Below are positions 1-64,000 of a stretch of DNA of 64,000 bases, piece by piece; position 1 is the stretch's first letter, and every line of letters starts with the position of its first letter. Under the pieces are notes generated by a model. It was not told where the DNA came from, did no database searches, and saw only the letters and a list, made by a program, of their open reading frames with translations. The DNA comes from Novosphingobium sp. Gsoil 351 (GTDB lineage Bacteria > Pseudomonadota > Alphaproteobacteria > Sphingomonadales > Sphingomonadaceae), in the NCBI RefSeq assembly GCF_009707465.1, contig NZ_CP046120.1, positions 1,021,501 through 1,085,500 of the forward strand, read 5' to 3'. The position numbers and the translations under genes are program-made.

Positions 1-685
1 GGGCGACGTCAATGTCCCGTACCATCGAGCCGTGCCCGCTTTGGACGATCGCGCGGTGGAACAGGCCGTGAGCCAAAGGCGATGTCACCAGGTCGGCAAT
101 GGCCATGGCCCCGGCGCTCTCGCCGAACACCGTGACGTTCGTGGGATCGCCTCCAAAGGCCGCGACATTCTCCTGCACCCACCGCAGGGCGAACAGGATG
201 TCGCGGAGCCCAAGGTTCGTAGGTGCACCGGGGACGGGCAAAAATCCGTCGATCCCCAGGCGATAGTTGATTGCGATGCAAACGATGCCCGACTGTGCGA
301 ACGCGGTTCCATCCTGGACCGGCGCGTCCTTGCTGCCGACTATGAAGCCGCCACCGTGGATGAAAACCAAGACTGGCGCACCGGCGCTGTCGGCAGGCGC
401 CCAAATGTTCAGACGCAGATAATCGCCGTCACCCCCATCGCTCCCCGTGCCGACCAGTGGAATCACATCGAGCCCCGGGAACGGCTTGATGCGATGCGGT
501 GCGGAAGGTCCGGGATCGGTGGCCTCGAAGATTCCTGCACCGAACCGCGCCTGCTCAGGGAGGGCAAAGCGGTTTGGAGGCCCCGCATAGGGTATGCCGA
601 GGTAGCGCCGGACTCCGTCGACCTCGACACCGCACACCGTCGCACCAGCGACTTGCACACAAGCAGAATTGCGGGACAAGTGCAT
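1..685 (-). CDS. Type-B carboxylesterase, N-terminal part (cut by window edge)
   Basis: Reading leftwards from ATG 685 (an in-frame GTG lies at 691), an open frame of about 228 codons runs off the left edge without a stop. It carries the hallmarks of the carboxylesterase type-B family: an oxyanion-hole HGGGF (near base 350) and the nucleophile elbow GESAG (near base 100), with Ser as nucleophile. The acid and His of the triad would lie outside the window. No signal peptide is evident, so a cytoplasmic esterase is likely. Substrate unknown; an ester-linked growth substrate is plausible given the catabolic surroundings. It lies about 130 bp from an IS element. Confidence 0.85.
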   Translation of the reverse strand, partial: MHLSRNSACVQVAGATVCGVEVDGVRRYLGIPYAGPPNRFALPEQARFGAGIFEATDPGPSAPHRIKPFPGLDVIPLVGTGSDGGDGDYLRLNIWAPADSAGAPVLVFIHGGGFIVGSKDAPVQDGTAFAQSGIVCIAINYRLGIDGFLPVPGAPTNLGLRDILFALRWVQENVAAFGGDPTNVTVFGESAGAMAIADLVTSPLAHGLFHRAIVQSGHGSMVRDIDVA

Positions 686-819
686 ATTCACGGCCTGTTT
701 ATAGCAGCAGCAGTGGTGCTGTAACGACGCTGTCCTATGCACAGTCGCATTGCCTGTTTGCCGTTTGACTGGAGCTTTGAGGCGCCAGGCGCCAACATGG
801 AAAGGTCGTGCCCCCGGGC

Positions 820-831
820 GTGGTGTAGGTT
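820..831 (+). repeat. Left terminal inverted repeat of the IS256-type element
   Basis: GTGGTGTAGGTT, matched exactly by the reverse complement of 2202-2213. The following dozen bases are only partly conserved between the two ends. Confidence 0.8.
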
Positions 832-960
832 TCGAGGGTAGCGAAGCTGACCGGACGCGCGCTCCCCAACTAGCGCTGTAGCGGCCGGTCAGTTTCGCGG
901 GTGGTCATCGGCGAACTTCGGATAAGCTTGGGTTGCGAAACTCAACTTACGGAGACACCG

Positions 961-2160
961 ATGACCAACGACAAGATGGACCTGCACGCGCTGGTTGGGA
1001 AGACTGCCGACGGCGATTTCCTGCGCGACATGATTGGTTTTGCCGCGCAGCGGTTGATGGAGCTGGAGGTCGGCGGCCTGACGGGTGCGGCCTACGGCGA
1101 GAAGGATGCCGAGCGGCTCGCGCAGCGCAACGGCTATCGGGACCGGGACTGGGAGACCCGCGCCGGCACCGTCGAGCTGCGGATCCCAAAGCTCAGGAAG
1201 GGCAGTTACTTCCCGGGCTTTCTCGAGCCCCGCCGCATGGCGGAGAAAGCTCTGACGGCTGTGATCCAGGAGGCCTACATCCAGGGCATCTCGACGCGCT
1301 CGGTCGACGATCTTGTCAGGGCGATGGGGATGAGCGGCATCTCGAAGAGCCAGGTCAGCCGGCTGTGCGAAGAGATCGACGGCCGCGTGAAGGCGTTCCT
1401 CGAGCGTCCGATCGAAGGCGACTGGCCCTATGTCTGGATGGATGCCACCTACATCAAGGTCCGGCGAGCCGGCCGGATCGTCTCGGTCGCCGTCATCGTC
1501 GCGGTCGGTGTCAACAATGACGGCCGGCGCGAAGTCCTCGGCATGGCGATCGGGCATTCCGAAGCCGAGGTGTTCTGGACGGACTTCCTGCGCAGCCTTG
1601 CCCGCCGCGGCCTGCGCGGCGTGAAGCTGGTGATCTCCGACTCCCATGAAGGCATCAAGGCATCGGTCGCCAAGGTCTTCAGCGCAACCTGGCAGCGCTG
1701 CCGCGTCCACTTCATGCGCAACGCCCTGGCCCATGCCGGCAAGAGTGGGCGCCGGGTCGTCTCGGCGTTCATCGCCACCGCCTTCGCCCAGGAAACACCC
1801 GAGACCGCCAAGGCCCAGTGGCGCAGCGTGGCTGATCAGCTCAGGCCGACCGTGCCCAAGCTGGCGGCGCTGATGGACAGCGCCGAGGACGATGTGCTGG
1901 CCTACATGACCTTCCCCGCGCAGCATCGCACCAAGCTGCACTCCAACAATCCCATCGAGCGCCTCAATGGCGAGATCAAGCGGCGCACCGACGTCGTCGG
2001 CATCTTCCCCAACGAGGAGGCCATAACCCGTCTCGTCGGCGCGATCCTGCTCGAACAGAATGACGAGTGGGCCGTTCAGCGCTGCCGCTACATGACGCTG
2101 GAAAGCGTCTCGGGATTAAGCGATAACACCATCATCAGGTTGCCAGCCATGGCGGCATGA
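961..2160 (+). CDS. IS256-family (mutator-type) transposase
   Basis: 399 residues from ATG 961. A longer frame from 901 exists but would read across the IS leader. DDE-type residues are visible: Asp in WMDATYIK (about residue 160), Asp in LVISDSHEG (about 225) and Glu in [14 protein letters not shown] (about 325). The N-terminal part contains the [11 protein letters not shown] and [11 protein letters not shown] segments typical of the Transposase_mut family. Length matches the family and the gene is intact, so the element is potentially active. The long minus-strand frame opposite (889-1941) is its shadow. Confidence 0.95.
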
Positions 2161-2201
2161 TCAATCCGGCTTGGCCGGAGATCGCTGCGACTACGCCAGC
2201 G

Positions 2202-2213
2202 AACCTACACCAC
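2202..2213 (-). repeat. Right terminal inverted repeat of the IS256-type element
   Basis: AACCTACACCAC; its reverse complement equals the left end at 820-831. It marks the right boundary of the element, 53 bp after the transposase stop. Confidence 0.8.
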
Positions 2214-2448
2214 ATGGTGGGACACGATCCTTGGAAATCGACGCTAGTGGGGTTGCTGCCGAGAAAGCGTGCTTCGAGCGCAGGCCCTCCGCCGCTGTGT
2301 AGATCTGCGCCTTCGCATCGGCACGCAGCTCGGCCTGCCCAGTCGAAATCCGCCGCTTGGCAAGCCAGCGAGCGATGGAGCAGTTCCCGCCCTATCTCGC
2401 TGCGCTTGAGCCCGCCTCGCGAAAGGTCGGATACGTCATGTTGAAGCC
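2214..2448. other. Non-coding stretch between the IS and the SnoaL-like gene
   Basis: No frame here resembles a protein I recognise. It may be the remnant of whatever lay downstream of the operon before the IS arrived. No clear terminator hairpin followed by a T-run is visible on the minus strand. Confidence 0.4.
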
Positions 2449-2946
2449 TCAGGACGGCGAGGCGTCAGTGATTTGTCCGCTCAGGGCTCCGAAGTGCAGC
2501 CCCAGTGCCCGCCAGGTGCCGCCATCTTCTACGCACACAGCCGTCACGACCCCGGAGCGCAAACGAAAGCCCGCGTCGTTGGGACGCCCCCGCAGGTTGA
2601 ACAGAAACGAGACGACTGCCGTATCGCGATGCAGATTAGAGCGCGGTTCGAGCAAGGCGAGCTCACAACTGGACCATGATGACGAAAGAAACGCGAGATG
2701 ATCGGCGTAGGTCGGCTTGTCCATGATGAACGGGACGTCGTCGCTAATCACCAGGGCGTCGTCGGCAAGCAACGCGAGTCGTTTCGCCGGATCCAGACGG
2801 CCGGCAAGGGCGGCAGTGACGGCCGCCTGCGCGGAGTCCGCGCCCGGCCCCCCAGCTAACGCTGCGCACGGCATGATCAAGCCGGACAACGCCAATGCCG
2901 CTCCGCCCAAAAGCGCCTGACGCCGCTCCCATTGCACAACCATCAT
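2449..2946 (-). CDS. SnoaL/NTF2-like protein with N-terminal export signal
   Basis: 165 residues from the first of two consecutive ATGs (2946). It overlaps the stop of the upstream gene by ATGA, so translation is probably coupled. The N-terminus has an arginine pair followed by a hydrophobic stretch and an Ala-rich end (RRQALLGGAALALSG ... CAALAGG), which suggests a Sec or Tat signal peptide. The remainder looks like the NTF2/SnoaL fold used by small isomerases, hydratases and DUF4440 proteins. It is the last gene of the leftward operon that starts at 10282. Function unknown. A longer frame to 3171 ignores the overlap architecture and was not used. Confidence 0.65.
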   Translation of the reverse strand: MMVVQWERRQALLGGAALALSGLIMPCAALAGGPGADSAQAAVTAALAGRLDPAKRLALLADDALVISDDVPFIMDKPTYADHLAFLSSSWSSCELALLEPRSNLHRDTAVVSFLFNLRGRPNDAGFRLRSGVVTAVCVEDGGTWRALGLHFGALSGQITDASPS

Positions 2947-3353
2947 CCCGGTGACGCCTTTGTGACATGGCCCACCAAGGGACTTTGCTGCCAGCTTGCC
3001 AATCGCCAGCCCTCGGCCAGCTTGGACCAACCTTGGGTGAACAGAAGGGGGCGGAGACGATAGCCGGAACCGCGAGGCTTGCCGCGGAACATCGCCGAGC
3101 CCGCTACGAAGCCCGCGCCTCCCCTCGCCACGAACCGGACCGCCATTGGTTTCCAGGCGAAGTTTTCCCACACCTCGGGACTATGAAAGCCGATGTGGTC
3201 CTGAAAGCCCTGCCGATCGACGCGGATGGGAAGGTCTTCGTCCAGGATCACCGCGTCGGGCAGAATCATCCCCCAGAACCCTGGCAAATCGCCGGTTGCC
3301 AGCGCCCCTTCCAGCCTGCGGAATGCCGCCTCGAGCTCAGTTGCCAGGATCAA
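2943..3353 (-). CDS. SnoaL/NTF2-like small protein
   Basis: About 136 residues. No ATG sits near the expected start. I chose TTG 3353, which overlaps the preceding hydrolase stop by 17 bp; a CTG at 3347 has a better spacing from the GGAGGG at 3355-3360. The sequence (LEAAFRRLEGALATGD, then WKPMAVRF, a glycine-rich turn and EGWRLASWQQ) has the alpha-helix plus beta-sheet pattern of NTF2-like proteins. It is paired with a second SnoaL-like gene downstream, as at 23290-24122. A catalytic or subunit role in the same pathway is inferred; substrate unknown. Confidence 0.6.
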   Translation of the reverse strand: MILATELEAAFRRLEGALATGDLPGFWGMILPDAVILDEDLPIRVDRQGFQDHIGFHSPEVWENFAWKPMAVRFVARGGAGFVAGSAMFRGKPRGSGYRLRPLLFTQGWSKLAEGWRLASWQQSPLVGHVTKASPG

Positions 3354-4134
3354 GCCCTCCGATGAAAGCGGACAGCGCCGCCGCGACGCCGTCGGGATCG
3401 CGATCCGGTTGGAAGTCGGCCCCGCCCACCACTGTGCTTCGCGCATCGGGGCGCATCTGCCCGGCACGCTCGAACAGCGGCCACAGAACGTCGTCCTTGG
3501 AACAGACGATATGCAGCGGCGCCTCGACCGCGCGATAGAGCGCAGTGGTGTCTTGCGCCCAAACCGCCTCGAACGCCTGGGGCATCGTGCGGTGCGCCAC
3601 GAGGTGATCGACCATTTCGCGCAGATGCAGGTCGAGGCCCGACCCCGCGCCGATCATCCGCAGATAGTCCCACGCGGTTTGCAGGAAGGCGCCGGTTTCC
3701 TCGGCGGCGAAAGGCCGTACGAAGATCTTGCGATATTCGGCCCTTTCCGCGTCGTTGACCAGCACCGGTCCGATCAGTGTCAGCGACCGCAGCCGCTGGG
3801 GCGCCGCCACGGCCATTTCCAGCGCGACACACCCGCCTGTGTGATGGCCGCAAGCGTGAAAGCGTTCGACGCCCAGGTCGTCCAGGGCCTCCAGCAGGCG
3901 AACCCCGGCGAATGCCAGGTCAGGCAGGATCGTTGGCTGATAGGATTGGCCGAAGCCAGGCGTATCGAAGGCAAGGCAGCGATACCAGCCGGCCAGCCGC
4001 GTCATCACCGCCTCGAACATGGCGCCCGAAGACGCGGTCTGATGGAAGAAGGCGATTACCGGCGCATCCACTGGCCCGGCCTCACGCAGGTGAATCTGGC
4101 CGTCGCGGCAATCGGCGAAGCGACGCCGGATCAT
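3337..4134 (-). CDS. Alpha/beta-hydrolase-fold protein with GHHTG instead of GxSxG
   Basis: 265 residues; the ATG at 4134 overlaps the bicupin stop (ATGA). The fold is clear: FFHQTASS in the oxyanion-loop position (about residue 30), DTPGFGQS (about 58), then the nucleophile elbow CGHHTGGC (about 95). A His stands where Ser is expected. The segment usually holding the catalytic His reads VGGADFQPD, so that His also appears absent. A paralogue at 10975-11763 shares FHQTASS and GHHTG but keeps GHNFEPD. The protein may use non-hydrolytic chemistry or be degenerating. It sits in an operon with cupins and SnoaL-like genes. Confidence 0.8.
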   Translation of the reverse strand: MIRRRFADCRDGQIHLREAGPVDAPVIAFFHQTASSGAMFEAVMTRLAGWYRCLAFDTPGFGQSYQPTILPDLAFAGVRLLEALDDLGVERFHACGHHTGGCVALEMAVAAPQRLRSLTLIGPVLVNDAERAEYRKIFVRPFAAEETGAFLQTAWDYLRMIGAGSGLDLHLREMVDHLVAHRTMPQAFEAVWAQDTTALYRAVEAPLHIVCSKDDVLWPLFERAGQMRPDARSTVVGGADFQPDRDPDGVAAALSAFIGGLDPGN

Positions 4135-5155
4135 TGCACTTTACGCTGCCATGACGAGCGGAAAGCGGACGCTTTGCCGCGACCGCCGGGCAGGTAAGGA
4201 ACCTCGCCGGGAAGGTCATCGTCGCCCCATAGGCGTCCGGACGGAGTCTGCCGCCAGGCCTGGTAGAGCGGATCGGCGTCCTGCACTGGCGCCAAAGGAT
4301 GATGGGACCAGGGGACGTGATCGATCTCGCGCGTCCAGTCCTGGGCCTCGAGATAGCATTCGCATAGCGACTGCCCGCCGGGATAGTCGCGGGGAGGCCA
4401 AGGGTAGCCCATCGGCGCGTCGGTATGGACCAGGATGATCGCGCCAGAGCGTGAGGCGAACGGCGCGTGATACCATTCCTGCGGGTGGCCGACGACGCTG
4501 CCGCGGCCCATCTGGCCTTCATTGACCAGCAGGACGTCGCCAGCCAGCACTATGATCTCCTCCCAGCACTCGTGGTGGACGTGCTCCGCCGCCGCGATCA
4601 TCTGCGGGGCGATGTATTGAAAGCGGAGATAACCGCCCGGCCCGCCGTCGAAACCTGCATCGGGGCTATCCGGGCAAGGATCGGGCAAACGCAACGACTT
4701 GTGCATGACCCCGTGGCCGCCCGGAACCGAATTCTTCCATCCAAGGCTGTGCGTGCCGACCACCCGCCGGCGGGTGTAAGGATACGGGAAACAGGGCGGA
4801 CTGGGATTCCAGAACGCCAGGGCTTGGGCGCCGCCTTGCGAGGAAAGCTCCCCCCGCCGCTGCCCTGGGGCAAATGAACATACCCTCCCCCGCCCACACT
4901 TTCGCCATTGAGGGCCAGATCGCCCGACAGCAGGAACAGCTCGAGGCTCGCCGCGTCAGCGGCGCAATTCTTGCGCCATCCCGACGCGATCTCGACCACA
5001 TGAGTTTCGGCCTGGCTGCCTCGATCGCGGCTCATCAACGCTCCGCTCAATCCTTCGAGCGCGCCCGGCCGATCACCCGGCTGCCGCTCGAGCGCTAGAA
5101 GACTGTAAAAGGTGGGCTCGTCGCGGCGCCAGTGCTCGGCGAACTGCCCCATCAC
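4131..5155 (-). pseudogene. Bicupin broken by a one-base frameshift
   Basis: Two frames together reconstruct one bicupin. The N-terminal half (from GTG 5155, or ATG 5152) contains LELFLLSGDLALNG and reads correctly to a G-run complementary to bases 4848-4853. The C-terminal half (HHECWEEIIVLAGDV, GHPQEWYHAPF) is one frame away. Adding one G to the six-G run joins them as GGGGELSSQGG...ALAFWNP. An intact 282-residue relative lies at 20046-20894. The break may be a real mutation or a sequencing error in the homopolymer. If real, only the C-terminal cupin (from about 4763) could still be made. Neighbours overlap it by ATGA and GTGA, so it was part of a tightly packed operon. Confidence 0.75.
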
Positions 5156-5514
5156 GGCGCGGTCGATTCGACCAGGATTACGGCGTCATCGTAGGGCGCT
5201 TGTTCGCCGGCGCGCAGGGCCAGTTCCTCGCGCTCCTGGTGGATAATGCGAAGCACGTTGTCGAGGAACTGGTCGCGCCATGAATCGCGCTCTTCGCGGG
5301 TCGCCGCGTCGGGCTGATAGGCGTCGATGGCGGCGCGGGTCACCGGAACGCCTTGCTCGAGCAGACGCTCGATCGTGTCGACGCGGTCGTGCAGCACCGC
5401 GGTTTCTCCGGCGAGCGCGAGGGTGATGGCCAGCACCTTGTCGATCGCCGGATCGTCGAAATACTGTGGCCGCTGACCCTTGGCCTTCAGTTGCAGCCTG
5501 CCTGCGTCGCTCAT
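5152..5514 (-). CDS. Conserved-looking 120-residue protein of unknown function
   Basis: Starts at ATG 5514 (MSDAGRLQLK) and ends overlapping the bicupin start. Codon use and tight packing support a real gene, whereas the longer open frame to 5937 overlaps the methyltransferase. The protein is hydrophilic and probably all-helical (DKVLAITLALAGETAVLHDR, IERLLEQGVPVTRAAI, FLDNVLRIIHQEREELALR). No signal peptide, membrane segment or metal motif is visible. It might be a small accessory subunit of a neighbouring enzyme; this is a guess from position only. Confidence 0.6.
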   Translation of the reverse strand: MSDAGRLQLKAKGQRPQYFDDPAIDKVLAITLALAGETAVLHDRVDTIERLLEQGVPVTRAAIDAYQPDAATREERDSWRDQFLDNVLRIIHQEREELALRAGEQAPYDDAVILVESTAP

Positions 5515-5587
5515 CCGTGATCGTCCTCTGGTATCCGCCCGAACGGGGGATGGGGATGGCGCTGGCGCCCCTGCCCCGGCACGACGT

Positions 5588-6760
5588 TTACTTGCGCACG
5601 CCCCACACCCACCAAGCGCCGCCGCCGCCAAAGTCGCCGCCCTGGAACACCTTGGTGCGTTTGGCCTCTGCCGCCTCGAAGGCGCTGGGCTGATAGGCTT
5701 CGAACGCGTGCGACGGGTCGAAGCCGGTCTCGGCCGCGATCTCCGCCGCCACAAGCTCGTGGCTTGCGCCCCAATAGGGCTCGTTGTTGTTGCGCGTGTC
5801 CCAATCGAGCATGAATGCGTCGTACGCCGGAAGATCGCGGTAAGGCGGCGTCTCGGCATGGACCACCATGCCGCCGGGGCTGAGCAGGCGATGGCATTCG
5901 CGCATGATCCGCCGGATTGCGGTGTGGCTGGTCTCATGAACCAGGATATGACTGACGATCAGGTCGAAATGGCCGTCGGGAAAGTCCGTGTGTTCGGCAT
6001 TCTGCTGGCTGAAATGAACGGTCTTTCCCAGCGATTCGGCGCGGGCGTGGGCATAGCGCAGCACCGGGGCGCCGACGTCGATCGCGTAAACCTCGGCATC
6101 GGGCCAGGCGTCGCAATAAGGGAGCGTCGAATGGCCGACGGTGCAGCCCATATCGAGGATGCGGCGCGGGGCGAAATCGGGATAATTCTGTTTGAGATAG
6201 GCGATCGTGGTATCGCCGATGTCAGAGTTCTCCGGCCCCATCCGGCCCATCGCGTAGATGTAAACCGCGCGGTCGTAGATCGCGCCGTTGGCGACGTCCT
6301 CGGCCACAAAGTCGGTGTGATAGCCGCCTGGCATGCAATGGATGTCAACCGACCGGTGATACCGCGGTATCTCAAGCTCCGGATCGAGGTGCAGACTGCC
6401 TTTCGTGGTAGCGGTCTTGCTCTGCTCGATAAGCTCGGCATGCTGGCGCTCGACCGGAAGCTGGACCGACTTCCACATCATTTCCTGGCTGTTGCGCTGT
6501 AGTGCGCTCCAGAAGCGGAAGTAAGGATCGCCGCCCATCGCCTTGCGCATGTCGGCAAGGGTTGCGGGCTCGTGCCCCGCCTCCTTTTCGAAACGTGGCT
6601 TGGCCCGCGCCTCGAAAGCATCCTTGTTGCCGACCGAGACCTTGCTGGCGAGGTGGAACTTCAGGCTCTTGACGAATTCCTGACGGGCGAACTCGTCCGC
6701 TGTAGTGTGCGGCAGCACGGCGTGGGGAAGCTGGCTCTTGAGATCGACATGCATGTTCAT
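5588..6760 (-). CDS. SAM-dependent class I methyltransferase
   Basis: 390 residues from ATG 6760, chosen because AAGGAGT lies about 8 bases upstream. The SAM-binding motif I reads RILDMGCTVGHSTLPY (about residues 200-215), followed by VYAIDVG (acidic end of motif II) and FDLIVSHILVHE (motif IV). The N-terminal 190 residues are an extra helical domain that probably forms the substrate pocket. A C-terminal glycine-rich tail ends GGGGAWWVWGVRK. It lies in the operon starting at the TonB receptor, so it likely acts on a small organic growth substrate or intermediate, not on DNA. Acceptor unknown. Confidence 0.8.
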   Translation of the reverse strand: MNMHVDLKSQLPHAVLPHTTADEFARQEFVKSLKFHLASKVSVGNKDAFEARAKPRFEKEAGHEPATLADMRKAMGGDPYFRFWSALQRNSQEMMWKSVQLPVERQHAELIEQSKTATTKGSLHLDPELEIPRYHRSVDIHCMPGGYHTDFVAEDVANGAIYDRAVYIYAMGRMGPENSDIGDTTIAYLKQNYPDFAPRRILDMGCTVGHSTLPYCDAWPDAEVYAIDVGAPVLRYAHARAESLGKTVHFSQQNAEHTDFPDGHFDLIVSHILVHETSHTAIRRIMRECHRLLSPGGMVVHAETPPYRDLPAYDAFMLDWDTRNNNEPYWGASHELVAAEIAAETGFDPSHAFEAYQPSAFEAAEAKRTKVFQGGDFGGGGAWWVWGVRK

Positions 6761-6782
6761 GGTAGCGACTCCTTGAAATAAA

Positions 6783-7364
6783 TCAGGCGGCAAGGGGCGG
6801 ACGGACGGGGCAGGTCTCTTCGCGGTTGACCATGTCGAAGGTGAAAATCCATTTCGCGACGCCGGTCAGCACCGCGGCGATGAAACCCAGTTCGACAATC
6901 TGGCCATCATCGTAATGCTCGCGCAACTCGCGGTAGAGCGCTGGCGTCAACTGCCCGTCCATGTTCTGCAGCATCATCTCTTCGGCCATGAGCAGCAAGG
7001 CGCGGTCCCTGGCGTCCCACACCGTCGCCTGCGGATCGAAGATCGCATCGACCTGGCTCTGGGTGACGCCGGCGTTCAGCGCCTCCACGGTGTTGAAGCG
7101 GTTGCAGAACTGGCAGCCGTGCTGCTTCGACAGCTTCAGGCGCAGCAGTTCCTTGCTTCGCACATCGACGCGCATTCCGGGATGCTTGTTGTAGAACAGG
7201 CCATCGTAAAACTCGCCGAAATACCAGCGCAGAATGTCAGGCTGATGCGCCATCACACCGATGATGGTCGCATCGCCGGTGCGCTCGATCCCGGTCGCGT
7301 GGAGGGGTTTCAGATCTTCGGGTAGTGCGTCGGGTGAGATTGGGGCGATCGCTGGATCGGGCAT
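6783..7364 (-). CDS. Carboxymuconolactone decarboxylase/AhpD-like protein
   Basis: 193 residues from ATG 7364, five bases after the cupin gene stop. The middle contains ELLRLKLSKQHGCQFCNRFN, where the Cys-x-x-Cys pair matches the AhpD-type redox centre of the CMD family. The helices around it (NTVEALNAGVTQSQVDAIFD, RALLLMAEEM) fit the all-helical fold. AhpD-like members reduce peroxides or act as disulfide reductases; others are decarboxylases. The CxxC favours the redox type here. Position between a cupin and a methyltransferase suggests a role in the same pathway. Confidence 0.75.
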   Translation of the reverse strand: MPDPAIAPISPDALPEDLKPLHATGIERTGDATIIGVMAHQPDILRWYFGEFYDGLFYNKHPGMRVDVRSKELLRLKLSKQHGCQFCNRFNTVEALNAGVTQSQVDAIFDPQATVWDARDRALLLMAEEMMLQNMDGQLTPALYRELREHYDDGQIVELGFIAAVLTGVAKWIFTFDMVNREETCPVRPPLAA

Positions 7365-7369
7365 GCGCG

Positions 7370-7810
7370 TTATCCTTGGCCGGTCAGACTGGCGTGGGTC
7401 GGGAACGGGTAGTCGGGGCTTGGCGGGCAGAAGCACAGATGCCGGAAAGGCTGTTCGCCTATGACCTTCACATGCTTCCGGGCACCGACCGGATAGGTGT
7501 AGACCGTGCCCGGCGTGATCCGTGCCCTGACGACCTCGGAATAGAGCGGGGGCAGGAACACCTCGACCTCCATTTCACCCGAGATGCAATATTGGAACTC
7601 GTCGTGGGTAAAGGTCCAGTCGAACTCGTCGCCCGGCATGAAATCCTCGACGATGACCTGGCAGTTGGGCTGATTGATCGCCGAGTAACCCCGAATTCTC
7701 ACGCCGGTGTTGAACGGCAGCTCGAGCAGCGGCGCGCCTTCAAGCGCGGCATTATCGACGGTATGGACCGCGAAGGTAGAGCGGGCGCTGGGAGCAAGGC
7801 CAATGGGCAT
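7370..7810 (-). CDS. Small cupin-domain protein (copy A)
   Basis: 146 residues from ATG 7810. A single cupin barrel: FDWTFTHDEFQYCISGEMEVEV carries the first-motif His, acidic and Gly positions, and HVKVIGEQPFRHLCFC the second half. The paralogue at 13949-14383 shares the ending PFRHLCFC followed by PxPxYP and the same layout. EutQ-like and other small cupins are either non-heme metal enzymes or ligand binders, and metal ligands here are incomplete, so catalysis is uncertain. It lies directly behind the TonB receptor gene, 12 bp downstream. Confidence 0.75.
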   Translation of the reverse strand: MPIGLAPSARSTFAVHTVDNAALEGAPLLELPFNTGVRIRGYSAINQPNCQVIVEDFMPGDEFDWTFTHDEFQYCISGEMEVEVFLPPLYSEVVRARITPGTVYTYPVGARKHVKVIGEQPFRHLCFCPPSPDYPFPTHASLTGQG

Positions 7811-7822
7811 GGTCGTCCTAAC

Positions 7823-10282
7823 TCAGAAGTTGAAGCGCCCTTCGAGGCCATAACTGCGGGTCGGTGCGCGGTAGACCGCGTGCGCGACCGGCAGGATCAC
7901 CACGGCGTCGCTGTTGTAGCGTTCGTTGAACAGGTTCTTGGACCACAACGCGAGATCCCAGCGATCGTTGCCGACGCCCAGCCGCGCATTAACGATGTCG
8001 ATCGGCGAACGGTCGGTATTGGCGAGATTGCGCTGATCGTACCAGATACGGCCAGTGCGGGTGTAGTCCACGCGGGCCAGCAGATTGAGCGTGTTCGACA
8101 CCGGCTGTGTCAGCTGGAAACCCGCGCTTATATTGTAGTTCGGCACGAACGGAATCTTGTTGCCAATGATCGCCGTGCGATCGGCCGGGTCCTGGCTGTC
8201 GATGTCTTTGATCTTGCCGTCGATGACCCCGGCGCCGCCGAATACCGAAAGGACGTCGGTAAGCCGAGCGTTGATGTCGATCTCGGCGCCGTTGATGCGG
8301 GTCTTCTTGATCTGCGAGATCGCCTGAATACCGCCGGTCGGGAAGAATTCGAATTGCTGCGCATTGCTGACGGTGGTGTGAAACACCGCCCCGTTGATGC
8401 TGATCCGCCGGTTGAGCAGCAGTGCCTTGAAGCCGAGTTCATACGAATCGGCGACTTCCTTGTCGTAGCTGTCCTGGACCAGGATATTCGGTAGGCCCTG
8501 GATAAGCACGGCGCGAGTGCCGATGGGGTTGAAACCGCCCGATTTGAAGCTGCGGCCGTATCCGGCGTAGATAGACCCGGACTTTCCGGGGAACTTGTAG
8601 GTCAGCGTGACCTTGGGCTGAAGTTGCCTGAAGGTGCGTTTCTCACGGCATGCCGCAGCGGTGCGGCCAGTGTATGCAACGCACAAGTTGTACGTCGCGG
8701 CGGGCGCGCCGGGCGCAACGCCAAAGAATGGATTGGCGATGTTGGGCGTCTCGGTGCGGATCGTCCGGCGCTCGATATCATAGCGCGCCGCGGCCTGAAA
8801 CTCGATCGCATCGGTGATGTCGAACTGGATGTTGCCGAACGGTGCGATGTTGCGCGCGGTGTAGTGATTGTCGTCGTAATTGACGGTGCCGTTGTTGCTG
8901 TCCGGCCCGTCGATCCCGCGGGTCGGCAGGATCGATCCGCCACCGATCAAGAGCCGCGTGACCGGCGCGACCGGTGCCCCGACCGTCGTTCCTTGAATGA
9001 CAAACGGGGGCAGCAGCCGGCCCATGGCGTCTCGCTGGAGGCGCCCGTTGAGTCCCTGCTCGGTGGTGAAGTCGCGTTTGGAATCGAGGTAGTAGGCGCC
9101 AAGCTGCCAGCGCAGTCGCTGCTCGCTGGGCGAGGTCAGCCGCACCTCCTGGATGAAGGCCTTGTTGGCGATGCGGAACTTCTGGGTGTTGTCGCCGAAG
9201 GCGGCGAGAATATCCAGGTTCAGGCCGGGCGACAACGCGTCCGACACGAATTCATTGCCGGCGAAGGTCCAGGCTCCGTACGGATAGTTCTTCGCTTGGT
9301 AGCGATCGACGATCGTGTTGTACGACGTAACCGAGGTAAGCTTGGCCCACTCAAAATCGTGATCGATCTTGAGCGCCACGCTCCACTTGTCCTGGACGTT
9401 GCGGCCGGGAACATCGGCCGTGTACGGCAGGCTGGTGTCGTCCGTGTCGATCTTCGTCACCGGCACCCCGCCCTGCGTCGACCCCACGACCTGGGCGTTG
9501 AATGCGATCGCGCCGCCGGTGACGTGGCTTGCGGTGCCGCGCAGGTCGAAGCGCGTCATCTCGCTGGCGTCCCAGATCAACCGGGCCCGGCCTTCCTTGC
9601 TGGTCATCCGCATGACCTTTTCGCCGGTGTTGATGTTGGTGAAAGGCCCATCGGTGTCGCTGAGCGCCGCCGACAGCCGGAAGCGCAGCTTGCCCGGAAC
9701 GATCGGGCCGCCGACGCTGACCGAACCCTTTGCGCTCTGCCAATTGCCGTAGCTGGCGCGCACTTGCCCCTCAAGTTCGTCGGTCGGCTCCTTCGTGGTG
9801 ATGACGATCGCCCCGGCCGAGGCGTTGCGGCCATACAGCGCACCTTGCGGGCCTTTGAGCACCTCGATCTGCTGGATGTCGAACAATTCGCCGTTGAATT
9901 CGTTCTGGGTGGCCAACTGGACCCCGTCGATGACGATCGCGACCGCGCCCTCGGACTGACGCACCGAAGTTTGCCCGCGGATGTTCACGAAGAATTCGCC
10001 AGCGTGGTTCGACTTTTCGAACGCGACGTTCGGGGTGAGCGCGAGGAAGTCTTCGGGCCGCGTAATCCCCGCGCGTTCGATCGTCTTCTCGCTGAAGACC
10101 TGGACCGCAACGGGGACTTCGACGAACGACTGATCGCGCTTGAGGCCAGTAACGACGATCGTGGCTTCGTCATCGTCGGGGGTGTTTGCGTCCGCCGGCG
10201 GTGGAGAACTCTGCGCCAAGGCCGGTGCGGCCAAAGGCAGCGTGGAAATCGAGGCGAGTAGGGCGATTGCGCTTTTCGTCAT
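7823..10282 (-). CDS. TonB-dependent outer-membrane receptor
   Basis: 819 residues from ATG 10282 with GAGGGGA upstream. A signal peptide (MTKSAIALLASISTLPLAAPALAQ, cleavage after ALA-Q) precedes a TonB-box-like ATIVVTG. The plug domain has QIEVLKGPQGALYGRNAS and the barrel ends in GLEGRFNF with the C-terminal Phe typical of outer-membrane proteins. It would import the growth substrate of this region, energised by ExbBD-TonB encoded elsewhere. First gene of the leftward operon; a perfect TTTGTATACAAA palindrome lies 47 bp upstream of its start, so regulation with the other TNGTATACNA units is likely. Confidence 0.92.
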   Translation of the reverse strand: MTKSAIALLASISTLPLAAPALAQSSPPPADANTPDDDEATIVVTGLKRDQSFVEVPVAVQVFSEKTIERAGITRPEDFLALTPNVAFEKSNHAGEFFVNIRGQTSVRQSEGAVAIVIDGVQLATQNEFNGELFDIQQIEVLKGPQGALYGRNASAGAIVITTKEPTDELEGQVRASYGNWQSAKGSVSVGGPIVPGKLRFRLSAALSDTDGPFTNINTGEKVMRMTSKEGRARLIWDASEMTRFDLRGTASHVTGGAIAFNAQVVGSTQGGVPVTKIDTDDTSLPYTADVPGRNVQDKWSVALKIDHDFEWAKLTSVTSYNTIVDRYQAKNYPYGAWTFAGNEFVSDALSPGLNLDILAAFGDNTQKFRIANKAFIQEVRLTSPSEQRLRWQLGAYYLDSKRDFTTEQGLNGRLQRDAMGRLLPPFVIQGTTVGAPVAPVTRLLIGGGSILPTRGIDGPDSNNGTVNYDDNHYTARNIAPFGNIQFDITDAIEFQAAARYDIERRTIRTETPNIANPFFGVAPGAPAATYNLCVAYTGRTAAACREKRTFRQLQPKVTLTYKFPGKSGSIYAGYGRSFKSGGFNPIGTRAVLIQGLPNILVQDSYDKEVADSYELGFKALLLNRRISINGAVFHTTVSNAQQFEFFPTGGIQAISQIKKTRINGAEIDINARLTDVLSVFGGAGVIDGKIKDIDSQDPADRTAIIGNKIPFVPNYNISAGFQLTQPVSNTLNLLARVDYTRTGRIWYDQRNLANTDRSPIDIVNARLGVGNDRWDLALWSKNLFNERYNSDAVVILPVAHAVYRAPTRSYGLEGRFNF

Positions 10283-10328
10283 GATGTCCCCTCACGAGAC
10301 CCGGTGGTCCTCCCCACCTGTCGGCGGC

Positions 10329-10340
10329 TTTGTATACAAA
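10329..10340. promoter_or_regulatory. Operator-like palindrome TTTGTATACAAA
   Basis: A perfect 12-bp palindrome between the divergent TonB receptor (start 10282) and MarR-like (start 10438) genes. It matches the FadR-type GntR consensus TNGTnnnACNA. Related sites occur at 11789, 16029, 23147 and 24894. Confidence 0.6.
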
Positions 10341-10437
10341 ATGTGTCGCTTGTTTGCGCCCCGCGAGTCAACTAGAAAGAATTTCGGGGTTTCAAGGCGC
10401 ATTTGTAAGCGTTTATGCAGCTAATTTGCATGTTTTG

Positions 10438-10971
10438 ATGGATACGAGCATGGACGATCAACCCGATGTATACATGACGGCCGACGCCCAGGCGGCAGCG
10501 CTCACCCGCACCGAATTGTCGTTCATCCGCACGATCGAGGCATTCGGCCGCTGGGCCGAGTACCTCCACCTAAGCGTTTCGAGCGCGCGTTTGGGGGTTC
10601 AGGAAATCTGCCTGCTACACTCGATCCGGATGCGTGGCGGCGCGCAGAACCTCTCGGAACTGTTGATGTTTCTCAACCGCACCGATGTGTCGACGATTCA
10701 GTACTCGCTCCGCAAGATCGAGCAGCACGGGTTGATTGAGCGCGTCACCGGACGTAGTCGGCGCGAAGCCGGATACCGTCTGACCGACGAAGGAATCCGC
10801 GCCACCGACGCCTATGCCGCGCTGCGCGACGAGATCCTGCTCGGCCTGATCGACGAGGTGAACGGCTTTACCGCGTCGCTGGGCAGCGCGGCCGCTGCGC
10901 TGGAACGCCTGACCGGACTCTACGATCAGGCCACCCAGACCGTGCTCAACCGCAAGATCATGGTTCGCTGA
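10438..10971 (+). CDS. MarR-like winged-helix regulator (copy A)
   Basis: 177 residues from ATG 10438; ATG 10450 is an alternative. The core has the winged-helix pattern: NLSELLMFLNRTDVSTIQYSL (helix-turn-helix, about residues 75-95), RKIEQHGLIERV (recognition and wing) and SRREAGYRLTDEG. A close paralogue is at 13059-13580. It is divergent from the TonB operon and converges on the hydrolase gene 3 bp away. A 10-bp palindrome ATGTATACAT sits inside its first codons (10466-10475), which could give autoregulation. Ligand unknown; probably the regulator of the adjacent catabolic units or a partner of the GntR protein. Confidence 0.8.
   Translation: MDTSMDDQPDVYMTADAQAAALTRTELSFIRTIEAFGRWAEYLHLSVSSARLGVQEICLLHSIRMRGGAQNLSELLMFLNRTDVSTIQYSLRKIEQHGLIERVTGRSRREAGYRLTDEGIRATDAYAALRDEILLGLIDEVNGFTASLGSAAAALERLTGLYDQATQTVLNRKIMVR
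10466..10475. promoter_or_regulatory. Palindrome ATGTATACAT inside the 5' end of the regulator gene
   Basis: A perfect 10-bp palindrome sharing the GTATAC core with the upstream operator. It overlaps the codons for Val-Tyr-Met. It could be an autoregulatory site or a coincidence of coding sequence. Confidence 0.3.
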
Positions 10972-10974
10972 CGA

Positions 10975-11763
10975 TCATTCGCGGCAGAACTGGCGCAATG
11001 CGTCTGCGATCGTCGATGCGTCGAGGTCGGGCTCGAAGTTGTGGCCGGTGAGTTGCAGCACCCGGGCGCTAGGTTGCAGCTCCGCAGCGCGATCGAGAAA
11101 CGGGTAGAGCACGTCCTCGGGCGCCGCACCAATCATCAACGGCATCTCGAGGCATTCGTAGATGCCTTTGAAATCCTGTGTCCATACCGCGCCGTATGAC
11201 TGCACTCGACCCCACCAGGCCCGCAGTTGATCAGCCATCTCGCGATGGATCAGCATCGGATCGGCGTGGGCGCCGAGGTTCCGCAAATACTCCCAGTTCT
11301 CCAGGAGGTATGCGCCGCTCACCCCCGGAGTGAACGGGATGCCAAAATGCTTGGAAAATTCGTCACGCTCCTCCGCCGTCAACGGCACCGGACCGAGTAG
11401 CGTCATGGTGGCCGCGAGCGCCGCCTCGCTGCCGGCCATGTCGACCGCGATGCAGGCGCCGGTGTGGTGACCCACGAGGTGCGCGCGCTCAATGCCGAGG
11501 TCCGCCAGCGCTTCGCGGAGCCAGCGAGCGTAATCGCTCATCTGCGGCCGGCTGTCCGGATCGGGATCGAACGAGCCGCCGAAACCCGGCGTGTCGAGCG
11601 CAATCAAGTCCCTCCCCCAGTCACCCAGCGCGGCCATGACTTTCAGCCACATCTGGCTCGAACTCGCGGTCTGGTGGAAAAACACCAGTGGGGTGCCACT
11701 TCCCTTGCTGCGGCGATAATGAATCTGGCCACCGCTCGATTCTGCATAACCCTTGCGAATCAT
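10975..11763 (-). CDS. Alpha/beta-hydrolase-fold protein with GHHTG motif (copy B)
   Basis: 262 residues from ATG 11763. It shares with the 3337-4134 protein the loop FFHQTASS (about residue 28), DTPGFGGSF and LVGHHTGACIA (about 95), again with His in place of the nucleophile Ser. Unlike copy A it keeps a plausible catalytic His in GHNFEPD (about 245) and an acidic residue in APEDVLYPF. Retention of GHHTG in two diverged copies argues for a functional subfamily, not decay. The TTGTATGCAG site about 26 bp upstream suggests its own regulated promoter. The RutA-like monooxygenase gene lies just upstream on the same strand. Confidence 0.8.
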   Translation of the reverse strand: MIRKGYAESSGGQIHYRRSKGSGTPLVFFHQTASSSQMWLKVMAALGDWGRDLIALDTPGFGGSFDPDPDSRPQMSDYARWLREALADLGIERAHLVGHHTGACIAVDMAGSEAALAATMTLLGPVPLTAEERDEFSKHFGIPFTPGVSGAYLLENWEYLRNLGAHADPMLIHREMADQLRAWWGRVQSYGAVWTQDFKGIYECLEMPLMIGAAPEDVLYPFLDRAAELQPSARVLQLTGHNFEPDLDASTIADALRQFCRE

Positions 11764-11788
11764 CGACCACCTCCTTTGACTGCAAGAA

Positions 11789-11798
11789 TTGTATGCAG
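11789..11798. promoter_or_regulatory. Imperfect TTGTATGCAG operator-like site
   Basis: Matches the TTGTATACAA-type site at eight of ten positions and lies 26 bp upstream of the hydrolase start, between it and the monooxygenase gene end. Confidence 0.4.
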
Positions 11799-11838
11799 AA
11801 TAGGTCCTGAGCGATAGACCGCTTGCGTTCCGACGGTT

Positions 11839-12906
11839 TCAACCGCCCGCTTGGCGCATCAAGGGCCGCACCTTTTCTCCGAAATCGCGCACTCCGGGTA
11901 CGAAATCCGGCCAGCTGAACAGCATTCCGTCGATACCTGTTTCCTCGGCAATGGCATCCAGCCGGCTGGCGACCGTCTGGGGGCTGCCGGCCACCACCGG
12001 AAAGCTCATGAAGGCGATGTTGCCATCCTCCACCGGCAGACCCAGCGCCTCTTTCATCCGATCCGATGTCCCGCCGACATTGGTGTCCATCGCCGCACTG
12101 GCGAGAATGTTGGCGATCGCGCCCTGGTCCGCCCCGGCGACGATGCGCTGGGCGATCGCCTGGGCTTCGCCGTCGCTCGGAGCGATGATCAGGCCGAGCA
12201 ACGCGTAAGTCCCCACCTGCCGTCCGCGCTCCGCAGCCTTGCCCTTGACCGTTTCGACGATTGTCCGCAGCCGGTCGGGATGGGCCATCACGAAGTTGTG
12301 ATCGCCCATCGCCGCGGTGAACTCGACCCCTTTGGGGCTCTGTCCGGCGCAGACGATGGGCAGATCTCGGCCCGGGAACGGTTGCATCGCGCAGTCCTCA
12401 AGATTGTAGAACTCCGAATGGTGCGTAACCCGGCCATCGCGCCACAGCGCCTTGACGATCTTCAGGTAGTCGGCGGCGAGCTCATAGCGCCGCTCGTAAT
12501 GGGCATCGCTCGGCCATAGGCCCATCTGCACGTATTCAGGCTTGTTCCATCCGGTGACGATGTTGAGGCCACAACGACCGCCGCTGATATCGTCGATGGT
12601 CGCGACCATCCGTGCGCAGATGGCGGGGTGATGAGCCAACAGCGTCACGCTGGGGAACAGTCCGATGGTGTTAGTCGCCGCTGCGAGGCCGGCCATCAGC
12701 GTGAATGACTCCAGGCAGGCGTCCCAATATCCGCTCTCGCCTCCGAAACCGCGGTACTTCATCATCGACAGTACGAAATCGAGTCCCTGACGCTCGGCTT
12801 CCAGCGTGATCTCAAGGTTGTGCTGGTAGCTCGGCAGGTAACGGGGGCTTGTTGTCGATGGAATGTAGCCGTTGCTTCCATTGGGCAAGAATACTCCGAA
12901 TTTCAT
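11839..12906 (-). CDS. RutA-like FMN-dependent monooxygenase (luciferase-like family)
   Basis: 355 residues from ATG 12906, supported by AGGAG 10 bases upstream. Similar to RutA pyrimidine monooxygenase along its whole length: MKFGVFLPNGSNGY at the start, DFVLSMMKYRGFGG, ESFTLMAGLAAATN, DDISGGRCGLNIVTGWNKPEY, VCAGQSPKG and FGEKVRPLM near the end. RutA opens the uracil ring using FMNH2 and oxygen, so a ring-opening or C-N cleaving oxygenation is plausible. No rut genes are nearby, so the substrate is probably different. A reductase must supply FMNH2; the only local candidate (27134-27646) looks broken. Divergent from MarR copy B. Confidence 0.88.
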   Translation of the reverse strand: MKFGVFLPNGSNGYIPSTTSPRYLPSYQHNLEITLEAERQGLDFVLSMMKYRGFGGESGYWDACLESFTLMAGLAAATNTIGLFPSVTLLAHHPAICARMVATIDDISGGRCGLNIVTGWNKPEYVQMGLWPSDAHYERRYELAADYLKIVKALWRDGRVTHHSEFYNLEDCAMQPFPGRDLPIVCAGQSPKGVEFTAAMGDHNFVMAHPDRLRTIVETVKGKAAERGRQVGTYALLGLIIAPSDGEAQAIAQRIVAGADQGAIANILASAAMDTNVGGTSDRMKEALGLPVEDGNIAFMSFPVVAGSPQTVASRLDAIAEETGIDGMLFSWPDFVPGVRDFGEKVRPLMRQAGG

Positions 12907-13058
12907 CGGGCCGCTCCTGTTGCTTTTTCGACGGGAAACGCGGAATTGTTGCTCGCGGGATTTTTCAGTCAATCGAAAAGGTGTGAACTATCTTGGCAGC
13001 ATTCGCGGCGCGCGGTCGCCGAAAGATTGCAGCTGATTTATTGGGAGAGACTACGAAG
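12907..13058. promoter_or_regulatory. Divergent promoter region, monooxygenase / MarR-like copy B
   Basis: A 152-bp divergent spacer. GGGAGA at 13044-13049 serves the rightward gene and AGGAG the leftward one. I see no GTATAC palindrome here, unlike the other units, so control by MarR copy B itself is more likely. Confidence 0.45.
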
Positions 13059-13580
13059 ATGAAACCCAGCGCCGACCGTTACATGTCCGCATCCGAACTC
13101 GCCGCGGTGCTGGTCCGGCTCGAAGTGGCGATGGTTCGCACCATCGAAGGCTTTGCCCGATGGTCGGCCACGCTCCATCGCTGCGTCAGTGGCACCTCGA
13201 TTGGGGCGCAGGAAGTTTGGCTGCTCCACGGCATCCGGATGCGCGGTGGACCTCAGAACTTGTCTGAACTGCTCCAGTTCCTCAATCGCAACGACGTCTC
13301 GACTATCCAGTACTCGCTGCGCAAGATCGAATCGTTCGGCCTGATCGAGCGGGTCACCGGCGGTTCGCGGCGCGAAGCGGGCTATCGACTGACCGAGAGC
13401 GGCGAGGCGGCGACCGGCAACTACGCGGCAGTGCGCGAGGCGGTGCTGGTCGGATTGCTGGAAAACCTGAAGGTAAGCGTCGAGACGATGCAGCGCACAG
13501 CAGAGTCGCTGGAGCAATTGACCGGCATCTATGACCAGACCACCCAGCAAGTGCTAAATCGGAGGAACATGGGCATTTAG
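13059..13580 (+). CDS. MarR-like winged-helix regulator (copy B)
   Basis: 173 residues from ATG 13059. Strongly similar to the 10438-10971 protein: both share MRGGxQNLSELLxFLNR, DVSTIQYSLRKIE and SRREAGYRLT. The winged helix spans about residues 65-115, flanked by dimerisation helices. It is divergent from the RutA-like monooxygenase, which it probably controls, and converges with the EthD-like gene 6 bp away. The arrangement mirrors copy A (a regulator divergent from one catabolic unit and convergent with the next), which supports an ancient duplication. Confidence 0.8.
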   Translation: MKPSADRYMSASELAAVLVRLEVAMVRTIEGFARWSATLHRCVSGTSIGAQEVWLLHGIRMRGGPQNLSELLQFLNRNDVSTIQYSLRKIESFGLIERVTGGSRREAGYRLTESGEAATGNYAAVREAVLVGLLENLKVSVETMQRTAESLEQLTGIYDQTTQQVLNRRNMGI

Positions 13581-13586
13581 GCCCCC

Positions 13587-13946
13587 TTAGCGTACCGGCC
13601 AGGCGACCGCTTCGCATTCAAGGACGTGGTAGTTGACACTCTGATCGGGAGAGTCGGGATCGGGGTCGGCGCCCCAGAGGCGCACCCAATCGCGGGCGAA
13701 GCGGGCTATCTCCGGGTCGCCGAACACGGCGCCCGCCCCGCCTGACCCTTCGATCTCGAGGAGATCAAAGTGGGTGAAGCGTTCGCTACCCAGCACCGCC
13801 CCAGTCACCCGGTAGTTGACATAGCGGTGCACCGCGGGCCGGCCGTTGAAGAATGGATTATCGACCTCGCGCAGCCAAGAATGGTAGGCGTCGAGATCGA
13901 CGTCGGAACGCGGGGTGTAGGTCAAGAGCAAGACCTGGCGCGCCAT
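13587..13946 (-). CDS. EthD-like dimeric alpha/beta-barrel protein
   Basis: 119 residues from ATG 13946, two bases after the cupin stop. The start ARQVLLLTYTPRSDVDLDAYHSWL fits the first strand and helix of EthD/ferredoxin-like dimeric barrels, and FTHFDLLEIEG a following strand. Such proteins are small isomerases, monooxygenases or accessory factors. Third gene of the FAD oxidase unit. Function unknown. Confidence 0.6.
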   Translation of the reverse strand: MARQVLLLTYTPRSDVDLDAYHSWLREVDNPFFNGRPAVHRYVNYRVTGAVLGSERFTHFDLLEIEGSGGAGAVFGDPEIARFARDWVRLWGADPDPDSPDQSVNYHVLECEAVAWPVR

Positions 13947-13948
13947 GA

Positions 13949-14383
13949 TCAGGGGGCTTTGCCGAGCTGGCTGCGAGCGACCGGAATGGGGTAACCTGGG
14001 TTAGGGAAGCAGAAGCACAAGTGCCGGAAGGGCTCGTCGGAGAGCACCCGCCAAACCACACGGCAGCCGCGCGGCATATAATAGCTGTCGCCGGCCCTGG
14101 CGACGATCGTCCCGGTCTCGATCATGAGCGGCGGAAGGTGATACTCGATCTCGCACTCGCCGGAGATGACGTAATGCGCTTCTTCATGGGCAAGCGTCCA
14201 GGGTATCTCCGGTCCCTTGTAGAAGTCCTCGAGATTAAGCTGGAGCGCGGGTTCGTTGATCCCGGTGTTCACCGCACGGAAGCGCGAACCGGGCACGAAG
14301 GGGAATTCCAGATCGGGCTCATCGGCAAGGTCTGCAACATCGTGGCGATAGTGACCGAACTTGCCCCAGACAATTGCGTTCAT
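13949..14383 (-). CDS. Small cupin-domain protein (copy B)
   Basis: 144 residues; ATG 14383 overlaps the FAD oxidase stop by ATGA, indicating translational coupling. WTLAHEEAHYVISGECEIEYHLPP carries two His and acidic positions of cupin motif 1, and SDEPFRHLCFCFPNPGYPIP matches the ending of copy A at 7370-7810. A longer frame to 14680 overlaps the oxidase and lacks support. Role unknown, but the coupling suggests it acts with the oxidase or on its product. Confidence 0.75.
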   Translation of the reverse strand: MNAIVWGKFGHYRHDVADLADEPDLEFPFVPGSRFRAVNTGINEPALQLNLEDFYKGPEIPWTLAHEEAHYVISGECEIEYHLPPLMIETGTIVARAGDSYYMPRGCRVVWRVLSDEPFRHLCFCFPNPGYPIPVARSQLGKAP

Positions 14384-15999
14384 GGCGTCTCTCCGTTTAG
14401 CCCAAGTGCTCCCGGATTCATTAGGCCACGCGGATCCACGATGCCCTTTACTCCTTCGATGAGCCGGGCCAGGCCGTCGTTGTTCATCAGCTCGCGGTAG
14501 GGATAGTATTTGCCGATCTGAAGGTGGAGCGCGCCGAGTTCGTCGAACAGATCGCGCAACTCGTCGCGCAACTTGAGCGCGACCGCGCGACGTTCCTCGT
14601 TCGCGGGGATGTCTTTCCACTTCTCGGCAAATTCCGGCTCGATCAGCGACAGACGAAAATCCCCGAGGCGATCGGCCCAATAGAAACTAGGCTCAATCAC
14701 AAACTCCGGGCCTGAGAAGCAGGTCAGATACGAGGTTTTTATGCCCCACTCCTCCATCAGCGGCTTGCGTGCGGCAAGGAACTCTTCGGTAGTGCGCGCC
14801 GCGGCGATTGCCCGCGACAGCGGAAAGTATCCGTGGACAGGGATCCAGATCTCACCTTCGGAGCCGAGCAAGATCGTCCGCACGCCGCCGAACGGTGCGT
14901 TGCGGAATACAGTGGGGATTGAGTTGGCCATTTCCGACCCACCCTCCTCCACGCAGATTTCCGCCGCGATGTCGGTGTGCTCAGCCGCTACCGTCTCGGT
15001 GTGCGCATCGAGCGTCATGTGCAGCGAATAAGGAACGTCCTTAAGGATGCGCTTGCCTCCGAGCGCCACCTGCGCCGCGCGTTTTAGGCCCTTCAGCCCG
15101 CCCTTGCGCGCGATCTTGCCGACGATCGACAGGCCCTCCTCGAACGTGATGCCCTGCTTCTCGAAACCCGCATTGTAATAGGGATCGAACCCGTAGCACT
15201 CCGAAGCGATGTCCAGCCGGGCGATGCGCACCTGGGCCGCGAGCATGGCATCAAGCGTGTCGAACTTGAACGAGAGATAACCCGTGTGCGGCGGCGTTGT
15301 TACCAGGCGCAACGCCGCCACGGCCTTGACCGCAAAGGCGCCGGTGTCGGCGGTGAAAAGCCCAGTCATGTCAGGTCCAAAATGGCGCCAGAACGGGGTC
15401 GAGTGCTTGTGGGCCCATGACCCGGTGGTAACCACCGTGCCGTCGGCGAGCACCGCCTTGAGCCCGATCACGCTTTCCGCGGCCGTGCCGCCAACGCCCG
15501 AGCCGTGGAACAGGCTGTTCTGGGAAAGCGCGCCGCCGACGGTGGCATACGCGCCCGAGAGGGGACCCCAGTAAGGCGTGCGCACGCCGTGCGGTGCGAG
15601 CGCCTCGTACAACTCCTTCCAGGTGCATCCGGCCTCGACGATCACATACATATCGTCGGCGTTGATCTCGATGATCCGATTCATTCGGCGCATGTCGATG
15701 ACGACGCTGGCTTCGCGGTCGGGCGTGTACCCCCCGGTGTAGCTCATCCCGCCGCCGCGCTGGACGACGGCGTAGCCCGCGCCGGTCGAAGCGGCGACGG
15801 CCTGCGATAGCTCGTCGAGGCTGCCAGGGCGGATCACGAGCGAGGCGACCTCGCGGGCCCGCCACGATAGATCGGTGGAATAGAATTCGCGGGAAGCCGG
15901 GTCGTCGAGGACGTTTTCGCTGCCGAGGACCTGGCGAAGGTGGCTGGCCACACGATTGCCGCCGTCAATGGGCGGGACGACAGGGGCGCTGGTCGCCAT
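14380..15999 (-). CDS. VAO-type FAD-dependent oxidase/dehydrogenase
   Basis: 539 residues from ATG 15999, with TTGGAGA 8 bases upstream; ATGs further up lack a ribosome site. The PP-loop FAD-binding domain is visible: VVQRGGGMSYTGGYTPDREA (about residue 85), VEAGCTWKELYEAL (about 130), VGGALSQNSLFHGSG (about 160). The C-terminal cap ends DPRGLMNPGALGL, as in vanillyl-alcohol oxidase and p-cresol methylhydroxylase flavoproteins. These oxidise para-substituted phenols or 2-hydroxy acids, so a phenolic or hydroxy-acid intermediate is plausible. No cytochrome partner gene is nearby. Divergent from the GntR gene, with TTGTATGCAA between them. Confidence 0.85.
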   Translation of the reverse strand: MATSAPVVPPIDGGNRVASHLRQVLGSENVLDDPASREFYSTDLSWRAREVASLVIRPGSLDELSQAVAASTGAGYAVVQRGGGMSYTGGYTPDREASVVIDMRRMNRIIEINADDMYVIVEAGCTWKELYEALAPHGVRTPYWGPLSGAYATVGGALSQNSLFHGSGVGGTAAESVIGLKAVLADGTVVTTGSWAHKHSTPFWRHFGPDMTGLFTADTGAFAVKAVAALRLVTTPPHTGYLSFKFDTLDAMLAAQVRIARLDIASECYGFDPYYNAGFEKQGITFEEGLSIVGKIARKGGLKGLKRAAQVALGGKRILKDVPYSLHMTLDAHTETVAAEHTDIAAEICVEEGGSEMANSIPTVFRNAPFGGVRTILLGSEGEIWIPVHGYFPLSRAIAAARTTEEFLAARKPLMEEWGIKTSYLTCFSGPEFVIEPSFYWADRLGDFRLSLIEPEFAEKWKDIPANEERRAVALKLRDELRDLFDELGALHLQIGKYYPYRELMNNDGLARLIEGVKGIVDPRGLMNPGALGLNGETP

Positions 16000-16028
16000 C
16001 GCTATCTCCAAAAAACGAGTCGGCATCT

Positions 16029-16038
16029 TTGTATGCAA
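16029..16038. promoter_or_regulatory. TTGTATGCAA operator-like site between FAD oxidase and GntR genes
   Basis: Differs by one base from TTGTATACAA and fits TNGTnnnnCNA. It lies 30 bp upstream of the oxidase start and 61 bp upstream of the GntR start, so it could control both and give autoregulation. Confidence 0.5.
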
Positions 16039-16098
16039 TATTGGCAGACACAACAAGCGACTTGGAGCTAAGACTTAGCGACCGTAAGGGAGTGCTCG

Positions 16099-16788
16099 AT
16101 GGTAAGGCGATCCCCTTTGCCCGGTGAAGAATCCGAGGACATCTCAGCCTCGCTGGTCGGCCGTCTCGTCGATGCGGTGGTCGATGGCGTGATGGCTGGC
16201 CGCTACGCCCCCGGCCAGCGCCTGATCGCGGCAGACCTCGCCGACGAATACGGGGTCAGTCGCGCGCCGATCCGCGAGGCGCTGCACATGCTCGCCGGCG
16301 AAGGGGTAGTCGAGCTGATCGCCAATCGCGGCGCCCGCATCCGTTCACTCAGCGTCAAGGAACGGATCGACTTCCTGGAATTCACCGAAGCCATCTGCGC
16401 GCTCGGCGTTAGGCTGGCCACGGGACGGAGCAACGATGCGGACGTCCGCGCCGCAATCACTGCCCGGTTTGCCGCAATCGAGGAAAGCTGGACTCGCCGC
16501 CATGCCCGCGACTTTGTCGATGCGCTGTATCGCTACCACATCGAGCTAAACCGCATTTCGGGCAACGGCTTCGTGCACTTCTTTTACCAGCGGCCCTACA
16601 TCCGCTTCTACACCACCATGCTTTCTGATCTTGCTCCGGCTTCGCACTGGGAGCAGTACATCAGCAACTACCGGCTGATCCACGAGACGATCCTTTCGGG
16701 CGACGGCCACTCTGCCGTCGTGATCTTTACCAGTCATATCCGCTGGGTGGTCCGCAACATGCGCCGGGACTTTGAAGGCGGCCACTGA
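16099..16788 (+). CDS. GntR-family regulator with FCD domain
   Basis: 229 residues from ATG 16099, preceded by AAGGGAG. The N-terminal winged helix reads LIAADLADEYGVSRAPIREAL (about residues 38-58) followed by LAGEGVVEL. The C-terminal helical FCD domain binds a small acid, usually through metal-coordinating His residues (YRYHIELNRI, LIHETILSG, FTSHIRW here). FadR/VanR-type members bind TNGTnnnACNA palindromes, which is what occurs before several units in this region. It is therefore the best candidate for the common regulator, probably a repressor released by a pathway acid. This link is inferred. Confidence 0.88.
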   Translation: MVRRSPLPGEESEDISASLVGRLVDAVVDGVMAGRYAPGQRLIAADLADEYGVSRAPIREALHMLAGEGVVELIANRGARIRSLSVKERIDFLEFTEAICALGVRLATGRSNDADVRAAITARFAAIEESWTRRHARDFVDALYRYHIELNRISGNGFVHFFYQRPYIRFYTTMLSDLAPASHWEQYISNYRLIHETILSGDGHSAVVIFTSHIRWVVRNMRRDFEGGH

Positions 16789-16971
16789 CCATTCACAATG
16801 CGAGTCCCAAGAAGTGGACCGTGTTTGGAATGGCTGAAGTCCGGCAGGCGATCGTCCATTGCTGTCGCTGGGCGACGCAAACCCTTGGCTCAAGGCCACC
16901 AGATCCTGCTTCGCTCGCCGCCGCCACAAGTCATCCGCGCTGGGACGGCGGACAATTCGAACCGAGACAAA

Positions 16972-17715
16972 TCAGATCGTACTCCCGCCGTCGATGCGGA
17001 ACTCGGCCCCGGTAGCGAATTCGGCTTCGTCGGTTGCGAGATAAACCGCCAAGGCAGCAATCTCCTCCGGCTTGCCCAGCCGCCCGAGCGGATGGGATGC
17101 GACGAACGAGGCATACAGTGCGTCCGGATCCTCGGATTGCGCGAGCACTTTGTCGATGATCGGTGTGTGAATCGCACCGGGGTGGATCGAGTTACACCGT
17201 ATGCCGTAGCCTTGAGAGGCGCAGTGCAGCGCCACCGACTTGGTCATGTGCGTAACCGCTGCCTTGGCCGCATTGTACGCGACCAGATTGGCCTGCGCGC
17301 GGACGCCGGTCATCGAAGACATGTTGATTATCGCACCGCCACGAGCCTTCATCTTGGCAACGCCGAACTTGCAGCCAAGGAACACTCCAACGACGTCGAC
17401 TTCGAACTCGTGCCTGAACTGATCGAGGGTGACCTCCTCGATTGACCCGAGTGTAGTAATACCTGCGTTGTTGACGAGCACGTTGATCGTGTCGCAGCTG
17501 TCGAGCGCGGCCTGCCAAGCCGCCTCGCTCGATACGTCGAGCCGCACGAACGTGGCCCGCGGGCCGAGATCGACCGCAAGCGACTTACCCGCCGCCTCGT
17601 CGACGTCCGCGATCACCACCTCGGCGCCCTCGGCTACGAAACGCCGCGCGATTGCTTCGCCCAGCCCGGACGCTCCTCCGGTTACAAACGTCCGCTTGCC
17701 TTCGAGCCGTCCCAT
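16972..17715 (-). CDS. Short-chain dehydrogenase/reductase
   Basis: 247 residues from ATG 17715, a classical SDR length. The nucleotide-binding motif TGGASGLGEAIA (about residue 13), Asp in IADVDEAAG (NAD preference), NNAG (about 86), and the active-site segment INMSSMTG ... YNAAKAA (about 131-153) are all present. It ends ATGAEFRIDGGSTI as usual. It stands alone between the GntR gene and a TetR relic. Probably oxidises an alcohol or dihydrodiol intermediate of the surrounding pathway. Confidence 0.88.
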   Translation of the reverse strand: MGRLEGKRTFVTGGASGLGEAIARRFVAEGAEVVIADVDEAAGKSLAVDLGPRATFVRLDVSSEAAWQAALDSCDTINVLVNNAGITTLGSIEEVTLDQFRHEFEVDVVGVFLGCKFGVAKMKARGGAIINMSSMTGVRAQANLVAYNAAKAAVTHMTKSVALHCASQGYGIRCNSIHPGAIHTPIIDKVLAQSEDPDALYASFVASHPLGRLGKPEEIAALAVYLATDEAEFATGAEFRIDGGSTI

Positions 17716-18117
17716 CCGCCGTCCTCCATCACATTCCCGAACAGCTTAGGAAGTCGCCAGCCCACGTCGACTGACAAACCTGCGGGGGTCTTTCGTGCTA
17801 CCAGCGAGCTTTCAAGGATCGAGGGCAGCGCCCGGCCCGTTCCATTGGACCCTCGCGGCCGCGATAGAATGCCGACTTTGCCTATCGGTCGTTACAATTT
17901 CGCAGTTCGCGCCGGTTGCGGAATTGCCCAATCTTCCAGCGCAGTCGCTGCAGATCTGCCGGATTGCTCGCTGGTTCATGGCAAGTAGAGATTGCTATCC
18001 CTGCGTACGAGCGGTCCGTTGACATGCCGTCTTCCGGGCTCCCTAGAGCGATTGAATTGGCGGAGTGAGGGACGTTCGTTGAAATCGCGGACGCCATGCT
18101 GCTGTTTCAATGCGTCC
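17716..18117. other. Intergenic stretch upstream of the SDR gene
   Basis: About 400 bp without a convincing gene. It must hold the SDR promoter at its left end. I see no GTATAC-type palindrome and no clear terminator for the TetR relic. Confidence 0.4.
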
Positions 18118-18739
18118 TCATGTTGCCCATGCCCGAACGAATGCATCGGCATGCTGGCCAAGGAACCCATCCAGCGATAGCGGTCGGATAATCTCGCCGC
18201 CGAGCAATCGCTGATGCAGAACGGCGACCATCACCGGGGCGGCCCGATTTATTGCAGCCGCACGAGTCCCGCCTTCTCGCATCTCGCCCGCCGCGACGTG
18301 ATGCGCAAGGCGTGCCTCGACGGCGGCCAACATCGGTTCGAGCAAATTGTCGATGAAAGCTGGTCCCGTGGTGGGATGGCCCAGGCCCTCCGCCAGGCCA
18401 CAACCTATCATGCGGTCGAGGTCAGCGTGGATCATACCTCCCGCAAGGTGGCGGACGGCGTCCTCGACGGATTTCGCAAAAGGTCCGCTTGGACGAGCCA
18501 TGACGGCCAGCGGCTCCGACCCTTTGCGCGCGTTCGTCCTCCATGACCGCACGGATAACGTCGTCGCGGCGGCCGAAGTGATGCTACAGCGTCGACAGGC
18601 TGACGCCCGCGGAAGCCGCGAGGTCGCGCCACCACGGTGGGCCAGCGGATCGATCGTGCAATCGCGCACGTATGCGCGGGAGCAGCTCCGCGCGACGCGC
18701 CGGTGTTGAGCGATTGCGGGTTCCCGGGCTTCTAGGCAT
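18118..18739 (-). pseudogene. Decayed TetR-family regulator
   Basis: From ATG 18739 the frame reads into a TetR helix-turn-helix (DLAASAGVSLSTL) and then hits TAG at 18584-18586, exactly where these proteins have Tyr in the motif YHHF; the next codons read HHFGRRDD. A second fault, a frameshift around 18505-18535, is needed to reach the ligand-binding domain, which is well preserved in another frame (FAKSVEDAVRHLAGG, GPAFIDNLLEPMLAAVE) and ends at 18118. With a nonsense codon and a frameshift it cannot give a normal regulator. It may once have controlled the MFS/bicupin/TonB unit. Confidence 0.8.
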
Positions 18740-18802
18740 GGATCATATGAACCAAATTATCTTTCCCTCTGGTGGATCGTACCGCCAATCGAAGCGAGAT
18801 GA

Positions 18803-20068
18803 TCATGCATTCTCCTTCGGCATCAATCGGCGAGCGGCCGCCAGCAACGGCACCGCCAGAAGCAGCGCCGTGGCGCCAACCACGGCCATCGCCTGGCCGA
18901 GCCGCCCCTCGTCCGCGAGCAAGCGATCGGAGACCAGCGCCACCGCAGTCCCGCCGAAGCCGATGCCAGTCAGATTTACCACGAGCAGGTAGATTGCCGA
19001 GACACGCGCACGCAATGGCGGCGGAGTTGCCAGCTGCAACGAAACCACCGCGGGGCCGAAGCAGAATGCCGACAGGAACACCAGCGGCGCGAAAGCGGCG
19101 AGGCTCAACGCCGCCGAACCGGTGGTGGTGAGGATCAGTGGCACTGGCACCAGCAGGACCGCTCCACCCAGAGCCGCGGTTAGCGCGCCACGCGCGTCGC
19201 CGCGGGCGCGCAGGCGGTCGCTCGCCGCTCCACCAGCGAGCATTCCCGCGATGCCCGCAACCAGCACAATGCCTCCGATTGCGAGCCCGCTATCGGTCTT
19301 GGCCCACCTGAAAGCGCGCAGGAGAAATTCGGCGAGCCAGGCCAGATAGCCGTTGAACGCGAGGGTCAGCATCGAAAAGCCGGCGAAATGCAACGCCAGG
19401 AAGCGCCAGTCACGCTTGAGATGTGGCGCGAGCGGGGCAGGCGCCTGCGGCACGGCGGCGGGGCCACGGCGCGCCTCGGGAAGACGCCAGGCCACCAGCG
19501 CAGCCAAAAGCAACCCTGGCGCCCCGACAATCGCGAACATCGTCCGCCAATCGCCGCCGAGCGCATCCACCAACGCTCCGCCGGCCAGGAAGCTAAGCCC
19601 GATGCCAAGGTAGACCCCGCTGCCGTAGATCGCCAGCGCCCGGCCAACGCGTTCGGCGGGGTAAAGCTCGGCGATGAGCGAATAGGCTGACGGCGACAAC
19701 GCGGCCTCGCCGATACCGACACCCACTCGCGCGACGAAAAACCACCCAAAACTCGGCACCAGGCCGCACAGGATCGTCATCACGCTCCACAGAGCGATTC
19801 CAACCGTGATCAGGCGCCTTCGATCGCCTCGATCGGCGACCCACGCCAAGGGGATGCCGAGGATCGAATAGAACAGCGCGAAGGCCAGGCCGCCGAGAAG
19901 ACTGAATTGGGTGTCCGTAAGAACGAGGTCGGCCTTGATGGGGCCGACAAGCAACCCGACAATGGTGCGGTCGACATAGGACAGGACATACGCAGCGGTG
20001 AGCAGCGCCACCGCTCCCGCCGCGCCGGCCCGTGCCCCGACGCCGTCAGGCAAGCAGCGGTTCCTCAT
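18803..20068 (-). CDS. Major facilitator superfamily transporter
   Basis: 421 residues from ATG 20068, overlapping the bicupin gene by 23 bp. About twelve hydrophobic segments alternate with short loops. The signature between helices 2 and 3 is AWVADRGDRRRLI and helix 4 has RVGVGIGEAALSPSAYSLI, typical of the aromatic-acid/spinster-like MFS group. The paralogue at 35316-36671 shares RVGVGVGEAGLTPAANSLI. It would carry an acid across the inner membrane after uptake through the neighbouring TonB receptor. Last gene of the unit starting at 23107. Confidence 0.88.
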   Translation of the reverse strand: MRNRCLPDGVGARAGAAGAVALLTAAYVLSYVDRTIVGLLVGPIKADLVLTDTQFSLLGGLAFALFYSILGIPLAWVADRGDRRRLITVGIALWSVMTILCGLVPSFGWFFVARVGVGIGEAALSPSAYSLIAELYPAERVGRALAIYGSGVYLGIGLSFLAGGALVDALGGDWRTMFAIVGAPGLLLAALVAWRLPEARRGPAAVPQAPAPLAPHLKRDWRFLALHFAGFSMLTLAFNGYLAWLAEFLLRAFRWAKTDSGLAIGGIVLVAGIAGMLAGGAASDRLRARGDARGALTAALGGAVLLVPVPLILTTTGSAALSLAAFAPLVFLSAFCFGPAVVSLQLATPPPLRARVSAIYLLVVNLTGIGFGGTAVALVSDRLLADEGRLGQAMAVVGATALLLAVPLLAAARRLMPKENA

Positions 20069-20894
20069 AGGCGCGGGCGTGCCTTGCAAGTTCCGGCGGC
20101 AAGACCGGCGCATATGGCGGATCCCAACGGAACAGCTTCTTCTCGGTGGCGAAGATGTTGTCCAGCGGACCGTTTACCGTGCGCACGAACAGCAGATAGC
20201 CTGTATCGGTCCCAGAAGGGCCATGCCATTCCTGCTCACGCCACCACGCATAGCCCCCCGGGCCCATGCGCCCGCAATCGCCCCACACATAGTTGCCGGC
20301 AAGGCAATAGAGCTCCTCGACCATCGAGTGGGTCCATTGCGGCTTCGCCATGTCCGGGGGCACCCGGTGAGGCGGCGACATGTAAAGGAACGAGGTTTCC
20401 TGCGTATAGGGATCGGTACGAAGCGGTTTGATGGCCACGCCCTTCGACAGTTGCGGATCGACCAGTCCAGGATCCCATTCCATGCTCAGCGGATCCACGT
20501 GCGCAACCAGCAGCGCCGCGTCGTGCGGAGTCGCGGGCCGGCCGGCGATCACTTGCGGCGCGTCGTAGAACATCGTCAGCACGGTCGCGCCGTCGGGGGC
20601 GGAGGCGGTCTCACGAACGTAGCCTGCGGGTAGAAAGCCGTACTGGTGGCGGGTGTAGCTGCGCCCGTTGATGACCAGCTCGCCGTCGAGCACGAGGAAT
20701 TCCTCGTGGCAGGTCAGGTGTTCGGCTGCGTCGCGCCGCCACCCTTGTGGATAGCGCACGACCGTGGTGGCGTCGGTGCCGGCATCGTCGATCGACAGGA
20801 CCTTCGACTGCACTTCAGGCCGCGCGCCGGAATAGAGGCCGTCTTGCCACGGCAAGCACGGTGCCTGGATGAACAAGGTGTGCGGTCGCGCCAT
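20046..20894 (-). CDS. Bicupin protein (intact copy)
   Basis: 282 residues from ATG 20894. Two cupin domains: the first has HLTCHEEFLVLDGELVINGR (about residues 58-78), the second HSMVEELYCLAGNYVWGDCG and EWHGPSG (about 190-225). The His/Glu positions resemble metal ligands of acetylacetone-cleaving or gentisate-type dioxygenases, but I cannot assign a specific family. It lies 29 bp after the TonB receptor gene and is the intact counterpart of the frameshifted gene at 4131-5155, so it may supply the only working bicupin here. Confidence 0.75.
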   Translation of the reverse strand: MARPHTLFIQAPCLPWQDGLYSGARPEVQSKVLSIDDAGTDATTVVRYPQGWRRDAAEHLTCHEEFLVLDGELVINGRSYTRHQYGFLPAGYVRETASAPDGATVLTMFYDAPQVIAGRPATPHDAALLVAHVDPLSMEWDPGLVDPQLSKGVAIKPLRTDPYTQETSFLYMSPPHRVPPDMAKPQWTHSMVEELYCLAGNYVWGDCGRMGPGGYAWWREQEWHGPSGTDTGYLLFVRTVNGPLDNIFATEKKLFRWDPPYAPVLPPELARHARAYEEPLLA

Positions 20895-20923
20895 GGGTTT
20901 GGCTTCCCTCGATAGCCGGTGTG

Positions 20924-23107
20924 TCAGAAATCGAACCTGACTTGCACGCCGATCTGTCGCCCCGGCGCCGGGTAGCCGAGAGCATTGCCGATCCGCGCGG
21001 TATCCTTGGCGAAATCGGTGGTGGAGGTGAAGCGCACCACGTTCGCCAGGTATTCCTCATCGGTCAGGTTCTTGCCGAACAACGCGACTTCCCAGCGCCC
21101 ATCCAGGGAACCAAGCCCCAGCCTCGCATCGATCAGGGTCAGCGGCCCGTTCGAAGCGACGTTCTCGTTGAACTGACTGAAGAACGTCCTGCTCGTATGG
21201 CTGGCCTGCGCCGAGGCGTGGATCGCCAGCGTGTCGCTGATCGGTGCATCGTAATCGATGCCCCCGCCAAGCTTCCACTCGGGCGCATTGCGCAGGCGGT
21301 TGCCCGATACGTCGATGATGCGGGTGGTGCCGTTCGGATTGACCCCGAACGGTGTCAGGAAATCGCGATATTTGGCGTCGAGGTAGCCAACGCTGCCGGT
21401 CAGCGTCAGCCCCCGTGCGGCCCGGACAGCGGCCTCGAGCTCGCCGCCGTCGATCTTGGCCGAGGCGGCATTGGTGACGACGGTGAAGCCGTTGAGGAAA
21501 GTCGAAACCTGGAGGTCCGAGTAGTCGTAGTGAAACACGGACCCGTTAAGCCGCAGTCGGCGGTCGAGCAGTTCGGTTTTTGCCCCCGCCTCGTAGGCCC
21601 AGATAGTCTCGGGATCGAACGGAGCGTTGAGGTCGTAGGAGTTGAGTCCTCCCGATTTGAACCCGCGAGAGGCGGTGGCGTAGAACAAGAGGTCGCGGTT
21701 GGGTTTGAACTCGATCCCGAACCGGGGAGTCCAGGCGTCCCATTGGTCCTTCACATTGCGGCTACCGTTGAGGACCAGCGGGTTGGTTCCGAAGATCCCG
21801 TCGGCACCCGCAATCGACCCGCGCAAGGTGCGATCATCCTTCTTGTCCTTGCTGTAGCGAATGCCCGCGATGATCCCGACCTTGGGGGTGATGTAGAACG
21901 TCGCGTCGGCGAAGGCGGCATAGGACTTGGTCTTGGTCCGCGCCGGAAAGACGAAGGTGGTCGGCACGGCCACGCCGCCAATGCGCGGCAGCCCAAGCGT
22001 GCCCTTGTTGTCCTCGTCGAGGTAGAAGCCGCCAACGACCGCACGCAGCCGCTCGCTGTCCCAGTTGAATCGGGCCTCCTGCGTGAAGGAACGGTAGTTG
22101 CGCTTGAACTGGGTGCGAGTGATGTCGATCTCGGTCCCATCAGTGTTGAACAGGAAGCGCTGGTTGAACCGCCGCAGCGCCGTGATCGAGGTGAAGGTCA
22201 GTTCGGGAGTTAGGCTCACGCCGGCCTGGCCCACGAAGCCGGACGTCGTCCAATGGTCGAACGTATCGAGATCGTTGCGGGTCTGACCGAACTTCGTCGG
22301 AACCGCTCCTCGCGTCTGCGCGAGGCCGATGTTGTCTAGCGGGAACACCGAGGTGTTGCCGTTCTTGGAGCGCGTGTGGTCGACAACCAGCTTGAGGTCG
22401 ATCGCGTCCGAGGCATTGACGGCAAACGTACCGCGCAGGGCGAAGATATCCTGGTCGTCGATGCGGTTGCTGCCGCGCGGGTCGAGGTCGTCGGTAAAGC
22501 CCTTGTCCTTGCTATAGCGCATCGCCAAGCGAACGCCGAACATGTCGTTGAGCGGTCCGCCCACCGCGGCCTCGACTTCGCGCCGCTTGAAGCTGGAGTA
22601 GGACGCCCGCACCCGCGCATCGAATTCGCTGCCCGGTCCGCGCGAGATCATGTTGATGACCCCGCCGGTAGCATTGCGGCCGTAGAGCGTCCCTTGCGGT
22701 CCGCGCAGCACCTCGACTCGATCGAGGTCGAAGAACTGAGTGGCGCCAAGCTCGAAGCGGCCGACGTAAGCCCCATCGATGTTGAGCGCGACGCTGGGGT
22801 CGGAGGCCGAGCCTTGGATGTCGGAACCGATCCCGCGCAGGTAGATGAAGCTCTGCCCGCCCGCCCGGCTGAAGGATAGCCCGGGCGTTTGCTGGGCGAT
22901 CGATTCGATCGTGCCCTTCTCGAGCGCGGCGAGGTCTTCGCCGCTGACCGAGGTCACTGCCACCGGGACGTCCTGGAGATTCTCAACGCGTTTCTGCGCG
23001 GTGACCACGATCTCGCTGAGCGCGGCGTCGTCTTGGGTAGCCGGCTGCGCGAGGACGGGCGTGCTCGAAAGCAGACTGACGAAAAGCGTGAACCGGCTGC
23101 GAATCAT
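20924..23107 (-). CDS. TonB-dependent outer-membrane receptor
   Basis: 727 residues from ATG 23107; the longer frame to 23293 lacks a signal peptide at its start, whereas MIRSRFTLFVSLLSSTPVLAQ is a good one. A TonB box LSEIVVTAQKR, plug motif RVEVLRGPQGTLYGRNATGG and C-terminal QIGVQVRFDF with final Phe are visible. It is of the sphingomonad type often found with aromatic catabolic genes. First gene of a unit that continues with bicupin and MFS transporter. A perfect TTGGTATACCAA palindrome lies 40 bp upstream. Confidence 0.92.
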   Translation of the reverse strand: MIRSRFTLFVSLLSSTPVLAQPATQDDAALSEIVVTAQKRVENLQDVPVAVTSVSGEDLAALEKGTIESIAQQTPGLSFSRAGGQSFIYLRGIGSDIQGSASDPSVALNIDGAYVGRFELGATQFFDLDRVEVLRGPQGTLYGRNATGGVINMISRGPGSEFDARVRASYSSFKRREVEAAVGGPLNDMFGVRLAMRYSKDKGFTDDLDPRGSNRIDDQDIFALRGTFAVNASDAIDLKLVVDHTRSKNGNTSVFPLDNIGLAQTRGAVPTKFGQTRNDLDTFDHWTTSGFVGQAGVSLTPELTFTSITALRRFNQRFLFNTDGTEIDITRTQFKRNYRSFTQEARFNWDSERLRAVVGGFYLDEDNKGTLGLPRIGGVAVPTTFVFPARTKTKSYAAFADATFYITPKVGIIAGIRYSKDKKDDRTLRGSIAGADGIFGTNPLVLNGSRNVKDQWDAWTPRFGIEFKPNRDLLFYATASRGFKSGGLNSYDLNAPFDPETIWAYEAGAKTELLDRRLRLNGSVFHYDYSDLQVSTFLNGFTVVTNAASAKIDGGELEAAVRAARGLTLTGSVGYLDAKYRDFLTPFGVNPNGTTRIIDVSGNRLRNAPEWKLGGGIDYDAPISDTLAIHASAQASHTSRTFFSQFNENVASNGPLTLIDARLGLGSLDGRWEVALFGKNLTDEEYLANVVRFTSTTDFAKDTARIGNALGYPAPGRQIGVQVRFDF

Positions 23108-23146
23108 GACAGGTCCCCCCTGTTTGTGCCGGAGCGGATACGGCAT

Positions 23147-23158
23147 TTGGTATACCAA
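23147..23158. promoter_or_regulatory. Operator-like palindrome TTGGTATACCAA
   Basis: A perfect 12-bp palindrome 40 bp upstream of the TonB receptor start at 23107. It fits TNGTnnnACNA and shares its central ten bases with the site at 24894. Confidence 0.6.
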
Positions 23159-23289
23159 GTCAACGAGGCAGGCTTGAAAGCGGGCGGCCGCGGGGCGTTC
23201 ATGCGTGAAGCCCGACTTGCCTAGACGCGTGCTCAGGGGGGACGATCCGGCGGGAGCCAGCCGGGTTGGGCAGGCTGTCCGGGCGCCGT

Positions 23290-23688
23290 TCAAACTAGCG
23301 GGTTTTGCCCGCTCATATAGACGTAGACTTCCTGGAACTTGCCGTCTCGCACGCGCCAGAAGTTGGTGTTGTTGAGCCGGGTGACGGAGCCGTCGTGGCC
23401 GGTCAGCACGGCTTCGAAGCTGGCCGCGATGCGCCCGTTCTTGTCATCGACGGTGCAGGTGAAGTCCTTGTGGACGATGGTCTGGTAGCCGGCGAAGAAG
23501 TCTTCGAACATGCGGCGGATCTCGGCCTTGCCGCTGTGGCGGGTAAACGCGGTCTGGACGCAGAACAGCGCCTCGTCGTGGAAGCAGGCGAGGGCGGCCT
23601 CCATGTCCTTGGCGTCGACGCTGGCGAAGTACTTGCGCGTCGCCAGGTCGATCAGCTCGGCGCGCGAGAGGCCCGGTTCGTACTGCAT
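23290..23688 (-). CDS. SnoaL/NTF2-like protein
   Basis: 132 residues; ATG 23688 overlaps the stop of the upstream SnoaL gene (ATGA). RKYFASVDAKDMEAALACFHDEAL is the typical first helix and turn of this fold, and NNTNFWRVRDGKFQEVYVYMSG the last strands. The ending VYVYMSGxN is shared with its neighbour at 23688-24122, so the two are tandem paralogues and may form a heteromer. Members isomerise, hydrate or hydrolyse small ring compounds. Exact activity unknown. Confidence 0.75.
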   Translation of the reverse strand: MQYEPGLSRAELIDLATRKYFASVDAKDMEAALACFHDEALFCVQTAFTRHSGKAEIRRMFEDFFAGYQTIVHKDFTCTVDDKNGRIAASFEAVLTGHDGSVTRLNNTNFWRVRDGKFQEVYVYMSGQNPLV

Positions 23689-24122
23689 CAGGCGTCTCCC
23701 GGCTGGAGCAGGTTGTCGCCGCTCATGTAGACGTAGACGCGGTGGAACAGGCGGTCCTTCAGGTAGAACCGGTTGCAGTTCTCATAGCGCAGCTCGTCGC
23801 CGCCATGCGGGGTGATCAGCACGGTGAACTGCGAGCACACGGTGTTGCTGTCGGGGTCCGCGGTGTGGACGAAGTTGCCGTGCCAGATGTCGGAAAAGTC
23901 GGCGAACAGCTTCTCGAACATCCTGGCGATGCCTTCGTCGCGCCCGGTGTGGACGGTGCCCGAGGTGACCTCGGTCAGCACCGCGTCCTCGCTGAAGCAG
24001 TTCAGCACCTGGGCCAGGTTCTTGTTGTCGACCCCGTCGAAGTACCGCTTGGTGACGATGTCGATATAGAACGGATAGGCCAGCGCCTTCTGCCCGGTCC
24101 CACCTTCGCTCCACTGGCTCAT
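23688..24122 (-). CDS. SnoaL/NTF2-like protein
   Basis: 144 residues from ATG 24122, which overlaps the racemase-like gene end by four bases. TKRYFDGVDNKNLAQVLNCFSEDAVL and ENCNRFYLKDRLFHRVYVYMSGDN mark it as a paralogue of the next gene. A longer open frame to 24506 runs inside the racemase-like gene and is not real. The pair follows an Asp/Glu-racemase-fold gene, which suggests consecutive steps on a dicarboxylate or ring-opened acid; this is inference. Confidence 0.75.
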   Translation of the reverse strand: MSQWSEGGTGQKALAYPFYIDIVTKRYFDGVDNKNLAQVLNCFSEDAVLTEVTSGTVHTGRDEGIARMFEKLFADFSDIWHGNFVHTADPDSNTVCSQFTVLITPHGGDELRYENCNRFYLKDRLFHRVYVYMSGDNLLQPGDA

Positions 24123-24871
24123 GCCCAGCCCTTCCGGATGTCCGCGTCCTTGCCCACCTCGGGCGAGGGAAACGCCTTCTTCGAATGCGAAAGGCCAAGC
24201 CCGATCAGCAGCTCGAGCTGCTTGTAGGCGACCTGTCCGGGGTTCAGCACCGGGACCGGCAGGTTCGCGGCGAGGTATTGCGCCGACTGGTGCATCGTCG
24301 TCGAGCCCAGCACGATCACGTCGGCGCCGTCCTGGGCGATCGCCTTCTCGGCCTCGGCCTTGAGCTTGGCGAAGATCACCTCCTCCTTGCCCGCGAGCAG
24401 TTCGGTGACGTCGGGCCGGGTGTCGATCGAGCGCAGCGAGGCGCAGCGGCTCCACCAGCCGTACTCGGTCAGGGTCTTCTCGTAGAGCGGGAACCACTGC
24501 GGCCACATCGTCAGCACGGTGAACTTCTTGCCCAGCATCATCGCGGTGGCGAACGCGGCCTCGCCAGGCCCCACCACCGGGATGCTCAGGCGCGAGCGCA
24601 GCGCGCGCAACCCCGAATCGCTCACCGTGTCGATCAGGACCCCGGCATAGCCCTCGTCCTCGGCATCAATCCCGGCCTGGAACACGGTCCAGTCCATCAG
24701 CAGCATATCGTGATAGCTGTCGCCCAGCGCGGCGCCCCACCGAACCGCGGCAAACTCAGGCCGAAACCCGCCAGCGACGAAATCGTCCGGAAGCTGCAGC
24801 GCCCGATTGGCAACACCCGCCGAATCCATCGGAATCGGAACAACCACCTTGATGCGTTTGCAGTCGGCCAC
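24119..24871 (-). CDS. Asp/Glu/hydantoin-racemase-fold protein lacking both catalytic Cys
   Basis: 250 residues from GTG 24871, with GGAGGTG just upstream; no ATG precedes the first strand RIKVVVPIP. The fold is recognisable from DSGLRALRSRLSIPVVGPGEAAF and VIVLGSTTM. In hydantoin racemases the two active-site Cys lie in ACFGDPGL and VLGCAGM. Here the matching segments read DTVSDSGL and VLGSTTM, so Thr and Ser replace them. Racemisation by the two-Cys mechanism is therefore unlikely; a hydrolase, decarboxylase or binding role is possible. A TGGTATACCA palindrome lies 23 bp upstream and SnoaL-like genes follow with overlaps. Confidence 0.75.
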   Translation of the reverse strand: MADCKRIKVVVPIPMDSAGVANRALQLPDDFVAGGFRPEFAAVRWGAALGDSYHDMLLMDWTVFQAGIDAEDEGYAGVLIDTVSDSGLRALRSRLSIPVVGPGEAAFATAMMLGKKFTVLTMWPQWFPLYEKTLTEYGWWSRCASLRSIDTRPDVTELLAGKEEVIFAKLKAEAEKAIAQDGADVIVLGSTTMHQSAQYLAANLPVPVLNPGQVAYKQLELLIGLGLSHSKKAFPSPEVGKDADIRKGWA

Positions 24872-24893
24872 GTTCACCTCCACGAGGTCATTA

Positions 24894-24903
24894 TGGTATA
24901 CCA
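24894..24903. promoter_or_regulatory. Operator-like palindrome TGGTATACCA
   Basis: A perfect 10-bp palindrome 23 bp upstream of the racemase-like gene start. It is the same core as at 23147-23158, which ties the two units to one regulator. Confidence 0.55.
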
Positions 24904-24950
24904 AAATCGATTCGTCAACGCCTTGGTCGAGACGGCCGGAAGGAGGCGAG

Positions 24951-26972
24951 TCATCCGCCCAGGCGGATACCAGCCCACAAAGTCCGCGGTACGCCGAGAT
25001 CGATCGAGCCTGCCTGGTTACGCGTGACGATACGCTCACCGGTGAGGTTCTCGCCGCGCAGGACCAGCGAAAACCCCCGCGTCAGCGGGACCTGCGCGAA
25101 GGCGTCGAGCGTGGTGGTGGCGGGCAGCGCATCGATCTCCAGGTCGTCCTCGAACTGGCGGCCGGTGCGGCGCAGCGTGGTCGCAAGCCGCCAATTGGTG
25201 GCTGGTTGCCATGAGAGCGTGGCGCTGCCCGCGATCTTCGGGGTCTGCGCCGGACGCTTGCCGTCCAGCGCGGCGCTCGCGCCGTTGGCCTCTACTTCGG
25301 CATCGGTCAACGCCAGCGATCCGTCGAAGGCGAACGCACCCAGCCGCGCCTGCGCGCCGAGCTCGATCCCGCGCGCGTGAACTGCCGCGACATTGCGTCG
25401 CTCACGCACGTTGGTCGCGATGGTGACGTTGGCGATGGCGTTGCGGACCCGGTTGTCGAAGGCGGTGGCCGACAGGGTCAGCGCCGGCATCGGGGTGAAG
25501 TCGATCCCGCCCTCGAACCCGCGCAGCCGCTCGTTGCGCAAGGCCGCGTTGGCGCGGGTGGTAACCGGAAAGACCACGAACGGGCGGTACAGCTCGTTGA
25601 GCGTAGGCAGGCGCAGCCCGGTGTAGCCCGCGCCGCGCAGTTGCACCCCGCCGCCGAGCTTCGCGACCGCGCCGCCGCGCACCGAAACGTCCCATCCGGA
25701 ACGGTTCGCAAAGGTGCTGGCGATCGTCGCGGCCCCCGCCGCATTACGCTCGCGGAAATAGCCGTCTCGGATCGTCCAGCGATCGGCGCGTACCCCGCCG
25801 GTCAGCACCAGGGACCCGCCAAAAAATTGGGGCGTCCAGTCGTCTTGCGCGAACAGGCCCAGGTCGCCGTTCTTCCCGCCCGCCCGGCGCCGCGCGGTGA
25901 CGAGGCCGGTGACCGCGCTGTAGGCTTCTTCCTGCAGCCCACCGCTCGCCCGGCGATAGTCGATCCCGACCCGCGCGACGTGATCGTCGCCCAGCGGAGG
26001 GCGCACCTCGAGCTTGCCGCCCAGCCCGGTCGAAGGCGTGCGCCGCTGGTCGAGCGTCTTCCTGAAGCTGGTCGAGCTGATCACGATGTTCGAGAAATCG
26101 CGTGCCTGGACATAGCCCAGCGCATCGAACTGCCAGCGTCCGCGCCCGACCACGCGCAGGCTGGCGTCCTGGCCGCTGCTGGCGGTGTCGCCGTCCTTGA
26201 AGCGCAGCGTGCGCTGGTCGTCGAAACCAATGCCACGCGCCTGGAGCTCGATCGTATCGCTGAGCGGAGCGACAAGGCGCAGCCCCGCCGACCAGCTATC
26301 GAAGCGGGCGCGGGCGCTAGCGGCGACGCGCTGCGCTTTCGGCGTTGTCCAGAACCCGTCACCCTGGTCCCAGCGCGCGCTGACGACTGCAAAACCCCGT
26401 CCCAGGCGTGGCGCGAGCGTCGCCGAAACCTCGGTTTCGCCGCGGTCGTCGACCAATGCCTCCCCGCTCGCCAAGCCGAGTTCGCCCGCGCCAGCGCTGT
26501 CCAGCTCGATCGTCCCGGCGACCGCACCCGCGCCGAATGCGCCCGAACCGCCGCCGCGGGTCACCCGCACCGCTGCCAGTCTTTCCGGCGCCAGCGCGCT
26601 CAGCGGGATATAGCCGAAGAACGGATCGGCCATCGGCACCCCGTCGAGCAGGACCAGGCTGCGGCTGGTCGCGTTGCCGCCCAGCGCACGCAACGTCACG
26701 CCCTGCGCCGAGGGGTTGGACGAGCGGCTGTCGGAACGGCGGAATTGCTGAAACCCCGCGACCGAAGACAGCACGTCCTCGATCCGTCCCGAAGCCGCGC
26801 GGGTCAGCACCTCGCGGGTCAGCACCGTCACGTCGTAGGCCGGGGTGGCAGGCGTTTCCTCAAGCCCGCGCCCGGTCACCACGATCGGCGCCGAGGGATC
26901 GGCAGCCTCTTGCCCGTGCGCGGCGAACGGCATTGCCGCAAGCGGCAGGGCGAGAACAGTTGTAAGGCGCAT
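24951..26972 (-). CDS. TonB-dependent receptor, BtuB/siderophore-like
   Basis: 673 residues from ATG 26972 with signal peptide MRLTTVLALPLAAMPFAAHGQ. TonB box APIVVTG and plug elements SLVLLDGVPMADPFFGY and VRVTRGGGSGAFGAGAVAG resemble BtuB-like receptors; the EVLRGPQG motif of the other three receptors is missing. Its base composition appears even more GC-rich than its neighbours. It ends TLWAGIRLGG without a terminal aromatic residue, which is unusual. It probably serves cofactor or metal-chelate uptake. I looked for a B12-riboswitch box upstream and saw none. Confidence 0.88.
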   Translation of the reverse strand: MRLTTVLALPLAAMPFAAHGQEAADPSAPIVVTGRGLEETPATPAYDVTVLTREVLTRAASGRIEDVLSSVAGFQQFRRSDSRSSNPSAQGVTLRALGGNATSRSLVLLDGVPMADPFFGYIPLSALAPERLAAVRVTRGGGSGAFGAGAVAGTIELDSAGAGELGLASGEALVDDRGETEVSATLAPRLGRGFAVVSARWDQGDGFWTTPKAQRVAASARARFDSWSAGLRLVAPLSDTIELQARGIGFDDQRTLRFKDGDTASSGQDASLRVVGRGRWQFDALGYVQARDFSNIVISSTSFRKTLDQRRTPSTGLGGKLEVRPPLGDDHVARVGIDYRRASGGLQEEAYSAVTGLVTARRRAGGKNGDLGLFAQDDWTPQFFGGSLVLTGGVRADRWTIRDGYFRERNAAGAATIASTFANRSGWDVSVRGGAVAKLGGGVQLRGAGYTGLRLPTLNELYRPFVVFPVTTRANAALRNERLRGFEGGIDFTPMPALTLSATAFDNRVRNAIANVTIATNVRERRNVAAVHARGIELGAQARLGAFAFDGSLALTDAEVEANGASAALDGKRPAQTPKIAGSATLSWQPATNWRLATTLRRTGRQFEDDLEIDALPATTTLDAFAQVPLTRGFSLVLRGENLTGERIVTRNQAGSIDLGVPRTLWAGIRLGG

Positions 26973-27051
26973 GGGCTGTTGCGTCCGGCGATCCGAGGGG
27001 CACGGCGGCCGTGGGGGGATTCCACGACCACCGTCTTGAACGTCGTCCTAG

Positions 27052-27082
27052 CGGGAGGGGCCGTCTCCGTCAGCCCCTCCCG
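27052..27082. other. Strong hairpin upstream of the BtuB-like gene
   Basis: A ten-base stem (CGGGAGGGGC / GCCCCTCCCG) with an 11-base loop, 80 bp upstream of the receptor start and 52 bp after the end of the flavin reductase remnant. There is no T-run on the minus strand, so it may be a Rho-independent-like terminator of weak type or an RNA stability element. Confidence 0.4.
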
Positions 27083-27133
27083 AAGGGGTCAGAAGAACGG
27101 GGGCCACGCTGCGGCTCAATCGAACAGGTGCGC

Positions 27134-27646
27134 CTATCGCTTGGCCGAAGGCGCGTCCTGGGCGACTACCGATCTACGGCCGGCTGCCCGGCGCAAGGCG
27201 GCAACGCGCGAAGTCAGCGCCGATCGCGGCTTTCGAGTAGCCCGGGAACTTTGACCGCCAGCGCTCGAGCGGACCCTGCTAGAACGGGTCTCGCTGGCCT
27301 GCCAGGCCGTGGCGGCAAATCCGTCCTCGCTTTTGCGGGCGAAACAATTCGACGCCGGCTGCTGGCCGATGTGAAGCACGTCGATCGCGAAGTGGCTGGC
27401 CTGGCGCAGCGCAAGGGAGAAACCGGCGGTGTTGCTGATCGAAACCAGCAGATGTGGCGAATCGGGCGATACCGAGGTGCAGCAGTTTTCGGTCAAGCCG
27501 ATCGGCGTGCCGTCGGGCGCGACGGCGGTTACGATCGTGATCCCGGTGGCAAAGCAGCCTATCGGTCTGTCTGGATCGTCAGAGAACGGCTGGGTGGCGG
27601 AGCGGGAGTCCCCGAAGCACCCTTGACTTTGTTCGATAAGTCTCAC
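27134..27646 (-). pseudogene. Flavin reductase, C-terminus lost by frameshift
   Basis: The first 110 residues are a flavin-reductase-like FMN-binding domain: RPIGCFATGITIVTAVAPDG, GLTENCCTSVSPDSPHLLVSI, FSLALRQASHFAIDVL. After about WQASETRS the sequence becomes Arg/Ser-rich and unlike the family. The expected continuation (PVLAGSARALAVKV) is found in another frame around 27210-27300, so a frameshift has occurred and the substrate-side end is lost. Intact, it could have supplied FMNH2 to the RutA-like monooxygenase at 11839. The start is a GTG at 27646. Confidence 0.7.
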
Positions 27647-28508
27647 CGGTCATACATTCGGTCATAATTTCGGTGCTCGTCAGAGGTTTAAAATTCAATG
27701 ACTTAGCCTTCTCGAAAATGGCGTTTTGAAGGACGACAATAGCAAACCGAAATCGCTGGCGAACATTCTCTCTAGCCGCAATACTCCGCGTTTTACACTC
27801 GGATATTATGATGCGCATAGCTTTCACAAGCGGACTTGTGAAACGCGGAAGCAGCGATCGCCTTACACAAACCATTCTGCCATCGTCCTCGCAGGCCCGG
27901 ACCTCGCGACTATTCCGCTAGCCGGGGTGCTCGATGGCCGGCGCACGCGACCTCTCGCGCAATAGCTCGGTGCCGCGCTGGCCTGCGAAGTCGGGGATGG
28001 CGGCGTAGCGCTGCAGCTCGGCCTCTTCTTGCGAAGCCGCGTGCGCCGGTCAGCCTGACGGCGCTTCGAAACCCGACCCGCCGCAGCGGCGTGTGATCTT
28101 CCAGCTAATCCCGGTGGCGCGTATGATTCCCGAAATCGGCCTGCCGAGCGCTTTTGGCGAGTTCCCGCAGCTACGGCCAAATCACGCACTCATGCGAGCG
28201 ACCAAAAGCAGTTGCCGGCGTCAGTATCTGTTCGGCGTGCTGCTTTGCGACTGGGCAGGGCCGACCTTATCGAAGACCCGGTCGTTCCCCGGCGACGTCA
28301 CTTACAAGCGGGCAGACCAGATGCCTGCAAGCGCTGTTCTATATGTCGGCTGCCGTAGCTACGAAACGTGCCGCCGATTTTTCAAAACGAAGGATGGTTT
28401 TTAGGTTCATCTCGCGGCTAACCCAAGAGCCGTCGTGACGGCGCACACCGCCCGGCAGCTAAGAGGCATGAAGGCGCTCCTCAGAGGCCCATTTTCCAGC
28501 GACTGGAG
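27647..28508. other. Gene-poor degenerate stretch
   Basis: No intact gene. On the plus strand near 28200-28300, two frames together read LCDWAG ... GRADLIEDP, reminiscent of the CaiB/BaiF CoA-transferase segment before its C-terminal domain, so a decayed CoA transferase is possible. On the minus strand near 27960-28050 a short coding-like run reads EEAELQRYAAIPDFAGQRG before a stop. Neither is long enough to annotate as a gene. Confidence 0.3.
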
Positions 28509-28788
28509 TTATGCCGCCCTTTGTCCAAGCCATCCCAACTTCTCGTCAATGATAGTGCATTTCGGGGAGTTCCATGAGCTTAGCGATGAGGTCGAGCTCG
28601 GGTCGGCTGTAAAAGGCCCGTTGCCGAAGGTCCATTCGGCGTCCGCCGGGCCTATCCGGCGGAGCAGTCCCGCCGTTGCTCGCCGGCAGCGCTCCGAGAC
28701 GGGGTCCCACTTGCGAAAACCGCCAAGATGAACACCTCGTCTCGGGCGATCACGCAGGCGCGAAAAGGATGCAGGCCCTGGCACTGCT

Positions 28789-29654
28789 TTAGAACGATCG
28801 GCGACGGAGGGCACCAGTGACGAAATTGAATACCGTTTCATTGAAATCCCGGGGGTTCTCGATCGTGAGATAGTGACCGCAAAGGGCAGCAGGGCGACAT
28901 GGATGCCCGGAAGCATCCGTCGCATGTTCGCAATCATCTGGCTGTTGTGCGAATCCTCGGATCCGAGCAGCAGCATCGCCGGCGTGCGGTGTTCTTGCAG
29001 CTTGTCGAGAATGCTGCACAGCGTTCGTTGACTGAAGCGCGGGAAATTTGCGAACGCCGTCGGCGAGGTCTCTCGGTGGAGCCGCTCGAATAGGGTCAAG
29101 ATCTCGGGGCTGCCTAGCACGGTAGGGCCCCAGAATGTCCGCGACTCAAGGCGCTCCTGGTATACCGCCGCCATACCTTGCTCGCGGGCGAGTGCGATCA
29201 TCCGCTCGAAGTTGGCGACCGCTTTCTCGCCCAGGCCCGCATAAGGTTCAGCGTCCCCTTCCGGACTGGCGATCAGATCGCACGCGGCGAAAAGGATTGC
29301 GTCGACGCGCCCGGGATGGCGCTTGAACAAGTGAGCTGCACTGCTGACGCCCCAATATGCCTGACCAACGAGACTGAATCGCTCTATTCGCAAATGATCG
29401 AGCAATAACGTAATGTCCTCGGAAATATTTTCGAATGTATAGAATTCTCGTGCACCGATTTGTTTGTCGTGGTGTGTTGTCTTGCCGTGACCACGAAGAT
29501 CGCAGGCAACCACCCGAAAATCGTTCTGTAGAACAGCTATATTCTGCTCAAGCGCAGTGATGTTCGATACTACGTTGTGAAGGAGGACAATGACATCACC
29601 ATCGCCACGATCGACATAATTGAGATCGATTCCGTTGACGCGAATCTGAGGCAT
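28789..29654 (-). pseudogene. Alpha/beta-hydrolase broken near the catalytic His
   Basis: From ATG 29654 the protein reads as an alpha/beta-hydrolase (VIVLLHNVVSNITALEQN, VACDLRGHGKT, RFSLVGQAYWGVSSA, PAMLLLGSEDSHN) up to VALLPFA near base 28880. The natural continuation, GHYLTIENPRDFNETVFNFV with the catalytic His, lies one frame away and ends at 28789. The frame itself runs on into an unrelated 100-residue tail ending at 28509. One missing base near 28878 explains this. The nucleophile elbow also reads GQAYWG, with Ala at the Ser position, so activity was probably already altered. Confidence 0.72.
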
Positions 29655-29926
29655 GAACGTTTTCCTCTGCTAAGAGAATGCGCCCGTCGCCGAATGGCGC
29701 CGCACGCATCGGCATTGCCATTCCGTCCGCGCTCGGCACACACCAAATCCCGAGGTATCCAGCAGTAATCTGATGAGACAAAGCAGACAACGCCTTTTTA
29801 CATGTAATATTATAACATAACTAAGGGTGTACTTTGATGAACTTTGCTGTATTCAATGGGTTGTGTTTGGCTGTAACGTCATAAGACAACGCAATTTAAG
29901 AACTCAATAGAATCAAATTGATACAC
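29655..29926. promoter_or_regulatory. AT-rich upstream region of the broken hydrolase gene
   Basis: Clearly more AT-rich than the rest of the window. On the minus strand a TATAAT is present (complement of 29809-29814), next to the palindrome TTACATGTAA at 29798-29807, which may be a promoter with an operator. The TetR gene ends at the right edge. Confidence 0.4.
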
Positions 29927-30706
29927 CTAAACCTTATCTATGTTTGGTGGGTTTCTTGACCTTTTGGTCAGTCTTTTTATTTTCGCAGTGTATTCTTCCA
30001 GCAACTTTACCGTTAGCTCGGTGACCCGTCTGACCCGTTCGGGATCCCGGCCGATCTGGGCGCGCACCGCCAGTCCGCGCAGAACGCTCCATAGCACCCA
30101 AAGGATGTCTTCGGCTTCGTCGGCCGATAGTCCGGTGTTCGCGAAACGGCTTACCCAGGCCTGCTCGGCTCCGATCCGCTGGCGCTGCGACATGTGACGG
30201 ACATCATCGGCCAGCGGATCAAGTTTGTTGCCCGCAATGACAAGGTCCAATGCGATCAAAAAATCCTCGCCGTAGAAGAAGGCTTCGGCATCTGCGCAAG
30301 CTGATTCGAGGATCCTGTCGTCCTCCATTACCCTGTTCGCCGCGTGCGCCGCCTTCTCGTGAGCCACCGAAAAAACCTGCTCCAAGCAGGCCGCGACAAG
30401 GGCGTCCTTGGTTGGAAAGTGATGAAGTTGTGCGCCGCGTGAAACGCCCGCCGCATCGGCCACTTCCGCCACTCGAAATGCTGCGTATCCCTTGTCGCGG
30501 AGCAGATCGATGGCCGCAGACAGGATGCGCGCCCGCATTCTCCTGGTGCGCTCGCCTTGCGGCGTGCGCAATGCCTCGCGGTTTGCGGAAGCGCCCGTCA
30601 CTGTGCCTGCCAATTCTTTCGCTGGCCGGCCAAGTGCCGGACCCCAGTTGCATAGCTGCGCCCGGGAGGTTGTCAAAGCGTGGGAGGGAGCTCGATACAT
30701 GACCAT
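29927..30706 (-). CDS. TetR-family regulator
   Basis: 259 residues from ATG 30706, longer than usual because of about 50 extra N-terminal residues; a later start is possible. The helix-turn-helix is clear: ILSAAIDLLRDKGYAAFRVA followed by EVADAAGVSRGAQLHHFPTK (about residues 60-100). The C-terminal domain is helical with no recognised ligand motif, and the end is basic (KIKRLTKRSRN). Last gene of the long leftward operon starting at 43942. It probably represses that operon or the divergent-looking AT-rich promoter next to it, using a pathway intermediate as inducer. Confidence 0.85.
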   Translation of the reverse strand: MVMYRAPSHALTTSRAQLCNWGPALGRPAKELAGTVTGASANREALRTPQGERTRRMRARILSAAIDLLRDKGYAAFRVAEVADAAGVSRGAQLHHFPTKDALVAACLEQVFSVAHEKAAHAANRVMEDDRILESACADAEAFFYGEDFLIALDLVIAGNKLDPLADDVRHMSQRQRIGAEQAWVSRFANTGLSADEAEDILWVLWSVLRGLAVRAQIGRDPERVRRVTELTVKLLEEYTAKIKRLTKRSRNPPNIDKV

Positions 30707-30738
30707 TTTCTGGCGATCCGGCGGCAGAACGATGGCGC

Positions 30739-31530
30739 TCAGCGAAACGTCGTTCCGCCATCAACTGCTATGGACTGGCCGGTGACGAACTCCGCTCCAT
30801 CGGATGCGAGGTAAAGCGCGGCCGCGAGCAGGTCATCGGCGGTTTCGTGGCGCTTGATGCACTGCATCGCCAAGATCTGCGACTTTTGTTCGGGCGTAAC
30901 GGTTTCCCGTTCGATCTCCGTGAACGTGGCACCTGGCAACAGCGCGTTTACTGTGATCCCGTCAGCGCCAAGCTCTCGCGCCATGGCCCTAGTCATCCCC
31001 ACCACCGCGGCCTTGGAAGCCACATAGTGCAGGTAGTGCGGGCGACCGAGCGTCACCACGCCCGATGAGATGTTGATGATGCGTCCATGACGGCTCTTCC
31101 GCATGACGGGAGCGCACGCCTTGGCGACGAGCATAACGCCGTCGACATTAACCCGCATGACATCGCGCCATTCCTCGAACGGTATGTCTTCGAACGGGCG
31201 CATCTTCAAAGTGGAGAAGATAGCCGCATTGTTGATGGCGATATCTATGCGCCCGAACGCGGTCAGCGTCGCCGCAACCGCCGCGTCAACGTCGGCGGGT
31301 TCGGCCACGTCGGCGGGTGCGACGATGACGGTGCCCTTGCCACACTCCTGTTCGATCTCGGCGGCCACCGCCCGTGCCTTGGCTTCGTTCAACTCGACAA
31401 TCGCGATTTTCGCCCCGGCGCGAGCAAAGCCCTTGGCGAAGACTCGCCCGATCCCCTGCCCAGCTCCTGTGATCAGGGCCACGCGGTTGGCGAAATCGGT
31501 GGCGTTGGCCTTGTCAGTCATACGATTCAC
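30739..31530 (-). CDS. Short-chain dehydrogenase/reductase
   Basis: 263 residues from GTG 31530 (CGGAGAAA immediately upstream); ATG 31521 is an alternative. Classical SDR elements: LITGAGQGIGRVFAKGFA (about 20), NNAAIFS (about 100), ISSGVVTLG and HYVASKAAVVGMTRA with Tyr and Lys (about 150-170), ending TGQSIAVDGGTTFR. NAD is likely preferred because of the acidic residue in IAIVELNEA. It lies in an operon with Rieske oxygenases, so it may oxidise a cis-dihydrodiol or an alcohol product. The adjacent PdxA-type dehydrogenase could also fill that role. Confidence 0.88.
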   Translation of the reverse strand: MNRMTDKANATDFANRVALITGAGQGIGRVFAKGFARAGAKIAIVELNEAKARAVAAEIEQECGKGTVIVAPADVAEPADVDAAVAATLTAFGRIDIAINNAAIFSTLKMRPFEDIPFEEWRDVMRVNVDGVMLVAKACAPVMRKSRHGRIINISSGVVTLGRPHYLHYVASKAAVVGMTRAMARELGADGITVNALLPGATFTEIERETVTPEQKSQILAMQCIKRHETADDLLAAALYLASDGAEFVTGQSIAVDGGTTFR

Positions 31531-31586
31531 TTTCTCCGTTTAGAGTTGCGAAGCCGCCGCCGGGCACCCGCGCGGCGCGAGCATCT

Positions 31587-32282
31587 TCAGAATAGCGGGC
31601 GGCGGTCCTGCGCCGCCGGAGCAGTTGTCAACCAGCGCCAGGTGCGATCGATCACTCCGCCCGCCAAAGTCTGACGCGCAGCTATTTCATCGTCGTCCAG
31701 CAACCCATCTGCAGGATCGAAGCCCATAGCGCGGACATCGCGTTCGATCCGCGCCGCGTCTTCCAGAAAGAACGCGAAACTCGCGGCCTCTTCGATGTCG
31801 CGACCGACCGTGATCGCCCCGTTCCCGCGCATGACGACGGCGGGGGCCGGTCCCAGCGCGTCTGCCAGGCGGGCGGCCAGGACATCATCGCGCAGGAGTC
31901 GGGGGTCATCCCAGAGCGGTGGCCTTGGCGCGAAATAGGCGCCTAGCCCATGCCGCGCGGCCGGAGTCACGCCGACCGTCGAGAGGGCCATGACCAAGGG
32001 CGGCATGACGCGGCAGATGCCGCCAACGTCAAGGCGCGCGGCATATATCGCTTGGTGCGCGCGCACTTCACCCAAGACGCCGGCGGGAAGTGCGCCGTCG
32101 ACGGCCACGACGGTTCCCTCCTCGTGCTCGATCAAGCCCATCGGCATTGCGGCGCAAACAAGAAATCGCCGCTCGTCGATGCGGGCGCTGCAATGACCGA
32201 AGGCGTGGACGAGTCCGGCTGACGCCAGACCGCGCGCGGCGAGGCGCACCCGGTGATCGAGGTCGCGGTCAATCTTCTCCAC
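31587..32282 (-). CDS. Class II aldolase/adducin-fold protein without the usual zinc HxH
   Basis: 231 residues from GTG 32282, overlapping the PdxA-type gene by 14 bp. The fold is supported by GLVHAFGHCSARI, EVRAHQAIYAARLDVGG, PAVVMRGNGAITVGRDIEEA and FFLEDAARIE. The canonical zinc motif VVHTHPP is replaced by ICRVMPP, so both His ligands are gone. Family members include aldolases and decarboxylases of dihydroxyphthalates. In a Rieske/PdxA setting a decarboxylase would fit, but the missing ligands argue for different chemistry or a non-metal role. Confidence in the fold is high, in the function low. Confidence 0.75.
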   Translation of the reverse strand: MEKIDRDLDHRVRLAARGLASAGLVHAFGHCSARIDERRFLVCAAMPMGLIEHEEGTVVAVDGALPAGVLGEVRAHQAIYAARLDVGGICRVMPPLVMALSTVGVTPAARHGLGAYFAPRPPLWDDPRLLRDDVLAARLADALGPAPAVVMRGNGAITVGRDIEEAASFAFFLEDAARIERDVRAMGFDPADGLLDDDEIAARQTLAGGVIDRTWRWLTTAPAAQDRRPLF

Positions 32283-33285
32283 CGAAGCCTCGACCCGCGC
32301 AAAGCGATTCCGCCATCTTCATCGCGGACGCCATGCTAGCGTGCTGCGCGATCCCCTTGCCGGCGATTTCCATCGCCGATCCGTGCGGCACCGTCAGACG
32401 GACGTGATCAAGGCCGATGTAGATTGTGCATGCGCCTTCGAACGCCGCCGTTTTCAACGCGATTTGCCCTTGATCGTGATACATCGAGACGACGACGTCG
32501 TAGCGCCCTTCCATTGCCAGACGAAAGATCGAATCGGGCGAAATGGGACCTTCGACCTGCCGTCCCACGGCCCGTTCGCGCTCGACCGCGGGCGCGATCG
32601 CGTCTCGATCCTCGCGTCCCATCGCGTGCGGATTGAGACCGGCGACACCGATCCGCGCCCCCCTCACGCCCCATCTCTTGAAAGTTTCATCGACCAGGGC
32701 GACAAGCGCCGACACCGCGCTGATCGTGACGGAGCTGGGAACCTCGGTGATGCTGATATGCTCGGTAATCGGCACCACGCGGAGCGAAGGGCTAACCCGC
32801 AGAAGATAAGTTCCAGCGGGCTGCAAGTCGTCGATCGACTCGATTTGCCCCGAAAGCTTGAGCGAATGCGAGTCCACCGGAGCCATGATCCAACCGTCGA
32901 TCAAGCCTTCGCTTGCCCATCGTTCGGCAAGCCGGACCCACTCGACCACAGCCCGACCCGACGCAGCGCCCGGCTTGCCGATCGTCCACGCCGTCTTCGG
33001 GAGCGACCCGGGATCGAAGATCGCAATCTCCGAGAGGCTCGCACCGATTTCGCGCGGGCTGCCAACCTGCCGGATTCGGGGTTCCAGCCCACTCGCCGCG
33101 GCTGCAAGGCGGACTGCATCGACGCTGCCAATGAGGACGTGGCGCGACGAACACGGAGCGCCATCCAGCGTCAGCGCCTTCACGCAAACTTCCGGCCCGA
33201 CCCCCGCCGGGTCGCCGATAACCGTGGCGATCAGCGGCTGGTCGACCGGCGCCCGTGCGGGTGCTCCCTGCGAAACGCGCGTCAC
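32269..33285 (-). CDS. PdxA-family dehydrogenase (aromatic dihydrodiol type)
   Basis: 338 residues from GTG 33285, overlapping the Rieske beta gene stop by four bases. PdxA signatures: ATVIGDPAGVGPEVCVKAL at the start, VAGLNPHAMG (about 215), VVSMYHDQGQIALK (about 265) and VPHGSAMEIAGKG. Vitamin B6 synthesis is unlikely in this context. PdxA relatives such as TphB oxidise cis-dihydrodiol dicarboxylates after Rieske dioxygenation, often with decarboxylation. The paralogue at 59533-60549 has the same neighbourhood, so this role is probable. Confidence 0.8.
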   Translation of the reverse strand: MTRVSQGAPARAPVDQPLIATVIGDPAGVGPEVCVKALTLDGAPCSSRHVLIGSVDAVRLAAAASGLEPRIRQVGSPREIGASLSEIAIFDPGSLPKTAWTIGKPGAASGRAVVEWVRLAERWASEGLIDGWIMAPVDSHSLKLSGQIESIDDLQPAGTYLLRVSPSLRVVPITEHISITEVPSSVTISAVSALVALVDETFKRWGVRGARIGVAGLNPHAMGREDRDAIAPAVERERAVGRQVEGPISPDSIFRLAMEGRYDVVVSMYHDQGQIALKTAAFEGACTIYIGLDHVRLTVPHGSAMEIAGKGIAQHASMASAMKMAESLCAGRGFGGED

Positions 33286-33830
33286 AGGAGAAACGTCACG
33301 TTGCGCATCGGCGCATCGTTGCCAATCAGGTAGACTTTCTTGCCGGCGATCTTGAGCCCGCCGGCACTTCGGATTAGCCGGTGAGTGGCGCGCCCGAATA
33401 GGGTCTGTTGCTGCCCGCCGCGCACTTCCCCAAGGACGAAGTTCGATCGGACCAGAATGTCTGAAACGCCCGCTGCGACTGCGGAAAAATTCGAGACTAT
33501 GCGGACCAGCTTGGATTTGGGACTTTGCGAATGCATGCGCTTGTCTTTCAGCCGGAATATGCGGTCCTCGAGACCTTCGTAGCGCTCAAAGATGATCGAT
33601 ACGCACCGCTCCGAGTCCAGATCTTCGCTGTTCGAGGGCACCCAGTACAGACCCAATGGATGCCACAGCGACAGCCAATCGTCGTAGGCGTGCTGATCCA
33701 TGAGGTCGGCTTCCAAGCAGAGGAAGGCCTCGATCTCGCCGAACAGATCGCTCGGCCGCCGGATCGCCTCGCACGAAGGGGGTTCGGCGAAGATCGACGC
33801 ACCTGTCAATCCAACCGCACTTTCCGTCAT
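33282..33830 (-). CDS. Aromatic ring-hydroxylating dioxygenase, small (beta) subunit
   Basis: 182 residues from ATG 33830, two bases after the alpha-subunit stop; the longer frame to 33983 overlaps alpha. ADLMDQHAYDDWLSLWHPLGLYWVP and CVSIIFERYEGLEDRIFRLKDKRMHSQSPKS are typical of BenB/XylY-type beta subunits with an NTF2-like fold. The subunit has no cofactor and shapes the alpha3beta3 hexamer. It forms a pair with the next gene upstream, 33833-35254. Confidence 0.85.
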   Translation of the reverse strand: MTESAVGLTGASIFAEPPSCEAIRRPSDLFGEIEAFLCLEADLMDQHAYDDWLSLWHPLGLYWVPSNSEDLDSERCVSIIFERYEGLEDRIFRLKDKRMHSQSPKSKLVRIVSNFSAVAAGVSDILVRSNFVLGEVRGGQQQTLFGRATHRLIRSAGGLKIAGKKVYLIGNDAPMRNVTFLL

Positions 33831-33832
33831 CT

Positions 33833-35254
33833 TCAAAGCGCTCCAGTGAGGGAATCGTCCGTCATCATGGCCAACCATTGCCGCATTTGACCCCGCTGCG
33901 GGACTTCGTCGGTTATGTGGCCGACTACCGTACCGTCGTCCTCGACATGCTCGCGATTCATACCACGCGAGATGTTGATCCATGGATCCACGCTCGCCTG
34001 AAGGCCCAATTGGACGCGCTCGAAGATTTCGGCGTCGTCCGTGGAACCGGAGCCGGCGGGGCCGTAGAATGACTCGTGCTGGCGCAGCCGGAGCGCGTTA
34101 AGTTCGACGCTTGCGTTCGCGAACAGCACCGGGAACATCTGAACCTCGGTTTCGTCGACCGACAGCGGGTTCACGATGCGGATCTGATTGTTGATCAGCT
34201 GTAGGTTGGGGAAAATCCCGACATGGGGGTCGCCGGCCATTGCCAGCAAGAGGTCGGCCCAGCCGGCATCGTGTTCGGCGTAGAGGGCTTCGATGTACTC
34301 CGTTCCGCCGGGCGTGTTCTGCAACAACGAGCGGAATTTTCCGGCATGCATGAGGCGATGCTTGCGAAAATCGAGCATCGTGTGGCCATGGCCGAAGTCG
34401 CGCGTTTCAGAGACGGCGTCGAAACCGAAGGGGTTGGCGCTGTGCGTCGCGCCTAGGCTGTGCCCCGACTCAGCTTGACGCTCCCAGGTCGCCAGAACCG
34501 AGGCATGGACGAACAGTGGATGGTAACCATCCATGCCCACCTGTTTCCAGTTCCCTTTATAGATGGTGCGATTTGATCCTGCGCGCACGGTCAGATCTCC
34601 GCCCGGTGCGGCGTCCACCAGAATGTCAATCACCTTCGCCGCACCGCCGAGATAAGCGTCGAGCGGGATCGCCTGGCGGCTCAGCGCCGCAAACACGAAC
34701 CCGCGATAGCTGTCGACCTCGGCGGCCGGCGTCAGCCCGTTCGCTCGCGGGTCGAAACTCTCGCCATAGCCCTCCGGGCCCGAGACGCTGGCTAGCTCTC
34801 CCGAGGTGGAATACGTCCAGCCATGATACCAACAGCGAAAATAGCGGTCCCGACCTTCATCGAGCTCGCAAACGATCGCGCCGCGATGCCGGCAGCGGTT
34901 GAGCAGGACCCTGACCTTGTCATCCTGCCCACGTACGAAAATAACGGGCTGGCGTCCGATCTGGCGCCGCTTGAATTCCCCCGTCCTGGCGATTTCGCTC
35001 TCGTGGCCGATGTAGACCCAGCCCGAGTGAAAGATGCGCTCAAGCTCCAGGTCGAATATCTCCGGGTCGGTGTAAAGCGCAGAGTGAACCCAGCCAGTCG
35101 GCGCAAGTGTTCGCAGCGAATCAACGTCGTAGCTCAGGCGCGACGCGTCGAGTCGGTCCGGAACGCGGTGTGGCTGCACCGGCGCGCCCGGGCCGATGCG
35201 GACCTCCGCATCGGGCACCGCCGAATCGAGCGTCAATTGCTTCGCGGCTGACAT
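33833..35254 (-). CDS. Rieske aromatic ring-hydroxylating dioxygenase, large (alpha) subunit
   Basis: 473 residues from ATG 35254. The Rieske [2Fe-2S] site reads CRHRGAIVC ... CWYHGW (about residues 120-145) and the mononuclear iron site MDGYHPLFVH (about 240). Overall it resembles benzoate/toluate-type (BenA/XylX) alpha subunits in length and in the FNISRGMNRE-like C-terminal segment (WINISRGMNREH). With the beta gene and a PdxA-type dehydrogenase downstream, the likely reaction is dihydroxylation of a carboxylated aromatic. No ferredoxin or reductase gene is in this operon. Confidence 0.9.
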   Translation of the reverse strand: MSAAKQLTLDSAVPDAEVRIGPGAPVQPHRVPDRLDASRLSYDVDSLRTLAPTGWVHSALYTDPEIFDLELERIFHSGWVYIGHESEIARTGEFKRRQIGRQPVIFVRGQDDKVRVLLNRCRHRGAIVCELDEGRDRYFRCWYHGWTYSTSGELASVSGPEGYGESFDPRANGLTPAAEVDSYRGFVFAALSRQAIPLDAYLGGAAKVIDILVDAAPGGDLTVRAGSNRTIYKGNWKQVGMDGYHPLFVHASVLATWERQAESGHSLGATHSANPFGFDAVSETRDFGHGHTMLDFRKHRLMHAGKFRSLLQNTPGGTEYIEALYAEHDAGWADLLLAMAGDPHVGIFPNLQLINNQIRIVNPLSVDETEVQMFPVLFANASVELNALRLRQHESFYGPAGSGSTDDAEIFERVQLGLQASVDPWINISRGMNREHVEDDGTVVGHITDEVPQRGQMRQWLAMMTDDSLTGAL

Positions 35255-35315
35255 AAGGTTTCTCCCGGCTGTGGTGGGGCGATTATGATGCTCGCCCCCA
35301 TCCGATCTTGCGTGT

Positions 35316-36671
35316 TCATCTTTTGAAGTCGAATTCGATCGACATTCGCGCGCGCCAGAACAGAAGGGCGGCGAGCGGCGCCATCAGGCTTGTAAGGATG
35401 AGCGAGGCGCGTAGGCTCGCACCCGGATCGTAGCCAAGCCGCCAGGACAGGAGGTCGCTGAGCGCGCCAACCAGCAGCGGGCCCAATCCGACGCCGACGA
35501 TATTGAGGACGAGCAGGAAGAGTGCCGTGGCACCGCCACGGATTTGCGCCGGCATGACGCTTTGATGCGTGCTGTGGATCGGCCCCATCCACATCGCCCC
35601 CAGAATATTGGGGATCGCGAGCGCAACCAGCGCCAGCCTGCCGTCACTCATGCTAAAGATCACGGCATAGCACGGTAGCGCCGCGAGCGAGGCCAGCGCG
35701 GGAATCGTAACGTAAGCGCGAACATCGCGGCGGCCGTAGCGATCTGCCAAATGCCCGCCGAGCCAGACTCCGATCGCGCCCGCAAGGCCGATCGACAAGC
35801 CCAGCGCAAGCCCGAGAAACCCTGACACGCCGATGCCAGCCCGGGCCGCCAACTGGGTTATTTCCGGTCCGTGATTACGAACAAAGAACGAGGCGAGAAA
35901 TGGTCCGAAGCCGTAGCCGACCGCAGCTTGGCATGCGGTTGCGACAGCCACGAGGCGATAGGTCCGAACGCTCCAGATCGTCCGCAGCACGGCGAGAAGG
36001 CCCGGCTCCGTCTCCGTCCGCTGTCCGAAACGGGTGCGTGGTTCGTGCAGGCCGATCCACAAGAGCGGCGCGATAAGTAGGCCAGGGAGCCCCGCAACGA
36101 GGAACGCGGTACGCCAGCCATAGGCATCGGCCACCAGACCACCCAGGGCCAGTCCGGCCAACGAACCGAGCGGCACGCCCAGATAGTAGATCGATAGGGC
36201 GGATGCTCGGCGCTCCGCAGGAAAGTAGTCGACAATCAGTGAATTCGCCGCCGGCGTAAGGCCGGCTTCGCCAACGCCGACGCCGACGCGGCCAAGCAGC
36301 AGTTGCGGGAAACTCATCGCAAAACTGCACGCGATGGTGAAGCCGCTCCACGCGAGCACGGCCACCGCCATTATCCGTGGACGATGGCCACGATCCGCCA
36401 AGCGCGCAAATGGTATGCCCGCAATCCCGTAAAGCAGCGCGAAGGCCATGCCCGACATCAGTCCGATTTGCCAGTCGGCGAGGTCCAATTCGTAACGAAT
36501 AGGCTCTGCCAGGATGTTGATGACTTGCCGATCGACGAAGTTGAGCGCGAGCGCGAGCGTCAGGATCGTCATCGCCGCGCCGCGATTGATTCGCGGGGCA
36601 GCCTGCGCGCCTGCTCCCTCACTGCCGGTCGGACCGGCCCGGTGCCGACCATTGCGGACCGCGCGCGACAC
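35316..36671 (-). CDS. Major facilitator superfamily transporter (aromatic acid type)
   Basis: About 451 residues from GTG 36671; ATG 36572 would remove 33 residues but places helix 1 directly at the start. The longer frame to 36968 overlaps the aldehyde dehydrogenase gene. Twelve hydrophobic segments, ARLADRGHRPRIMAV between helices 2 and 3 and RVGVGVGEAGLTPAANSLI in helix 4 identify the family and link it to the transporter at 18803-20068. It probably imports the acid that the neighbouring Rieske oxygenase attacks. Confidence 0.85.
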   Translation of the reverse strand: MSRAVRNGRHRAGPTGSEGAGAQAAPRINRGAAMTILTLALALNFVDRQVINILAEPIRYELDLADWQIGLMSGMAFALLYGIAGIPFARLADRGHRPRIMAVAVLAWSGFTIACSFAMSFPQLLLGRVGVGVGEAGLTPAANSLIVDYFPAERRASALSIYYLGVPLGSLAGLALGGLVADAYGWRTAFLVAGLPGLLIAPLLWIGLHEPRTRFGQRTETEPGLLAVLRTIWSVRTYRLVAVATACQAAVGYGFGPFLASFFVRNHGPEITQLAARAGIGVSGFLGLALGLSIGLAGAIGVWLGGHLADRYGRRDVRAYVTIPALASLAALPCYAVIFSMSDGRLALVALAIPNILGAMWMGPIHSTHQSVMPAQIRGGATALFLLVLNIVGVGLGPLLVGALSDLLSWRLGYDPGASLRASLILTSLMAPLAALLFWRARMSIEFDFKR

Positions 36672-36691
36672 GGGGGAGGCGCTGCTCCGGT

Positions 36692-38149
36692 TCAACGGTC
36701 GCTGGTCCTGAGCGAAATGTAGATGTTCTTTTCCTGAGTGAAGGCGAGCAACTCGCCGAGGCACTCCTCGCGGCCGATACCGGATTGCTTCATTCCACCG
36801 AAGGGAGCGCCAAGTATGTGGCGAGACGTCTCGTTGATCCAGACGTAGCCTACTTCGACTGCCATAGCCGCGCGGTGCGCGCGCTCGAGATCGCGCGTCC
36901 AGATAGAGCAGGTAAGCCCGAACTCCAGCTCGTTCACCGCGCCGAGCATCGTCGCTTCGTCCGACCATTTCATGATGGCGAGAATTGGGCCGAAGACCTC
37001 CTCACGCGCCAAGCGCATGTCCGGGGTCACATCGGCGAAGACGGTCGGCTCGATGAAGAATCCGTTGGCCAGGCCCGGATCAGCCGGACGCCCTCCCCCG
37101 CAGACCAAGCGAGCACCTTCCGCCTTGGCGTCGTCGATAAAGCCGAGAATGCGCACGTGCTGCCGCTCGCTGATGATTGCGCCCATGGAGGTCGCGTCGT
37201 CTCGCGGATCACCCGGTCGGAAACGCCCCACGCGTTCGGCAATTTGCGTCAGCACGGCATCATAGATTTCCGCATGCACGAATGCCCGGCTCGTCGAGCC
37301 ACACGATTGCCCGCACCAGGCGAAGTTCATGCCCTGGGCAAGAGCCGAAGCGACCTCACCTGGATCGGCGTCGCCATAAGCGATCAAAGCATTCTTGCCG
37401 CCCAGTTCGAGCAGGACCGGCTTCAGTGTGGCGCTCGCTTCGCGCATCAGGGCGCGGCCTGCGGCCACGCTGCCCACGAGGCTGACCATCGCGACCTTGG
37501 GGTGGGCGGCGAGCGCAGCGCCTGCCTCGATTCCCCCGGTCAGCACGCTGAGGGTGCCGGCCGGCAACAACCCCTCGACCAGCTCGGCAAACCGCAGAGC
37601 CGACAGCGGTGCCTGCTCCGAGGGTTTGACGATCACCGCATTACCCGCGGCGAGCGGCGCCGCGATCTTTCCGACGCAGAACAAAAAGGGATGATTGAAC
37701 GCCAGGATTCGCGCGACCACCCCATACGGCTGTCTGATCGAAAAATTGACGGCGTTGGGGCCGACCGGGATCGATGCACCCTTCATCTCTGTGACCAGCC
37801 CGGCGAAATACTCCATCAACGCGGCGGCCACGTAGGCGTCGCCTCGAAGTTCGGCGACCGGATTGCCGCAGTCCTCGGCGTCGAGAGCGACGAGCTCTGC
37901 AGCGTTCTGCCGAACCACCGAGGCGATCTCACGAAGCAGTCGAGCGCGCTCGAGCGGAAGGACGTCGCGCCACGCGGCGAAGCCGGCCAAGGCCGCGGTG
38001 ACGGCGCGATCGACATCTTCGCCGGTGGCATCGGCGACCTGCCCCAGGAGGTCTCCGTTGGCTGGGCTGTGCGAGGGGCGATAATCCCCTGATGACGGCG
38101 CGTGCCAGCCGCCCCCGTAGAACAACTTGTGCTCGCGAACTGCGTCCAT
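36692..38149 (-). CDS. NAD(P)-dependent aldehyde dehydrogenase
   Basis: 485 residues from ATG 38149. Family motifs are present: AFNHPFLFCVGKIAAPLAAGNAVI (cofactor-binding region, about 150), LELGGKNALI with the general-base Glu (about 250), GQSCGSTSR with the catalytic Cys (about 287), and EEVFGPILAI (about 385). It would oxidise an aromatic or aliphatic aldehyde in the pathway, for example a benzaldehyde-type precursor of the acid used by the Rieske enzymes. It is intact and lies between TonB receptor and MFS genes in the same operon. Confidence 0.9.
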   Translation of the reverse strand: MDAVREHKLFYGGGWHAPSSGDYRPSHSPANGDLLGQVADATGEDVDRAVTAALAGFAAWRDVLPLERARLLREIASVVRQNAAELVALDAEDCGNPVAELRGDAYVAAALMEYFAGLVTEMKGASIPVGPNAVNFSIRQPYGVVARILAFNHPFLFCVGKIAAPLAAGNAVIVKPSEQAPLSALRFAELVEGLLPAGTLSVLTGGIEAGAALAAHPKVAMVSLVGSVAAGRALMREASATLKPVLLELGGKNALIAYGDADPGEVASALAQGMNFAWCGQSCGSTSRAFVHAEIYDAVLTQIAERVGRFRPGDPRDDATSMGAIISERQHVRILGFIDDAKAEGARLVCGGGRPADPGLANGFFIEPTVFADVTPDMRLAREEVFGPILAIMKWSDEATMLGAVNELEFGLTCSIWTRDLERAHRAAMAVEVGYVWINETSRHILGAPFGGMKQSGIGREECLGELLAFTQEKNIYISLRTSDR

Positions 38150-38197
38150 TCCCGCTGCCCTCCTCCTTCACGCGGCGTATTGCTCGCTCACTAAACC

Positions 38198-40402
38198 TTA
38201 GAACGTAACCTCGACACCCGCCCCGATGCGACGCGGCAGTTCGTAGCGCAGATCAGTACCGAGCGCGCCGGGACGGACTTCCTGGATGATTTTCTCGTTG
38301 GTGAGATTTGTCGTCCACAGCGAAAAGCGAAACTTCTCGTCCGCCGTCTTCCAGGAGATTTCGGCGTTGATCGACGTATACGGGTCTTGCCTCGTAAGAT
38401 TGAGGAAGTCGAAATAGACGGTCGAACTGTGGAACAGCGTCCCGTTGATGTTGATCGTTCCGGATTCCAATGGAATGTCGAGGCTAGGAGCAATGTTGAA
38501 GGTCCACCGCGGCGTTCGCGGCAAACGATTTCCGGAAACGTCAGCCTGCGACACCACGTTTCCACCGGTAGGCCGGGGAATGAAAACCTGGGCCGCGGGA
38601 AACTCGTCGTACTCCGCATGGGCATATGCGATCGCGCCACTGACCCGAAAGGTATCGGTCGGTGCCAGCGTGGTCTCGAGTTCTCCGCCATAGATCGTGG
38701 CATTGGCTGCGTTCTGCAGAATATAGCCCGGTCCGAGGGGGTCGCGGGCGGTGACTTGAAGGTCCTTGTAGTCGTAGCGATAGAGCGCGAGATTGGCGCG
38801 GAGCCATGGCGTGATGTCCGACTTGATCCCGCCCTCGAGGGCTTTGATCGATTCCGGATTCACCGCGACCGGGGCGCTGCCCGTCATGTTGAAAACCCCG
38901 CTTTTGAAGCCGGTGCTGTAGGTCGCGTAGATGTTTGTCTGGTGGCCGATCTCGTAGCGGACGGTGCCCTTGTAAGTCACCTTGTCGAACGACTTTCGCG
39001 CGGTCTGCGCAAAGAGCGGGACGCCGTTTACGACTTGGTCGAACGACCGCTTTTCGTACGTATAGCGAATGCCGCCCGTTACGAAGAGGCTAGGGACGAC
39101 CTCGAGCGTACCTTCCGCGAACCCCGCATACGATGTGGTCTTGAGCAGCGGATCGAAGGTGCGCACCAACAGCGGCTGGCTCGGGGTGGTCCGGCTGCTT
39201 AGGATGAAGTTGGCGTCACCGGTGAGATGGAAGGCGTACGCGCCGGCGATCCACTGGAACGGGCCGGGCGCGGCCGAGAGAAGTCGGACTTCCTGGCTGT
39301 AATACTCCGACGTGATCTTCGGCGCCACGAACGTCGCAAGCAGGATGTTCGAAGAGTCCGAGTCCGTGGCTTGAAACAGCCGGTTGTGGGCGTAAGCGCC
39401 GGTCGTCTCAAGATTCAGCGCGCCGAGATCGAAGCGGGTCTGCAACGCCACGCTGTAGCGCCTGGTCCGCAGCCCTGGACGAAGATCGGTCGAGAATTGC
39501 CAGGGCTTCGACGGTAAAATGGCACCCGGAAACGCGCGACCCGCCGTGTTGTCGTCGTAGGGTTGGTACACATTCTCCGAGCCGCTGCGGTCGAAATACT
39601 CACCCACCACCACGATTTTGTCGCCACTTCCGCTGCGGCGCATGACTTTGCTGCGGACATCGACCACCCGATAGCCGCCGGCCTTTCCGCCGCGAACGAC
39701 GTCGTCCACGAAGTTATCCGACTTGCGGTAGATTCCCGCGATGTCCGCGGCGAGTGTATCCGAAAGGCCGCCGGTCAGATAGCCGCGCAAATTGTAGTCC
39801 CCGGCGCCGGTTTCGACCGACGCAGCCCGGGCAGACACGAGGCCGCCGAAGTCGAATTTAGGGTCGGGCGTGATCACGTTGATCAGGCCGCCGGTGGCGT
39901 TGCGGCCGAAGATCGTCCCTTGCGGCCCCCGCAGGACCTCAACGCGGTCGATCTTGACGAGGTCTGTCCAGGTCGAGAACGGATCTCCTTGGTAGATACC
40001 ATCGACATAAGTGGCGATGTTCGATTCGTCTCCCACCGAAATGCTGTTGGAACCGACCCCTCTGATGACCGGCAGAAACACGCCAGCCGCCCGACCGCCG
40101 AAAAAGCCAGGGACGACTTGCGTCAGATTGCGAAGATCGGCCGCCCCTGACCGGCCCAGCGCTTCAGCCGTGATGGCGGTCACCGCGACCGGCACTTCCT
40201 GCAAACGCTGCTCCCGGCGCGTCGCGGTAACGACGATCTCTCCCAGACCACCGTGCGGTTCCGATTGGTCTGCTCGCTCCCCTTGCGCCTCATCTGGCGC
40301 GGGAGAGGAGGGATCGGCGGGAGCCGACTGCGCAAGACTGGGCGACGCAAATGCTGTCGCCGAAGCCAGTATCATCGATCTCAAGAAACGAACGCCAGTC
40401 AT
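38198..40402 (-). CDS. TonB-dependent outer-membrane receptor
   Basis: 734 residues from ATG 40402. Signal peptide MTGVRFLRSMILASATAFAS is followed by a proline/acid-rich linker, then TonB box LGEIVVTATRREQ. Plug motif RVEVLRGPQGTIFGRNATGG and a C-terminal GAGVEVTF with final Phe are present. It lies 49 bp after a Rieske beta gene and in the same orientation as the whole operon from 43942, so it should be the substrate-specific porin of this pathway. Confidence 0.92.
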   Translation of the reverse strand: MTGVRFLRSMILASATAFASPSLAQSAPADPSSPAPDEAQGERADQSEPHGGLGEIVVTATRREQRLQEVPVAVTAITAEALGRSGAADLRNLTQVVPGFFGGRAAGVFLPVIRGVGSNSISVGDESNIATYVDGIYQGDPFSTWTDLVKIDRVEVLRGPQGTIFGRNATGGLINVITPDPKFDFGGLVSARAASVETGAGDYNLRGYLTGGLSDTLAADIAGIYRKSDNFVDDVVRGGKAGGYRVVDVRSKVMRRSGSGDKIVVVGEYFDRSGSENVYQPYDDNTAGRAFPGAILPSKPWQFSTDLRPGLRTRRYSVALQTRFDLGALNLETTGAYAHNRLFQATDSDSSNILLATFVAPKITSEYYSQEVRLLSAAPGPFQWIAGAYAFHLTGDANFILSSRTTPSQPLLVRTFDPLLKTTSYAGFAEGTLEVVPSLFVTGGIRYTYEKRSFDQVVNGVPLFAQTARKSFDKVTYKGTVRYEIGHQTNIYATYSTGFKSGVFNMTGSAPVAVNPESIKALEGGIKSDITPWLRANLALYRYDYKDLQVTARDPLGPGYILQNAANATIYGGELETTLAPTDTFRVSGAIAYAHAEYDEFPAAQVFIPRPTGGNVVSQADVSGNRLPRTPRWTFNIAPSLDIPLESGTININGTLFHSSTVYFDFLNLTRQDPYTSINAEISWKTADEKFRFSLWTTNLTNEKIIQEVRPGALGTDLRYELPRRIGAGVEVTF

Positions 40403-40451
40403 ATCGGATCTCCCATCCTTTGATCATGTTTTAGTTAATTTTGACCCGCCT

Positions 40452-40946
40452 CTACAATGGAAAGACTAAATATCTAGGAAGTACTGGATTATCGGTCACG
40501 GCCTTGCGCGAGCGAAAACAGCACACGCTTTCATCCATTCGAATGACATCTTCATAAGTGCCCACCGCGAGTTGCTGCGGCAGCCCGGTGTCGTCCGGGG
40601 TGAAGATGACCGAGAAATTGGACGACATTGCGATGTTGCCGTCCTCGAGCCGGTGCGCGCGAACGCGCTGCACAAAGTGCCGCGTGCGATAGTCCTGGAA
40701 CGTCCCGGCCCAGACATCCGTAATGAATGTGCACCGGTCGATCAGGCGATCCCTGCAGTCATCCAGCATCATTGCGACTTGCAGCCCATTCTCCAGGTCG
40801 CTGCGCGCAATGCAGATGTAGCTTGCGGCCGCATCGTCATCGAATGTTCCCAGCCATGACTGCATATTCTTGCCGTCCAGAGCCGAGATGTAGCTTGCCT
40901 GAAGCTCGTCGAGCCGGGCGTGCCCCTCCAAGGTCAAGCTGGTCAC
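40452..40946 (-). CDS. Aromatic ring-hydroxylating oxygenase, small (beta) subunit
   Basis: 164 residues; ATG 40946 overlaps the alpha stop by ATGA. EGHARLDELQASYISALDGKNM and CRDRLIDRCTFITDVW ... YRTRHFVQRVRAH fit the NTF2-like beta subunits of TphA3/AntB type. It completes the alpha/beta pair with 40943-42136. It has no catalytic residues of its own. Confidence 0.85.
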   Translation of the reverse strand: MTSLTLEGHARLDELQASYISALDGKNMQSWLGTFDDDAAASYICIARSDLENGLQVAMMLDDCRDRLIDRCTFITDVWAGTFQDYRTRHFVQRVRAHRLEDGNIAMSSNFSVIFTPDDTGLPQQLAVGTYEDVIRMDESVCCFRSRKAVTDNPVLPRYLVFPL

Positions 40947-42136
40947 GCCGTCGCCCTCCGGAACCCCATCGCCGTACGGTAATATTCCCAGTGCGGAAGG
41001 TTGCCGCTCTCGTCGTTCTGGCGGAATTCGAAGCTCAGCCGGGACGGATCGGACACTCCCTTCTGAAACACCGCGGTGCCAGGCGTGCGATTGCCGATCT
41101 GGACGCGATGGAACACCGAGGCGTCCTCCATGCTGATCAAACCGGATGGACCGATGGCGTTGGAACTTTGCCGGATGCGATGGCGCAGCATCTCCTCGTC
41201 ATCGTCCTGATGCGCGAAGTAGGCGTAGTTCACCTCCACCTCGTCGATCGCGATCGGCGTAGCGAAGCGGATGCTGATGACGTTCAGGTAGTTGGATGCG
41301 ACTAGCATGGGAAAGAGAGCGAGGACGCTCGACCGCTTCGGTCGTCCTTCGTCACGAAATTCGATGACCGAACTGTCGCGAATAAGACTGGTTGGCTTGG
41401 GAACCGTAAGCTCGGTGTCGATGCAGTAGTGCCCCCGACCGGTGGTCGCGTATTGACGGCCCGCGCCACCCTGCCAGTTCAGCATCGTGAACGCCTGATG
41501 CAGAAGGGGCGGATGATAACCGTCGTTGTCGCTATATGCCTTCCAGTTCGTCAAATACCGGACGCGGTGATAGCCGATAAGCTTGAGGCGCCCGTCCCCG
41601 CCCATGATGTCGAGCAGCGAGTTCTTGGCCTCCTGAAGGAAATCGTCGAGGCTTTCGGTAGCGGCAGACAAGGTCACGAAGAGCAACCCGCCGAGTGTTT
41701 CTTGCCGCGGCTTGGCGAGCGGATAATCCTTCCTCTCGAAGCCGGGCGTGAATTCGCGCTGGTTGGGACAGCCGACCAACTCTCCTTGGCTATTGAACAG
41801 CCACCGATGGTAGGGACACTCGAACTCATTCCGATTGCCCGAAGGCTTGACCTCGATCTGATTGCTGCGGTGCGAGCAGGCGTTGAAGAATGCCCGAACA
41901 CGTCCGTCGTGGCCGCGGATAACGAGAAGCGGGACGTCGGCCAGGTTGCAGGTCTTGAAGTCGCCCGCGTTCGGCACTTCGCTTTCGTGTGCCACAGCAT
42001 GCCATTCGGGGCCTCGGAAGATGCGATCGATCTCCGCCCGATAGAGATCCTGACGAACGAAAATCTCCTTGGGAATCTCATTGTAGTTCGCGGGCCAGAC
42101 CACGTCCCGCTGATAGGCTTCGCGCACTTCCATCAT
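40943..42136 (-). CDS. Rieske aromatic ring-hydroxylating oxygenase, large (alpha) subunit
   Basis: 397 residues from the first of two ATGs at 42136, with GGAAGGA upstream. Rieske site CSHRSNQIE ... CPYHRW (about 87-112), with Ser-Asn where most have Gly-Ala, and iron site DNDGYHPPLLH (about 207). It is shorter than BenA-type subunits and closer to the TphA2/salicylate-hydroxylase group in its C-terminal SGLISMEDASVFHRVQIG. Substrate probably a carboxylated or phenolic aromatic giving a catechol for the extradiol gene 92 bp upstream. Confidence 0.9.
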   Translation of the reverse strand: MMEVREAYQRDVVWPANYNEIPKEIFVRQDLYRAEIDRIFRGPEWHAVAHESEVPNAGDFKTCNLADVPLLVIRGHDGRVRAFFNACSHRSNQIEVKPSGNRNEFECPYHRWLFNSQGELVGCPNQREFTPGFERKDYPLAKPRQETLGGLLFVTLSAATESLDDFLQEAKNSLLDIMGGDGRLKLIGYHRVRYLTNWKAYSDNDGYHPPLLHQAFTMLNWQGGAGRQYATTGRGHYCIDTELTVPKPTSLIRDSSVIEFRDEGRPKRSSVLALFPMLVASNYLNVISIRFATPIAIDEVEVNYAYFAHQDDDEEMLRHRIRQSSNAIGPSGLISMEDASVFHRVQIGNRTPGTAVFQKGVSDPSRLSFEFRQNDESGNLPHWEYYRTAMGFRRATA

Positions 42137-42227
42137 TCGTCCTTCCCATTCCGTTCGCGTCTATGCACGTTGCCTACGTCTGCCGACGCGATTGGCCGGC
42201 GTTGCCGCCGGGAGTTCGGCTTTCACT

Positions 42228-43085
42228 TCAGTTCGACAGCTCCTTGAGGGTCGCCTTGGCGCCCCACATGCAGAGGCTGGAGGGCTCGAACCCGAATTGG
42301 CGCTCGCGGTACGTTGCCTCGTCGACTTCTTGGACCCCGACCGAGTATTCGAAGACCATGTCGTCGGGTCCTTCGAAGTAGACGAAGCGCGCGCCTGATG
42401 TCGGATGGCGTCCGGGCCCGAAGACGATCGGAACGTTGTGCTGGCGCAGCAGCGAGTAACTCCGCTGGACGTCGTCGATCGACTGGACCTGGTGGTTGAT
42501 GTGCTGAACGCCCGAGCGATCGGCTGGCACGAGCGCGATACTGTGGTGGATCTGGCTCAGTCGGAGAAGCGGAAGCTCGCCCAGTCGATCGCTGACCCGT
42601 GCGCTGCAAACCTGGGTCCAGAAATGTTCGTCGCGTGTGGTGTCCTGGCTGAACAGGCCAACATGGCTGAAGCCGGTGATGCCCGCATCACGCGCCAGCC
42701 TTGCCTTGCTGCCGGCGACGTGAGGCGAAACGGCAAACTCGATGCGCCCACCGCCGGGGTCGCTGAATGCGATGAAATCACGAACATGCCGCTGATCGCA
42801 CTCACCACGCGAGCCGTGGCGCACCGCGTAGTCCATCGCCTCAAGCGTTCCGGCTGCGATCTGGAGGTCTTCGTCGCTCGCAAGTTCGAACCCGACAGTG
42901 GTTTCCCAAGGGTCGCCAGCCTCGTAGCTCAAGGTGCTCACCCGGTGGTCGGAGCGAAACGAACGACTGTTGCCGCTGCGATCGATCTGCTCCAGACCAA
43001 GCACGCGCGTCGCGAACTGGCTCGCGCTATCGAGGTCAGGGGTCTTGAGCCGCGCGTAGGCCACATCGAGGAGCTTGATGGTCAC
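42228..43085 (-). CDS. Type I extradiol (vicinal oxygen chelate) dioxygenase
   Basis: 285 residues from ATG 43085, with two VOC domains. The three Fe(II) ligands of type I extradiol enzymes are all visible in the C-terminal domain: His in GFSHVGLF (about 140), His in QIHHSIALVP (about 195), and Glu in MVFEYSVG (about 250). It should cleave a catechol-type ring next to the hydroxyls, as BphC does. It overlaps the following relative at 43082-43942 by ATGA and precedes the Rieske alpha gene in the operon. Confidence 0.85.
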   Translation of the reverse strand: MTIKLLDVAYARLKTPDLDSASQFATRVLGLEQIDRSGNSRSFRSDHRVSTLSYEAGDPWETTVGFELASDEDLQIAAGTLEAMDYAVRHGSRGECDQRHVRDFIAFSDPGGGRIEFAVSPHVAGSKARLARDAGITGFSHVGLFSQDTTRDEHFWTQVCSARVSDRLGELPLLRLSQIHHSIALVPADRSGVQHINHQVQSIDDVQRSYSLLRQHNVPIVFGPGRHPTSGARFVYFEGPDDMVFEYSVGVQEVDEATYRERQFGFEPSSLCMWGAKATLKELSN

Positions 43086-43942
43086 GATGCCGCGCCCCCC
43101 AACTCGGCCAAGGCGGTAACCGAACCCCAGCTGCAGTAAGAATCCGGTGTGGCGGAAAACTGCCGCGGGCGACGCGTTTCAGAGTAGGGCTCGGATTTCG
43201 TCGAATAGGAGAAGTAAATACCGGGCGATGGTCCGCCGAAGGTCAGAAACACCTGACCGCTTGCGGGTTCTCGGCCGGGGCCACGGAAGATTCCTACCTG
43301 ACGGTCGAGAAAAAAGTAGTTCGACTGCATGACCGCGTCGATGCTCTCGACTTCAAACCCGACTACGAGAAAGCTCTCCCGATCACTCGGCACAAACATG
43401 ATCCGGTGATGGGCGTCGTCCCAGCCGAGATAGACGCCCGCGCCCACCCGATCGGTGATCCGCGCGCCCAGAACATTCGTCCACGCAGCCGCCTCGGCCG
43501 TGGGACTGCGGCTGCCAAGCACCACGTGCGATAGCCCGACGACCCCGGCGTCACGGGACGGGAAGTAGCGCCGGCCTTTGTCCTCGGCCCGGACAACCAA
43601 CTCGATACGGTTGCCGCTGAGGTCGCGGCATGCCAGGCCGGCGTAATAACGCCTATCCCGGCAAACCTCTCGCGTGATTTTCTCCACGCTCCACCCGCAG
43701 CTGACAAGCGGCTCCGACACCCCCTCCAACTGCTCGACCGTGCGGAGCGATATTGCGACGGTGGGAGGCCCGATCGTACCCGACGCATCGAGTTCCACGC
43801 TGTAGGCGCGCGAGTCCGATCTGAATCGCGCCCTCTGCTCCAGGCACTCGGCAAGTTCGAGGCCTACGACGTCGAGCATGTCACCGCTCGCCTCGCCAAG
43901 CGATGCAATCGGGATCCGCACAAAACGCAATTGCTCCAGCAT
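43082..43942 (-). CDS. VOC extradiol-like protein lacking the Glu iron ligand
   Basis: 286 residues from ATG 43942; the longer frame to 44065 reads across a likely operator. It is a two-domain VOC protein related to its neighbour. His ligands are present in GLSHVVLG and DAHHRIMFVP, but where the neighbour has FEYS this one reads YFSYS, so the Glu ligand is replaced by Ser. It may be inactive, bind iron weakly, or form a heteromer with the next gene product. First gene of the 14-kb leftward operon. Confidence 0.78.
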   Translation of the reverse strand: MLEQLRFVRIPIASLGEASGDMLDVVGLELAECLEQRARFRSDSRAYSVELDASGTIGPPTVAISLRTVEQLEGVSEPLVSCGWSVEKITREVCRDRRYYAGLACRDLSGNRIELVVRAEDKGRRYFPSRDAGVVGLSHVVLGSRSPTAEAAAWTNVLGARITDRVGAGVYLGWDDAHHRIMFVPSDRESFLVVGFEVESIDAVMQSNYFFLDRQVGIFRGPGREPASGQVFLTFGGPSPGIYFSYSTKSEPYSETRRPRQFSATPDSYCSWGSVTALAELGGAAS

Positions 43943-43960
43943 CCCGCCCCCGACGCATTT

Positions 43961-43980
43961 AACAGTCCGTCTATACTGTT
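43961..43980. promoter_or_regulatory. Inverted repeat AACAGT-N8-ACTGTT upstream of the long operon
   Basis: Perfect six-base arms separated by eight bases, 18 bp upstream of the first operon gene (43942). Position and symmetry suggest an operator for a TetR- or IclR-type regulator. Confidence 0.5.
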
Positions 43981-44215
43981 TCTTTGTGATCTCGTCAAGG
44001 GCTGAGGGATGGTCCTGAAGGCCTGGAAAAAGCGCAGCACTGGTCCCGACAGCGATGTCTGGCACTTACATACATCGAGTGATGGCGAATCGGTCCATCG
44101 CTCGGGTTTGACCTGCCCCACGAAGGGCGTATTCTTCGGGAGCTGCCTCGCCTTGACGGTTCAAGGCGAACGGCGACCGCGAACACCGGTCGTGAGGCAG
44201 CAGGGGAGAATTGGC

Positions 44216-44503
44216 TTGGCCGCCTATTTCATCGCATTGATCACTTCTCACAACGAGGGGTGGGTTGCGGATTATCGAGCCAACGTTCCGCGCCTGGTCT
44301 CTCGTTTTGGAGGTGAGCTCATCTGCAGGTCAACGCAGTTCGAAAGCTTCGAGGGCGAAGACCAGGCCCCGGACTACACTGTGATCATCCGCTTCCCTTC
44401 GCTAGACAAGATCCGGGCGTTCATGGCCTGCTCCGAGTATGCCCCTTTGAAAGACGCGCGGATTGCCGGAGCACAGTCCCGAATTTTTGCCGTGGGTGAC
44501 TAG
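44216..44503 (+). CDS. DUF1330-family small protein
   Basis: 95 residues from TTG 44216, chosen because GGGGAG lies 7 bases upstream and the family normally begins AAYFIA. AAYFIALITSHNEGWVADYR, GGELICRST and PDYTVIIRFPSLDKIRAFM match the dimeric alpha/beta-barrel DUF1330 pattern. The open frame to 44009 has no family support upstream. It is divergent from the operon starting at 43942. Function of the family is unknown, although members often accompany catabolic genes. Confidence 0.7.
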   Translation: MAAYFIALITSHNEGWVADYRANVPRLVSRFGGELICRSTQFESFEGEDQAPDYTVIIRFPSLDKIRAFMACSEYAPLKDARIAGAQSRIFAVGD

Positions 44504-45652
44504 TCCCGTCCGCTGGCTGCAACTGACTTGAATGCCGTGGCACAGGTCGGCGACTGGACGAAGATCCGACCTCTGACATTGCCTACCAAATCCCGAACGA
44601 CGAGTGATCCAATCATTCTTTGGCCGGGTTGTGCTCATATCGAGCTCAGGCACCATGCCTGCCGCCTGAGAGTTCGCAGCGAAGTGGCGGGCACCGTGCG
44701 ACGTAAAGTCGTACTTCGTCGAGGCGATCGCCACCAACCGAGCATCGAGGTCATCTCGAGCGCCTCGCGCATGCGAAAAGTACCGCTACCTTGCTGCGAC
44801 CAAAATCAGTCCTTAGGTTCGCCGATGCCAAGGCCATCGCTTGATTGGAGACATGCTCGGTCACCGGCTGGCGTTCCGCCCCCAAGGGATCGAGAAGGCG
44901 CGGTCCTCCCTAACCCGGCAAGACGCCTGGCAACTCCGATGCGAGGCTGGCGGTGTTGACTAGGCCCGCGTTCATCCCGCAGCCCGCGAAGGGAACACAG
45001 ATGTGCGCGGTGGCGCCACAGATCAGCAGCCGCCAGACGCGAAAGCGATCCGCAACGAGATGCCGACCGGCCGCGCCCGCGAGAAGCCCGACTGGTGAGA
45101 GCTCGACGGCTCGCCCGGAAGCCAGATTCGCGCCAATGATCGCGACCGACGCATTTGCTATCTACCGACTTTCACCCGGCAGCTCTATCGCCGCGAACCG
45201 ACTATAGGTTGCACATTGTATAGCGCGCCGCGCGTCATTCCTCGCTAGAGCGAAAGACGGACCGGCTGTGAAACCGATCGGTCGGGCCACGCCGACGGTT
45301 TGCGCAAGGCTCCGCGTGCGCCGTGCCGAGTTTGATGGGCGAGTGCCCACGGCACCGGCGCGGTTCAGACAAAGCGCGCGAATCTGCGCTGATCGCCCGC
45401 CCGCAAGACAGGCGAGATTGACGCCACGCCCGCGGCTCTCTGGACCTGCCCGCTGGGAGGACAGTGACAAGTAAGCGCGGCAGGCAGATTGTAACGGCCC
45501 CCTGATGGCTCCTCAACGGACTATCCCGGATCCGGGACACCGGGAGCAACCCCTAGGGTCTTCTGTCAGTCCATAGGGGTCGCAACCGAGACGGTGCGGG
45601 AGACAGCCGGGCGCCAGGGCGGCGGGTGCCGTTGGCGAGACTGAAACCGGAG
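44504..45652. other. Gene-poor region
   Basis: Over 1.1 kb without a convincing gene on either strand; open frames here are short and rich in Arg, Ser and Pro, as expected of non-coding GC-rich DNA. A TTGCACATTG at 45209-45218 repeats the ten bases at 62601-62610 in the xylX-bphC spacer. Confidence 0.4.
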
Positions 45653-46474
45653 CTAGGCTCCTTCGGACCAACCGATCGCAATGCTGGCCTGCCGACCTTG
45701 TTCCTTAATTCGATTTATCGTCTTCTCGCTGAAAAATTTATTGTCCTGCGTCCGAGCCAGCGCGCTCATCGTCGCGACCATGCGGTTCTGCGAGTCGATC
45801 ACCGGTACGGAAATGGCGGACAGGCCCTGGACAACCGTGCCAAACGTAGACGCAAATCCGTCTCTTCTGACCTTTTCCGTCTTCGTCTTCAGTTCCTCGT
45901 CGTCGACGTAGACCCCGTTCGCACGCTCCCACGCAAGGTGCTCCTTCGTATGCGCGTCAGGGCAATACGTCAGATAAAGTAGGCCTGTGGAAGATGTTTG
46001 CAGCGGCAGAATCGACCCCACGTGAAACGAAGCGAAGAGTGGAATGCCCCCATCCAGCCAGCGGATGATGGTCGGTCCGTACGTACCCCAGACGCTCATC
46101 AGACCCGTGGTCTTCAGTTCTTTCAAAAGAGCATCGAGCTGCTCGCCGGTGACGCGTATAGGGTCCAACTTTGCCATGGCAGCCAACCCGATGCGGACCG
46201 CCAGGCTACCAAGGGAATATTTTCCGCTGGCCGGATTCTGCTCGACCAGACCACCGTTCACGAATGCCAGCAGATAACGATGCGCTTGGCTTCGCGATAG
46301 GTTGGAACGCTCGGCGACATCGCGCAAGTGCGCCTCCCCGCCATCGCGATCCATTAGAGCAATCAGCACCCGCGTACCGATCTCCACGGACTGAATAGAT
46401 TTACGCTGTGCAGGCCCCCCGTCGGCCGACGCAAGTTTACTTTGAGCGTTCTTGTCAATATTTTCCCGAAACAT
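45653..46474 (-). CDS. IclR-family regulator
   Basis: 273 residues from ATG 46474. The winged helix covers ALMDRDGGEAHLRDVAERSN and SRSQAHRYLLAFVNGGLVEQ (about residues 40-80), followed by the effector domain with GTYGPTIIRWLDGG and VVQGLSAISVPVIDSQNRMVATMS. IclR proteins in aromatic catabolism respond to ring-cleavage intermediates and activate or repress nearby operons. Candidates are the operon at 43942 or the meta-cleavage operon. It stands alone in gene-poor DNA. Confidence 0.9.
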   Translation of the reverse strand: MFRENIDKNAQSKLASADGGPAQRKSIQSVEIGTRVLIALMDRDGGEAHLRDVAERSNLSRSQAHRYLLAFVNGGLVEQNPASGKYSLGSLAVRIGLAAMAKLDPIRVTGEQLDALLKELKTTGLMSVWGTYGPTIIRWLDGGIPLFASFHVGSILPLQTSSTGLLYLTYCPDAHTKEHLAWERANGVYVDDEELKTKTEKVRRDGFASTFGTVVQGLSAISVPVIDSQNRMVATMSALARTQDNKFFSEKTINRIKEQGRQASIAIGWSEGA

Positions 46475-46917
46475 CTCCGCTTCTTTCTACTTGCTGTGAC
46501 GTCCGCTTTGATGGCACCCGTTCTTCGCCGCGAACCCGAGCGTTCTCCAGCTCTAGACCCTAGAGATTCGACGTGCAAGGTCGCGAAGCCGACCCGTTTT
46601 AGAGATCGGTCGCTCAACCGCGGCGAGGGCGTCGCAGGCGATCGTAGAGGCGCGAAAGCCTAGATTCCGGGACTCGAGACCAGCCTCGAGCGTGCGCACT
46701 CATAGGGCAGGATCGACCCTTCGTTGTACTTTCGCGCCGACTACCATTGCCTGAGCAGCCCCGGTACGTGCAAGCCCCCGGGGGCTTGCACGGACGCGTA
46801 ATCGTATTTTCTCGGGGCATCCGAGCCTGTTCAGACGGACGGTGATCGCGGGGTGGCACCCAGAAGCTGGGCTCACGCCTTACGGATTGGTGCGCAGGGG
46901 ATCGCCCCAAGCCTGTA
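46475..46917. other. Intergenic region containing a 26-bp palindrome
   Basis: About 440 bp upstream of the IclR gene without a supported gene. It holds the IclR promoter and the palindrome at 46767-46792. Confidence 0.45.
46767..46792. repeat. Perfect 26-bp palindrome
   Basis: CGTGCAAGCCCCC followed directly by its reverse complement, with no loop. The ends GTGCAA and TTGCAC are the same as the arms of the inverted repeat at 62591-62606. As RNA it would form a strong hairpin 126 bp past the DUF2173-like gene, but no T-run follows, so it may be a terminator, a protein site or a cruciform. Confidence 0.6.
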
Positions 46918-47298
46918 TCAGTTGTCGACCAAGATCATCTTGCGCACCAGGTTTTGGACGTCGACCTGCGTGGAATTGTCGATAAGGGCCGCCACTCGGT
47001 TCAAGCTCGCAACCACCGACGTATGCTGCCCGTGGGCGTAAAAGGCGTCGATCGGATAAACGACCGTCTTGTCGACTGGCGCGCGCTGGTAGCTCAGCTG
47101 ACCGATGCCGTAGATGCTCAATCCTGCCGCTTCAGCGTGGGCCATCATCCGTTCGGCCCGGTCCCTATTCAAGTCGCCGCCGAACTCGACCAGTTCGGGG
47201 GGCGCGATCGATTTCCCAAGATGGGTGGGCCTCCATCGCGCCGCGCCAATAACTCCGGGGACGGCCAGCAAGTCCTTGAAGTCGAATCTTTCAGCCAT
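46918..47298 (-). CDS. DUF2173-like small protein
   Basis: 126 residues from ATG 47298 (MAERFDFKDLLAVPGVIGAA). The pattern of an opening helix with PGVIGA, then LVEFGGDLNRDRAERMMAHAEAA and a C-terminal VVASLNRVAALIDNS resembles DUF2173/roadblock-like small proteins. Function unknown. It is 297 bp from the aldehyde dehydrogenase gene and in the same direction, so it may be a distal part of the meta-cleavage operon. Identification is tentative. Confidence 0.55.
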   Translation of the reverse strand: MAERFDFKDLLAVPGVIGAARWRPTHLGKSIAPPELVEFGGDLNRDRAERMMAHAEAAGLSIYGIGQLSYQRAPVDKTVVYPIDAFYAHGQHTSVVASLNRVAALIDNSTQVDVQNLVRKMILVDN

Positions 47299-47595
47299 CG
47301 GTTGCCGTCCTTGGTTTGGCGAGGTTGCCGAACTCAACTTTTGTCATTCGAAGCGGCCTGGCGGGAATCTGCGGAAGACGCGCTGTAGCCCGGAGACACG
47401 AGAGTTGCATGGCCGGCGAACGCACCGGCTGGGAAGGCGAATCGTCATGGACGAGCCCGCCAGCAGCGACGCTACGGTGACGCATCGGGCAGCCGTCACC
47501 GATTCCGACGGCGCGCCCGATAAGCAAGGCTGCTCTTTCCGCGAGAATTGCGGAAGACCAGCGTCTGCTCCGGCCGATGATCCGCTCCATCGGCC
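47299..47595. other. Spacer after the aldehyde dehydrogenase gene
   Basis: Just under 300 bp with no supported gene. No clear terminator with a T-run was found. Confidence 0.35.
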
Positions 47596-49101
47596 CTACT
47601 GGTCGAACATCCCGGTGCGGCCATCCTGCAGGTTGACCACCACCGACTTGGTCTGGGTGTAGTGGCTCAGCACTTCATGGCTGAATTCACGCCCAAACCC
47701 GCTTTGTTTGTAACCGCCCAGCGGCATGTTGGCCTTGAGGTTGTAGTAGCGGTTGATCCACACCGTGCCTGTTTCGAGCTTGCGGGCGATGCGGTGCGCG
47801 CGCGCGATGTCACGGGTCCACACGCCACCGGCAAGTCCGAAGGTCGAGTCGTTGGCCTGCTTCATCATCGCCTCCTCGTCGCTCCAGCTGATAACGCTGG
47901 TGACGGGGCCGAAAATCTCCTCACGGGCGATACGCATCGAATTCTTCACGTTGGTGAAGACGGTCGGCTGAACGAAATGCCCATCGGCCAGATTGGGGTC
48001 GGCGCTGCGGCTACCACCGGTCAGCACGGTAGCCCCTTCTTCAGCAGCAAGCTGGAGATAGCCCTGAACCTTGTCCATCTGCATCTGCGAGGCCTGGGCA
48101 CCAAGCTGAGTCGCAAAATCCAGCGGATCGCCCTGGCGGATGCCTTCGAGCGCTACCTTGAACTTGGCAAGAAATTCCTCCTGGATCGTTTCATGCAGGA
48201 ACAGGCGCGAGCCGGCGAGGCATACTTCACCCTTGTTGAGCACCGTCGACATGGTGGCTGCTTCAACCGCCGAATCGATATCGGCATCAGCACACACGAT
48301 GTGCGCGGACTTGCCGCCGAGTTCCAGCGTCTGCGGAATGATGTTCGACGAGGCATACTGGATGATCCGGCGTGCCGTCGCAACCGAACCGGTGAAGGCG
48401 ACTTTTCGGACATCCTCGTGTGTCACCAGGGCCTCGCCGACATCCGCACCATAGCCGGTCACGACGTTGATGACGCCCGGCGGCAGCAGGTCGGCCATTT
48501 CGACGAAGAACTCGATCACGGACAGGCAGACGGTTTCGGCCGGCTTGAGCACCACGGTGTTGCCCGAAGCCAGCGCTGGCGCGATCTTGCAGGCCATCAT
48601 CAGGATCGGAACATTCCACGGAATGATCTGGGCACAAACCCCCAGAGGCTCGCGATGGACAATGCCGATCGCATCTGGATAGTCCAGCGTCTGGCCGTGG
48701 AGACCATAGGCCGCTCCGGCAAAGAGTTCGAACTGGCCAATCGCTTGGGGCATGTCGAAAAACATCGATTCGCGGATCGGCTTGCCATTGTTCAGCGTTT
48801 CGAGCGTGGCATAGTGCTTGTGGCGCGCCTTAAGGCGCCGGGCAATATCGATCAGGATTTCCTGACGCTCGGCGGGCGAACTTTCCGACCAGGCCGGGAA
48901 GGCGGCCTTGGCCGCGGCGACCGCGCGTTTGATGTCCTTGGCATTGCCGGCCTGAATCTTGGTAAGAACCGCACCGGTTGCCGGATTGATCAGGTCGATC
49001 GTCTTCCCGCTATCGCCGGAAACCCATTCTCCGCCAATGAAATGGCCGTACTCAGACTTGATCCCGTAGTCGCTTTCGAAATTCACCAATTGCGTAGCCA
49101 T
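47596..49101 (-). CDS. NAD-dependent aldehyde dehydrogenase
   Basis: 501 residues from ATG 49101. Motifs: IIPWNVPILMMACKIAPALASGN (about 162), LELGGKSAHIV (Glu, about 263), NKGEVCLAGSR (catalytic Cys, about 297), REEIFGPVTSVISW (about 395). It resembles broad-range aldehyde dehydrogenases more than XylG. It is the last clear gene of the meta-cleavage operon, 19 bp after the ferredoxin gene. It may oxidise aldehydes made by the upper pathway, or acetaldehyde that escapes the aldolase-dehydrogenase complex. Confidence 0.9.
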   Translation of the reverse strand: MATQLVNFESDYGIKSEYGHFIGGEWVSGDSGKTIDLINPATGAVLTKIQAGNAKDIKRAVAAAKAAFPAWSESSPAERQEILIDIARRLKARHKHYATLETLNNGKPIRESMFFDMPQAIGQFELFAGAAYGLHGQTLDYPDAIGIVHREPLGVCAQIIPWNVPILMMACKIAPALASGNTVVLKPAETVCLSVIEFFVEMADLLPPGVINVVTGYGADVGEALVTHEDVRKVAFTGSVATARRIIQYASSNIIPQTLELGGKSAHIVCADADIDSAVEAATMSTVLNKGEVCLAGSRLFLHETIQEEFLAKFKVALEGIRQGDPLDFATQLGAQASQMQMDKVQGYLQLAAEEGATVLTGGSRSADPNLADGHFVQPTVFTNVKNSMRIAREEIFGPVTSVISWSDEEAMMKQANDSTFGLAGGVWTRDIARAHRIARKLETGTVWINRYYNLKANMPLGGYKQSGFGREFSHEVLSHYTQTKSVVVNLQDGRTGMFDQ

Positions 49102-49120
49102 TCCTATTCGCCCTTTGATT

Positions 49121-49399
49121 CTATGTAACTTCGATCAAAAGATCATCCGCCGGGTACAGGCGGCACGCCAGCGCAAAGCCCGCTGCCCGATCGGCGTCCG
49201 AAACCTTTTCCGCGCTCATCTTGCCGGTCCTGTAATCGCCATCGACGACCCTGATCCGGCAAATCCCGCAGCCGCCACCCCTGCAACCGACCCCGATATC
49301 ATCAGCCCCGCAGCGTTCCATCGCTAGCAGAACCCGTTCGTCTTCGCCGCAATCAAACTCCGCGCCATCGACAATCCGGATCCGGTGCAGCGCAGCCAT
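49121..49399 (-). CDS. xylT: XylT-like plant-type [2Fe-2S] ferredoxin
   Basis: 92 residues from ATG 49399. The cluster ligands are in GCRGGGCGICR and a later LACRLYP, the CX4CX2C...C layout of chloroplast-type ferredoxins. XylT relatives keep catechol 2,3-dioxygenase active by re-reducing its oxidised iron, and the presence of xylE in the same operon fits this. Four bases separate it from the tautomerase gene upstream. A role as electron donor to the Rieske oxygenases is possible but less likely. Confidence 0.88.
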   Translation of the reverse strand: MAALHRIRIVDGAEFDCGEDERVLLAMERCGADDIGVGCRGGGCGICRIRVVDGDYRTGKMSAEKVSDADRAAGFALACRLYPADDLLIEVT

Positions 49400-49402
49400 C
49401 GT

Positions 49403-49615
49403 TCAACCCTTGGTGCCGACTTCGGCGGCCGCCTTCGCCGCAAACGATCGCCCGCCCACCGCGAAATGGCCTGCAGGCATTTCGCGCAAGATGATCCGTA
49501 CCGATTCGCGCGGCGCACCTATCGAGTTGAACGCCGCGTCGGTCAGCGCCTCGATCAGCCGCTCCTTGTCATCGGCCGACCGGCCCTCAAGCATATTGAC
49601 CTCAATGATCGGCAT
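49403..49615 (-). CDS. xylH: 4-oxalocrotonate tautomerase
   Basis: 70 residues beginning Met-Pro, so Pro1 is available as catalytic base after Met removal. PIIEVNMLEGR gives Arg11, VRIILREMP gives Arg39, and GHFAVGG gives Phe50, the known active-site residues of the family. It converts 2-hydroxymuconate (made by XylG) to 2-oxo-3-hexenedioate for XylI. It abuts the XylI-like gene directly. Confidence 0.92.
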   Translation of the reverse strand: MPIIEVNMLEGRSADDKERLIEALTDAAFNSIGAPRESVRIILREMPAGHFAVGGRSFAAKAAAEVGTKG

Positions 49616-50386
49616 CTACGCCTCCACCTGGAACATGACGGCACCAAGCCCTTGGATAGTCGTGCGAACGGTCTGCCCGCGCGCAAGGTTCGGCGCTGCG
49701 GTGATCCCGCCTGCCATGACGATATCACCTGCGTTGATCTGCTCTCCCGCTTCGGCGACCAGCCGCACCGCGGCGACCAGCGAACGGAGCGGATGGCCGA
49801 GGATCGCCGCGGTCGAACCGACCTCGGTCACCTGGCCGTTGATTTCCAGGATCACCCCGAGATTGGAGAAATCCTTGGAGGGATCGTTCCACGATCCGAT
49901 CACGAGACCGGATGACGAGGTGTTGTCGGCGATCACATCGGACAGCGCGAACTTGAAGTTCTCGTACCGACTGTCGATGATCTCCATGGCCGGGGCGATC
50001 GCCTCGACCGCCGCCAGTGCCTCGGCTGCCGTGACCTTCCCGCAGAGCGATGCCTTCATCAGGAACGCGACTTCCGGCTCGACCCGGGGATGGACGAAGC
50101 GCGCGCGCGATATTGCCGAGCCTTCCTCGATCAGCATCGCATCGGTCAGGCGGCCCCAGGCTACCTCGTCGACTCCGACTTGCAGCATCTTGGCCCGGCT
50201 GGTCAGTCCCATCTTGACGCCAATCCGGCGTTCGCCGCGCGCGAGGCGGCGATCGACCGACAGCTTCTGAACCCGGTAGGCATCGGCCACGCTCAAATCG
50301 GGATCGCCGTGGGTCAGCTGGGGGATCGCGCGGGCGTTGAGCGCTGCACCGTCCAGGGTTTCCGCGTATTGCTCAAGCTTGTCCAT
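49616..50386 (-). CDS. xylI: 4-oxalocrotonate decarboxylase
   Basis: 256 residues from ATG 50386 (MDKLEQYAETLDG); the frame to 50437 is less likely as it overlaps the aldolase gene end. GVKMGLTSRAKMLQVGVDE, HPRVEPEVAFLM and especially EIIDSRYENFKFALSDVIADNTSSS and GHPLRSLVAAV distinguish it as XylI, not the related hydratase. It decarboxylates 2-oxo-3-hexenedioate to 2-hydroxypenta-2,4-dienoate and normally complexes with the hydratase XylJ (here 52386-53198). Confidence 0.92.
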   Translation of the reverse strand: MDKLEQYAETLDGAALNARAIPQLTHGDPDLSVADAYRVQKLSVDRRLARGERRIGVKMGLTSRAKMLQVGVDEVAWGRLTDAMLIEEGSAISRARFVHPRVEPEVAFLMKASLCGKVTAAEALAAVEAIAPAMEIIDSRYENFKFALSDVIADNTSSSGLVIGSWNDPSKDFSNLGVILEINGQVTEVGSTAAILGHPLRSLVAAVRLVAEAGEQINAGDIVMAGGITAAPNLARGQTVRTTIQGLGAVMFQVEA

Positions 50387-50396
50387 GGCCCTTGTC

Positions 50397-51428
50397 CTAA
50401 GCTGCGCGCTTGGAAACGAGGTCAAGTGCGACATCAACGATCATGTCTTCCTGACCGCCAACCATCCGCCGCTTGCCCAGTTCGATCAGGATTTCGCGGG
50501 TATCGAGGCCGTATTGCTCCGCCGCTCTTTCGGCGTGGCGCAGGAAGCTGGAATACACTCCGGCATAGCCAAGGCTCAGCGTCTCGCGATCGACCCGCAC
50601 CGGGCGGTCCTGCAGCGGACGGACAATGTCCTCCGCAGAGTCCATCAACGCCATCACATCGCAGCCGTGGTTCCAACCCTTGCGATCAGCTGCCGCGATG
50701 AATACCTCGAGCGGGGCGTTGCCGGCCCCTGCCCCCATACCGGCGAGACTGGCATCGATCCGCACCGCCCCTTCCTGGGCGGCGACGATCGAATTGGCGA
50801 CCCCGAGCGAGAGGTTGTGGTGGGCATGAATGCCTCGCTGGGTTGCCGGCTTGAGCACCCGGTCATAGGCGCGCAGGCGATCGCGCACCCCGTCCATGTC
50901 GAGCGCGCCGCCACTGTCGGTCACATAGACGCAGAGCGCGCCATAGCTTTCCATCAGCAACGCCTGCTGCGCGAGGGCCTCGGCGTCGATCATATGGCTC
51001 ATCATCAGGAAGCCCGAGACGTCCATGCCGAGATCGCGGGCGATGCCAATGTGCTGCTTGGCGACATCGGCCTCGGTGCAATGGGTGGCGACTCGCACCG
51101 AACGCACCCCCAGCGAATAGGCCCGCCGCAGTTCTTCGACAGTACCGATCCCGGGCACCAGCAGCGTGGTCAGCACCGCGTTTTTGATGACATCGGCGGC
51201 GGCCTCGATCCATTCCCAGTCGGTATGGGCGCCGAACCCGTAGTTGAACGAGGTGCCATTGAGGCCGTCGCCATGCGAAACCTCGATCGCATCGACGCCA
51301 GCGTCGTCAAGCGCCTTCGCGATCGTGCGGACGCTGTCGGTGCCGTACATGTGCAGGATGGCATGCATCCCGTCACGCAGGGTGACGTCTTGGATATACA
51401 GCTTGCCGCTTTCGGGATTGAAAGTCAT
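50397..51428 (-). CDS. xylK: 4-hydroxy-2-oxovalerate aldolase
   Basis: 343 residues from ATG 51428, overlapping the acylating dehydrogenase stop by [15 protein letters not shown] holds the metal-binding Asp and catalytic Arg, and [11 protein letters not shown] the metal His pair. [12 protein letters not shown] is typical of BphI/DmpG/XylK. It splits 4-hydroxy-2-oxovalerate to pyruvate and acetaldehyde, which is channelled to the dehydrogenase encoded by the preceding gene. Confidence 0.95.
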
Positions 51429-52363
51429 GCTGCCGCCTTCTCGATATGCTGTTGGGCGAGACGTTCGCCAGCCGCCTTGGCGGCGGCGGTCATGATGTCC
51501 AGGTTTCCGGAATACCTGGGCAGATAGTCTCCCGCGCCCTCGACCTCGAGGAACACGCTGGTCTTGAGCCCCTCGAACTCGCCGTAGCCCGGAATTTTCA
51601 AGGGCCGGTTCGAGCCGAAGCGCTCGAACTGCACCTCCTGCTTGAGGCGATAGCCAGGCACGTAGGACTGGACGGTCTGCACCATCTCCTGGATCGACGC
51701 ACGGATCTTGTCCTCGTCGACCTGGTCGGTCAGCGTGAAGATTGTGTCGCGCATGATCATCGGCGGTTCGGCCGGATTGAGGATGATGATCGCGCGTCCG
51801 CGGCCCGCGCCGCCGACAATCTCGATCGCCTTGGCGGTGGTCCGGGTGAACTCGTCGATGTTGGCGCGGGTGCCGGGTCCGGCCGAGCGCGAGGACACCG
51901 ACGCGACGATTTCGGCATAGTGGACCGAAGTCACGCGCGAGACCGCAGCGACGATTGGGATCGTCGCCTGTCCGCCGCAGGTGACCATGTTGACATTGCG
52001 AATGCCGCTTTCGAGCGCGCCGCCCACCGGCGGCACGAAGAACGGACCGATCGCCGCCGGGGTCAGATCGACCACAAGCTTGCCGTCTTGCTGCAGTGCG
52101 GCGTCGTGTCCCTTGTGGGCATAGGCCGAGGTCGCGTCGAAGACGATGCCGATTTCGGGATAGACCGGCAGCTTGCGCAGCCCTTCCATCCCTTCGTGGG
52201 TCGTCGTCACCCCTCGCTCGCGAGCAATCGCCAGCCCTTCCGAAGCCGGGTCGATTCCGACGACCGCGGCCAGTTCGAGCACTTCCGAACCCTTGAGCAG
52301 CTTGATCATCAGGTCGGTGCCGATGTTGCCGGAGCCGATGATTGCGCACTTCATCTTGGACAT
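51425..52363 (-). CDS. xylQ: Acetaldehyde dehydrogenase (acylating)
   Basis: 312 residues from ATG 52363 ([10 protein letters not shown]). The NAD motif [14 protein letters not shown] is at the start, the catalytic Cys in [12 protein letters not shown] (about 131) and [19 protein letters not shown] follows. It converts acetaldehyde plus CoA to acetyl-CoA in complex with the aldolase. A later ATG at 52354 is possible but shortens the first strand. Confidence 0.95.
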
Positions 52364-52385
52364 TATTTGTCTTTCCGTCCCGTCG

Positions 52386-53198
52386 TCAGCCGGCTTCGGC
52401 AGCGAAGGCTGCCCGCACCATTCCGACACCATTGATCCTCGCTTCGACGACATCGCCGCGGCTCACCCCGGCCATTGGCCCGAGAGCACCCGAGAGGATC
52501 ACGTCGCCTTCGAGCAGCGGCCGACCGACCTGGGCCATGACCCGCGCCAGCCAAAGCGAGGCGGTGATCGGGCTGCCGAGACAGGCAATTCCAGCGCCGA
52601 CCGAAATCGGCTCGCCCTTAGATTCCATCACCATCCCGCATTCTCGTAGGTCGAGACCGTCGAGTTTGCGTGGGACCGCGCCGAGCACGAAGAGCCCACT
52701 CGAAGCATTGTCGGCAACCGTGTCCCAGATGCGGATGTCCCAGTTGGCCACCCGGCTGTCCACGACCTCGATCGCCGGCACAACATATTCTACCGCGCGG
52801 ATCATCTCTGCTGTGGTGAGATCGGGATGCGGCAGGTCGCGGCCGATGACGATCGCGATCTCCGCCTCGACCTTGGGCTGGATCACTTGGTCAAGCGAAA
52901 TGGGAATGCCCTCGGGCACGTCCATGTCCGCAAACAGCATGCCGTAATCGGGCTGGTCGACGCCGAGCTGGCGCTGGACCGCAATCGAGGTCAGCCCGAT
53001 CTTGCGCCCGACCAGGCGGCGTCCGCTGTCGAGGTAGTGCCGGGTATTGACCTCCTGCACGGCATAGGCGGCGTCCAAGCCGCCTGCGGAAATCAGGTCG
53101 CGCACGGGTGCCACCGGCTTGCCGCTCTCCGCCGCGCCGCGCAGCAGTTCCGCGGCCTGTACGATGACCTTCGGGTCGATATTTTTTGATGTTGTCAT
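52386..53198 (-). CDS. xylJ: 2-hydroxypenta-2,4-dienoate (2-oxopent-4-enoate) hydratase
   Basis: 270 residues from ATG 53198. [65 protein letters not shown] and [13 protein letters not shown] match the MhpD/XylJ/BphH family. It hydrates the dienoate to 4-hydroxy-2-oxovalerate. It sits between the xylG and xylQ genes with gaps of 4 and 22 bp. Confidence 0.93.
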
Positions 53199-53202
53199 GG
53201 TC

Positions 53203-54687
53203 TCAGAGCTTCACGCAGATGTTTTGGATTTCGGTGTAGAACTCGAGACTGTGCACGCCGCCTTCCCGGCCGATCCCGGATTGGCCCGAGCCGCCAAAGG
53301 CGGTGCGCAAATCTCGAAGGAACCAGCAGTTGACCCAGCAGACCCCGACCCGCATCTCCGCCGCCACCCGGTGCGCGCGTGAAAGGTTTTCGGTCCAGAC
53401 CGTCGCGCACAGACCATATTCGGTATCGTTGGCCAGCGCGACGGCCTCGTCCTCGGCGTCAAAGGGGATCACGCCGCAGCAGGGGCCGAAGATTTCCTCG
53501 CGCATGACCGTGCTGTCGTGCGCAAGCCCCGTCCAGAGGGTTGGCTCGACATAGAACCCGCCGCCTTGCGCGCCATCGATCTCGGGAACGCCGCCCCCAG
53601 TGACGACTGTCGCTCCTTCGGCCACCGCCTTGGCGTAATAGCCAAGGACTTTTTCCTGGTGCTCCGCGCTGATCAGCGGACCAAGATAGGCTGGATCACC
53701 GGCTGCGCCAGGCTTGAACGCCTGCGCCGCCATCGTCATCCGCCGAATGAATTCGTCGAACAGCGGGCGCTCGACATAAACCCGCTCGGTGCCGAGGCAG
53801 ACCTGCCCGGTGTTTAGGAACACCGAACGCGAGAGACCTTCGACCACCTTATCCAGATCGGCATCGGCGAAGACGATCGCTGGATTCTTGCCGCCAAGTT
53901 CGAACGACACGTCGCGAACCCCAATTGCGGCCTTTTGCATGATCGCCTGGCCAGTACCGGTCTCGCCGGTGAAGGTGATCGCATCGACGTCCTTGTTGGA
54001 GGTCAGGAATTCACCTGCCGAGCCTGCGCCGAAGCCGTGAACCACGTTGTAAACGCCTTCAGGCATGCCCACGGCGTTCATTACCTCGCCCAGCAGTGCC
54101 GCGGTCCGCGGCGTCTCTTCCGACGGCTTGACCACCACGGTGTTGCCGCAGGCCAGCGCCGGGCCGACCTTCCAGGTCATCAGCAGCAGCGGGAAATTCC
54201 ACGGGCAGATCACGGCGATTACGCCCTTGGGCTTGCGCGCCACGTAGTTGAGCGCCCGGCCACCGTCAGGTGTGTCCGTGGCGAACGATTCGGTCGGCAT
54301 GGTCGCGATCACGTCGGCGAACATTCGGAAATTGGCGGCACCGCGCGGAATGTCGATGTGCGAGGCAACATGACGAGGCTTGCCGGTATCGGCCACTTCG
54401 GCTTCGAGGAAATCTTCGGAGCGGCGCTCGATCTCGGCGGCGACCGCCGTGATCAGCTTGATCCGCTCGGCCGTGGTCATCCTGCCCCAGGGACCATTCA
54501 GCGCTGTCTTGGCGGCTGCCACGGCGGCATCGACATCGGCCTTGCTGGCTTCATGAACCAGCCCGATGTGCTGCCCGGTGGCGGGGTTGACGTTCGCGAA
54601 TGTCTTGCCGTCACTGCCCCTGCGATAGACACCGCCGATGAAGTTCAGAATAGTATCGGTTACGGGTCTGGACATGTCGCTGGTCAT
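53203..54687 (-). CDS. xylG: 2-hydroxymuconic semialdehyde dehydrogenase
   Basis: 494 residues from ATG 54687; a second ATG at 54675 is equally possible. FIGGVYRRGSDGKTFANVNPAT, ICPWNFPLLLMTWKVGPALACGN, FELGGKNPAIVFADAD (Glu) and LNTGQVCLGTERVYVE (Cys) are typical of XylG/DmpC. It oxidises 2-hydroxymuconic semialdehyde with NAD, the start of the 4-oxalocrotonate branch. Its neighbours complete that branch. Confidence 0.93.
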   Translation of the reverse strand: MTSDMSRPVTDTILNFIGGVYRRGSDGKTFANVNPATGQHIGLVHEASKADVDAAVAAAKTALNGPWGRMTTAERIKLITAVAAEIERRSEDFLEAEVADTGKPRHVASHIDIPRGAANFRMFADVIATMPTESFATDTPDGGRALNYVARKPKGVIAVICPWNFPLLLMTWKVGPALACGNTVVVKPSEETPRTAALLGEVMNAVGMPEGVYNVVHGFGAGSAGEFLTSNKDVDAITFTGETGTGQAIMQKAAIGVRDVSFELGGKNPAIVFADADLDKVVEGLSRSVFLNTGQVCLGTERVYVERPLFDEFIRRMTMAAQAFKPGAAGDPAYLGPLISAEHQEKVLGYYAKAVAEGATVVTGGGVPEIDGAQGGGFYVEPTLWTGLAHDSTVMREEIFGPCCGVIPFDAEDEAVALANDTEYGLCATVWTENLSRAHRVAAEMRVGVCWVNCWFLRDLRTAFGGSGQSGIGREGGVHSLEFYTEIQNICVKL

Positions 54688-54727
54688 CTGGCCTTTGAGT
54701 GGTTATTCCAAGCGGCGCACCGGGCGC

Positions 54728-55159
54728 TCAATGCTGCCTGGCGCCGATCGCGGCGAGACCGGCTTTGGCACAGGCAATGTCCTGTTCTTCCGATCCCCCC
54801 GAAACGCCGATCGCACCGACAAACTCGCCGGCGATCTCGATCGGCAAGCCCCCGCCAAACATTGCAATCCCTGGCCTTGCCGCGAGTCCGCTGCTCAGAG
54901 CCGGGTTGCCTGAAACCAAACGGTAAAGGTCCGGTGTCGGCAGGCGGAAGCTGGCGGCCGTGGAGGCCTTGTCCTGGGCGATCTGCGAAGAGGGAAATGG
55001 TGCGCCGACAGCCCGCAGCAGCGCCGTCAATTCACCGCTGGCACCGATGACGGTGGCGACCACCGGACAACCCAGGCCGGCCCCTTCGGCAACGGCGGCC
55101 GAAACCGCCCGTACCGCGAGGTCGTGTCCGAGCGTCCGGATCGTCGCCACACCGTCCAT
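54728..55159 (-). CDS. GlcG/HbpS-like (DUF336) protein
   Basis: 143 residues from ATG 55159, two bases after the xylE stop; the frame to 55243 overlaps xylE. GCPVVATVIGASGELTALLR, AQDKASTAASFRLPT, MFGGGLPIEIAGEFVGAIGVSGG and QDIACAKAGLAAI fit the GlcG fold. Such genes recur between xylE and xylG in sphingomonad meta-cleavage operons. A chaperone or ligand-binding role is supposed; it is not established. Confidence 0.85.
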   Translation of the reverse strand: MDGVATIRTLGHDLAVRAVSAAVAEGAGLGCPVVATVIGASGELTALLRAVGAPFPSSQIAQDKASTAASFRLPTPDLYRLVSGNPALSSGLAARPGIAMFGGGLPIEIAGEFVGAIGVSGGSEEQDIACAKAGLAAIGARQH

Positions 55160-55161
55160 GG

Positions 55162-56085
55162 TCAGGTGTTCACCGTCATGAAGCGGTCGTTGAGCGCCTT
55201 CTCGTAGTAGAAGATCGCCTTGCCGGCATTCTCGGCCTGCCACATCCGGCGCGGATTGTCGGGATAGTAGAAATACCCTCCGCTGAAGGTCTCGTTTCGA
55301 TTACCCGACGGATCGAAAAAGTAGATCGTCTGCCCGCGGGTAATCCCGTGGCGTGTCGGTCCGATGTCGAGCGAGATATCGTAGCGGCTGATGATGTCCG
55401 CCGCATGTCCGACATCGTGCCAGGATTCGAGGAAGAACGAGGTGTGATGGATCCGTCCATTTTCCGGATAACCCAGGAACGCTACGTCATGCGCCTTGTT
55501 GCTGCACGACAGAAAAATGCCCAAGCGCGTTCCCGACCCCTCTTCAACCAGTTCCTCGGTGACCGAAAAGTCCAGCGCCTCAACAAAGATCTTGGCGCTT
55601 GCGGAAATGTCCACCCCGTTCAGGGCGCAGTGATCGAAGCGGGTTGCGCGCATGCCTCGCGGCTCGGCGATCCAGATATCAGGATTGCGGACTGCCGGCC
55701 CGGTTTCCGACAGCGACATCTCCGCATAGAGATCGAACACGTGACCGGTCGGGGAGTTGAAGCGGATCTTGCGTCCGACCCCGGGATCCTCGCCGGCCGG
55801 GATGATATCGACGTGGACGCCCATGTCGAGCAGGCGTTCGGCAAAGTGATCGAGATCGGAATCCTTGGCGACCTTGAACGCCATCCGGTCGAACCCGGGC
55901 GAATCCGCTTCGCGCAGAATGATGCTATGACGGTCGAATTCGTCGAACGCCTGGAAGAAGGCACGCCCGTCTTCGACGCTGACAAGGTTGAGACCGATGC
56001 GGTCACGGTAGTGCTGGATCGCCTCGTCGAGGTCCAGAACCCGCAGCTGCACATAGCCAGGGCGAAGTACTCCGGTAAGCGCCAT
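55162..56085 (-). CDS. xylE: Catechol 2,3-dioxygenase
   Basis: 307 residues from ATG 56085, matching XylE in length. Two VOC domains; Fe(II) ligands are His in RFDHCALNG (about 153), His in IHHTSFFLE (about 214) and Glu in GNRNETFSGG (about 265). The N-terminal GYVQLRVLDLDEAIQHYRDRIGL is typical of the family. It opens catechol next to the hydroxyls to 2-hydroxymuconic semialdehyde. The operon order xylF-xylE-glcG-xylG suits a branched meta pathway. Confidence 0.95.
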   Translation of the reverse strand: MALTGVLRPGYVQLRVLDLDEAIQHYRDRIGLNLVSVEDGRAFFQAFDEFDRHSIILREADSPGFDRMAFKVAKDSDLDHFAERLLDMGVHVDIIPAGEDPGVGRKIRFNSPTGHVFDLYAEMSLSETGPAVRNPDIWIAEPRGMRATRFDHCALNGVDISASAKIFVEALDFSVTEELVEEGSGTRLGIFLSCSNKAHDVAFLGYPENGRIHHTSFFLESWHDVGHAADIISRYDISLDIGPTRHGITRGQTIYFFDPSGNRNETFSGGYFYYPDNPRRMWQAENAGKAIFYYEKALNDRFMTVNT

Positions 56086-56103
56086 TTCAGTTCTCCTTGT
56101 CCG

Positions 56104-56955
56104 TCAGCCTTTGAGGCCGCTCTTGAAAAACTCGGTCACCATGCGGTTGAAGCTCGCCATCCGCTCGATCTGTACCCAATGCCCGCACTCAGCGAAGACG
56201 TGCAGATCGGCCCGTGGCAACAGGCCCGCGAGGCGCACCGTTGATTCCAGCGGAATGACCTGGTCGACGAGGCCATGCAGAATCAGCACTTCGTGACGAA
56301 GCGCGGCGATATCTTCCTCGCGGCTCGCCAGCATTGCAATATTGTGCTGCCGATCGGCACCGCCGAAGGTGGCGTGATAGGGCTCGTGCGCTCCCGGGCG
56401 AACGCTCGCTTCGTAGCGCGACTGAATCAGGTCCTCGGTCAGTCTGCCGTGATCCCAAGCGAGATACTTGAGCGATGCGCGCATGTCGTCGAGCGAAGGC
56501 GTGTACCCCCAAACCTGTTCGAGCGCCGGGGTTATCGGGAAATCCAGCCCTGCGGGTCCCATCAGGACGGCCCGCTCGACCCGATCGGGATGGGCTATCA
56601 TGAAGGCTAGCGTGATTGCGCCGCCAAAAGAGTTTCCGACCATCGACACCTTGTCGATGCCGAGGACATCGAGCAGCGACGCCACCTGATCGACCCAGAT
56701 CCGCTTGTCTTCGATACGCCCCTTGGAGTCGGAATAGCCGAACCCGAACATATCGGGAGCGATGACGCGAAACGACTTGGCCAGATCGGGCAAGTTCAAC
56801 CGCCAGTTGGCCCAGGCTGTCACGCCCGGTCCTGACCCGTGCACCAGCAAGATTGGCGCGCCTTCGCCGACGTCGTGATAATTGGTCGCACTGCCACCAA
56901 CGATCAGCGACTTGCCGATCTCGGGACGTGCCACGTCGTTTGTAGCGGTAACCAT
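56104..56955 (-). CDS. xylF: 2-hydroxymuconic semialdehyde hydrolase
   Basis: 283 residues from ATG 56955 (family about 281). VHGSGPGVTAWANWR is the oxyanion region, MVGNSFGGAITLAF the nucleophile elbow with Ser, and FAECGHWVQIERM holds the catalytic His; HGLVDQVIPLE has the Asp. This is a C-C hydrolase that splits ring-fission ketones or the semialdehyde. Unlike the other hydrolases in the window, its triad is intact. Confidence 0.93.
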   Translation of the reverse strand: MVTATNDVARPEIGKSLIVGGSATNYHDVGEGAPILLVHGSGPGVTAWANWRLNLPDLAKSFRVIAPDMFGFGYSDSKGRIEDKRIWVDQVASLLDVLGIDKVSMVGNSFGGAITLAFMIAHPDRVERAVLMGPAGLDFPITPALEQVWGYTPSLDDMRASLKYLAWDHGRLTEDLIQSRYEASVRPGAHEPYHATFGGADRQHNIAMLASREEDIAALRHEVLILHGLVDQVIPLESTVRLAGLLPRADLHVFAECGHWVQIERMASFNRMVTEFFKSGLKG

Positions 56956-57132
56956 AGCTCTCCCAAACATATCTGCTTGCGCCTCCGCCAACGCCCGGTG
57001 GGGCAAATGATGGAAACGGATCACGTCACACCGCTGCGACTCCAACGCAGTATTGCACCACAAAGAATGCGTTTGCAAATGGAGAATGATTTCAATCTCA
57101 CTAAACCCAAATTCAACACCAGCGCGGCTCGC
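56956..57132. promoter_or_regulatory. Spacer between the GST and xylF genes, possible internal promoter
   Basis: The largest gap in the operon (177 bp). It contains a TATTGCAC at 57051-57058, one arm of the GTGCAA-N4-TTGCAC repeat found before xylX, next to an imperfect second arm. A second promoter for the xylF-to-ald part is possible. Confidence 0.35.
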
Positions 57133-57738
57133 TCAAACCAGGCCTTCCGCCTTGAGCGCCGCCCCAACGGCGGGCCGTTGCGCGATTTTTCCGGCGTAGG
57201 CGCCCAGAGCGGGATAGGCGGCCATGTCGATGCCAACATGGCCCGGCCAGCCGAGCATCACGAACAGGTAGATGTCGGCCACGCTGTAGGCTTCGCCTGC
57301 GTAGTGATCCTTGCTGGCAAGTTCCTGTTCAAGCGCGGCGAGATGATTCTTGACAGCCACAGTTGCTGCGGCCCTGTTTTCGTCCGACGTTCCGGGCGTG
57401 AACAGCGGGACAAACGCCTTGTGAAACTCGGAGCCAAGAAAGCTCAGGCGGCTGAGCAGCTGGTAACGCCCGAAACTGCCCTCGCGCGGGACAAGACCGA
57501 CTTGGGAGTCTTGATCAGCGATATAGAGCAGGATGGCAGGATTCTCCGTGAGGATATCGCCATTTTCCAGCAAGAGGGCCGGAACCTTGCCTGTCGAATT
57601 GACCGCGAGAAAATCGTCGCCGGTCTCGGCCTTGCGGGTCCCTAGATCGACCTTGACCGTTTCGAAATCCGCACCGATTTCGCGAAGTGCGATGTGCGGT
57701 GCGAGCGAGCAGGCCCCTGGGCTGATGAAGAGTTTCAT
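57133..57738 (-). CDS. bphK: Glutathione S-transferase (BphK-type)
   Basis: 201 residues from ATG 57738. MKLFISPGACSLAPHIALRE is the characteristic start of beta-class/BphK enzymes, with Cys10 as the likely catalytic residue. NSTGKVPALLLENGDILTENPAI is the glutathione-binding segment with cis-Pro and the ENPAI turn. In aromatic operons these enzymes protect against electrophiles or dehalogenate ring-cleavage products. The gene lies 41 bp after the Rieske beta stop. Confidence 0.88.
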   Translation of the reverse strand: MKLFISPGACSLAPHIALREIGADFETVKVDLGTRKAETGDDFLAVNSTGKVPALLLENGDILTENPAILLYIADQDSQVGLVPREGSFGRYQLLSRLSFLGSEFHKAFVPLFTPGTSDENRAAATVAVKNHLAALEQELASKDHYAGEAYSVADIYLFVMLGWPGHVGIDMAAYPALGAYAGKIAQRPAVGAALKAEGLV

Positions 57739-57779
57739 TGATTTTCGCCTGATTGAATTTTGTTGCTTCTGACCGGTGG

Positions 57780-58259
57780 TCAGATCGGCGTTGCCAGCAA
57801 GGTGGCGATGCGGTGAGTGTCGTAGACGCACGTCCGGCTCACCAACTTTGCCGCGCCTTCCTTCACGATCAGCATGTCAATGTATTTGCCCGCGTTGTAG
57901 ATGCGCGTTTCACCATCATTGCGGGTTTGCAATACCGCATAGCTGGCCTGCGCCGTCACCGTCTCTCCTTTAATCCCGGCGATCACCGCTCGCGAGATTA
58001 GGTGGCGGCTGAAATGTTCGGGGAAGACATTGGCGCGGCGCAAGGCCACAACCCGATCGACAAGCATGCCCTTGCTGTCGCAATACATGACTGCCGCAGG
58101 CAGACCGTTGTCCACATTCTCCCTTGCAATTACCTGATAGAGGCAGTCATCGACAAAGAACGCGGGCCATTCCTCAAGCCTGCCGTCGTCAAGGCACAGC
58201 CCATAGGCGGCATTGAGCGAATCGACTTGGCCTTGCAGCACGGGATCGACTGAGATCAC
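57780..58259 (-). CDS. Aromatic ring-hydroxylating oxygenase, small (beta) subunit (TphA3/AhdA2-like)
   Basis: 159 residues from GTG 58259, overlapping the alpha stop by GTGA. VDSLNAAYGLCLDDGRLEEWPAFFVDDCLYQV and DSKGMLVDRVVALRRANVFPEHFSRH closely follow the TphA3 pattern. It belongs with the alpha subunit at 58256-59536. Confidence 0.88.
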   Translation of the reverse strand: MISVDPVLQGQVDSLNAAYGLCLDDGRLEEWPAFFVDDCLYQVIARENVDNGLPAAVMYCDSKGMLVDRVVALRRANVFPEHFSRHLISRAVIAGIKGETVTAQASYAVLQTRNDGETRIYNAGKYIDMLIVKEGAAKLVSRTCVYDTHRIATLLATPI

Positions 58260-59536
58260 GCCACCATCTGCTTGTCGAAAGTGGCCAACGCGTTGCCCAT
58301 TAGGTCCAAATATCCTTTCCAGAACCCGCGCACGGCATTTTCATCCATGCCCATCGGGGCATAATACCCGCGGACATCGTCGCCGCCCATTTTGATGAAA
58401 TTGTACTTGCCTTCAGCCCCAACAGTGCCCTGCTGGCACAGTTCCACCGCCTCGCCGTCCTCCATCGAAATCAGGCCGGAAGGGCCGACCAGGTTTAAGT
58501 TGCGTAAGCGGTGACGGGTGGTTTCCTCGTCATCGTCGGCATAGCCGAAATAGGTCCAGACCAGCTCGGTCTGATCGACCCCGTGGGTCACGATTTGGCG
58601 GGTCGCCAACGTATTCTGGATCTGCTGGAGCACCACCGAAGGGAACAGCGACTGGATGTGCAGACCGATATCGTCGTCAATCTCGGGGCGGAACTGCAAC
58701 AGGCTTTCATCCTGGAGCTGCGCCGTGCCTTGCATCTCGCGATTGGCTTCGTCGCCGAAGGAGCCGTAATCGACGTCGCCCTTAGGCTTGGCCACGGTGA
58801 AGACGCTGTGGAACCCCTGCTCGGCAAGCTCCCCCGCGCTGTCCTGGCTCTGCCGATAGATACCGAAGGTCGGATAGAACAGGTGCAGCAGTGCCCCGTG
58901 ATAACTGTCGCGGCTGTTTTCCGAATAGAGCTTCCAGTTCCCGGCCATGTGCTGGCGGGCGTAGCCGAGCACCTTGATCGGGCGTTGGAGAACCCGATCG
59001 ACGTACTTGCGCATCACCGGGCCGAGAAACTCTTCGAGCGGCTCGACCTCGGATGAAAACGTGCCGAACACCATGCCCTTGTAGGATTCGACCCGGAGTT
59101 TTTCGAGCGAGTGGTTGGCCGGATCGAAGTCCTTTCCGTAGCCGCCGACACCTTTGAGACCGCGCCGGAACGGGACGCCGACCAGCGTCCCTTCGGCGTC
59201 GTAAGCCCACTGGTGGTAGACGCATACAAAGGCACCGTCGGCCTGGTTGCCGCGTAGCGAGCGGCACACGGTTGCACCCTTGTGCGCGCAGCGGTTGACC
59301 CAGGCATTTACCTTCCAATCGAGCCCGCGCACAAGGACCACGGGGGTTTCCCCGACGTGGGTTGCCCTGAAGTCGCCCGGATCGGGGATTTCGGCTTCGA
59401 GACCCAGATAGCACCAGGTGCGTCCCTGAAAAACCTTGCGCTGTTCCGCCGCAAAGATTTTCGGACTGTGATAAACGCCGTAATCGACTCCGGTCGGCAG
59501 GGATGGGCGGGCACCCATCCTGTTTTCGACGCTCAT
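58256..59536 (-). CDS. Rieske oxygenase large subunit, salicylate 1-hydroxylase / TphA2-like
   Basis: 426 residues from ATG 59536, overlapping the PdxA-type gene stop. Rieske site CAHKGATVC ... CVYHQW (about 88-118), iron site NSRDSYHGALLH (about 212). GVYHSPKIFAAEQRKVFQGRTW and VGPSGLISMEDGEAVELCQQG resemble both TphA2 and the sphingomonad salicylate 1-hydroxylases (AhdA1c type). In sphingomonads the latter lie next to bphC-bphA3, as here, so conversion of salicylate to catechol for XylE is my first choice. The adjacent PdxA-type gene keeps terephthalate-like substrates possible. Confidence 0.88.
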   Translation of the reverse strand: MSVENRMGARPSLPTGVDYGVYHSPKIFAAEQRKVFQGRTWCYLGLEAEIPDPGDFRATHVGETPVVLVRGLDWKVNAWVNRCAHKGATVCRSLRGNQADGAFVCVYHQWAYDAEGTLVGVPFRRGLKGVGGYGKDFDPANHSLEKLRVESYKGMVFGTFSSEVEPLEEFLGPVMRKYVDRVLQRPIKVLGYARQHMAGNWKLYSENSRDSYHGALLHLFYPTFGIYRQSQDSAGELAEQGFHSVFTVAKPKGDVDYGSFGDEANREMQGTAQLQDESLLQFRPEIDDDIGLHIQSLFPSVVLQQIQNTLATRQIVTHGVDQTELVWTYFGYADDDEETTRHRLRNLNLVGPSGLISMEDGEAVELCQQGTVGAEGKYNFIKMGGDDVRGYYAPMGMDENAVRGFWKGYLDLMGNALATFDKQMVA

Positions 59537-60549
59537 TCCGTTCCCCCGGTGAAGCCCCGCCCCGCGGCAAGCCGGCCGCAGGTCAGCATAGCGCTCAGCA
59601 TCATGGCGGCATCCGCCTTGCCGGTGCCGACAATATCGTAGGCAGTACCGTGGGCGACCGACATGTGGAGATAGGGTGGACCCATCATGATCACGCAGTT
59701 GCCCGAAAAACCCCAGGTCTTGACGGCGATGTGGCCCTGATCGTGGCACATGGCGAGGACCATGTCGTACCGACCCTCGATACATTGGCGAAACACCGAA
59801 TCCGGAGCGATCGGCCCCTCCACCGCAATCCCTTTCGCCCGGGCCCGTTCGACCCCTGGCGCGATCTCCAGCCGCTCCTCGTCGCCCATGGCGTGCGGAT
59901 TGAGCCCGGCCACGGCGATGCGGGGACAGGCAATGCCCCACGAGCGCATGGCATCGTTGACCTGGCCGATGGCCCCCTCCACCAGGTCGGTTGTGATGAC
60001 ATCAATCACCTGCCGCAGTGGCATGTGATCGGTCAGGTGCGCGACGCGCAGCGGCCCGGTAAGCAATACCAAATAGCTTTCGCCCGGGGTCGGGCTGATT
60101 ACCTTGTGCAGCTTGCCTGCCATCTTGAGCGACCCGGTGCTGATTGGTCCCATTATGGTCGCCGCGAAGGAACCGTCCCGCGCCAGGGCATCGAGCTCGT
60201 CAAGCCATTGCGCGGTGGCGTGTCCGGCGATTTCCGTGTCTTCCCGGAGCGGCAGGACGCCGGGCGGCAAAGCGCCGGTATCGACTACGTCGATCACACC
60301 GGGATCGTCGCTCGGCTTCTCGAACCTGCGCATCGGTCTGACCCGGACATTGGCTCCGATCATGTCGATAGCGCGCTCGACCGCGGCGGTCGATCCCAAC
60401 AAGACCGGAATGGACACTTCGTGGACCGAACCGCTCGCCAGGGCCTTGACGGCGACCTCTGGACCGATCCCGGCGGGATCGCCGATCATCGTGCCAACGA
60501 CAGGCCTGCCTGGGCGCGATGCCATTGCGACGTCAGATGCTGTAGACAT
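59533..60549 (-). CDS. PdxA-family dehydrogenase (probable dihydrodiol dehydrogenase)
   Basis: 338 residues from ATG 60549, overlapping the XylY gene stop by 17 bp; ATG 60525 is an alternative. GTMIGDPAGIGPEVAVKAL, VAGLNPHAMGDEERLEI, MVLAMCHDQGHIAVKTWGF and SVAHGTAYDIVGTGKADAA define the family. It directly follows xylX-xylY, where xylL (a cis-diol dehydrogenase of the SDR family) would be expected, and no xylL is present. It therefore probably takes over oxidation of the benzoate-type cis-diol. Paralogue at 32269-33285. Confidence 0.83.
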   Translation of the reverse strand: MSTASDVAMASRPGRPVVGTMIGDPAGIGPEVAVKALASGSVHEVSIPVLLGSTAAVERAIDMIGANVRVRPMRRFEKPSDDPGVIDVVDTGALPPGVLPLREDTEIAGHATAQWLDELDALARDGSFAATIMGPISTGSLKMAGKLHKVISPTPGESYLVLLTGPLRVAHLTDHMPLRQVIDVITTDLVEGAIGQVNDAMRSWGIACPRIAVAGLNPHAMGDEERLEIAPGVERARAKGIAVEGPIAPDSVFRQCIEGRYDMVLAMCHDQGHIAVKTWGFSGNCVIMMGPPYLHMSVAHGTAYDIVGTGKADAAMMLSAMLTCGRLAAGRGFTGGTE

Positions 60550-61027
60550 CGAGCATGGTCTGGGCGAGGTCGTTGATGACGATGGTTTCCTTGCGCTGGA
60601 TCAGGAACGAATCGCGGGCCGGGATCAGTTCGTACTGCGCCGAGCCGTGGTAGGTCGTTACCGCTCCTTCAAGCACGGAGGTCACGCTCCACGAGCTACG
60701 AGCCTGAACCAGATCGCCTTTGTCCGCCACCGATAGCAGGGTGAACATGTGCGACGTGCGGGCACCCGGCGTGCTGGCCGAAGAACGACCGGTACGTATC
60801 CGGAACACGCGGTCTTCCAATCCGCCCCGGTTGGGGTAGTAGATCAGCGAAATTTCCCGATTGGGATCCGCGGTCAGGCGTTCGTGATCATCCCATGCTG
60901 GTACCCAGTAGACCGCGTCCTCGGTATAAAGGCCGAGCCAGCCGTCCCAATCCTTTTTGTCGAGCATGAATGCTTCATGGCCAAGAAATCGGGTGACTGC
61001 CAGCCATTGGGTATCGGCGTTGGTCAT
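60533..61027 (-). CDS. xylY: Toluate/benzoate 1,2-dioxygenase, small subunit
   Basis: 164 residues; ATG 61027 overlaps the xylX stop by ATGA. TRFLGHEAFMLDKKDWDGWLGLYTEDAVYWVP and ISLIYYPNRGGLEDRVFRIRTGRSSAS match XylY/BenB closely, including length. It pairs with 61024-62436. Confidence 0.9.
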   Translation of the reverse strand: MTNADTQWLAVTRFLGHEAFMLDKKDWDGWLGLYTEDAVYWVPAWDDHERLTADPNREISLIYYPNRGGLEDRVFRIRTGRSSASTPGARTSHMFTLLSVADKGDLVQARSSWSVTSVLEGAVTTYHGSAQYELIPARDSFLIQRKETIVINDLAQTMLDVYSI

Positions 61028-62436
61028 TGCGCAGACTCCGCTTCTCCGAGCGCGATCAGGTCGGCACATTCCTGGTCGATTGCCGCATTCATCCGCTTGA
61101 TCCATTCATCGTGGATCGCGACATACAGGCCCTCGTCGGCCACCGCAGGGCTACTCCGAAGAGCCTCCACTTCCAGCCTTTCGCCAAATTTGCCCCGCCC
61201 CTCCTCCCAACGGGTCGAACCGCGCGACATATCGTTGAACAGCCCCGCGCCAGCAGCAAAGCCAACCTGGCAATTGTTGAATTCGGTCAGATCGTCGGGC
61301 GTCGCCATGCCGCTGGCGTTGAAAAAATCCTCATATTGACGGATTCGCAAGGCCCGCGCCTCATCGCTCTCTCCGACCGGCGCGATGCAATAAGTGGTCA
61401 CTTCGGTTTCATCGACCGCGATCGGCTGGATTATCCTGACCTGGGTGCTGGTCTGATCCATCAGAAAGACGTTGGGAAATAGCTGCAGGTTGCGGATGCG
61501 CTTGTTCATCCACAACGCCCGCTCTTCCCCATGGTTGGCGACCAGCCAGTCAAGAACGCTGAAATTCGGGCGATCCCGGTAGTTAGCATAGTCCGCCCAC
61601 AGCACGGAGTGACCATTCTGGAAGGAGAATGAACCACCATCCTGTTGATTGAAATTCGAAAAATCGATTGCTTTCGTTTCGTTACTGGATTCTCCCTCGA
61701 CGCGACGCTGTACCGCCATGAAGTAATTCGCGTGCACGGTGCTCACGTGATACCCGTCGAGTCCGTTTTCGACCTGCATCTTCCAGTTTCCCCGGTAGCG
61801 GTACCGCGTGGCGCCAGGCAGAACCTCGAGCGCTCCTTGCTGCGACTGGTCGACCAGCAGGTCGATGAAAGCCTTCGATCCTGCCAGATAATCCTCGAGC
61901 GGCAGAACGTCGTCCGCCAGACTGCCGAAGATGAAGCCGCGATAGCTCTCGAGGTGTGCAATCTGCGGCAAGCCGAAATCGGCGCGGTTGAACCCGGCGC
62001 TGTACCCTCCCGTCCTTTCTTCGGTGACGTCGAGCAAATCCCCAGCCGACGAATAGGTCCAGCCGTGAAATGGGCACATGAAGTTCTTTTTGTTGCCGGC
62101 CTTTTCGCGGCAAACGCGCGCGCCTCGGTGAGCGCAAGCGTTGATCATGCCGCGCAGCGCACCTGACCGGTCGCGGGTGATCAGGACCGGGACCCTGCCA
62201 ATCCTGGTCGTGATGAAATCATGCGGCTTCGCCACCTGGCTTTCGTGGGCGAGAAACACCCAGTTTCGCTCGAAAAAGTGCTTGAGCTCGATCTCGTAGA
62301 TCTCGGCGTCGGTGAACGCAGCGCGGTCGATCTGGTAGATCCCCCGGGATTGATCCTTAACCAACCACGATTGCAATCGGTCGCGCAAGGCTTGCAGGTC
62401 GGCAATCCTTCCGACGCGCTTTTCCGTTGCTTGCAT
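61024..62436 (-). CDS. xylX: Toluate/benzoate 1,2-dioxygenase, large subunit
   Basis: 470 residues from ATG 62436 with GAGGAAG just upstream. Close to XylX throughout: IYEIELKHFFERNWVFLAHE, Rieske site CAHRGARVC ... CPFHGW (about 113-135), iron site ENGLDGYHVSTVH (about 232), IAPVGESDEARALRIRQYEDFFNASGMATPDDL near the end. It makes a cis-1,2-diol from benzoate or toluate. No xylZ reductase is in the window, so electrons must come from elsewhere. First gene of the 15-kb leftward operon. Confidence 0.93.
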   Translation of the reverse strand: MQATEKRVGRIADLQALRDRLQSWLVKDQSRGIYQIDRAAFTDAEIYEIELKHFFERNWVFLAHESQVAKPHDFITTRIGRVPVLITRDRSGALRGMINACAHRGARVCREKAGNKKNFMCPFHGWTYSSAGDLLDVTEERTGGYSAGFNRADFGLPQIAHLESYRGFIFGSLADDVLPLEDYLAGSKAFIDLLVDQSQQGALEVLPGATRYRYRGNWKMQVENGLDGYHVSTVHANYFMAVQRRVEGESSNETKAIDFSNFNQQDGGSFSFQNGHSVLWADYANYRDRPNFSVLDWLVANHGEERALWMNKRIRNLQLFPNVFLMDQTSTQVRIIQPIAVDETEVTTYCIAPVGESDEARALRIRQYEDFFNASGMATPDDLTEFNNCQVGFAAGAGLFNDMSRGSTRWEEGRGKFGERLEVEALRSSPAVADEGLYVAIHDEWIKRMNAAIDQECADLIALGEAESAQ

Positions 62437-62725
62437 ACTTCCTCTCTCCCGCGGCTCAATCCCTGTCCGGCCCATCGTGTCTGCGTTGAGGGGCCGATGA
62501 CACAACCCGTGAACCACGCTGTCGATACTCCGACGGAGCGAATCGACCGGCCAGGCCTGTCGCACCGTCCGTACACGATTGATTAATTTCGTGCAACGTA
62601 TTGCACATTGGTGTATTCAGCGATAGCCAAGCCAGCAATTCACACGGGGCGATACCGGTATCGGCTCCACAAAAATCGACGCAACTAGGCGCGGAAAACC
62701 GTGCAATCTGAGGGAGATTGAGACG
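62437..62725. promoter_or_regulatory. Divergent promoter region, xylX operon / bphC
   Basis: 289 bp between the two divergent units. It contains the GTGCAA-CGTA-TTGCAC repeat at 62591-62606 and a further GTGCAA at 62701-62706 just before the bphC ribosome site (AGGGAGA). Confidence 0.6.
62591..62606. promoter_or_regulatory. Inverted repeat GTGCAA-N4-TTGCAC
   Basis: Perfect six-base arms around CGTA, roughly midway between the divergent xylX and bphC starts. It is a good candidate operator for the meta-cleavage regulator. The same arms end the palindrome at 46767-46792. Confidence 0.6.
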
Positions 62726-63625
62726 ATGTCAGTTGTCACCGAACTTGGGTATCTTGGCCTGTCCGTATCGAATCTCGACAGTTGGCGTGCCTACGCCACC
62801 GAAATCGCGGGCATGGAGATCGTCGACGAGGGTGAAGGTGATCGCCTCTATCTGCGCATGGACCAGTGGCATCATCGCATTGCCTTGATTGCCGATGGCC
62901 AGGACGATCTCGCTTACCTGGGGTGGCGTGTCGCCGGTCCCGTCGAATTCACGGCATTGATCGAGAAACTGATTGCTGCAAGAATTGCGGTGACTGTGTC
63001 CAGCGATGCCGAAGCTGGCGAACGGCGCGTGCTGGGCTTGGCCAAACTGGTCGATCCGGGCGGCAATCCGACCGAAATCTTCTATGGCCCGCAGGTCGAT
63101 GCATACAAGCCGTTCCACCCAGGCCGGGCAATGTTCGGTAAATTCGTGACAGGCTCCGAAGGCGTTGGCCACTGCATTCTACGCCAGGACGATGTCGAGG
63201 CTGCCGCGAGTTTCTATGGCCTGCTCGGCCTGCGCGGATCGGTGGAATACCACCTGCAACTACCCAACGGCATGGTTGCCTCGCCCTACTTCATGCATTG
63301 CAACGAGCGGCAGCACTCGGTCGCTTTCGGTCTGGGCCCAATGGAGAAGCGCATCAACCACCTGATGTTCGAGTATGCCGAGCTCGACGATCTCGGCCTT
63401 GCCCATGACATCGTGCGTGCGCGTCAGATTGACGTGGCGCTGCAACTTGGCAAGCACGCCAACGACCAGGCTCTGACCTTCTATTGCGCGAATCCGTCCG
63501 GCTGGCTCTGGGAGTTCGGCTGGGGTGCCCGTAAGGCTTCCGCCCAGCAGGAATACTACACGCGGGACATTTTTGGCCACGGCAACGAAGCGCCGGGCTA
63601 CGGGATGGACATCTCGCTGCTCTAA
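62726..63625 (+). CDS. bphC: 2,3-dihydroxybiphenyl / 1,2-dihydroxynaphthalene extradiol dioxygenase
   Basis: 299 residues from ATG 62726. Two VOC domains; iron ligands are His in EGVGHCILRQ (about 152), His in RQHSVAFG (about 197) and Glu in WLWEFGWG (about 258). ELGYLGLSVSNLDSWRAYATEIAGM is the typical BphC/NahC start and length fits. It cleaves the bicyclic diol of the biphenyl or naphthalene upper pathway. It is divergent from xylX and 48 bp before the ferredoxin gene, as in known sphingomonad bph clusters. Confidence 0.93.
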   Translation: MSVVTELGYLGLSVSNLDSWRAYATEIAGMEIVDEGEGDRLYLRMDQWHHRIALIADGQDDLAYLGWRVAGPVEFTALIEKLIAARIAVTVSSDAEAGERRVLGLAKLVDPGGNPTEIFYGPQVDAYKPFHPGRAMFGKFVTGSEGVGHCILRQDDVEAAASFYGLLGLRGSVEYHLQLPNGMVASPYFMHCNERQHSVAFGLGPMEKRINHLMFEYAELDDLGLAHDIVRARQIDVALQLGKHANDQALTFYCANPSGWLWEFGWGARKASAQQEYYTRDIFGHGNEAPGYGMDISLL

Positions 63626-63673
63626 ACGGCTGTGGGAGAGATTTAATCCCCTTTTCGAGGATTTAGTAGCACG

Positions 63674-64000
63674 ATGGCGAACAAACTACGCCTTTGCCAA
63701 GTGGCGGACGTCAAGGATGGCGAACCAGTCGCCATTTTTCTTGAAGGGATACCGGCGCTGGCCGTCTACAACGTGCACGGCCAGGTCTTCGTCACGGACA
63801 ACGTTTGCACCCACGGCAACGCGATGCTGACCGACGGTTATCAGGATGGCGGCATTATTGAATGCCCCTTCCATGGCGGATCCTTCGATATCGCCACCGG
63901 GGCGGCCAAAGCATTTCCCTGCAAAGTCGCGCTGAGAACCTACCCGATGACCATAGAAGACGGGTGGGTAGCGATAGATAAGCCGGAAGGCGGTGTGTAA
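63674..64000 (+). CDS. bphA3: Rieske-type ferredoxin of ring-hydroxylating dioxygenase
   Basis: 108 residues, ending with the stop codon at the last base of the window. Cluster ligands are CTHGNA and CPFHGG (about residues 44-67), the standard Cys-x-His/Cys-x2-His Rieske motif, and the size fits BphA3/NahAb. It shuttles electrons from a reductase to the oxygenase alpha subunits and may serve all Rieske enzymes in this window. The reductase is not present here. AGG in GAGGATTTAG lies upstream. Confidence 0.93.
   Translation: MANKLRLCQVADVKDGEPVAIFLEGIPALAVYNVHGQVFVTDNVCTHGNAMLTDGYQDGGIIECPFHGGSFDIATGAAKAFPCKVALRTYPMTIEDGWVAIDKPEGGV

Follow-up and report, generated by a model that had tools for sequence, protein, structure and literature searches.

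A candidate catabolic island around a RutA-like monooxygenase in Novosphingobium sp. Gsoil 351 and its predicted cyclic-amide or N-heterocycle substrate

The genome of Novosphingobium sp. Gsoil 351, a light-using bacterium, holds between 2.4 and 25 kb of the 64,000-nucleotide stretch analysed here (the window) a set of oxidative, hydrolytic and transport genes that raises the question of whether they form one catabolic system and, if so, what that system consumes. A preliminary description had proposed an undescribed pathway for a phenolic or N-heterocyclic substrate. Pfam and NCBIfam support the RutA-like FMN monooxygenase, AhpD-like protein, methyltransferase, SDR, MFS transporter, bicupin and Asp/Glu-racemase fold that it listed, and a FAD_binding_4 domain (Pfam) bears out its VAO-type protein. 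Pfam shows three TonB receptors (7823-10282, 20924-23107, 24951-26972) where two had been counted; there are three SnoaL-like ORFs rather than four, one of them (2449-2946) below the Pfam cut-off, and of the two cupins and a bicupin, the bicupin at 20046-20894 stands while the 'cupin' at 4131-4763 is half of a frame-broken bicupin. Two MarR, a GntR and a TetR regulator, the small methyltransferase partner and a flavin-reductase remnant had gone unlisted. Three genes of the region are frame-broken: the 4131-5110 bicupin (by tblastn), the TetR gene (by eye) and the flavin-reductase remnant. An aromatic meta-cleavage region lies downstream of the island, inside the window.

901-2160, IS256-type transposase (Pfam scan)
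2449-2946, minus strand, SnoaL/DUF4440-like protein, 165 aa from the ATG at 2946 (DUF4440, 23.6 bits, below the cut-off of 25.2)
3337-4134, minus, alpha/beta hydrolase whose nucleophile elbow reads GHHTG (Abhydrolase_6/_1)
4131-5110, minus, bicupin split into two ORFs (4131-4763 and 4598-5155) by a frame break near 4854
5152-5514, minus, conserved small protein of 120 aa (F03), methyltransferase partner (no Pfam match)
5588-6760, minus, class I SAM methyltransferase of 390 aa whose N-terminal region is helical (Methyltransf_25, 72.8 bits)
6783-7364, minus, AhpD/carboxymuconolactone-decarboxylase-like protein (PF02627, 31.7 bits)
7370-7810, minus, single-domain cupin-like protein, 146 aa (no Pfam match at 1e-3)
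7823-10282, minus, TonB-dependent receptor 1 (plug and barrel domains)
10330-10971, plus, MarR-type regulator 1 (HTH_27, 53.6 bits)
10975-11763, minus, second GHHTG alpha/beta hydrolase (Abhydrolase_1, 54 bits)
11839-12906, minus, RutA-like FMN monooxygenase, 355 aa from the ATG at 12906 (Bac_luciferase, 194 bits)
12993-13580, plus, MarR-type regulator 2 (HTH_27, 51.6 bits)
13587-13946, minus, 119-aa protein, weakly similar to REDY-like HapK (no Pfam or NCBIfam match)
13949-14383, minus, single-domain cupin, 144 aa (Cupin_3, 24 bits against a cut-off of 23.5)
14383-15999, minus, VAO/D-2-hydroxyacid-dehydrogenase-fold flavoprotein, 539 aa (FAD_binding_4, 118 bits)
16099-16788, plus, GntR/FCD regulator (Pfam)
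16972-17715, minus, SDR dehydrogenase (adh_short_C2, 190 bits)
18118-18669, minus, TetR-type regulator, frame-broken by eye (TetR_C_11, 21.7 bits, below cut-off)
18803-20113, minus, MFS transporter (MFS_1, 156 bits)
20046-20894, minus, bicupin (Cupin_7, two stretches; Pfam)
20924-23107, minus, TonB-dependent receptor 2 (Pfam)
23289-24860, minus, duplicated cassette made up of the SnoaL gene pair plus the larger part of the racemase-fold gene
23290-23688, minus, SnoaL-like protein, 132 aa (SnoaL_2, 48 bits)
23688-24122, minus, SnoaL-like protein, 144 aa from the ATG at 24122 (SnoaL_2, 40.9 bits)
24119-about 24883, minus, Asp/Glu/hydantoin-racemase-fold protein (PF01177, 103 bits)
24951-26972, minus, TonB-dependent receptor 3, putative island member (Pfam)
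27134-27646, minus, flavin-reductase remnant, broken or mis-sequenced (PF01613, 51.7 bits, domain positions 2-101 of 153)

The monooxygenase has the luciferase-like fold of the RutA/SfnG/NtaA branch of group C flavin-N5-peroxide monooxygenases, and its best PDB match is RutA (7e-87). Against TIGR03612 (pyrimidine utilization protein A) it scores 360.5 bits, under the curated cut-off of 498.3; together with five clade proteins and the L057 protein (54% identity) it falls at 352-387 bits, all seven failing, whereas the controls reach 634-665 bits and pass in 4 of 4 (four of the 20 control RutA loci were scored and 16 were not). A pyrimidine RutA identity was therefore rejected. Fifty-nine positions are conserved in both the RutA-like and RutA classes and five conserved positions separate them; judged by sequence, the clade is a subfamily separate from pyrimidine RutA. 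The gene is missing from 55 of 59 same-genus genomes. No match to isochorismatase (RutB family), RutC or RutG was found among the window ORFs scanned, and isochorismatases lie elsewhere in the genome. Where JGI names proteins of this subfamily the name is 'pyrimidine oxygenase'; since the neighbourhood does not support a pyrimidine substrate, many such labels may mislead. In the available text of PMC8283759, group C RutA-like enzymes break carbon-heteroatom bonds via flavin-N5-peroxide, and DszA and HcbA1 belong to the same class, which is thus not confined to amides. No intact flavin reductase was found near the monooxygenase; the remnant, which falls outside the 2449-24871 range, matches two annotated flavin reductases of pSI-1 (37% over 91 aa).

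Conservation of the neighbourhood was judged from a clade of 36 loci around RutA relatives of at least 59% identity, set against 23 more distant loci and 20 control RutA loci. Another window family is held by 29 of the 36, at least five are held by nine, and seven share none (SDR and the third TonB receptor uncounted), while no window family other than the SDR occurs in the distant or control loci. Such recurrence, with controls empty but for the SDR, argues that the neighbourhood is more than chance. The SDR itself reaches 74% in one genome (G018, locus L148) and is otherwise found at 1/36 clade, 5/23 distant and 1/20 control loci, so it is not island-specific. The clade partners are the methyltransferase (20 of 36), its small partner F03 (19, and also beside the methyltransferase in pJE1, L114 and L118), HyuA (15), HyuB (14), alpha/beta hydrolases (13), VAO (12), isochorismatase (11, query F09), CoA-transferase F12 (10), aminotransferase III (8), molybdenum hydroxylase (7), cupin (7) and GntR (6), each of them at 0/20 control and 0/23 distant loci. 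Both the conserved methyltransferase and the small protein beside it truly belong to the island. HyuB is widespread, with a close relative of it in 47 of the 98 relatives, and only its position is therefore informative. Overlapping gene sets recur in sphingomonads and in more distant bacteria (Thermaurantiacus, Novosphingobium, Halieaceae, Pseudohaliea, Stutzerimonas, Pseudomonas), and the earlier claim of a conserved catabolic set outside any described pathway thereby passes the check proposed with it. Neighbours in the related loci include hydantoinase A/B, a CoxL-type hydroxylase, a ureidoglycolate-lyase family protein and isochorismatase.

Other families are rarer in the clade: the first TonB receptor in 4/36 (66-73% in the best three), MarR regulator 2 and the 2449-2946 SnoaL-like protein in 3/36 each, and the AhpD-like protein in 2/36 plus G060 (L145). 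In the second half, the bicupin, MFS and second TonB receptor are linked at one locus each, the racemase-fold gene at three and the third TonB receptor at none, and SnoaL relatives occur in 5/36, four of these as a pair. On the earlier proviso that the genes might occur separately in related genomes, the first half proves often linked and the second half (16.9-27 kb) far less often; on sphingomonad plasmids, methyltransferase and VAO relatives are also found unaccompanied by RutA.

Several proteins of the island depart from their nearest described families. GHHTG is seen in both hydrolase translations, as first described, and is kept in 17 of 17 called ORFs of the hydrolase family across loci, one being the window's own; a serine alpha/beta hydrolase was rejected for both proteins because GHHTG replaces the GxSxG nucleophile motif. 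In several loci the 10975-11763 family immediately follows the RutA-like gene, and the 3337-4134 protein scores 55.6 bits against TIGR03611 (RutD), far below the cut-off of 238.5. Hydantoin and allantoin racemases use two catalytic cysteines. In the racemase-fold protein, compared with one annotated allantoin racemase, both are replaced (C to T, C to S), threonine and serine are kept at these positions in four Novosphingobium relatives, and EMRT-2 also lacks both cysteines; racemase identity was rejected on this ground, and the isomerisation previously implied is, for the same reason, unsupported. The flavoprotein (model pLDDT 80) belongs to the VAO/PCMH fold by its FAD_binding_4 domain and overall fold; its best PDB match is LDHD (TM 0.72-0.74 on the query), and VAO/eugenol oxidase folds rank after D-lactate/2-hydroxyacid dehydrogenases at similar TM. 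The methyltransferase model (pLDDT 87) reaches a best PDB TM of 0.43 on the query among the 50 matches listed. The two single-domain cupins are paralogues (42%), that at 7370-7810 with a weak ectoine synthase match (E 0.083). An intact 303-aa bicupin relative from L021 matches 4131-5110 by tblastn at 67% over 239 aa and, in a different frame, at 48% over 85 aa, and TetR-like N-terminal residues likewise appear, by eye, in another frame. The 13587-13946 protein is 32% identical over 66 aa to the annotated HapK of pJE1.

The same genome carries two further islands with methyltransferase and oxidase paralogues, which jointly hold hydantoinase A/B, isochorismatase, allantoinase-like hydrolases, LeuCD and lyases, so that lower-pathway genes lie about 0.5 and 2.3 Mb from the window island. 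The island at 3.32-3.40 Mb has VAO and methyltransferase paralogues, isochorismatase, an ICL-family lyase, LeuC, HMGL, CoA-transferase, HyuA and HyuB (80% and 82% to pJE1) and the duplicated cassette, whose window copy is 99.75% identical over 1572 bases (L116, 16940-18511); it also holds a copy of the 20046-20894 bicupin at 81% DNA identity. The island at 1.56-1.62 Mb has methyltransferase, isochorismatase (77%), a PuuE-like protein (78%), LeuCD, HMGL, CoA-transferase and VAO. Plasmid pJE1 (Sphingomonas sp. JE1) shares with the window the methyltransferase, small partner, VAO-type oxidases, cupin, GntR, TonB, MFS and SDR, and its island also holds HyuA and HyuB; pTomTYG65b (Sphingobium sp. 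TomTYG65) shares methyltransferase and VAO relatives in the same layout and carries ICL-family, LeuCD, isochorismatase, HMGL and CoA-transferase genes within one stretch. Both differ in having no RutA-like gene in the stretches seen, and no substrate for either island was found in the literature searched. LeuCD together with HMGL, CoA-transferase and ICL-family lyases suggests a substituted maleate. The ICL-family protein cannot be told apart by its PDB matches as dimethylmalate lyase, methylisocitrate lyase or another member. Queries with LeuCD, ICL-family and PuuE-like proteins match 0/36 clade loci within 10 kb, so within the clade HyuAB, isochorismatase and HMGL are the only ties between the lower pathway and the RutA-like gene; these three lie near it in G018 and G036. 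Beyond the clade, ICL-family genes occur in 6/23 distant loci and LeuCD in 1/23 (L057); in the next-nearest RutA-like group (Pseudonocardia, Actinomycetospora; 55-57%) six loci hold both an isochorismatase and an ICL-family lyase relative.

We give about an even chance to the region being a conserved aerobic catabolic island whose predicted target is a cyclic amide or N-heterocycle. Of the two substrates guessed at earlier, the N-heterocycle is preferred to the phenolic one, since the neighbours now added are enzymes of cyclic amides. The most likely function, which as a whole we hold with evenly balanced confidence, is uptake and oxidative opening of such a compound, feeding a substituted-maleate-type lower pathway. 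TonB receptors and the MFS carrier would import the compound, the VAO-fold flavoprotein and cupins would oxidise it, and the RutA-like enzyme, going by its family, would open an amide-type ring bond via a nucleophilic flavin peroxide. The two hydrolases, with histidine in place of the usual nucleophile, may process the opened product, which would pass to the lower pathway encoded in the two other islands, where amidases and hydantoinase-family hydrolases may precede the hydration of a substituted maleate by LeuCD-type enzymes and the release of central metabolites by carbon-carbon lyases. The MarR, GntR and TetR proteins presumably regulate the island.

It is unlikely, but conceivable, that the route is phenolic, the VAO-fold protein oxidising a lignin-type phenol or side chain, the cupins and AhpD-like protein acting on the ring, and the RutA-like enzyme removing a halogen, sulfur or ester group instead of opening a nitrogen ring. 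The flavoprotein's structural matches include VAO/eugenol oxidase-type folds, yet the best are D-2-hydroxyacid dehydrogenases; DszA and HcbA1, again from the available text of PMC8283759, take the enzyme class beyond amides, L027 has GST and DSBA-family genes close to its RutA-like gene, and the meta-cleavage region is downstream, but hydrolases of hydantoinase, imide and amide type are what recurs alongside the gene. No extradiol, intradiol or Rieske Pfam family was found among the ORFs scanned in 2.4-27 kb, although cupins could cleave a ring. We also doubt that independent operons merely lie side by side, 2.4-16.8 kb as one unit and 16.9-27 kb as another brought by duplication. The near-identical cassette copy, the sparse linkage of bicupin, MFS and second TonB receptor (1/36) and of the third (0/36), and the transposase at 901-2160 would fit; against this, L027 and L086 link the SnoaL pair and the racemase-fold gene with RutA-like, VAO and methyltransferase genes, L028 shows the same linkage minus VAO, and L054 joins MFS, bicupin (62%), second TonB receptor (45%) and SnoaL pair to the methyltransferase and RutA-like gene.

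Very improbable is a biosynthetic or tailoring cluster, in which methyltransferase, SnoaL, cupins and luciferase-like and VAO flavoproteins would decorate a natural product. SnoaL, cupin and methyltransferase folds are common in such clusters, and the methyltransferase's fold matches include RebM, AtmM and MitM; no carrier-protein, polyketide-synthase or peptide-synthetase family was found among the 30 window ORFs scanned, though, and three TonB receptors and neighbours at other loci (CoA-transferases, lyases, amidases) argue against it.

Aerobic phototrophs are enriched among RutA-clade carriers (4/4 versus 9/94; 10/13 versus 43/127), which leads to the boldest reading, a long shot based on gene content and this association: that the island is part of a bacterial pathway mineralising tetrapyrroles, that is, breakdown products of chlorophyll, bacteriochlorophyll or bilins. 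Flavoprotein and cupin oxidation would yield pyrrole lactams or maleimides, a dedicated RutA-like enzyme would perform oxygenolytic opening with HyuAB and imidase-like hydrolases, and isochorismatase deamidation, LeuCD hydration of methyl-alkyl-maleates and lyases would give pyruvate and an acyl product. If true, tetrapyrrole breakdown would explain three parallel islands in one genome, two LeuCD pairs and two lyase kinds together on pTomTYG65b, and the phototroph enrichment of alpha-, beta- and gammaproteobacterial carriers.

Among known systems, the Rut pathway (RutA-RutG) shares a monooxygenase of the same fold, a distantly RutD-like hydrolase and, in related loci, an isochorismatase (the family of RutB) adjoining the RutA-like gene and an FMN reductase (L031, L032, L037). 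It differs in that the window has no rut operon, the island adds VAO, methyltransferase and cupins, and HyuAB, CoA-transferase and lyases are added elsewhere. Lumichrome/riboflavin catabolism (lum), in the available text of PMC12746152, shares amide hydrolysis, a xanthine-oxidase-type hydroxylase and cupins for an N-heterocycle; that text has no occurrence of 'RutA', and its cluster has a P450, thiamin-dependent decarboxylase, and Rieske and catechol dioxygenases, none of which was found among the ORFs scanned in 2.4-27 kb. Membership of the lum cluster was rejected for want of this defining set among those ORFs. Nicotinate- and picolinate-type pathways run by the maleamate route. They plausibly share an isochorismatase-type amidase and a maleate-level product, and differ in that the island's lower-pathway genes point to a substituted maleate. 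No published description of this gene set was found in the literature searched, in line with the earlier view that no described pathway combines these genes. Should the island serve to turn over N-heterocycles or tetrapyrroles, its genes would be knock-out targets in a carbon- and nitrogen-cycling step for which no described genes were found. Unexplained chemistry open to testing lies in the hydrolases with histidine for serine, in the racemase-fold protein that lacks the cysteines, and in the methyltransferase and its small partner.

At 360.5 bits, the RutA-like FMN monooxygenase of the window (11839..12906, minus strand) falls short of the 498.3-bit cut-off of the RutA model. On the same model, five proteins of the same clade and that of L057, a Burkholderia locus (54% identity), score 352-387 bits, while four canonical proteins of the same genus, scored from four of the 20 control RutA loci described below, reach 634-665 bits. 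When 36 clade and 12 canonical-type sequences are aligned, 59 positions are conserved in both classes (at least 91-93% in each), and five others separate the clade from the canonical type. Judged from these scores and class-separating positions, the window protein belongs to a sister subfamily of RutA. Among the 120 relatives listed, many are unnamed, and the names given are "pyrimidine oxygenase" (JGI) and "LLM class flavin-dependent oxidoreductase" (NCBI). RutA-like enzymes are described as cleaving carbon-heteroatom bonds through a flavin-N5-peroxide (PMC8283759), and by analogy the window enzyme may do the same. The system is rare within the genus: relatives of at least 55% identity occur in 4 of 59 same-genus genomes, the present one counted. 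Another RutA-like cluster lies on pSI-1 of Arthrobacter sp. AK-1 (L096), where a gene of 48% identity is accompanied by a cyclase, a carbon-nitrogen hydrolase, an FAH protein and two flavin reductases.

The surrounding island was scanned for ORFs between 0.9 and 29.7 kb, with Pfam run on 30 ORFs and NCBIfam on 20 of these, and with starts placed at plausible ATG or GTG codons. The genes lie nearly all on the minus strand, the plus strand carrying two MarR genes and one GntR gene, and the genome is a single 3.82-Mb contig. The families listed in the preliminary description were recovered, with corrected numbers: there are three TonB receptors, not two, and three SnoaL-like proteins, not four, and one listed cupin is half of a frame-broken bicupin. 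Frames are broken in three genes within 25 kb, which may reflect assembly indels or decay.

Broken frames in the island (window positions)
4131-5110, bicupin
18118-18669, TetR gene (by eye)
27134-27646, flavin-reductase remnant

An IS256/Mutator transposase (901-2160) adjoins the island; a second ORF, as long as the first and identical to it over the initial 50 residues, occurs at 17095-18351 of L152, the photosynthesis-gene region of the same genome.

Several of the enzymes are unusual. Both alpha/beta hydrolases (3337..4134 and 10975..11763), like all 17 of the 17 family ORFs called, carry the motif GHHTG, in which a histidine replaces the usual serine. In the racemase-fold protein (24119..24883), T and S align with the cysteines of an annotated allantoin racemase; an isomerase role was rejected on this ground, and the isomerisation first suggested for the gene set is not supported. 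The methyltransferase (5588..6760) has a helical N-terminal region, and the best PDB match to the model of the whole protein, among the matches listed, has a TM-score of 0.43 on the query. The model of the VAO-type oxidase (14383..15999) lies nearest to D-2-hydroxyacid dehydrogenases, with vanillyl-alcohol and eugenol oxidases next; identities among the best 50 listed are 16-21%. The models give fold class only and were rejected as evidence of substrate.

When an alignment of 16 sequences was used to search 84,980 species genomes, 73 loci were returned, each with up to 10 kb on either side: 44 at a RutA identity of at least 59% and 28 at 45-57%. The remaining one, L093, matched over 25 residues and was excluded. 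The clade set comprises 36 of the 44 (identity at least 59%, length at least 9 kb), the short L029, L041, L055, L072, L087, L088 and L090 being set aside together with L053 (Pseudonocardia), where RutA was the sole family seen. The distant set comprises 23 of the 28; in the excluded L066, L076, L078, L080 and L083, RutA and SDR were the sole families seen. The control set is 20 same-genus RutA loci (37-45% identity) trimmed to 20 kb. G018 and L028 stand for one genome, as do G050 and L086. Because our simple script caller sometimes takes the wrong frame in GC-rich DNA, tblastn counts were used instead of ORF families.

Window families in the 36 clade loci
20/36, methyltransferase
19/36, its small partner (5152..5514)
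13/36, alpha/beta hydrolase
12/36, VAO-type oxidase
7/36, cupin
6/36, GntR
5/36, SnoaL
4/36, first TonB receptor (7823..10282)
3/36 each, MarR, racemase-fold protein, 2449-2946 protein
2/36, AhpD-like protein
1/36 each, bicupin, MFS, second TonB receptor (20924..23107), SDR, 119-aa protein
0/36, third TonB receptor (24951..26972)

With SDR and the third receptor excluded, at least one family occurs in 29 of the 36 loci, at least two in 24 and at least five in 9, although 13 of the 36 come from the family of Luminiphilus and so are not independent events; in the 20 control and 23 distant loci no window family was found, SDR excepted (1/20 and 5/23). By these counts the neighbourhood is conserved, its second half (16.9-27 kb) far less often than its first. 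Closest in arrangement are L021 of Thermaurantiacus, which has seven of the families, L030 of a Halieaceae genome, which has eight, and L145 of a genome of the same order, where hydrolase, small partner, methyltransferase, AhpD-like protein and cupin stand in window order.

The clade loci also share partners that are absent from the window: another SDR (16/36; 1/23 distant loci), hydantoinase A, or HyuA (15/36), hydantoinase B, or HyuB (14/36, a common gene found in 47 of 98 related genomes), isochorismatase (11/36 and 10/36 by two queries), CoA-transferase III (10/36 and 7/36), class III aminotransferase (8/36), molybdenum hydroxylase large subunit (7/36), and ureidoglycolate-lyase-family and HMG-CoA-lyase-like proteins (5/36 each, the latter also in 1/23 distant loci). 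Most of these families belong to the metabolism of lactams, imides, amides, N-heterocycles and branched hydroxy acids. An FMN reductase lies near the RutA-like gene in L031, L032 and L037 (Pseudomonas, Stutzerimonas). Queries for LeuCD, ICL-family lyase and a PuuE-like protein matched within 10 kb of the RutA-like gene in 0/36 clade loci, so that the clade is linked to a lower pathway only through HyuAB, isochorismatase and HMG-CoA lyase (HMGL). The next-nearest RutA-like group is actinobacterial.

Loci with isochorismatase and an ICL-family relative (39-42%) nearby
L060, L062, L064, L065, L069, L092; Pseudonocardia and Actinomycetospora; RutA-like gene 55-57%

At L057, in Burkholderia sp. IMCC1007, the RutA-like gene (54%) is accompanied by isochorismatase, HMGL and LeuCD relatives, and three further kinds of ORF were identified, by visual inspection of the N-terminal residues, as OYE, PuuE-like and CoA-transferase. 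This strain is a fusaric-acid degrader for which its authors point to nic genes (PMC10293998); the L057 cluster is a candidate for alkylpyridine breakdown.

Similar islands, with methyltransferase relatives of 43%, lie on plasmids pJE1 (Sphingomonas sp. JE1) and pTomTYG65b (Sphingobium sp. TomTYG65), in the viewed stretches of which no RutA-like gene was found. On pJE1 the annotation includes VAO-type oxidases, cupin, GntR, TonB, MFS, SDR, HyuA and HyuB; pTomTYG65b adds to these an ICL-family lyase, two LeuCD pairs, two polysaccharide-deacetylase-type proteins, isochorismatase, HMG-CoA lyase, CoA-transferase and several genes annotated as hypothetical. TomTYG65 is reported as one of a group of tomatine-degrading isolates and carries steroid genes (PMC10653915). 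Two further islands occur in the genome under study.

Island at 3.32-3.40 Mb
VAO, 38-40%; methyltransferase and small partner, 41-42%
HyuA, 80%, and HyuB, 82%, to pJE1
isochorismatase; ICL-family lyase, 73%; LeuC, 65%; LeuD, 49%; HMGL; CoA-transferase
bicupin copy, 81% DNA identity
1572 bases, 99.75% identity to window 23289-24860

Island at 1.56-1.62 Mb
methyltransferase and small partner; CoA-transferase, 63%; HMGL, 55%; LeuCD; isochorismatase, 77%
protein 78% like the TomTYG65 polysaccharide-deacetylase type, top PDB match PuuE allantoinase
VAO; TonB receptors

In the 3.32-Mb island, two ORFs that look transposase-like by eye (L113 11535-12401, L116 13277-14254) share their first 40 residues and are possible agents of cassette duplication. 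A fourth methyltransferase paralogue of the genome (L122 5172-6407, 38%) lies near a TonB receptor, and no small partner was found near it at the thresholds used. Elsewhere, G015 combines the methyltransferase (58%) with two hydrolases, the first TonB receptor and an ICL-family lyase (55%), and G018 combines the racemase-fold gene (80%) with HMGL, HyuAB and isochorismatase.

The best account of the island, to which we would give an even chance, is a pathway for a cyclic amide or N-heterocycle, the substrate being predicted from gene content. Of the phenolic or N-heterocyclic substrate first suggested, the N-heterocyclic half is favoured by partners that are mostly amide and N-heterocycle enzymes, and a phenolic route is weaker; so too are a set of unlinked operons and a biosynthetic cluster. 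If the cyclic-amide or N-heterocycle account holds, general pathway knowledge suggests that LeuCD would act on substituted maleates and that lyases would then release pyruvate, chemistry that would fit hematinic acid or methylvinylmaleimide; the ICL-family gene was rejected as proof of a dimethylmalate lyase, as its PDB matches do not discriminate. No description of the gene set was found in the open-licence literature searched.

The genome under study has PufL/PufM-type reaction-centre genes. Among 98 relatives, a reaction-centre match occurs in 4/4 genomes with the RutA-like gene (at least 55%) against 9/94 others (Fisher 2e-4) and in 5/5 with the window-type methyltransferase (at least 73%, a threshold chosen after the matches were seen) against 8/93 others (1.9e-5), p-values that, like all those given here for phototrophy, are too small because related genomes were treated as independent. 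One of the five, G060, has a reaction-centre fragment only and is without the RutA-like gene. HyuB relatives occur in 12/13 phototrophs against 35/85 others (Fisher 6e-4, post hoc). In the family of Luminiphilus syltensis (140 genomes) the match is found in 10/13 RutA-clade genomes against 43/127 others (Fisher 0.0047, two-sided), and the pooled odds ratio by the RutA criterion over both genome sets is 10. Across the clade, sampled at 37 of 44 loci, 21/37 genomes have a match against 0/13 with more distant RutA-like genes (13 of 28 loci sampled), a comparison confounded by taxonomy. No match was seen in the other 16/37, some of them incomplete, for example in Stutzerimonas degradans, in two Pseudomonas and in two Rhodospirillaceae assemblies, so phototrophy is not required. 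Genomes with only distant methyltransferase relatives (at most 59%) have a match in 1/18; this counts against the phototroph reading, and the wider methyltransferase family is thus untied to phototrophy. The association fits tetrapyrrole turnover, but it would also fit any compound that is common in surface water exposed to light. A link between the RutA-like gene and the photosynthesis gene cluster was rejected, since BchL, BchM, PuhA, PufL and PufM had no match in L001-L093; BchH, suspected from ORF length in L036 and L042, was not upheld by the sequences.

A second, separate aromatic region occupies 29927-53198 of the window (20 ORFs scanned), with two Rieske dioxygenase pairs, extradiol-type (Glyoxalase) proteins, two FAA hydrolases, an acetaldehyde dehydrogenase, a PdxA-like protein, an aldolase II, an IclR regulator and a fourth TonB receptor.
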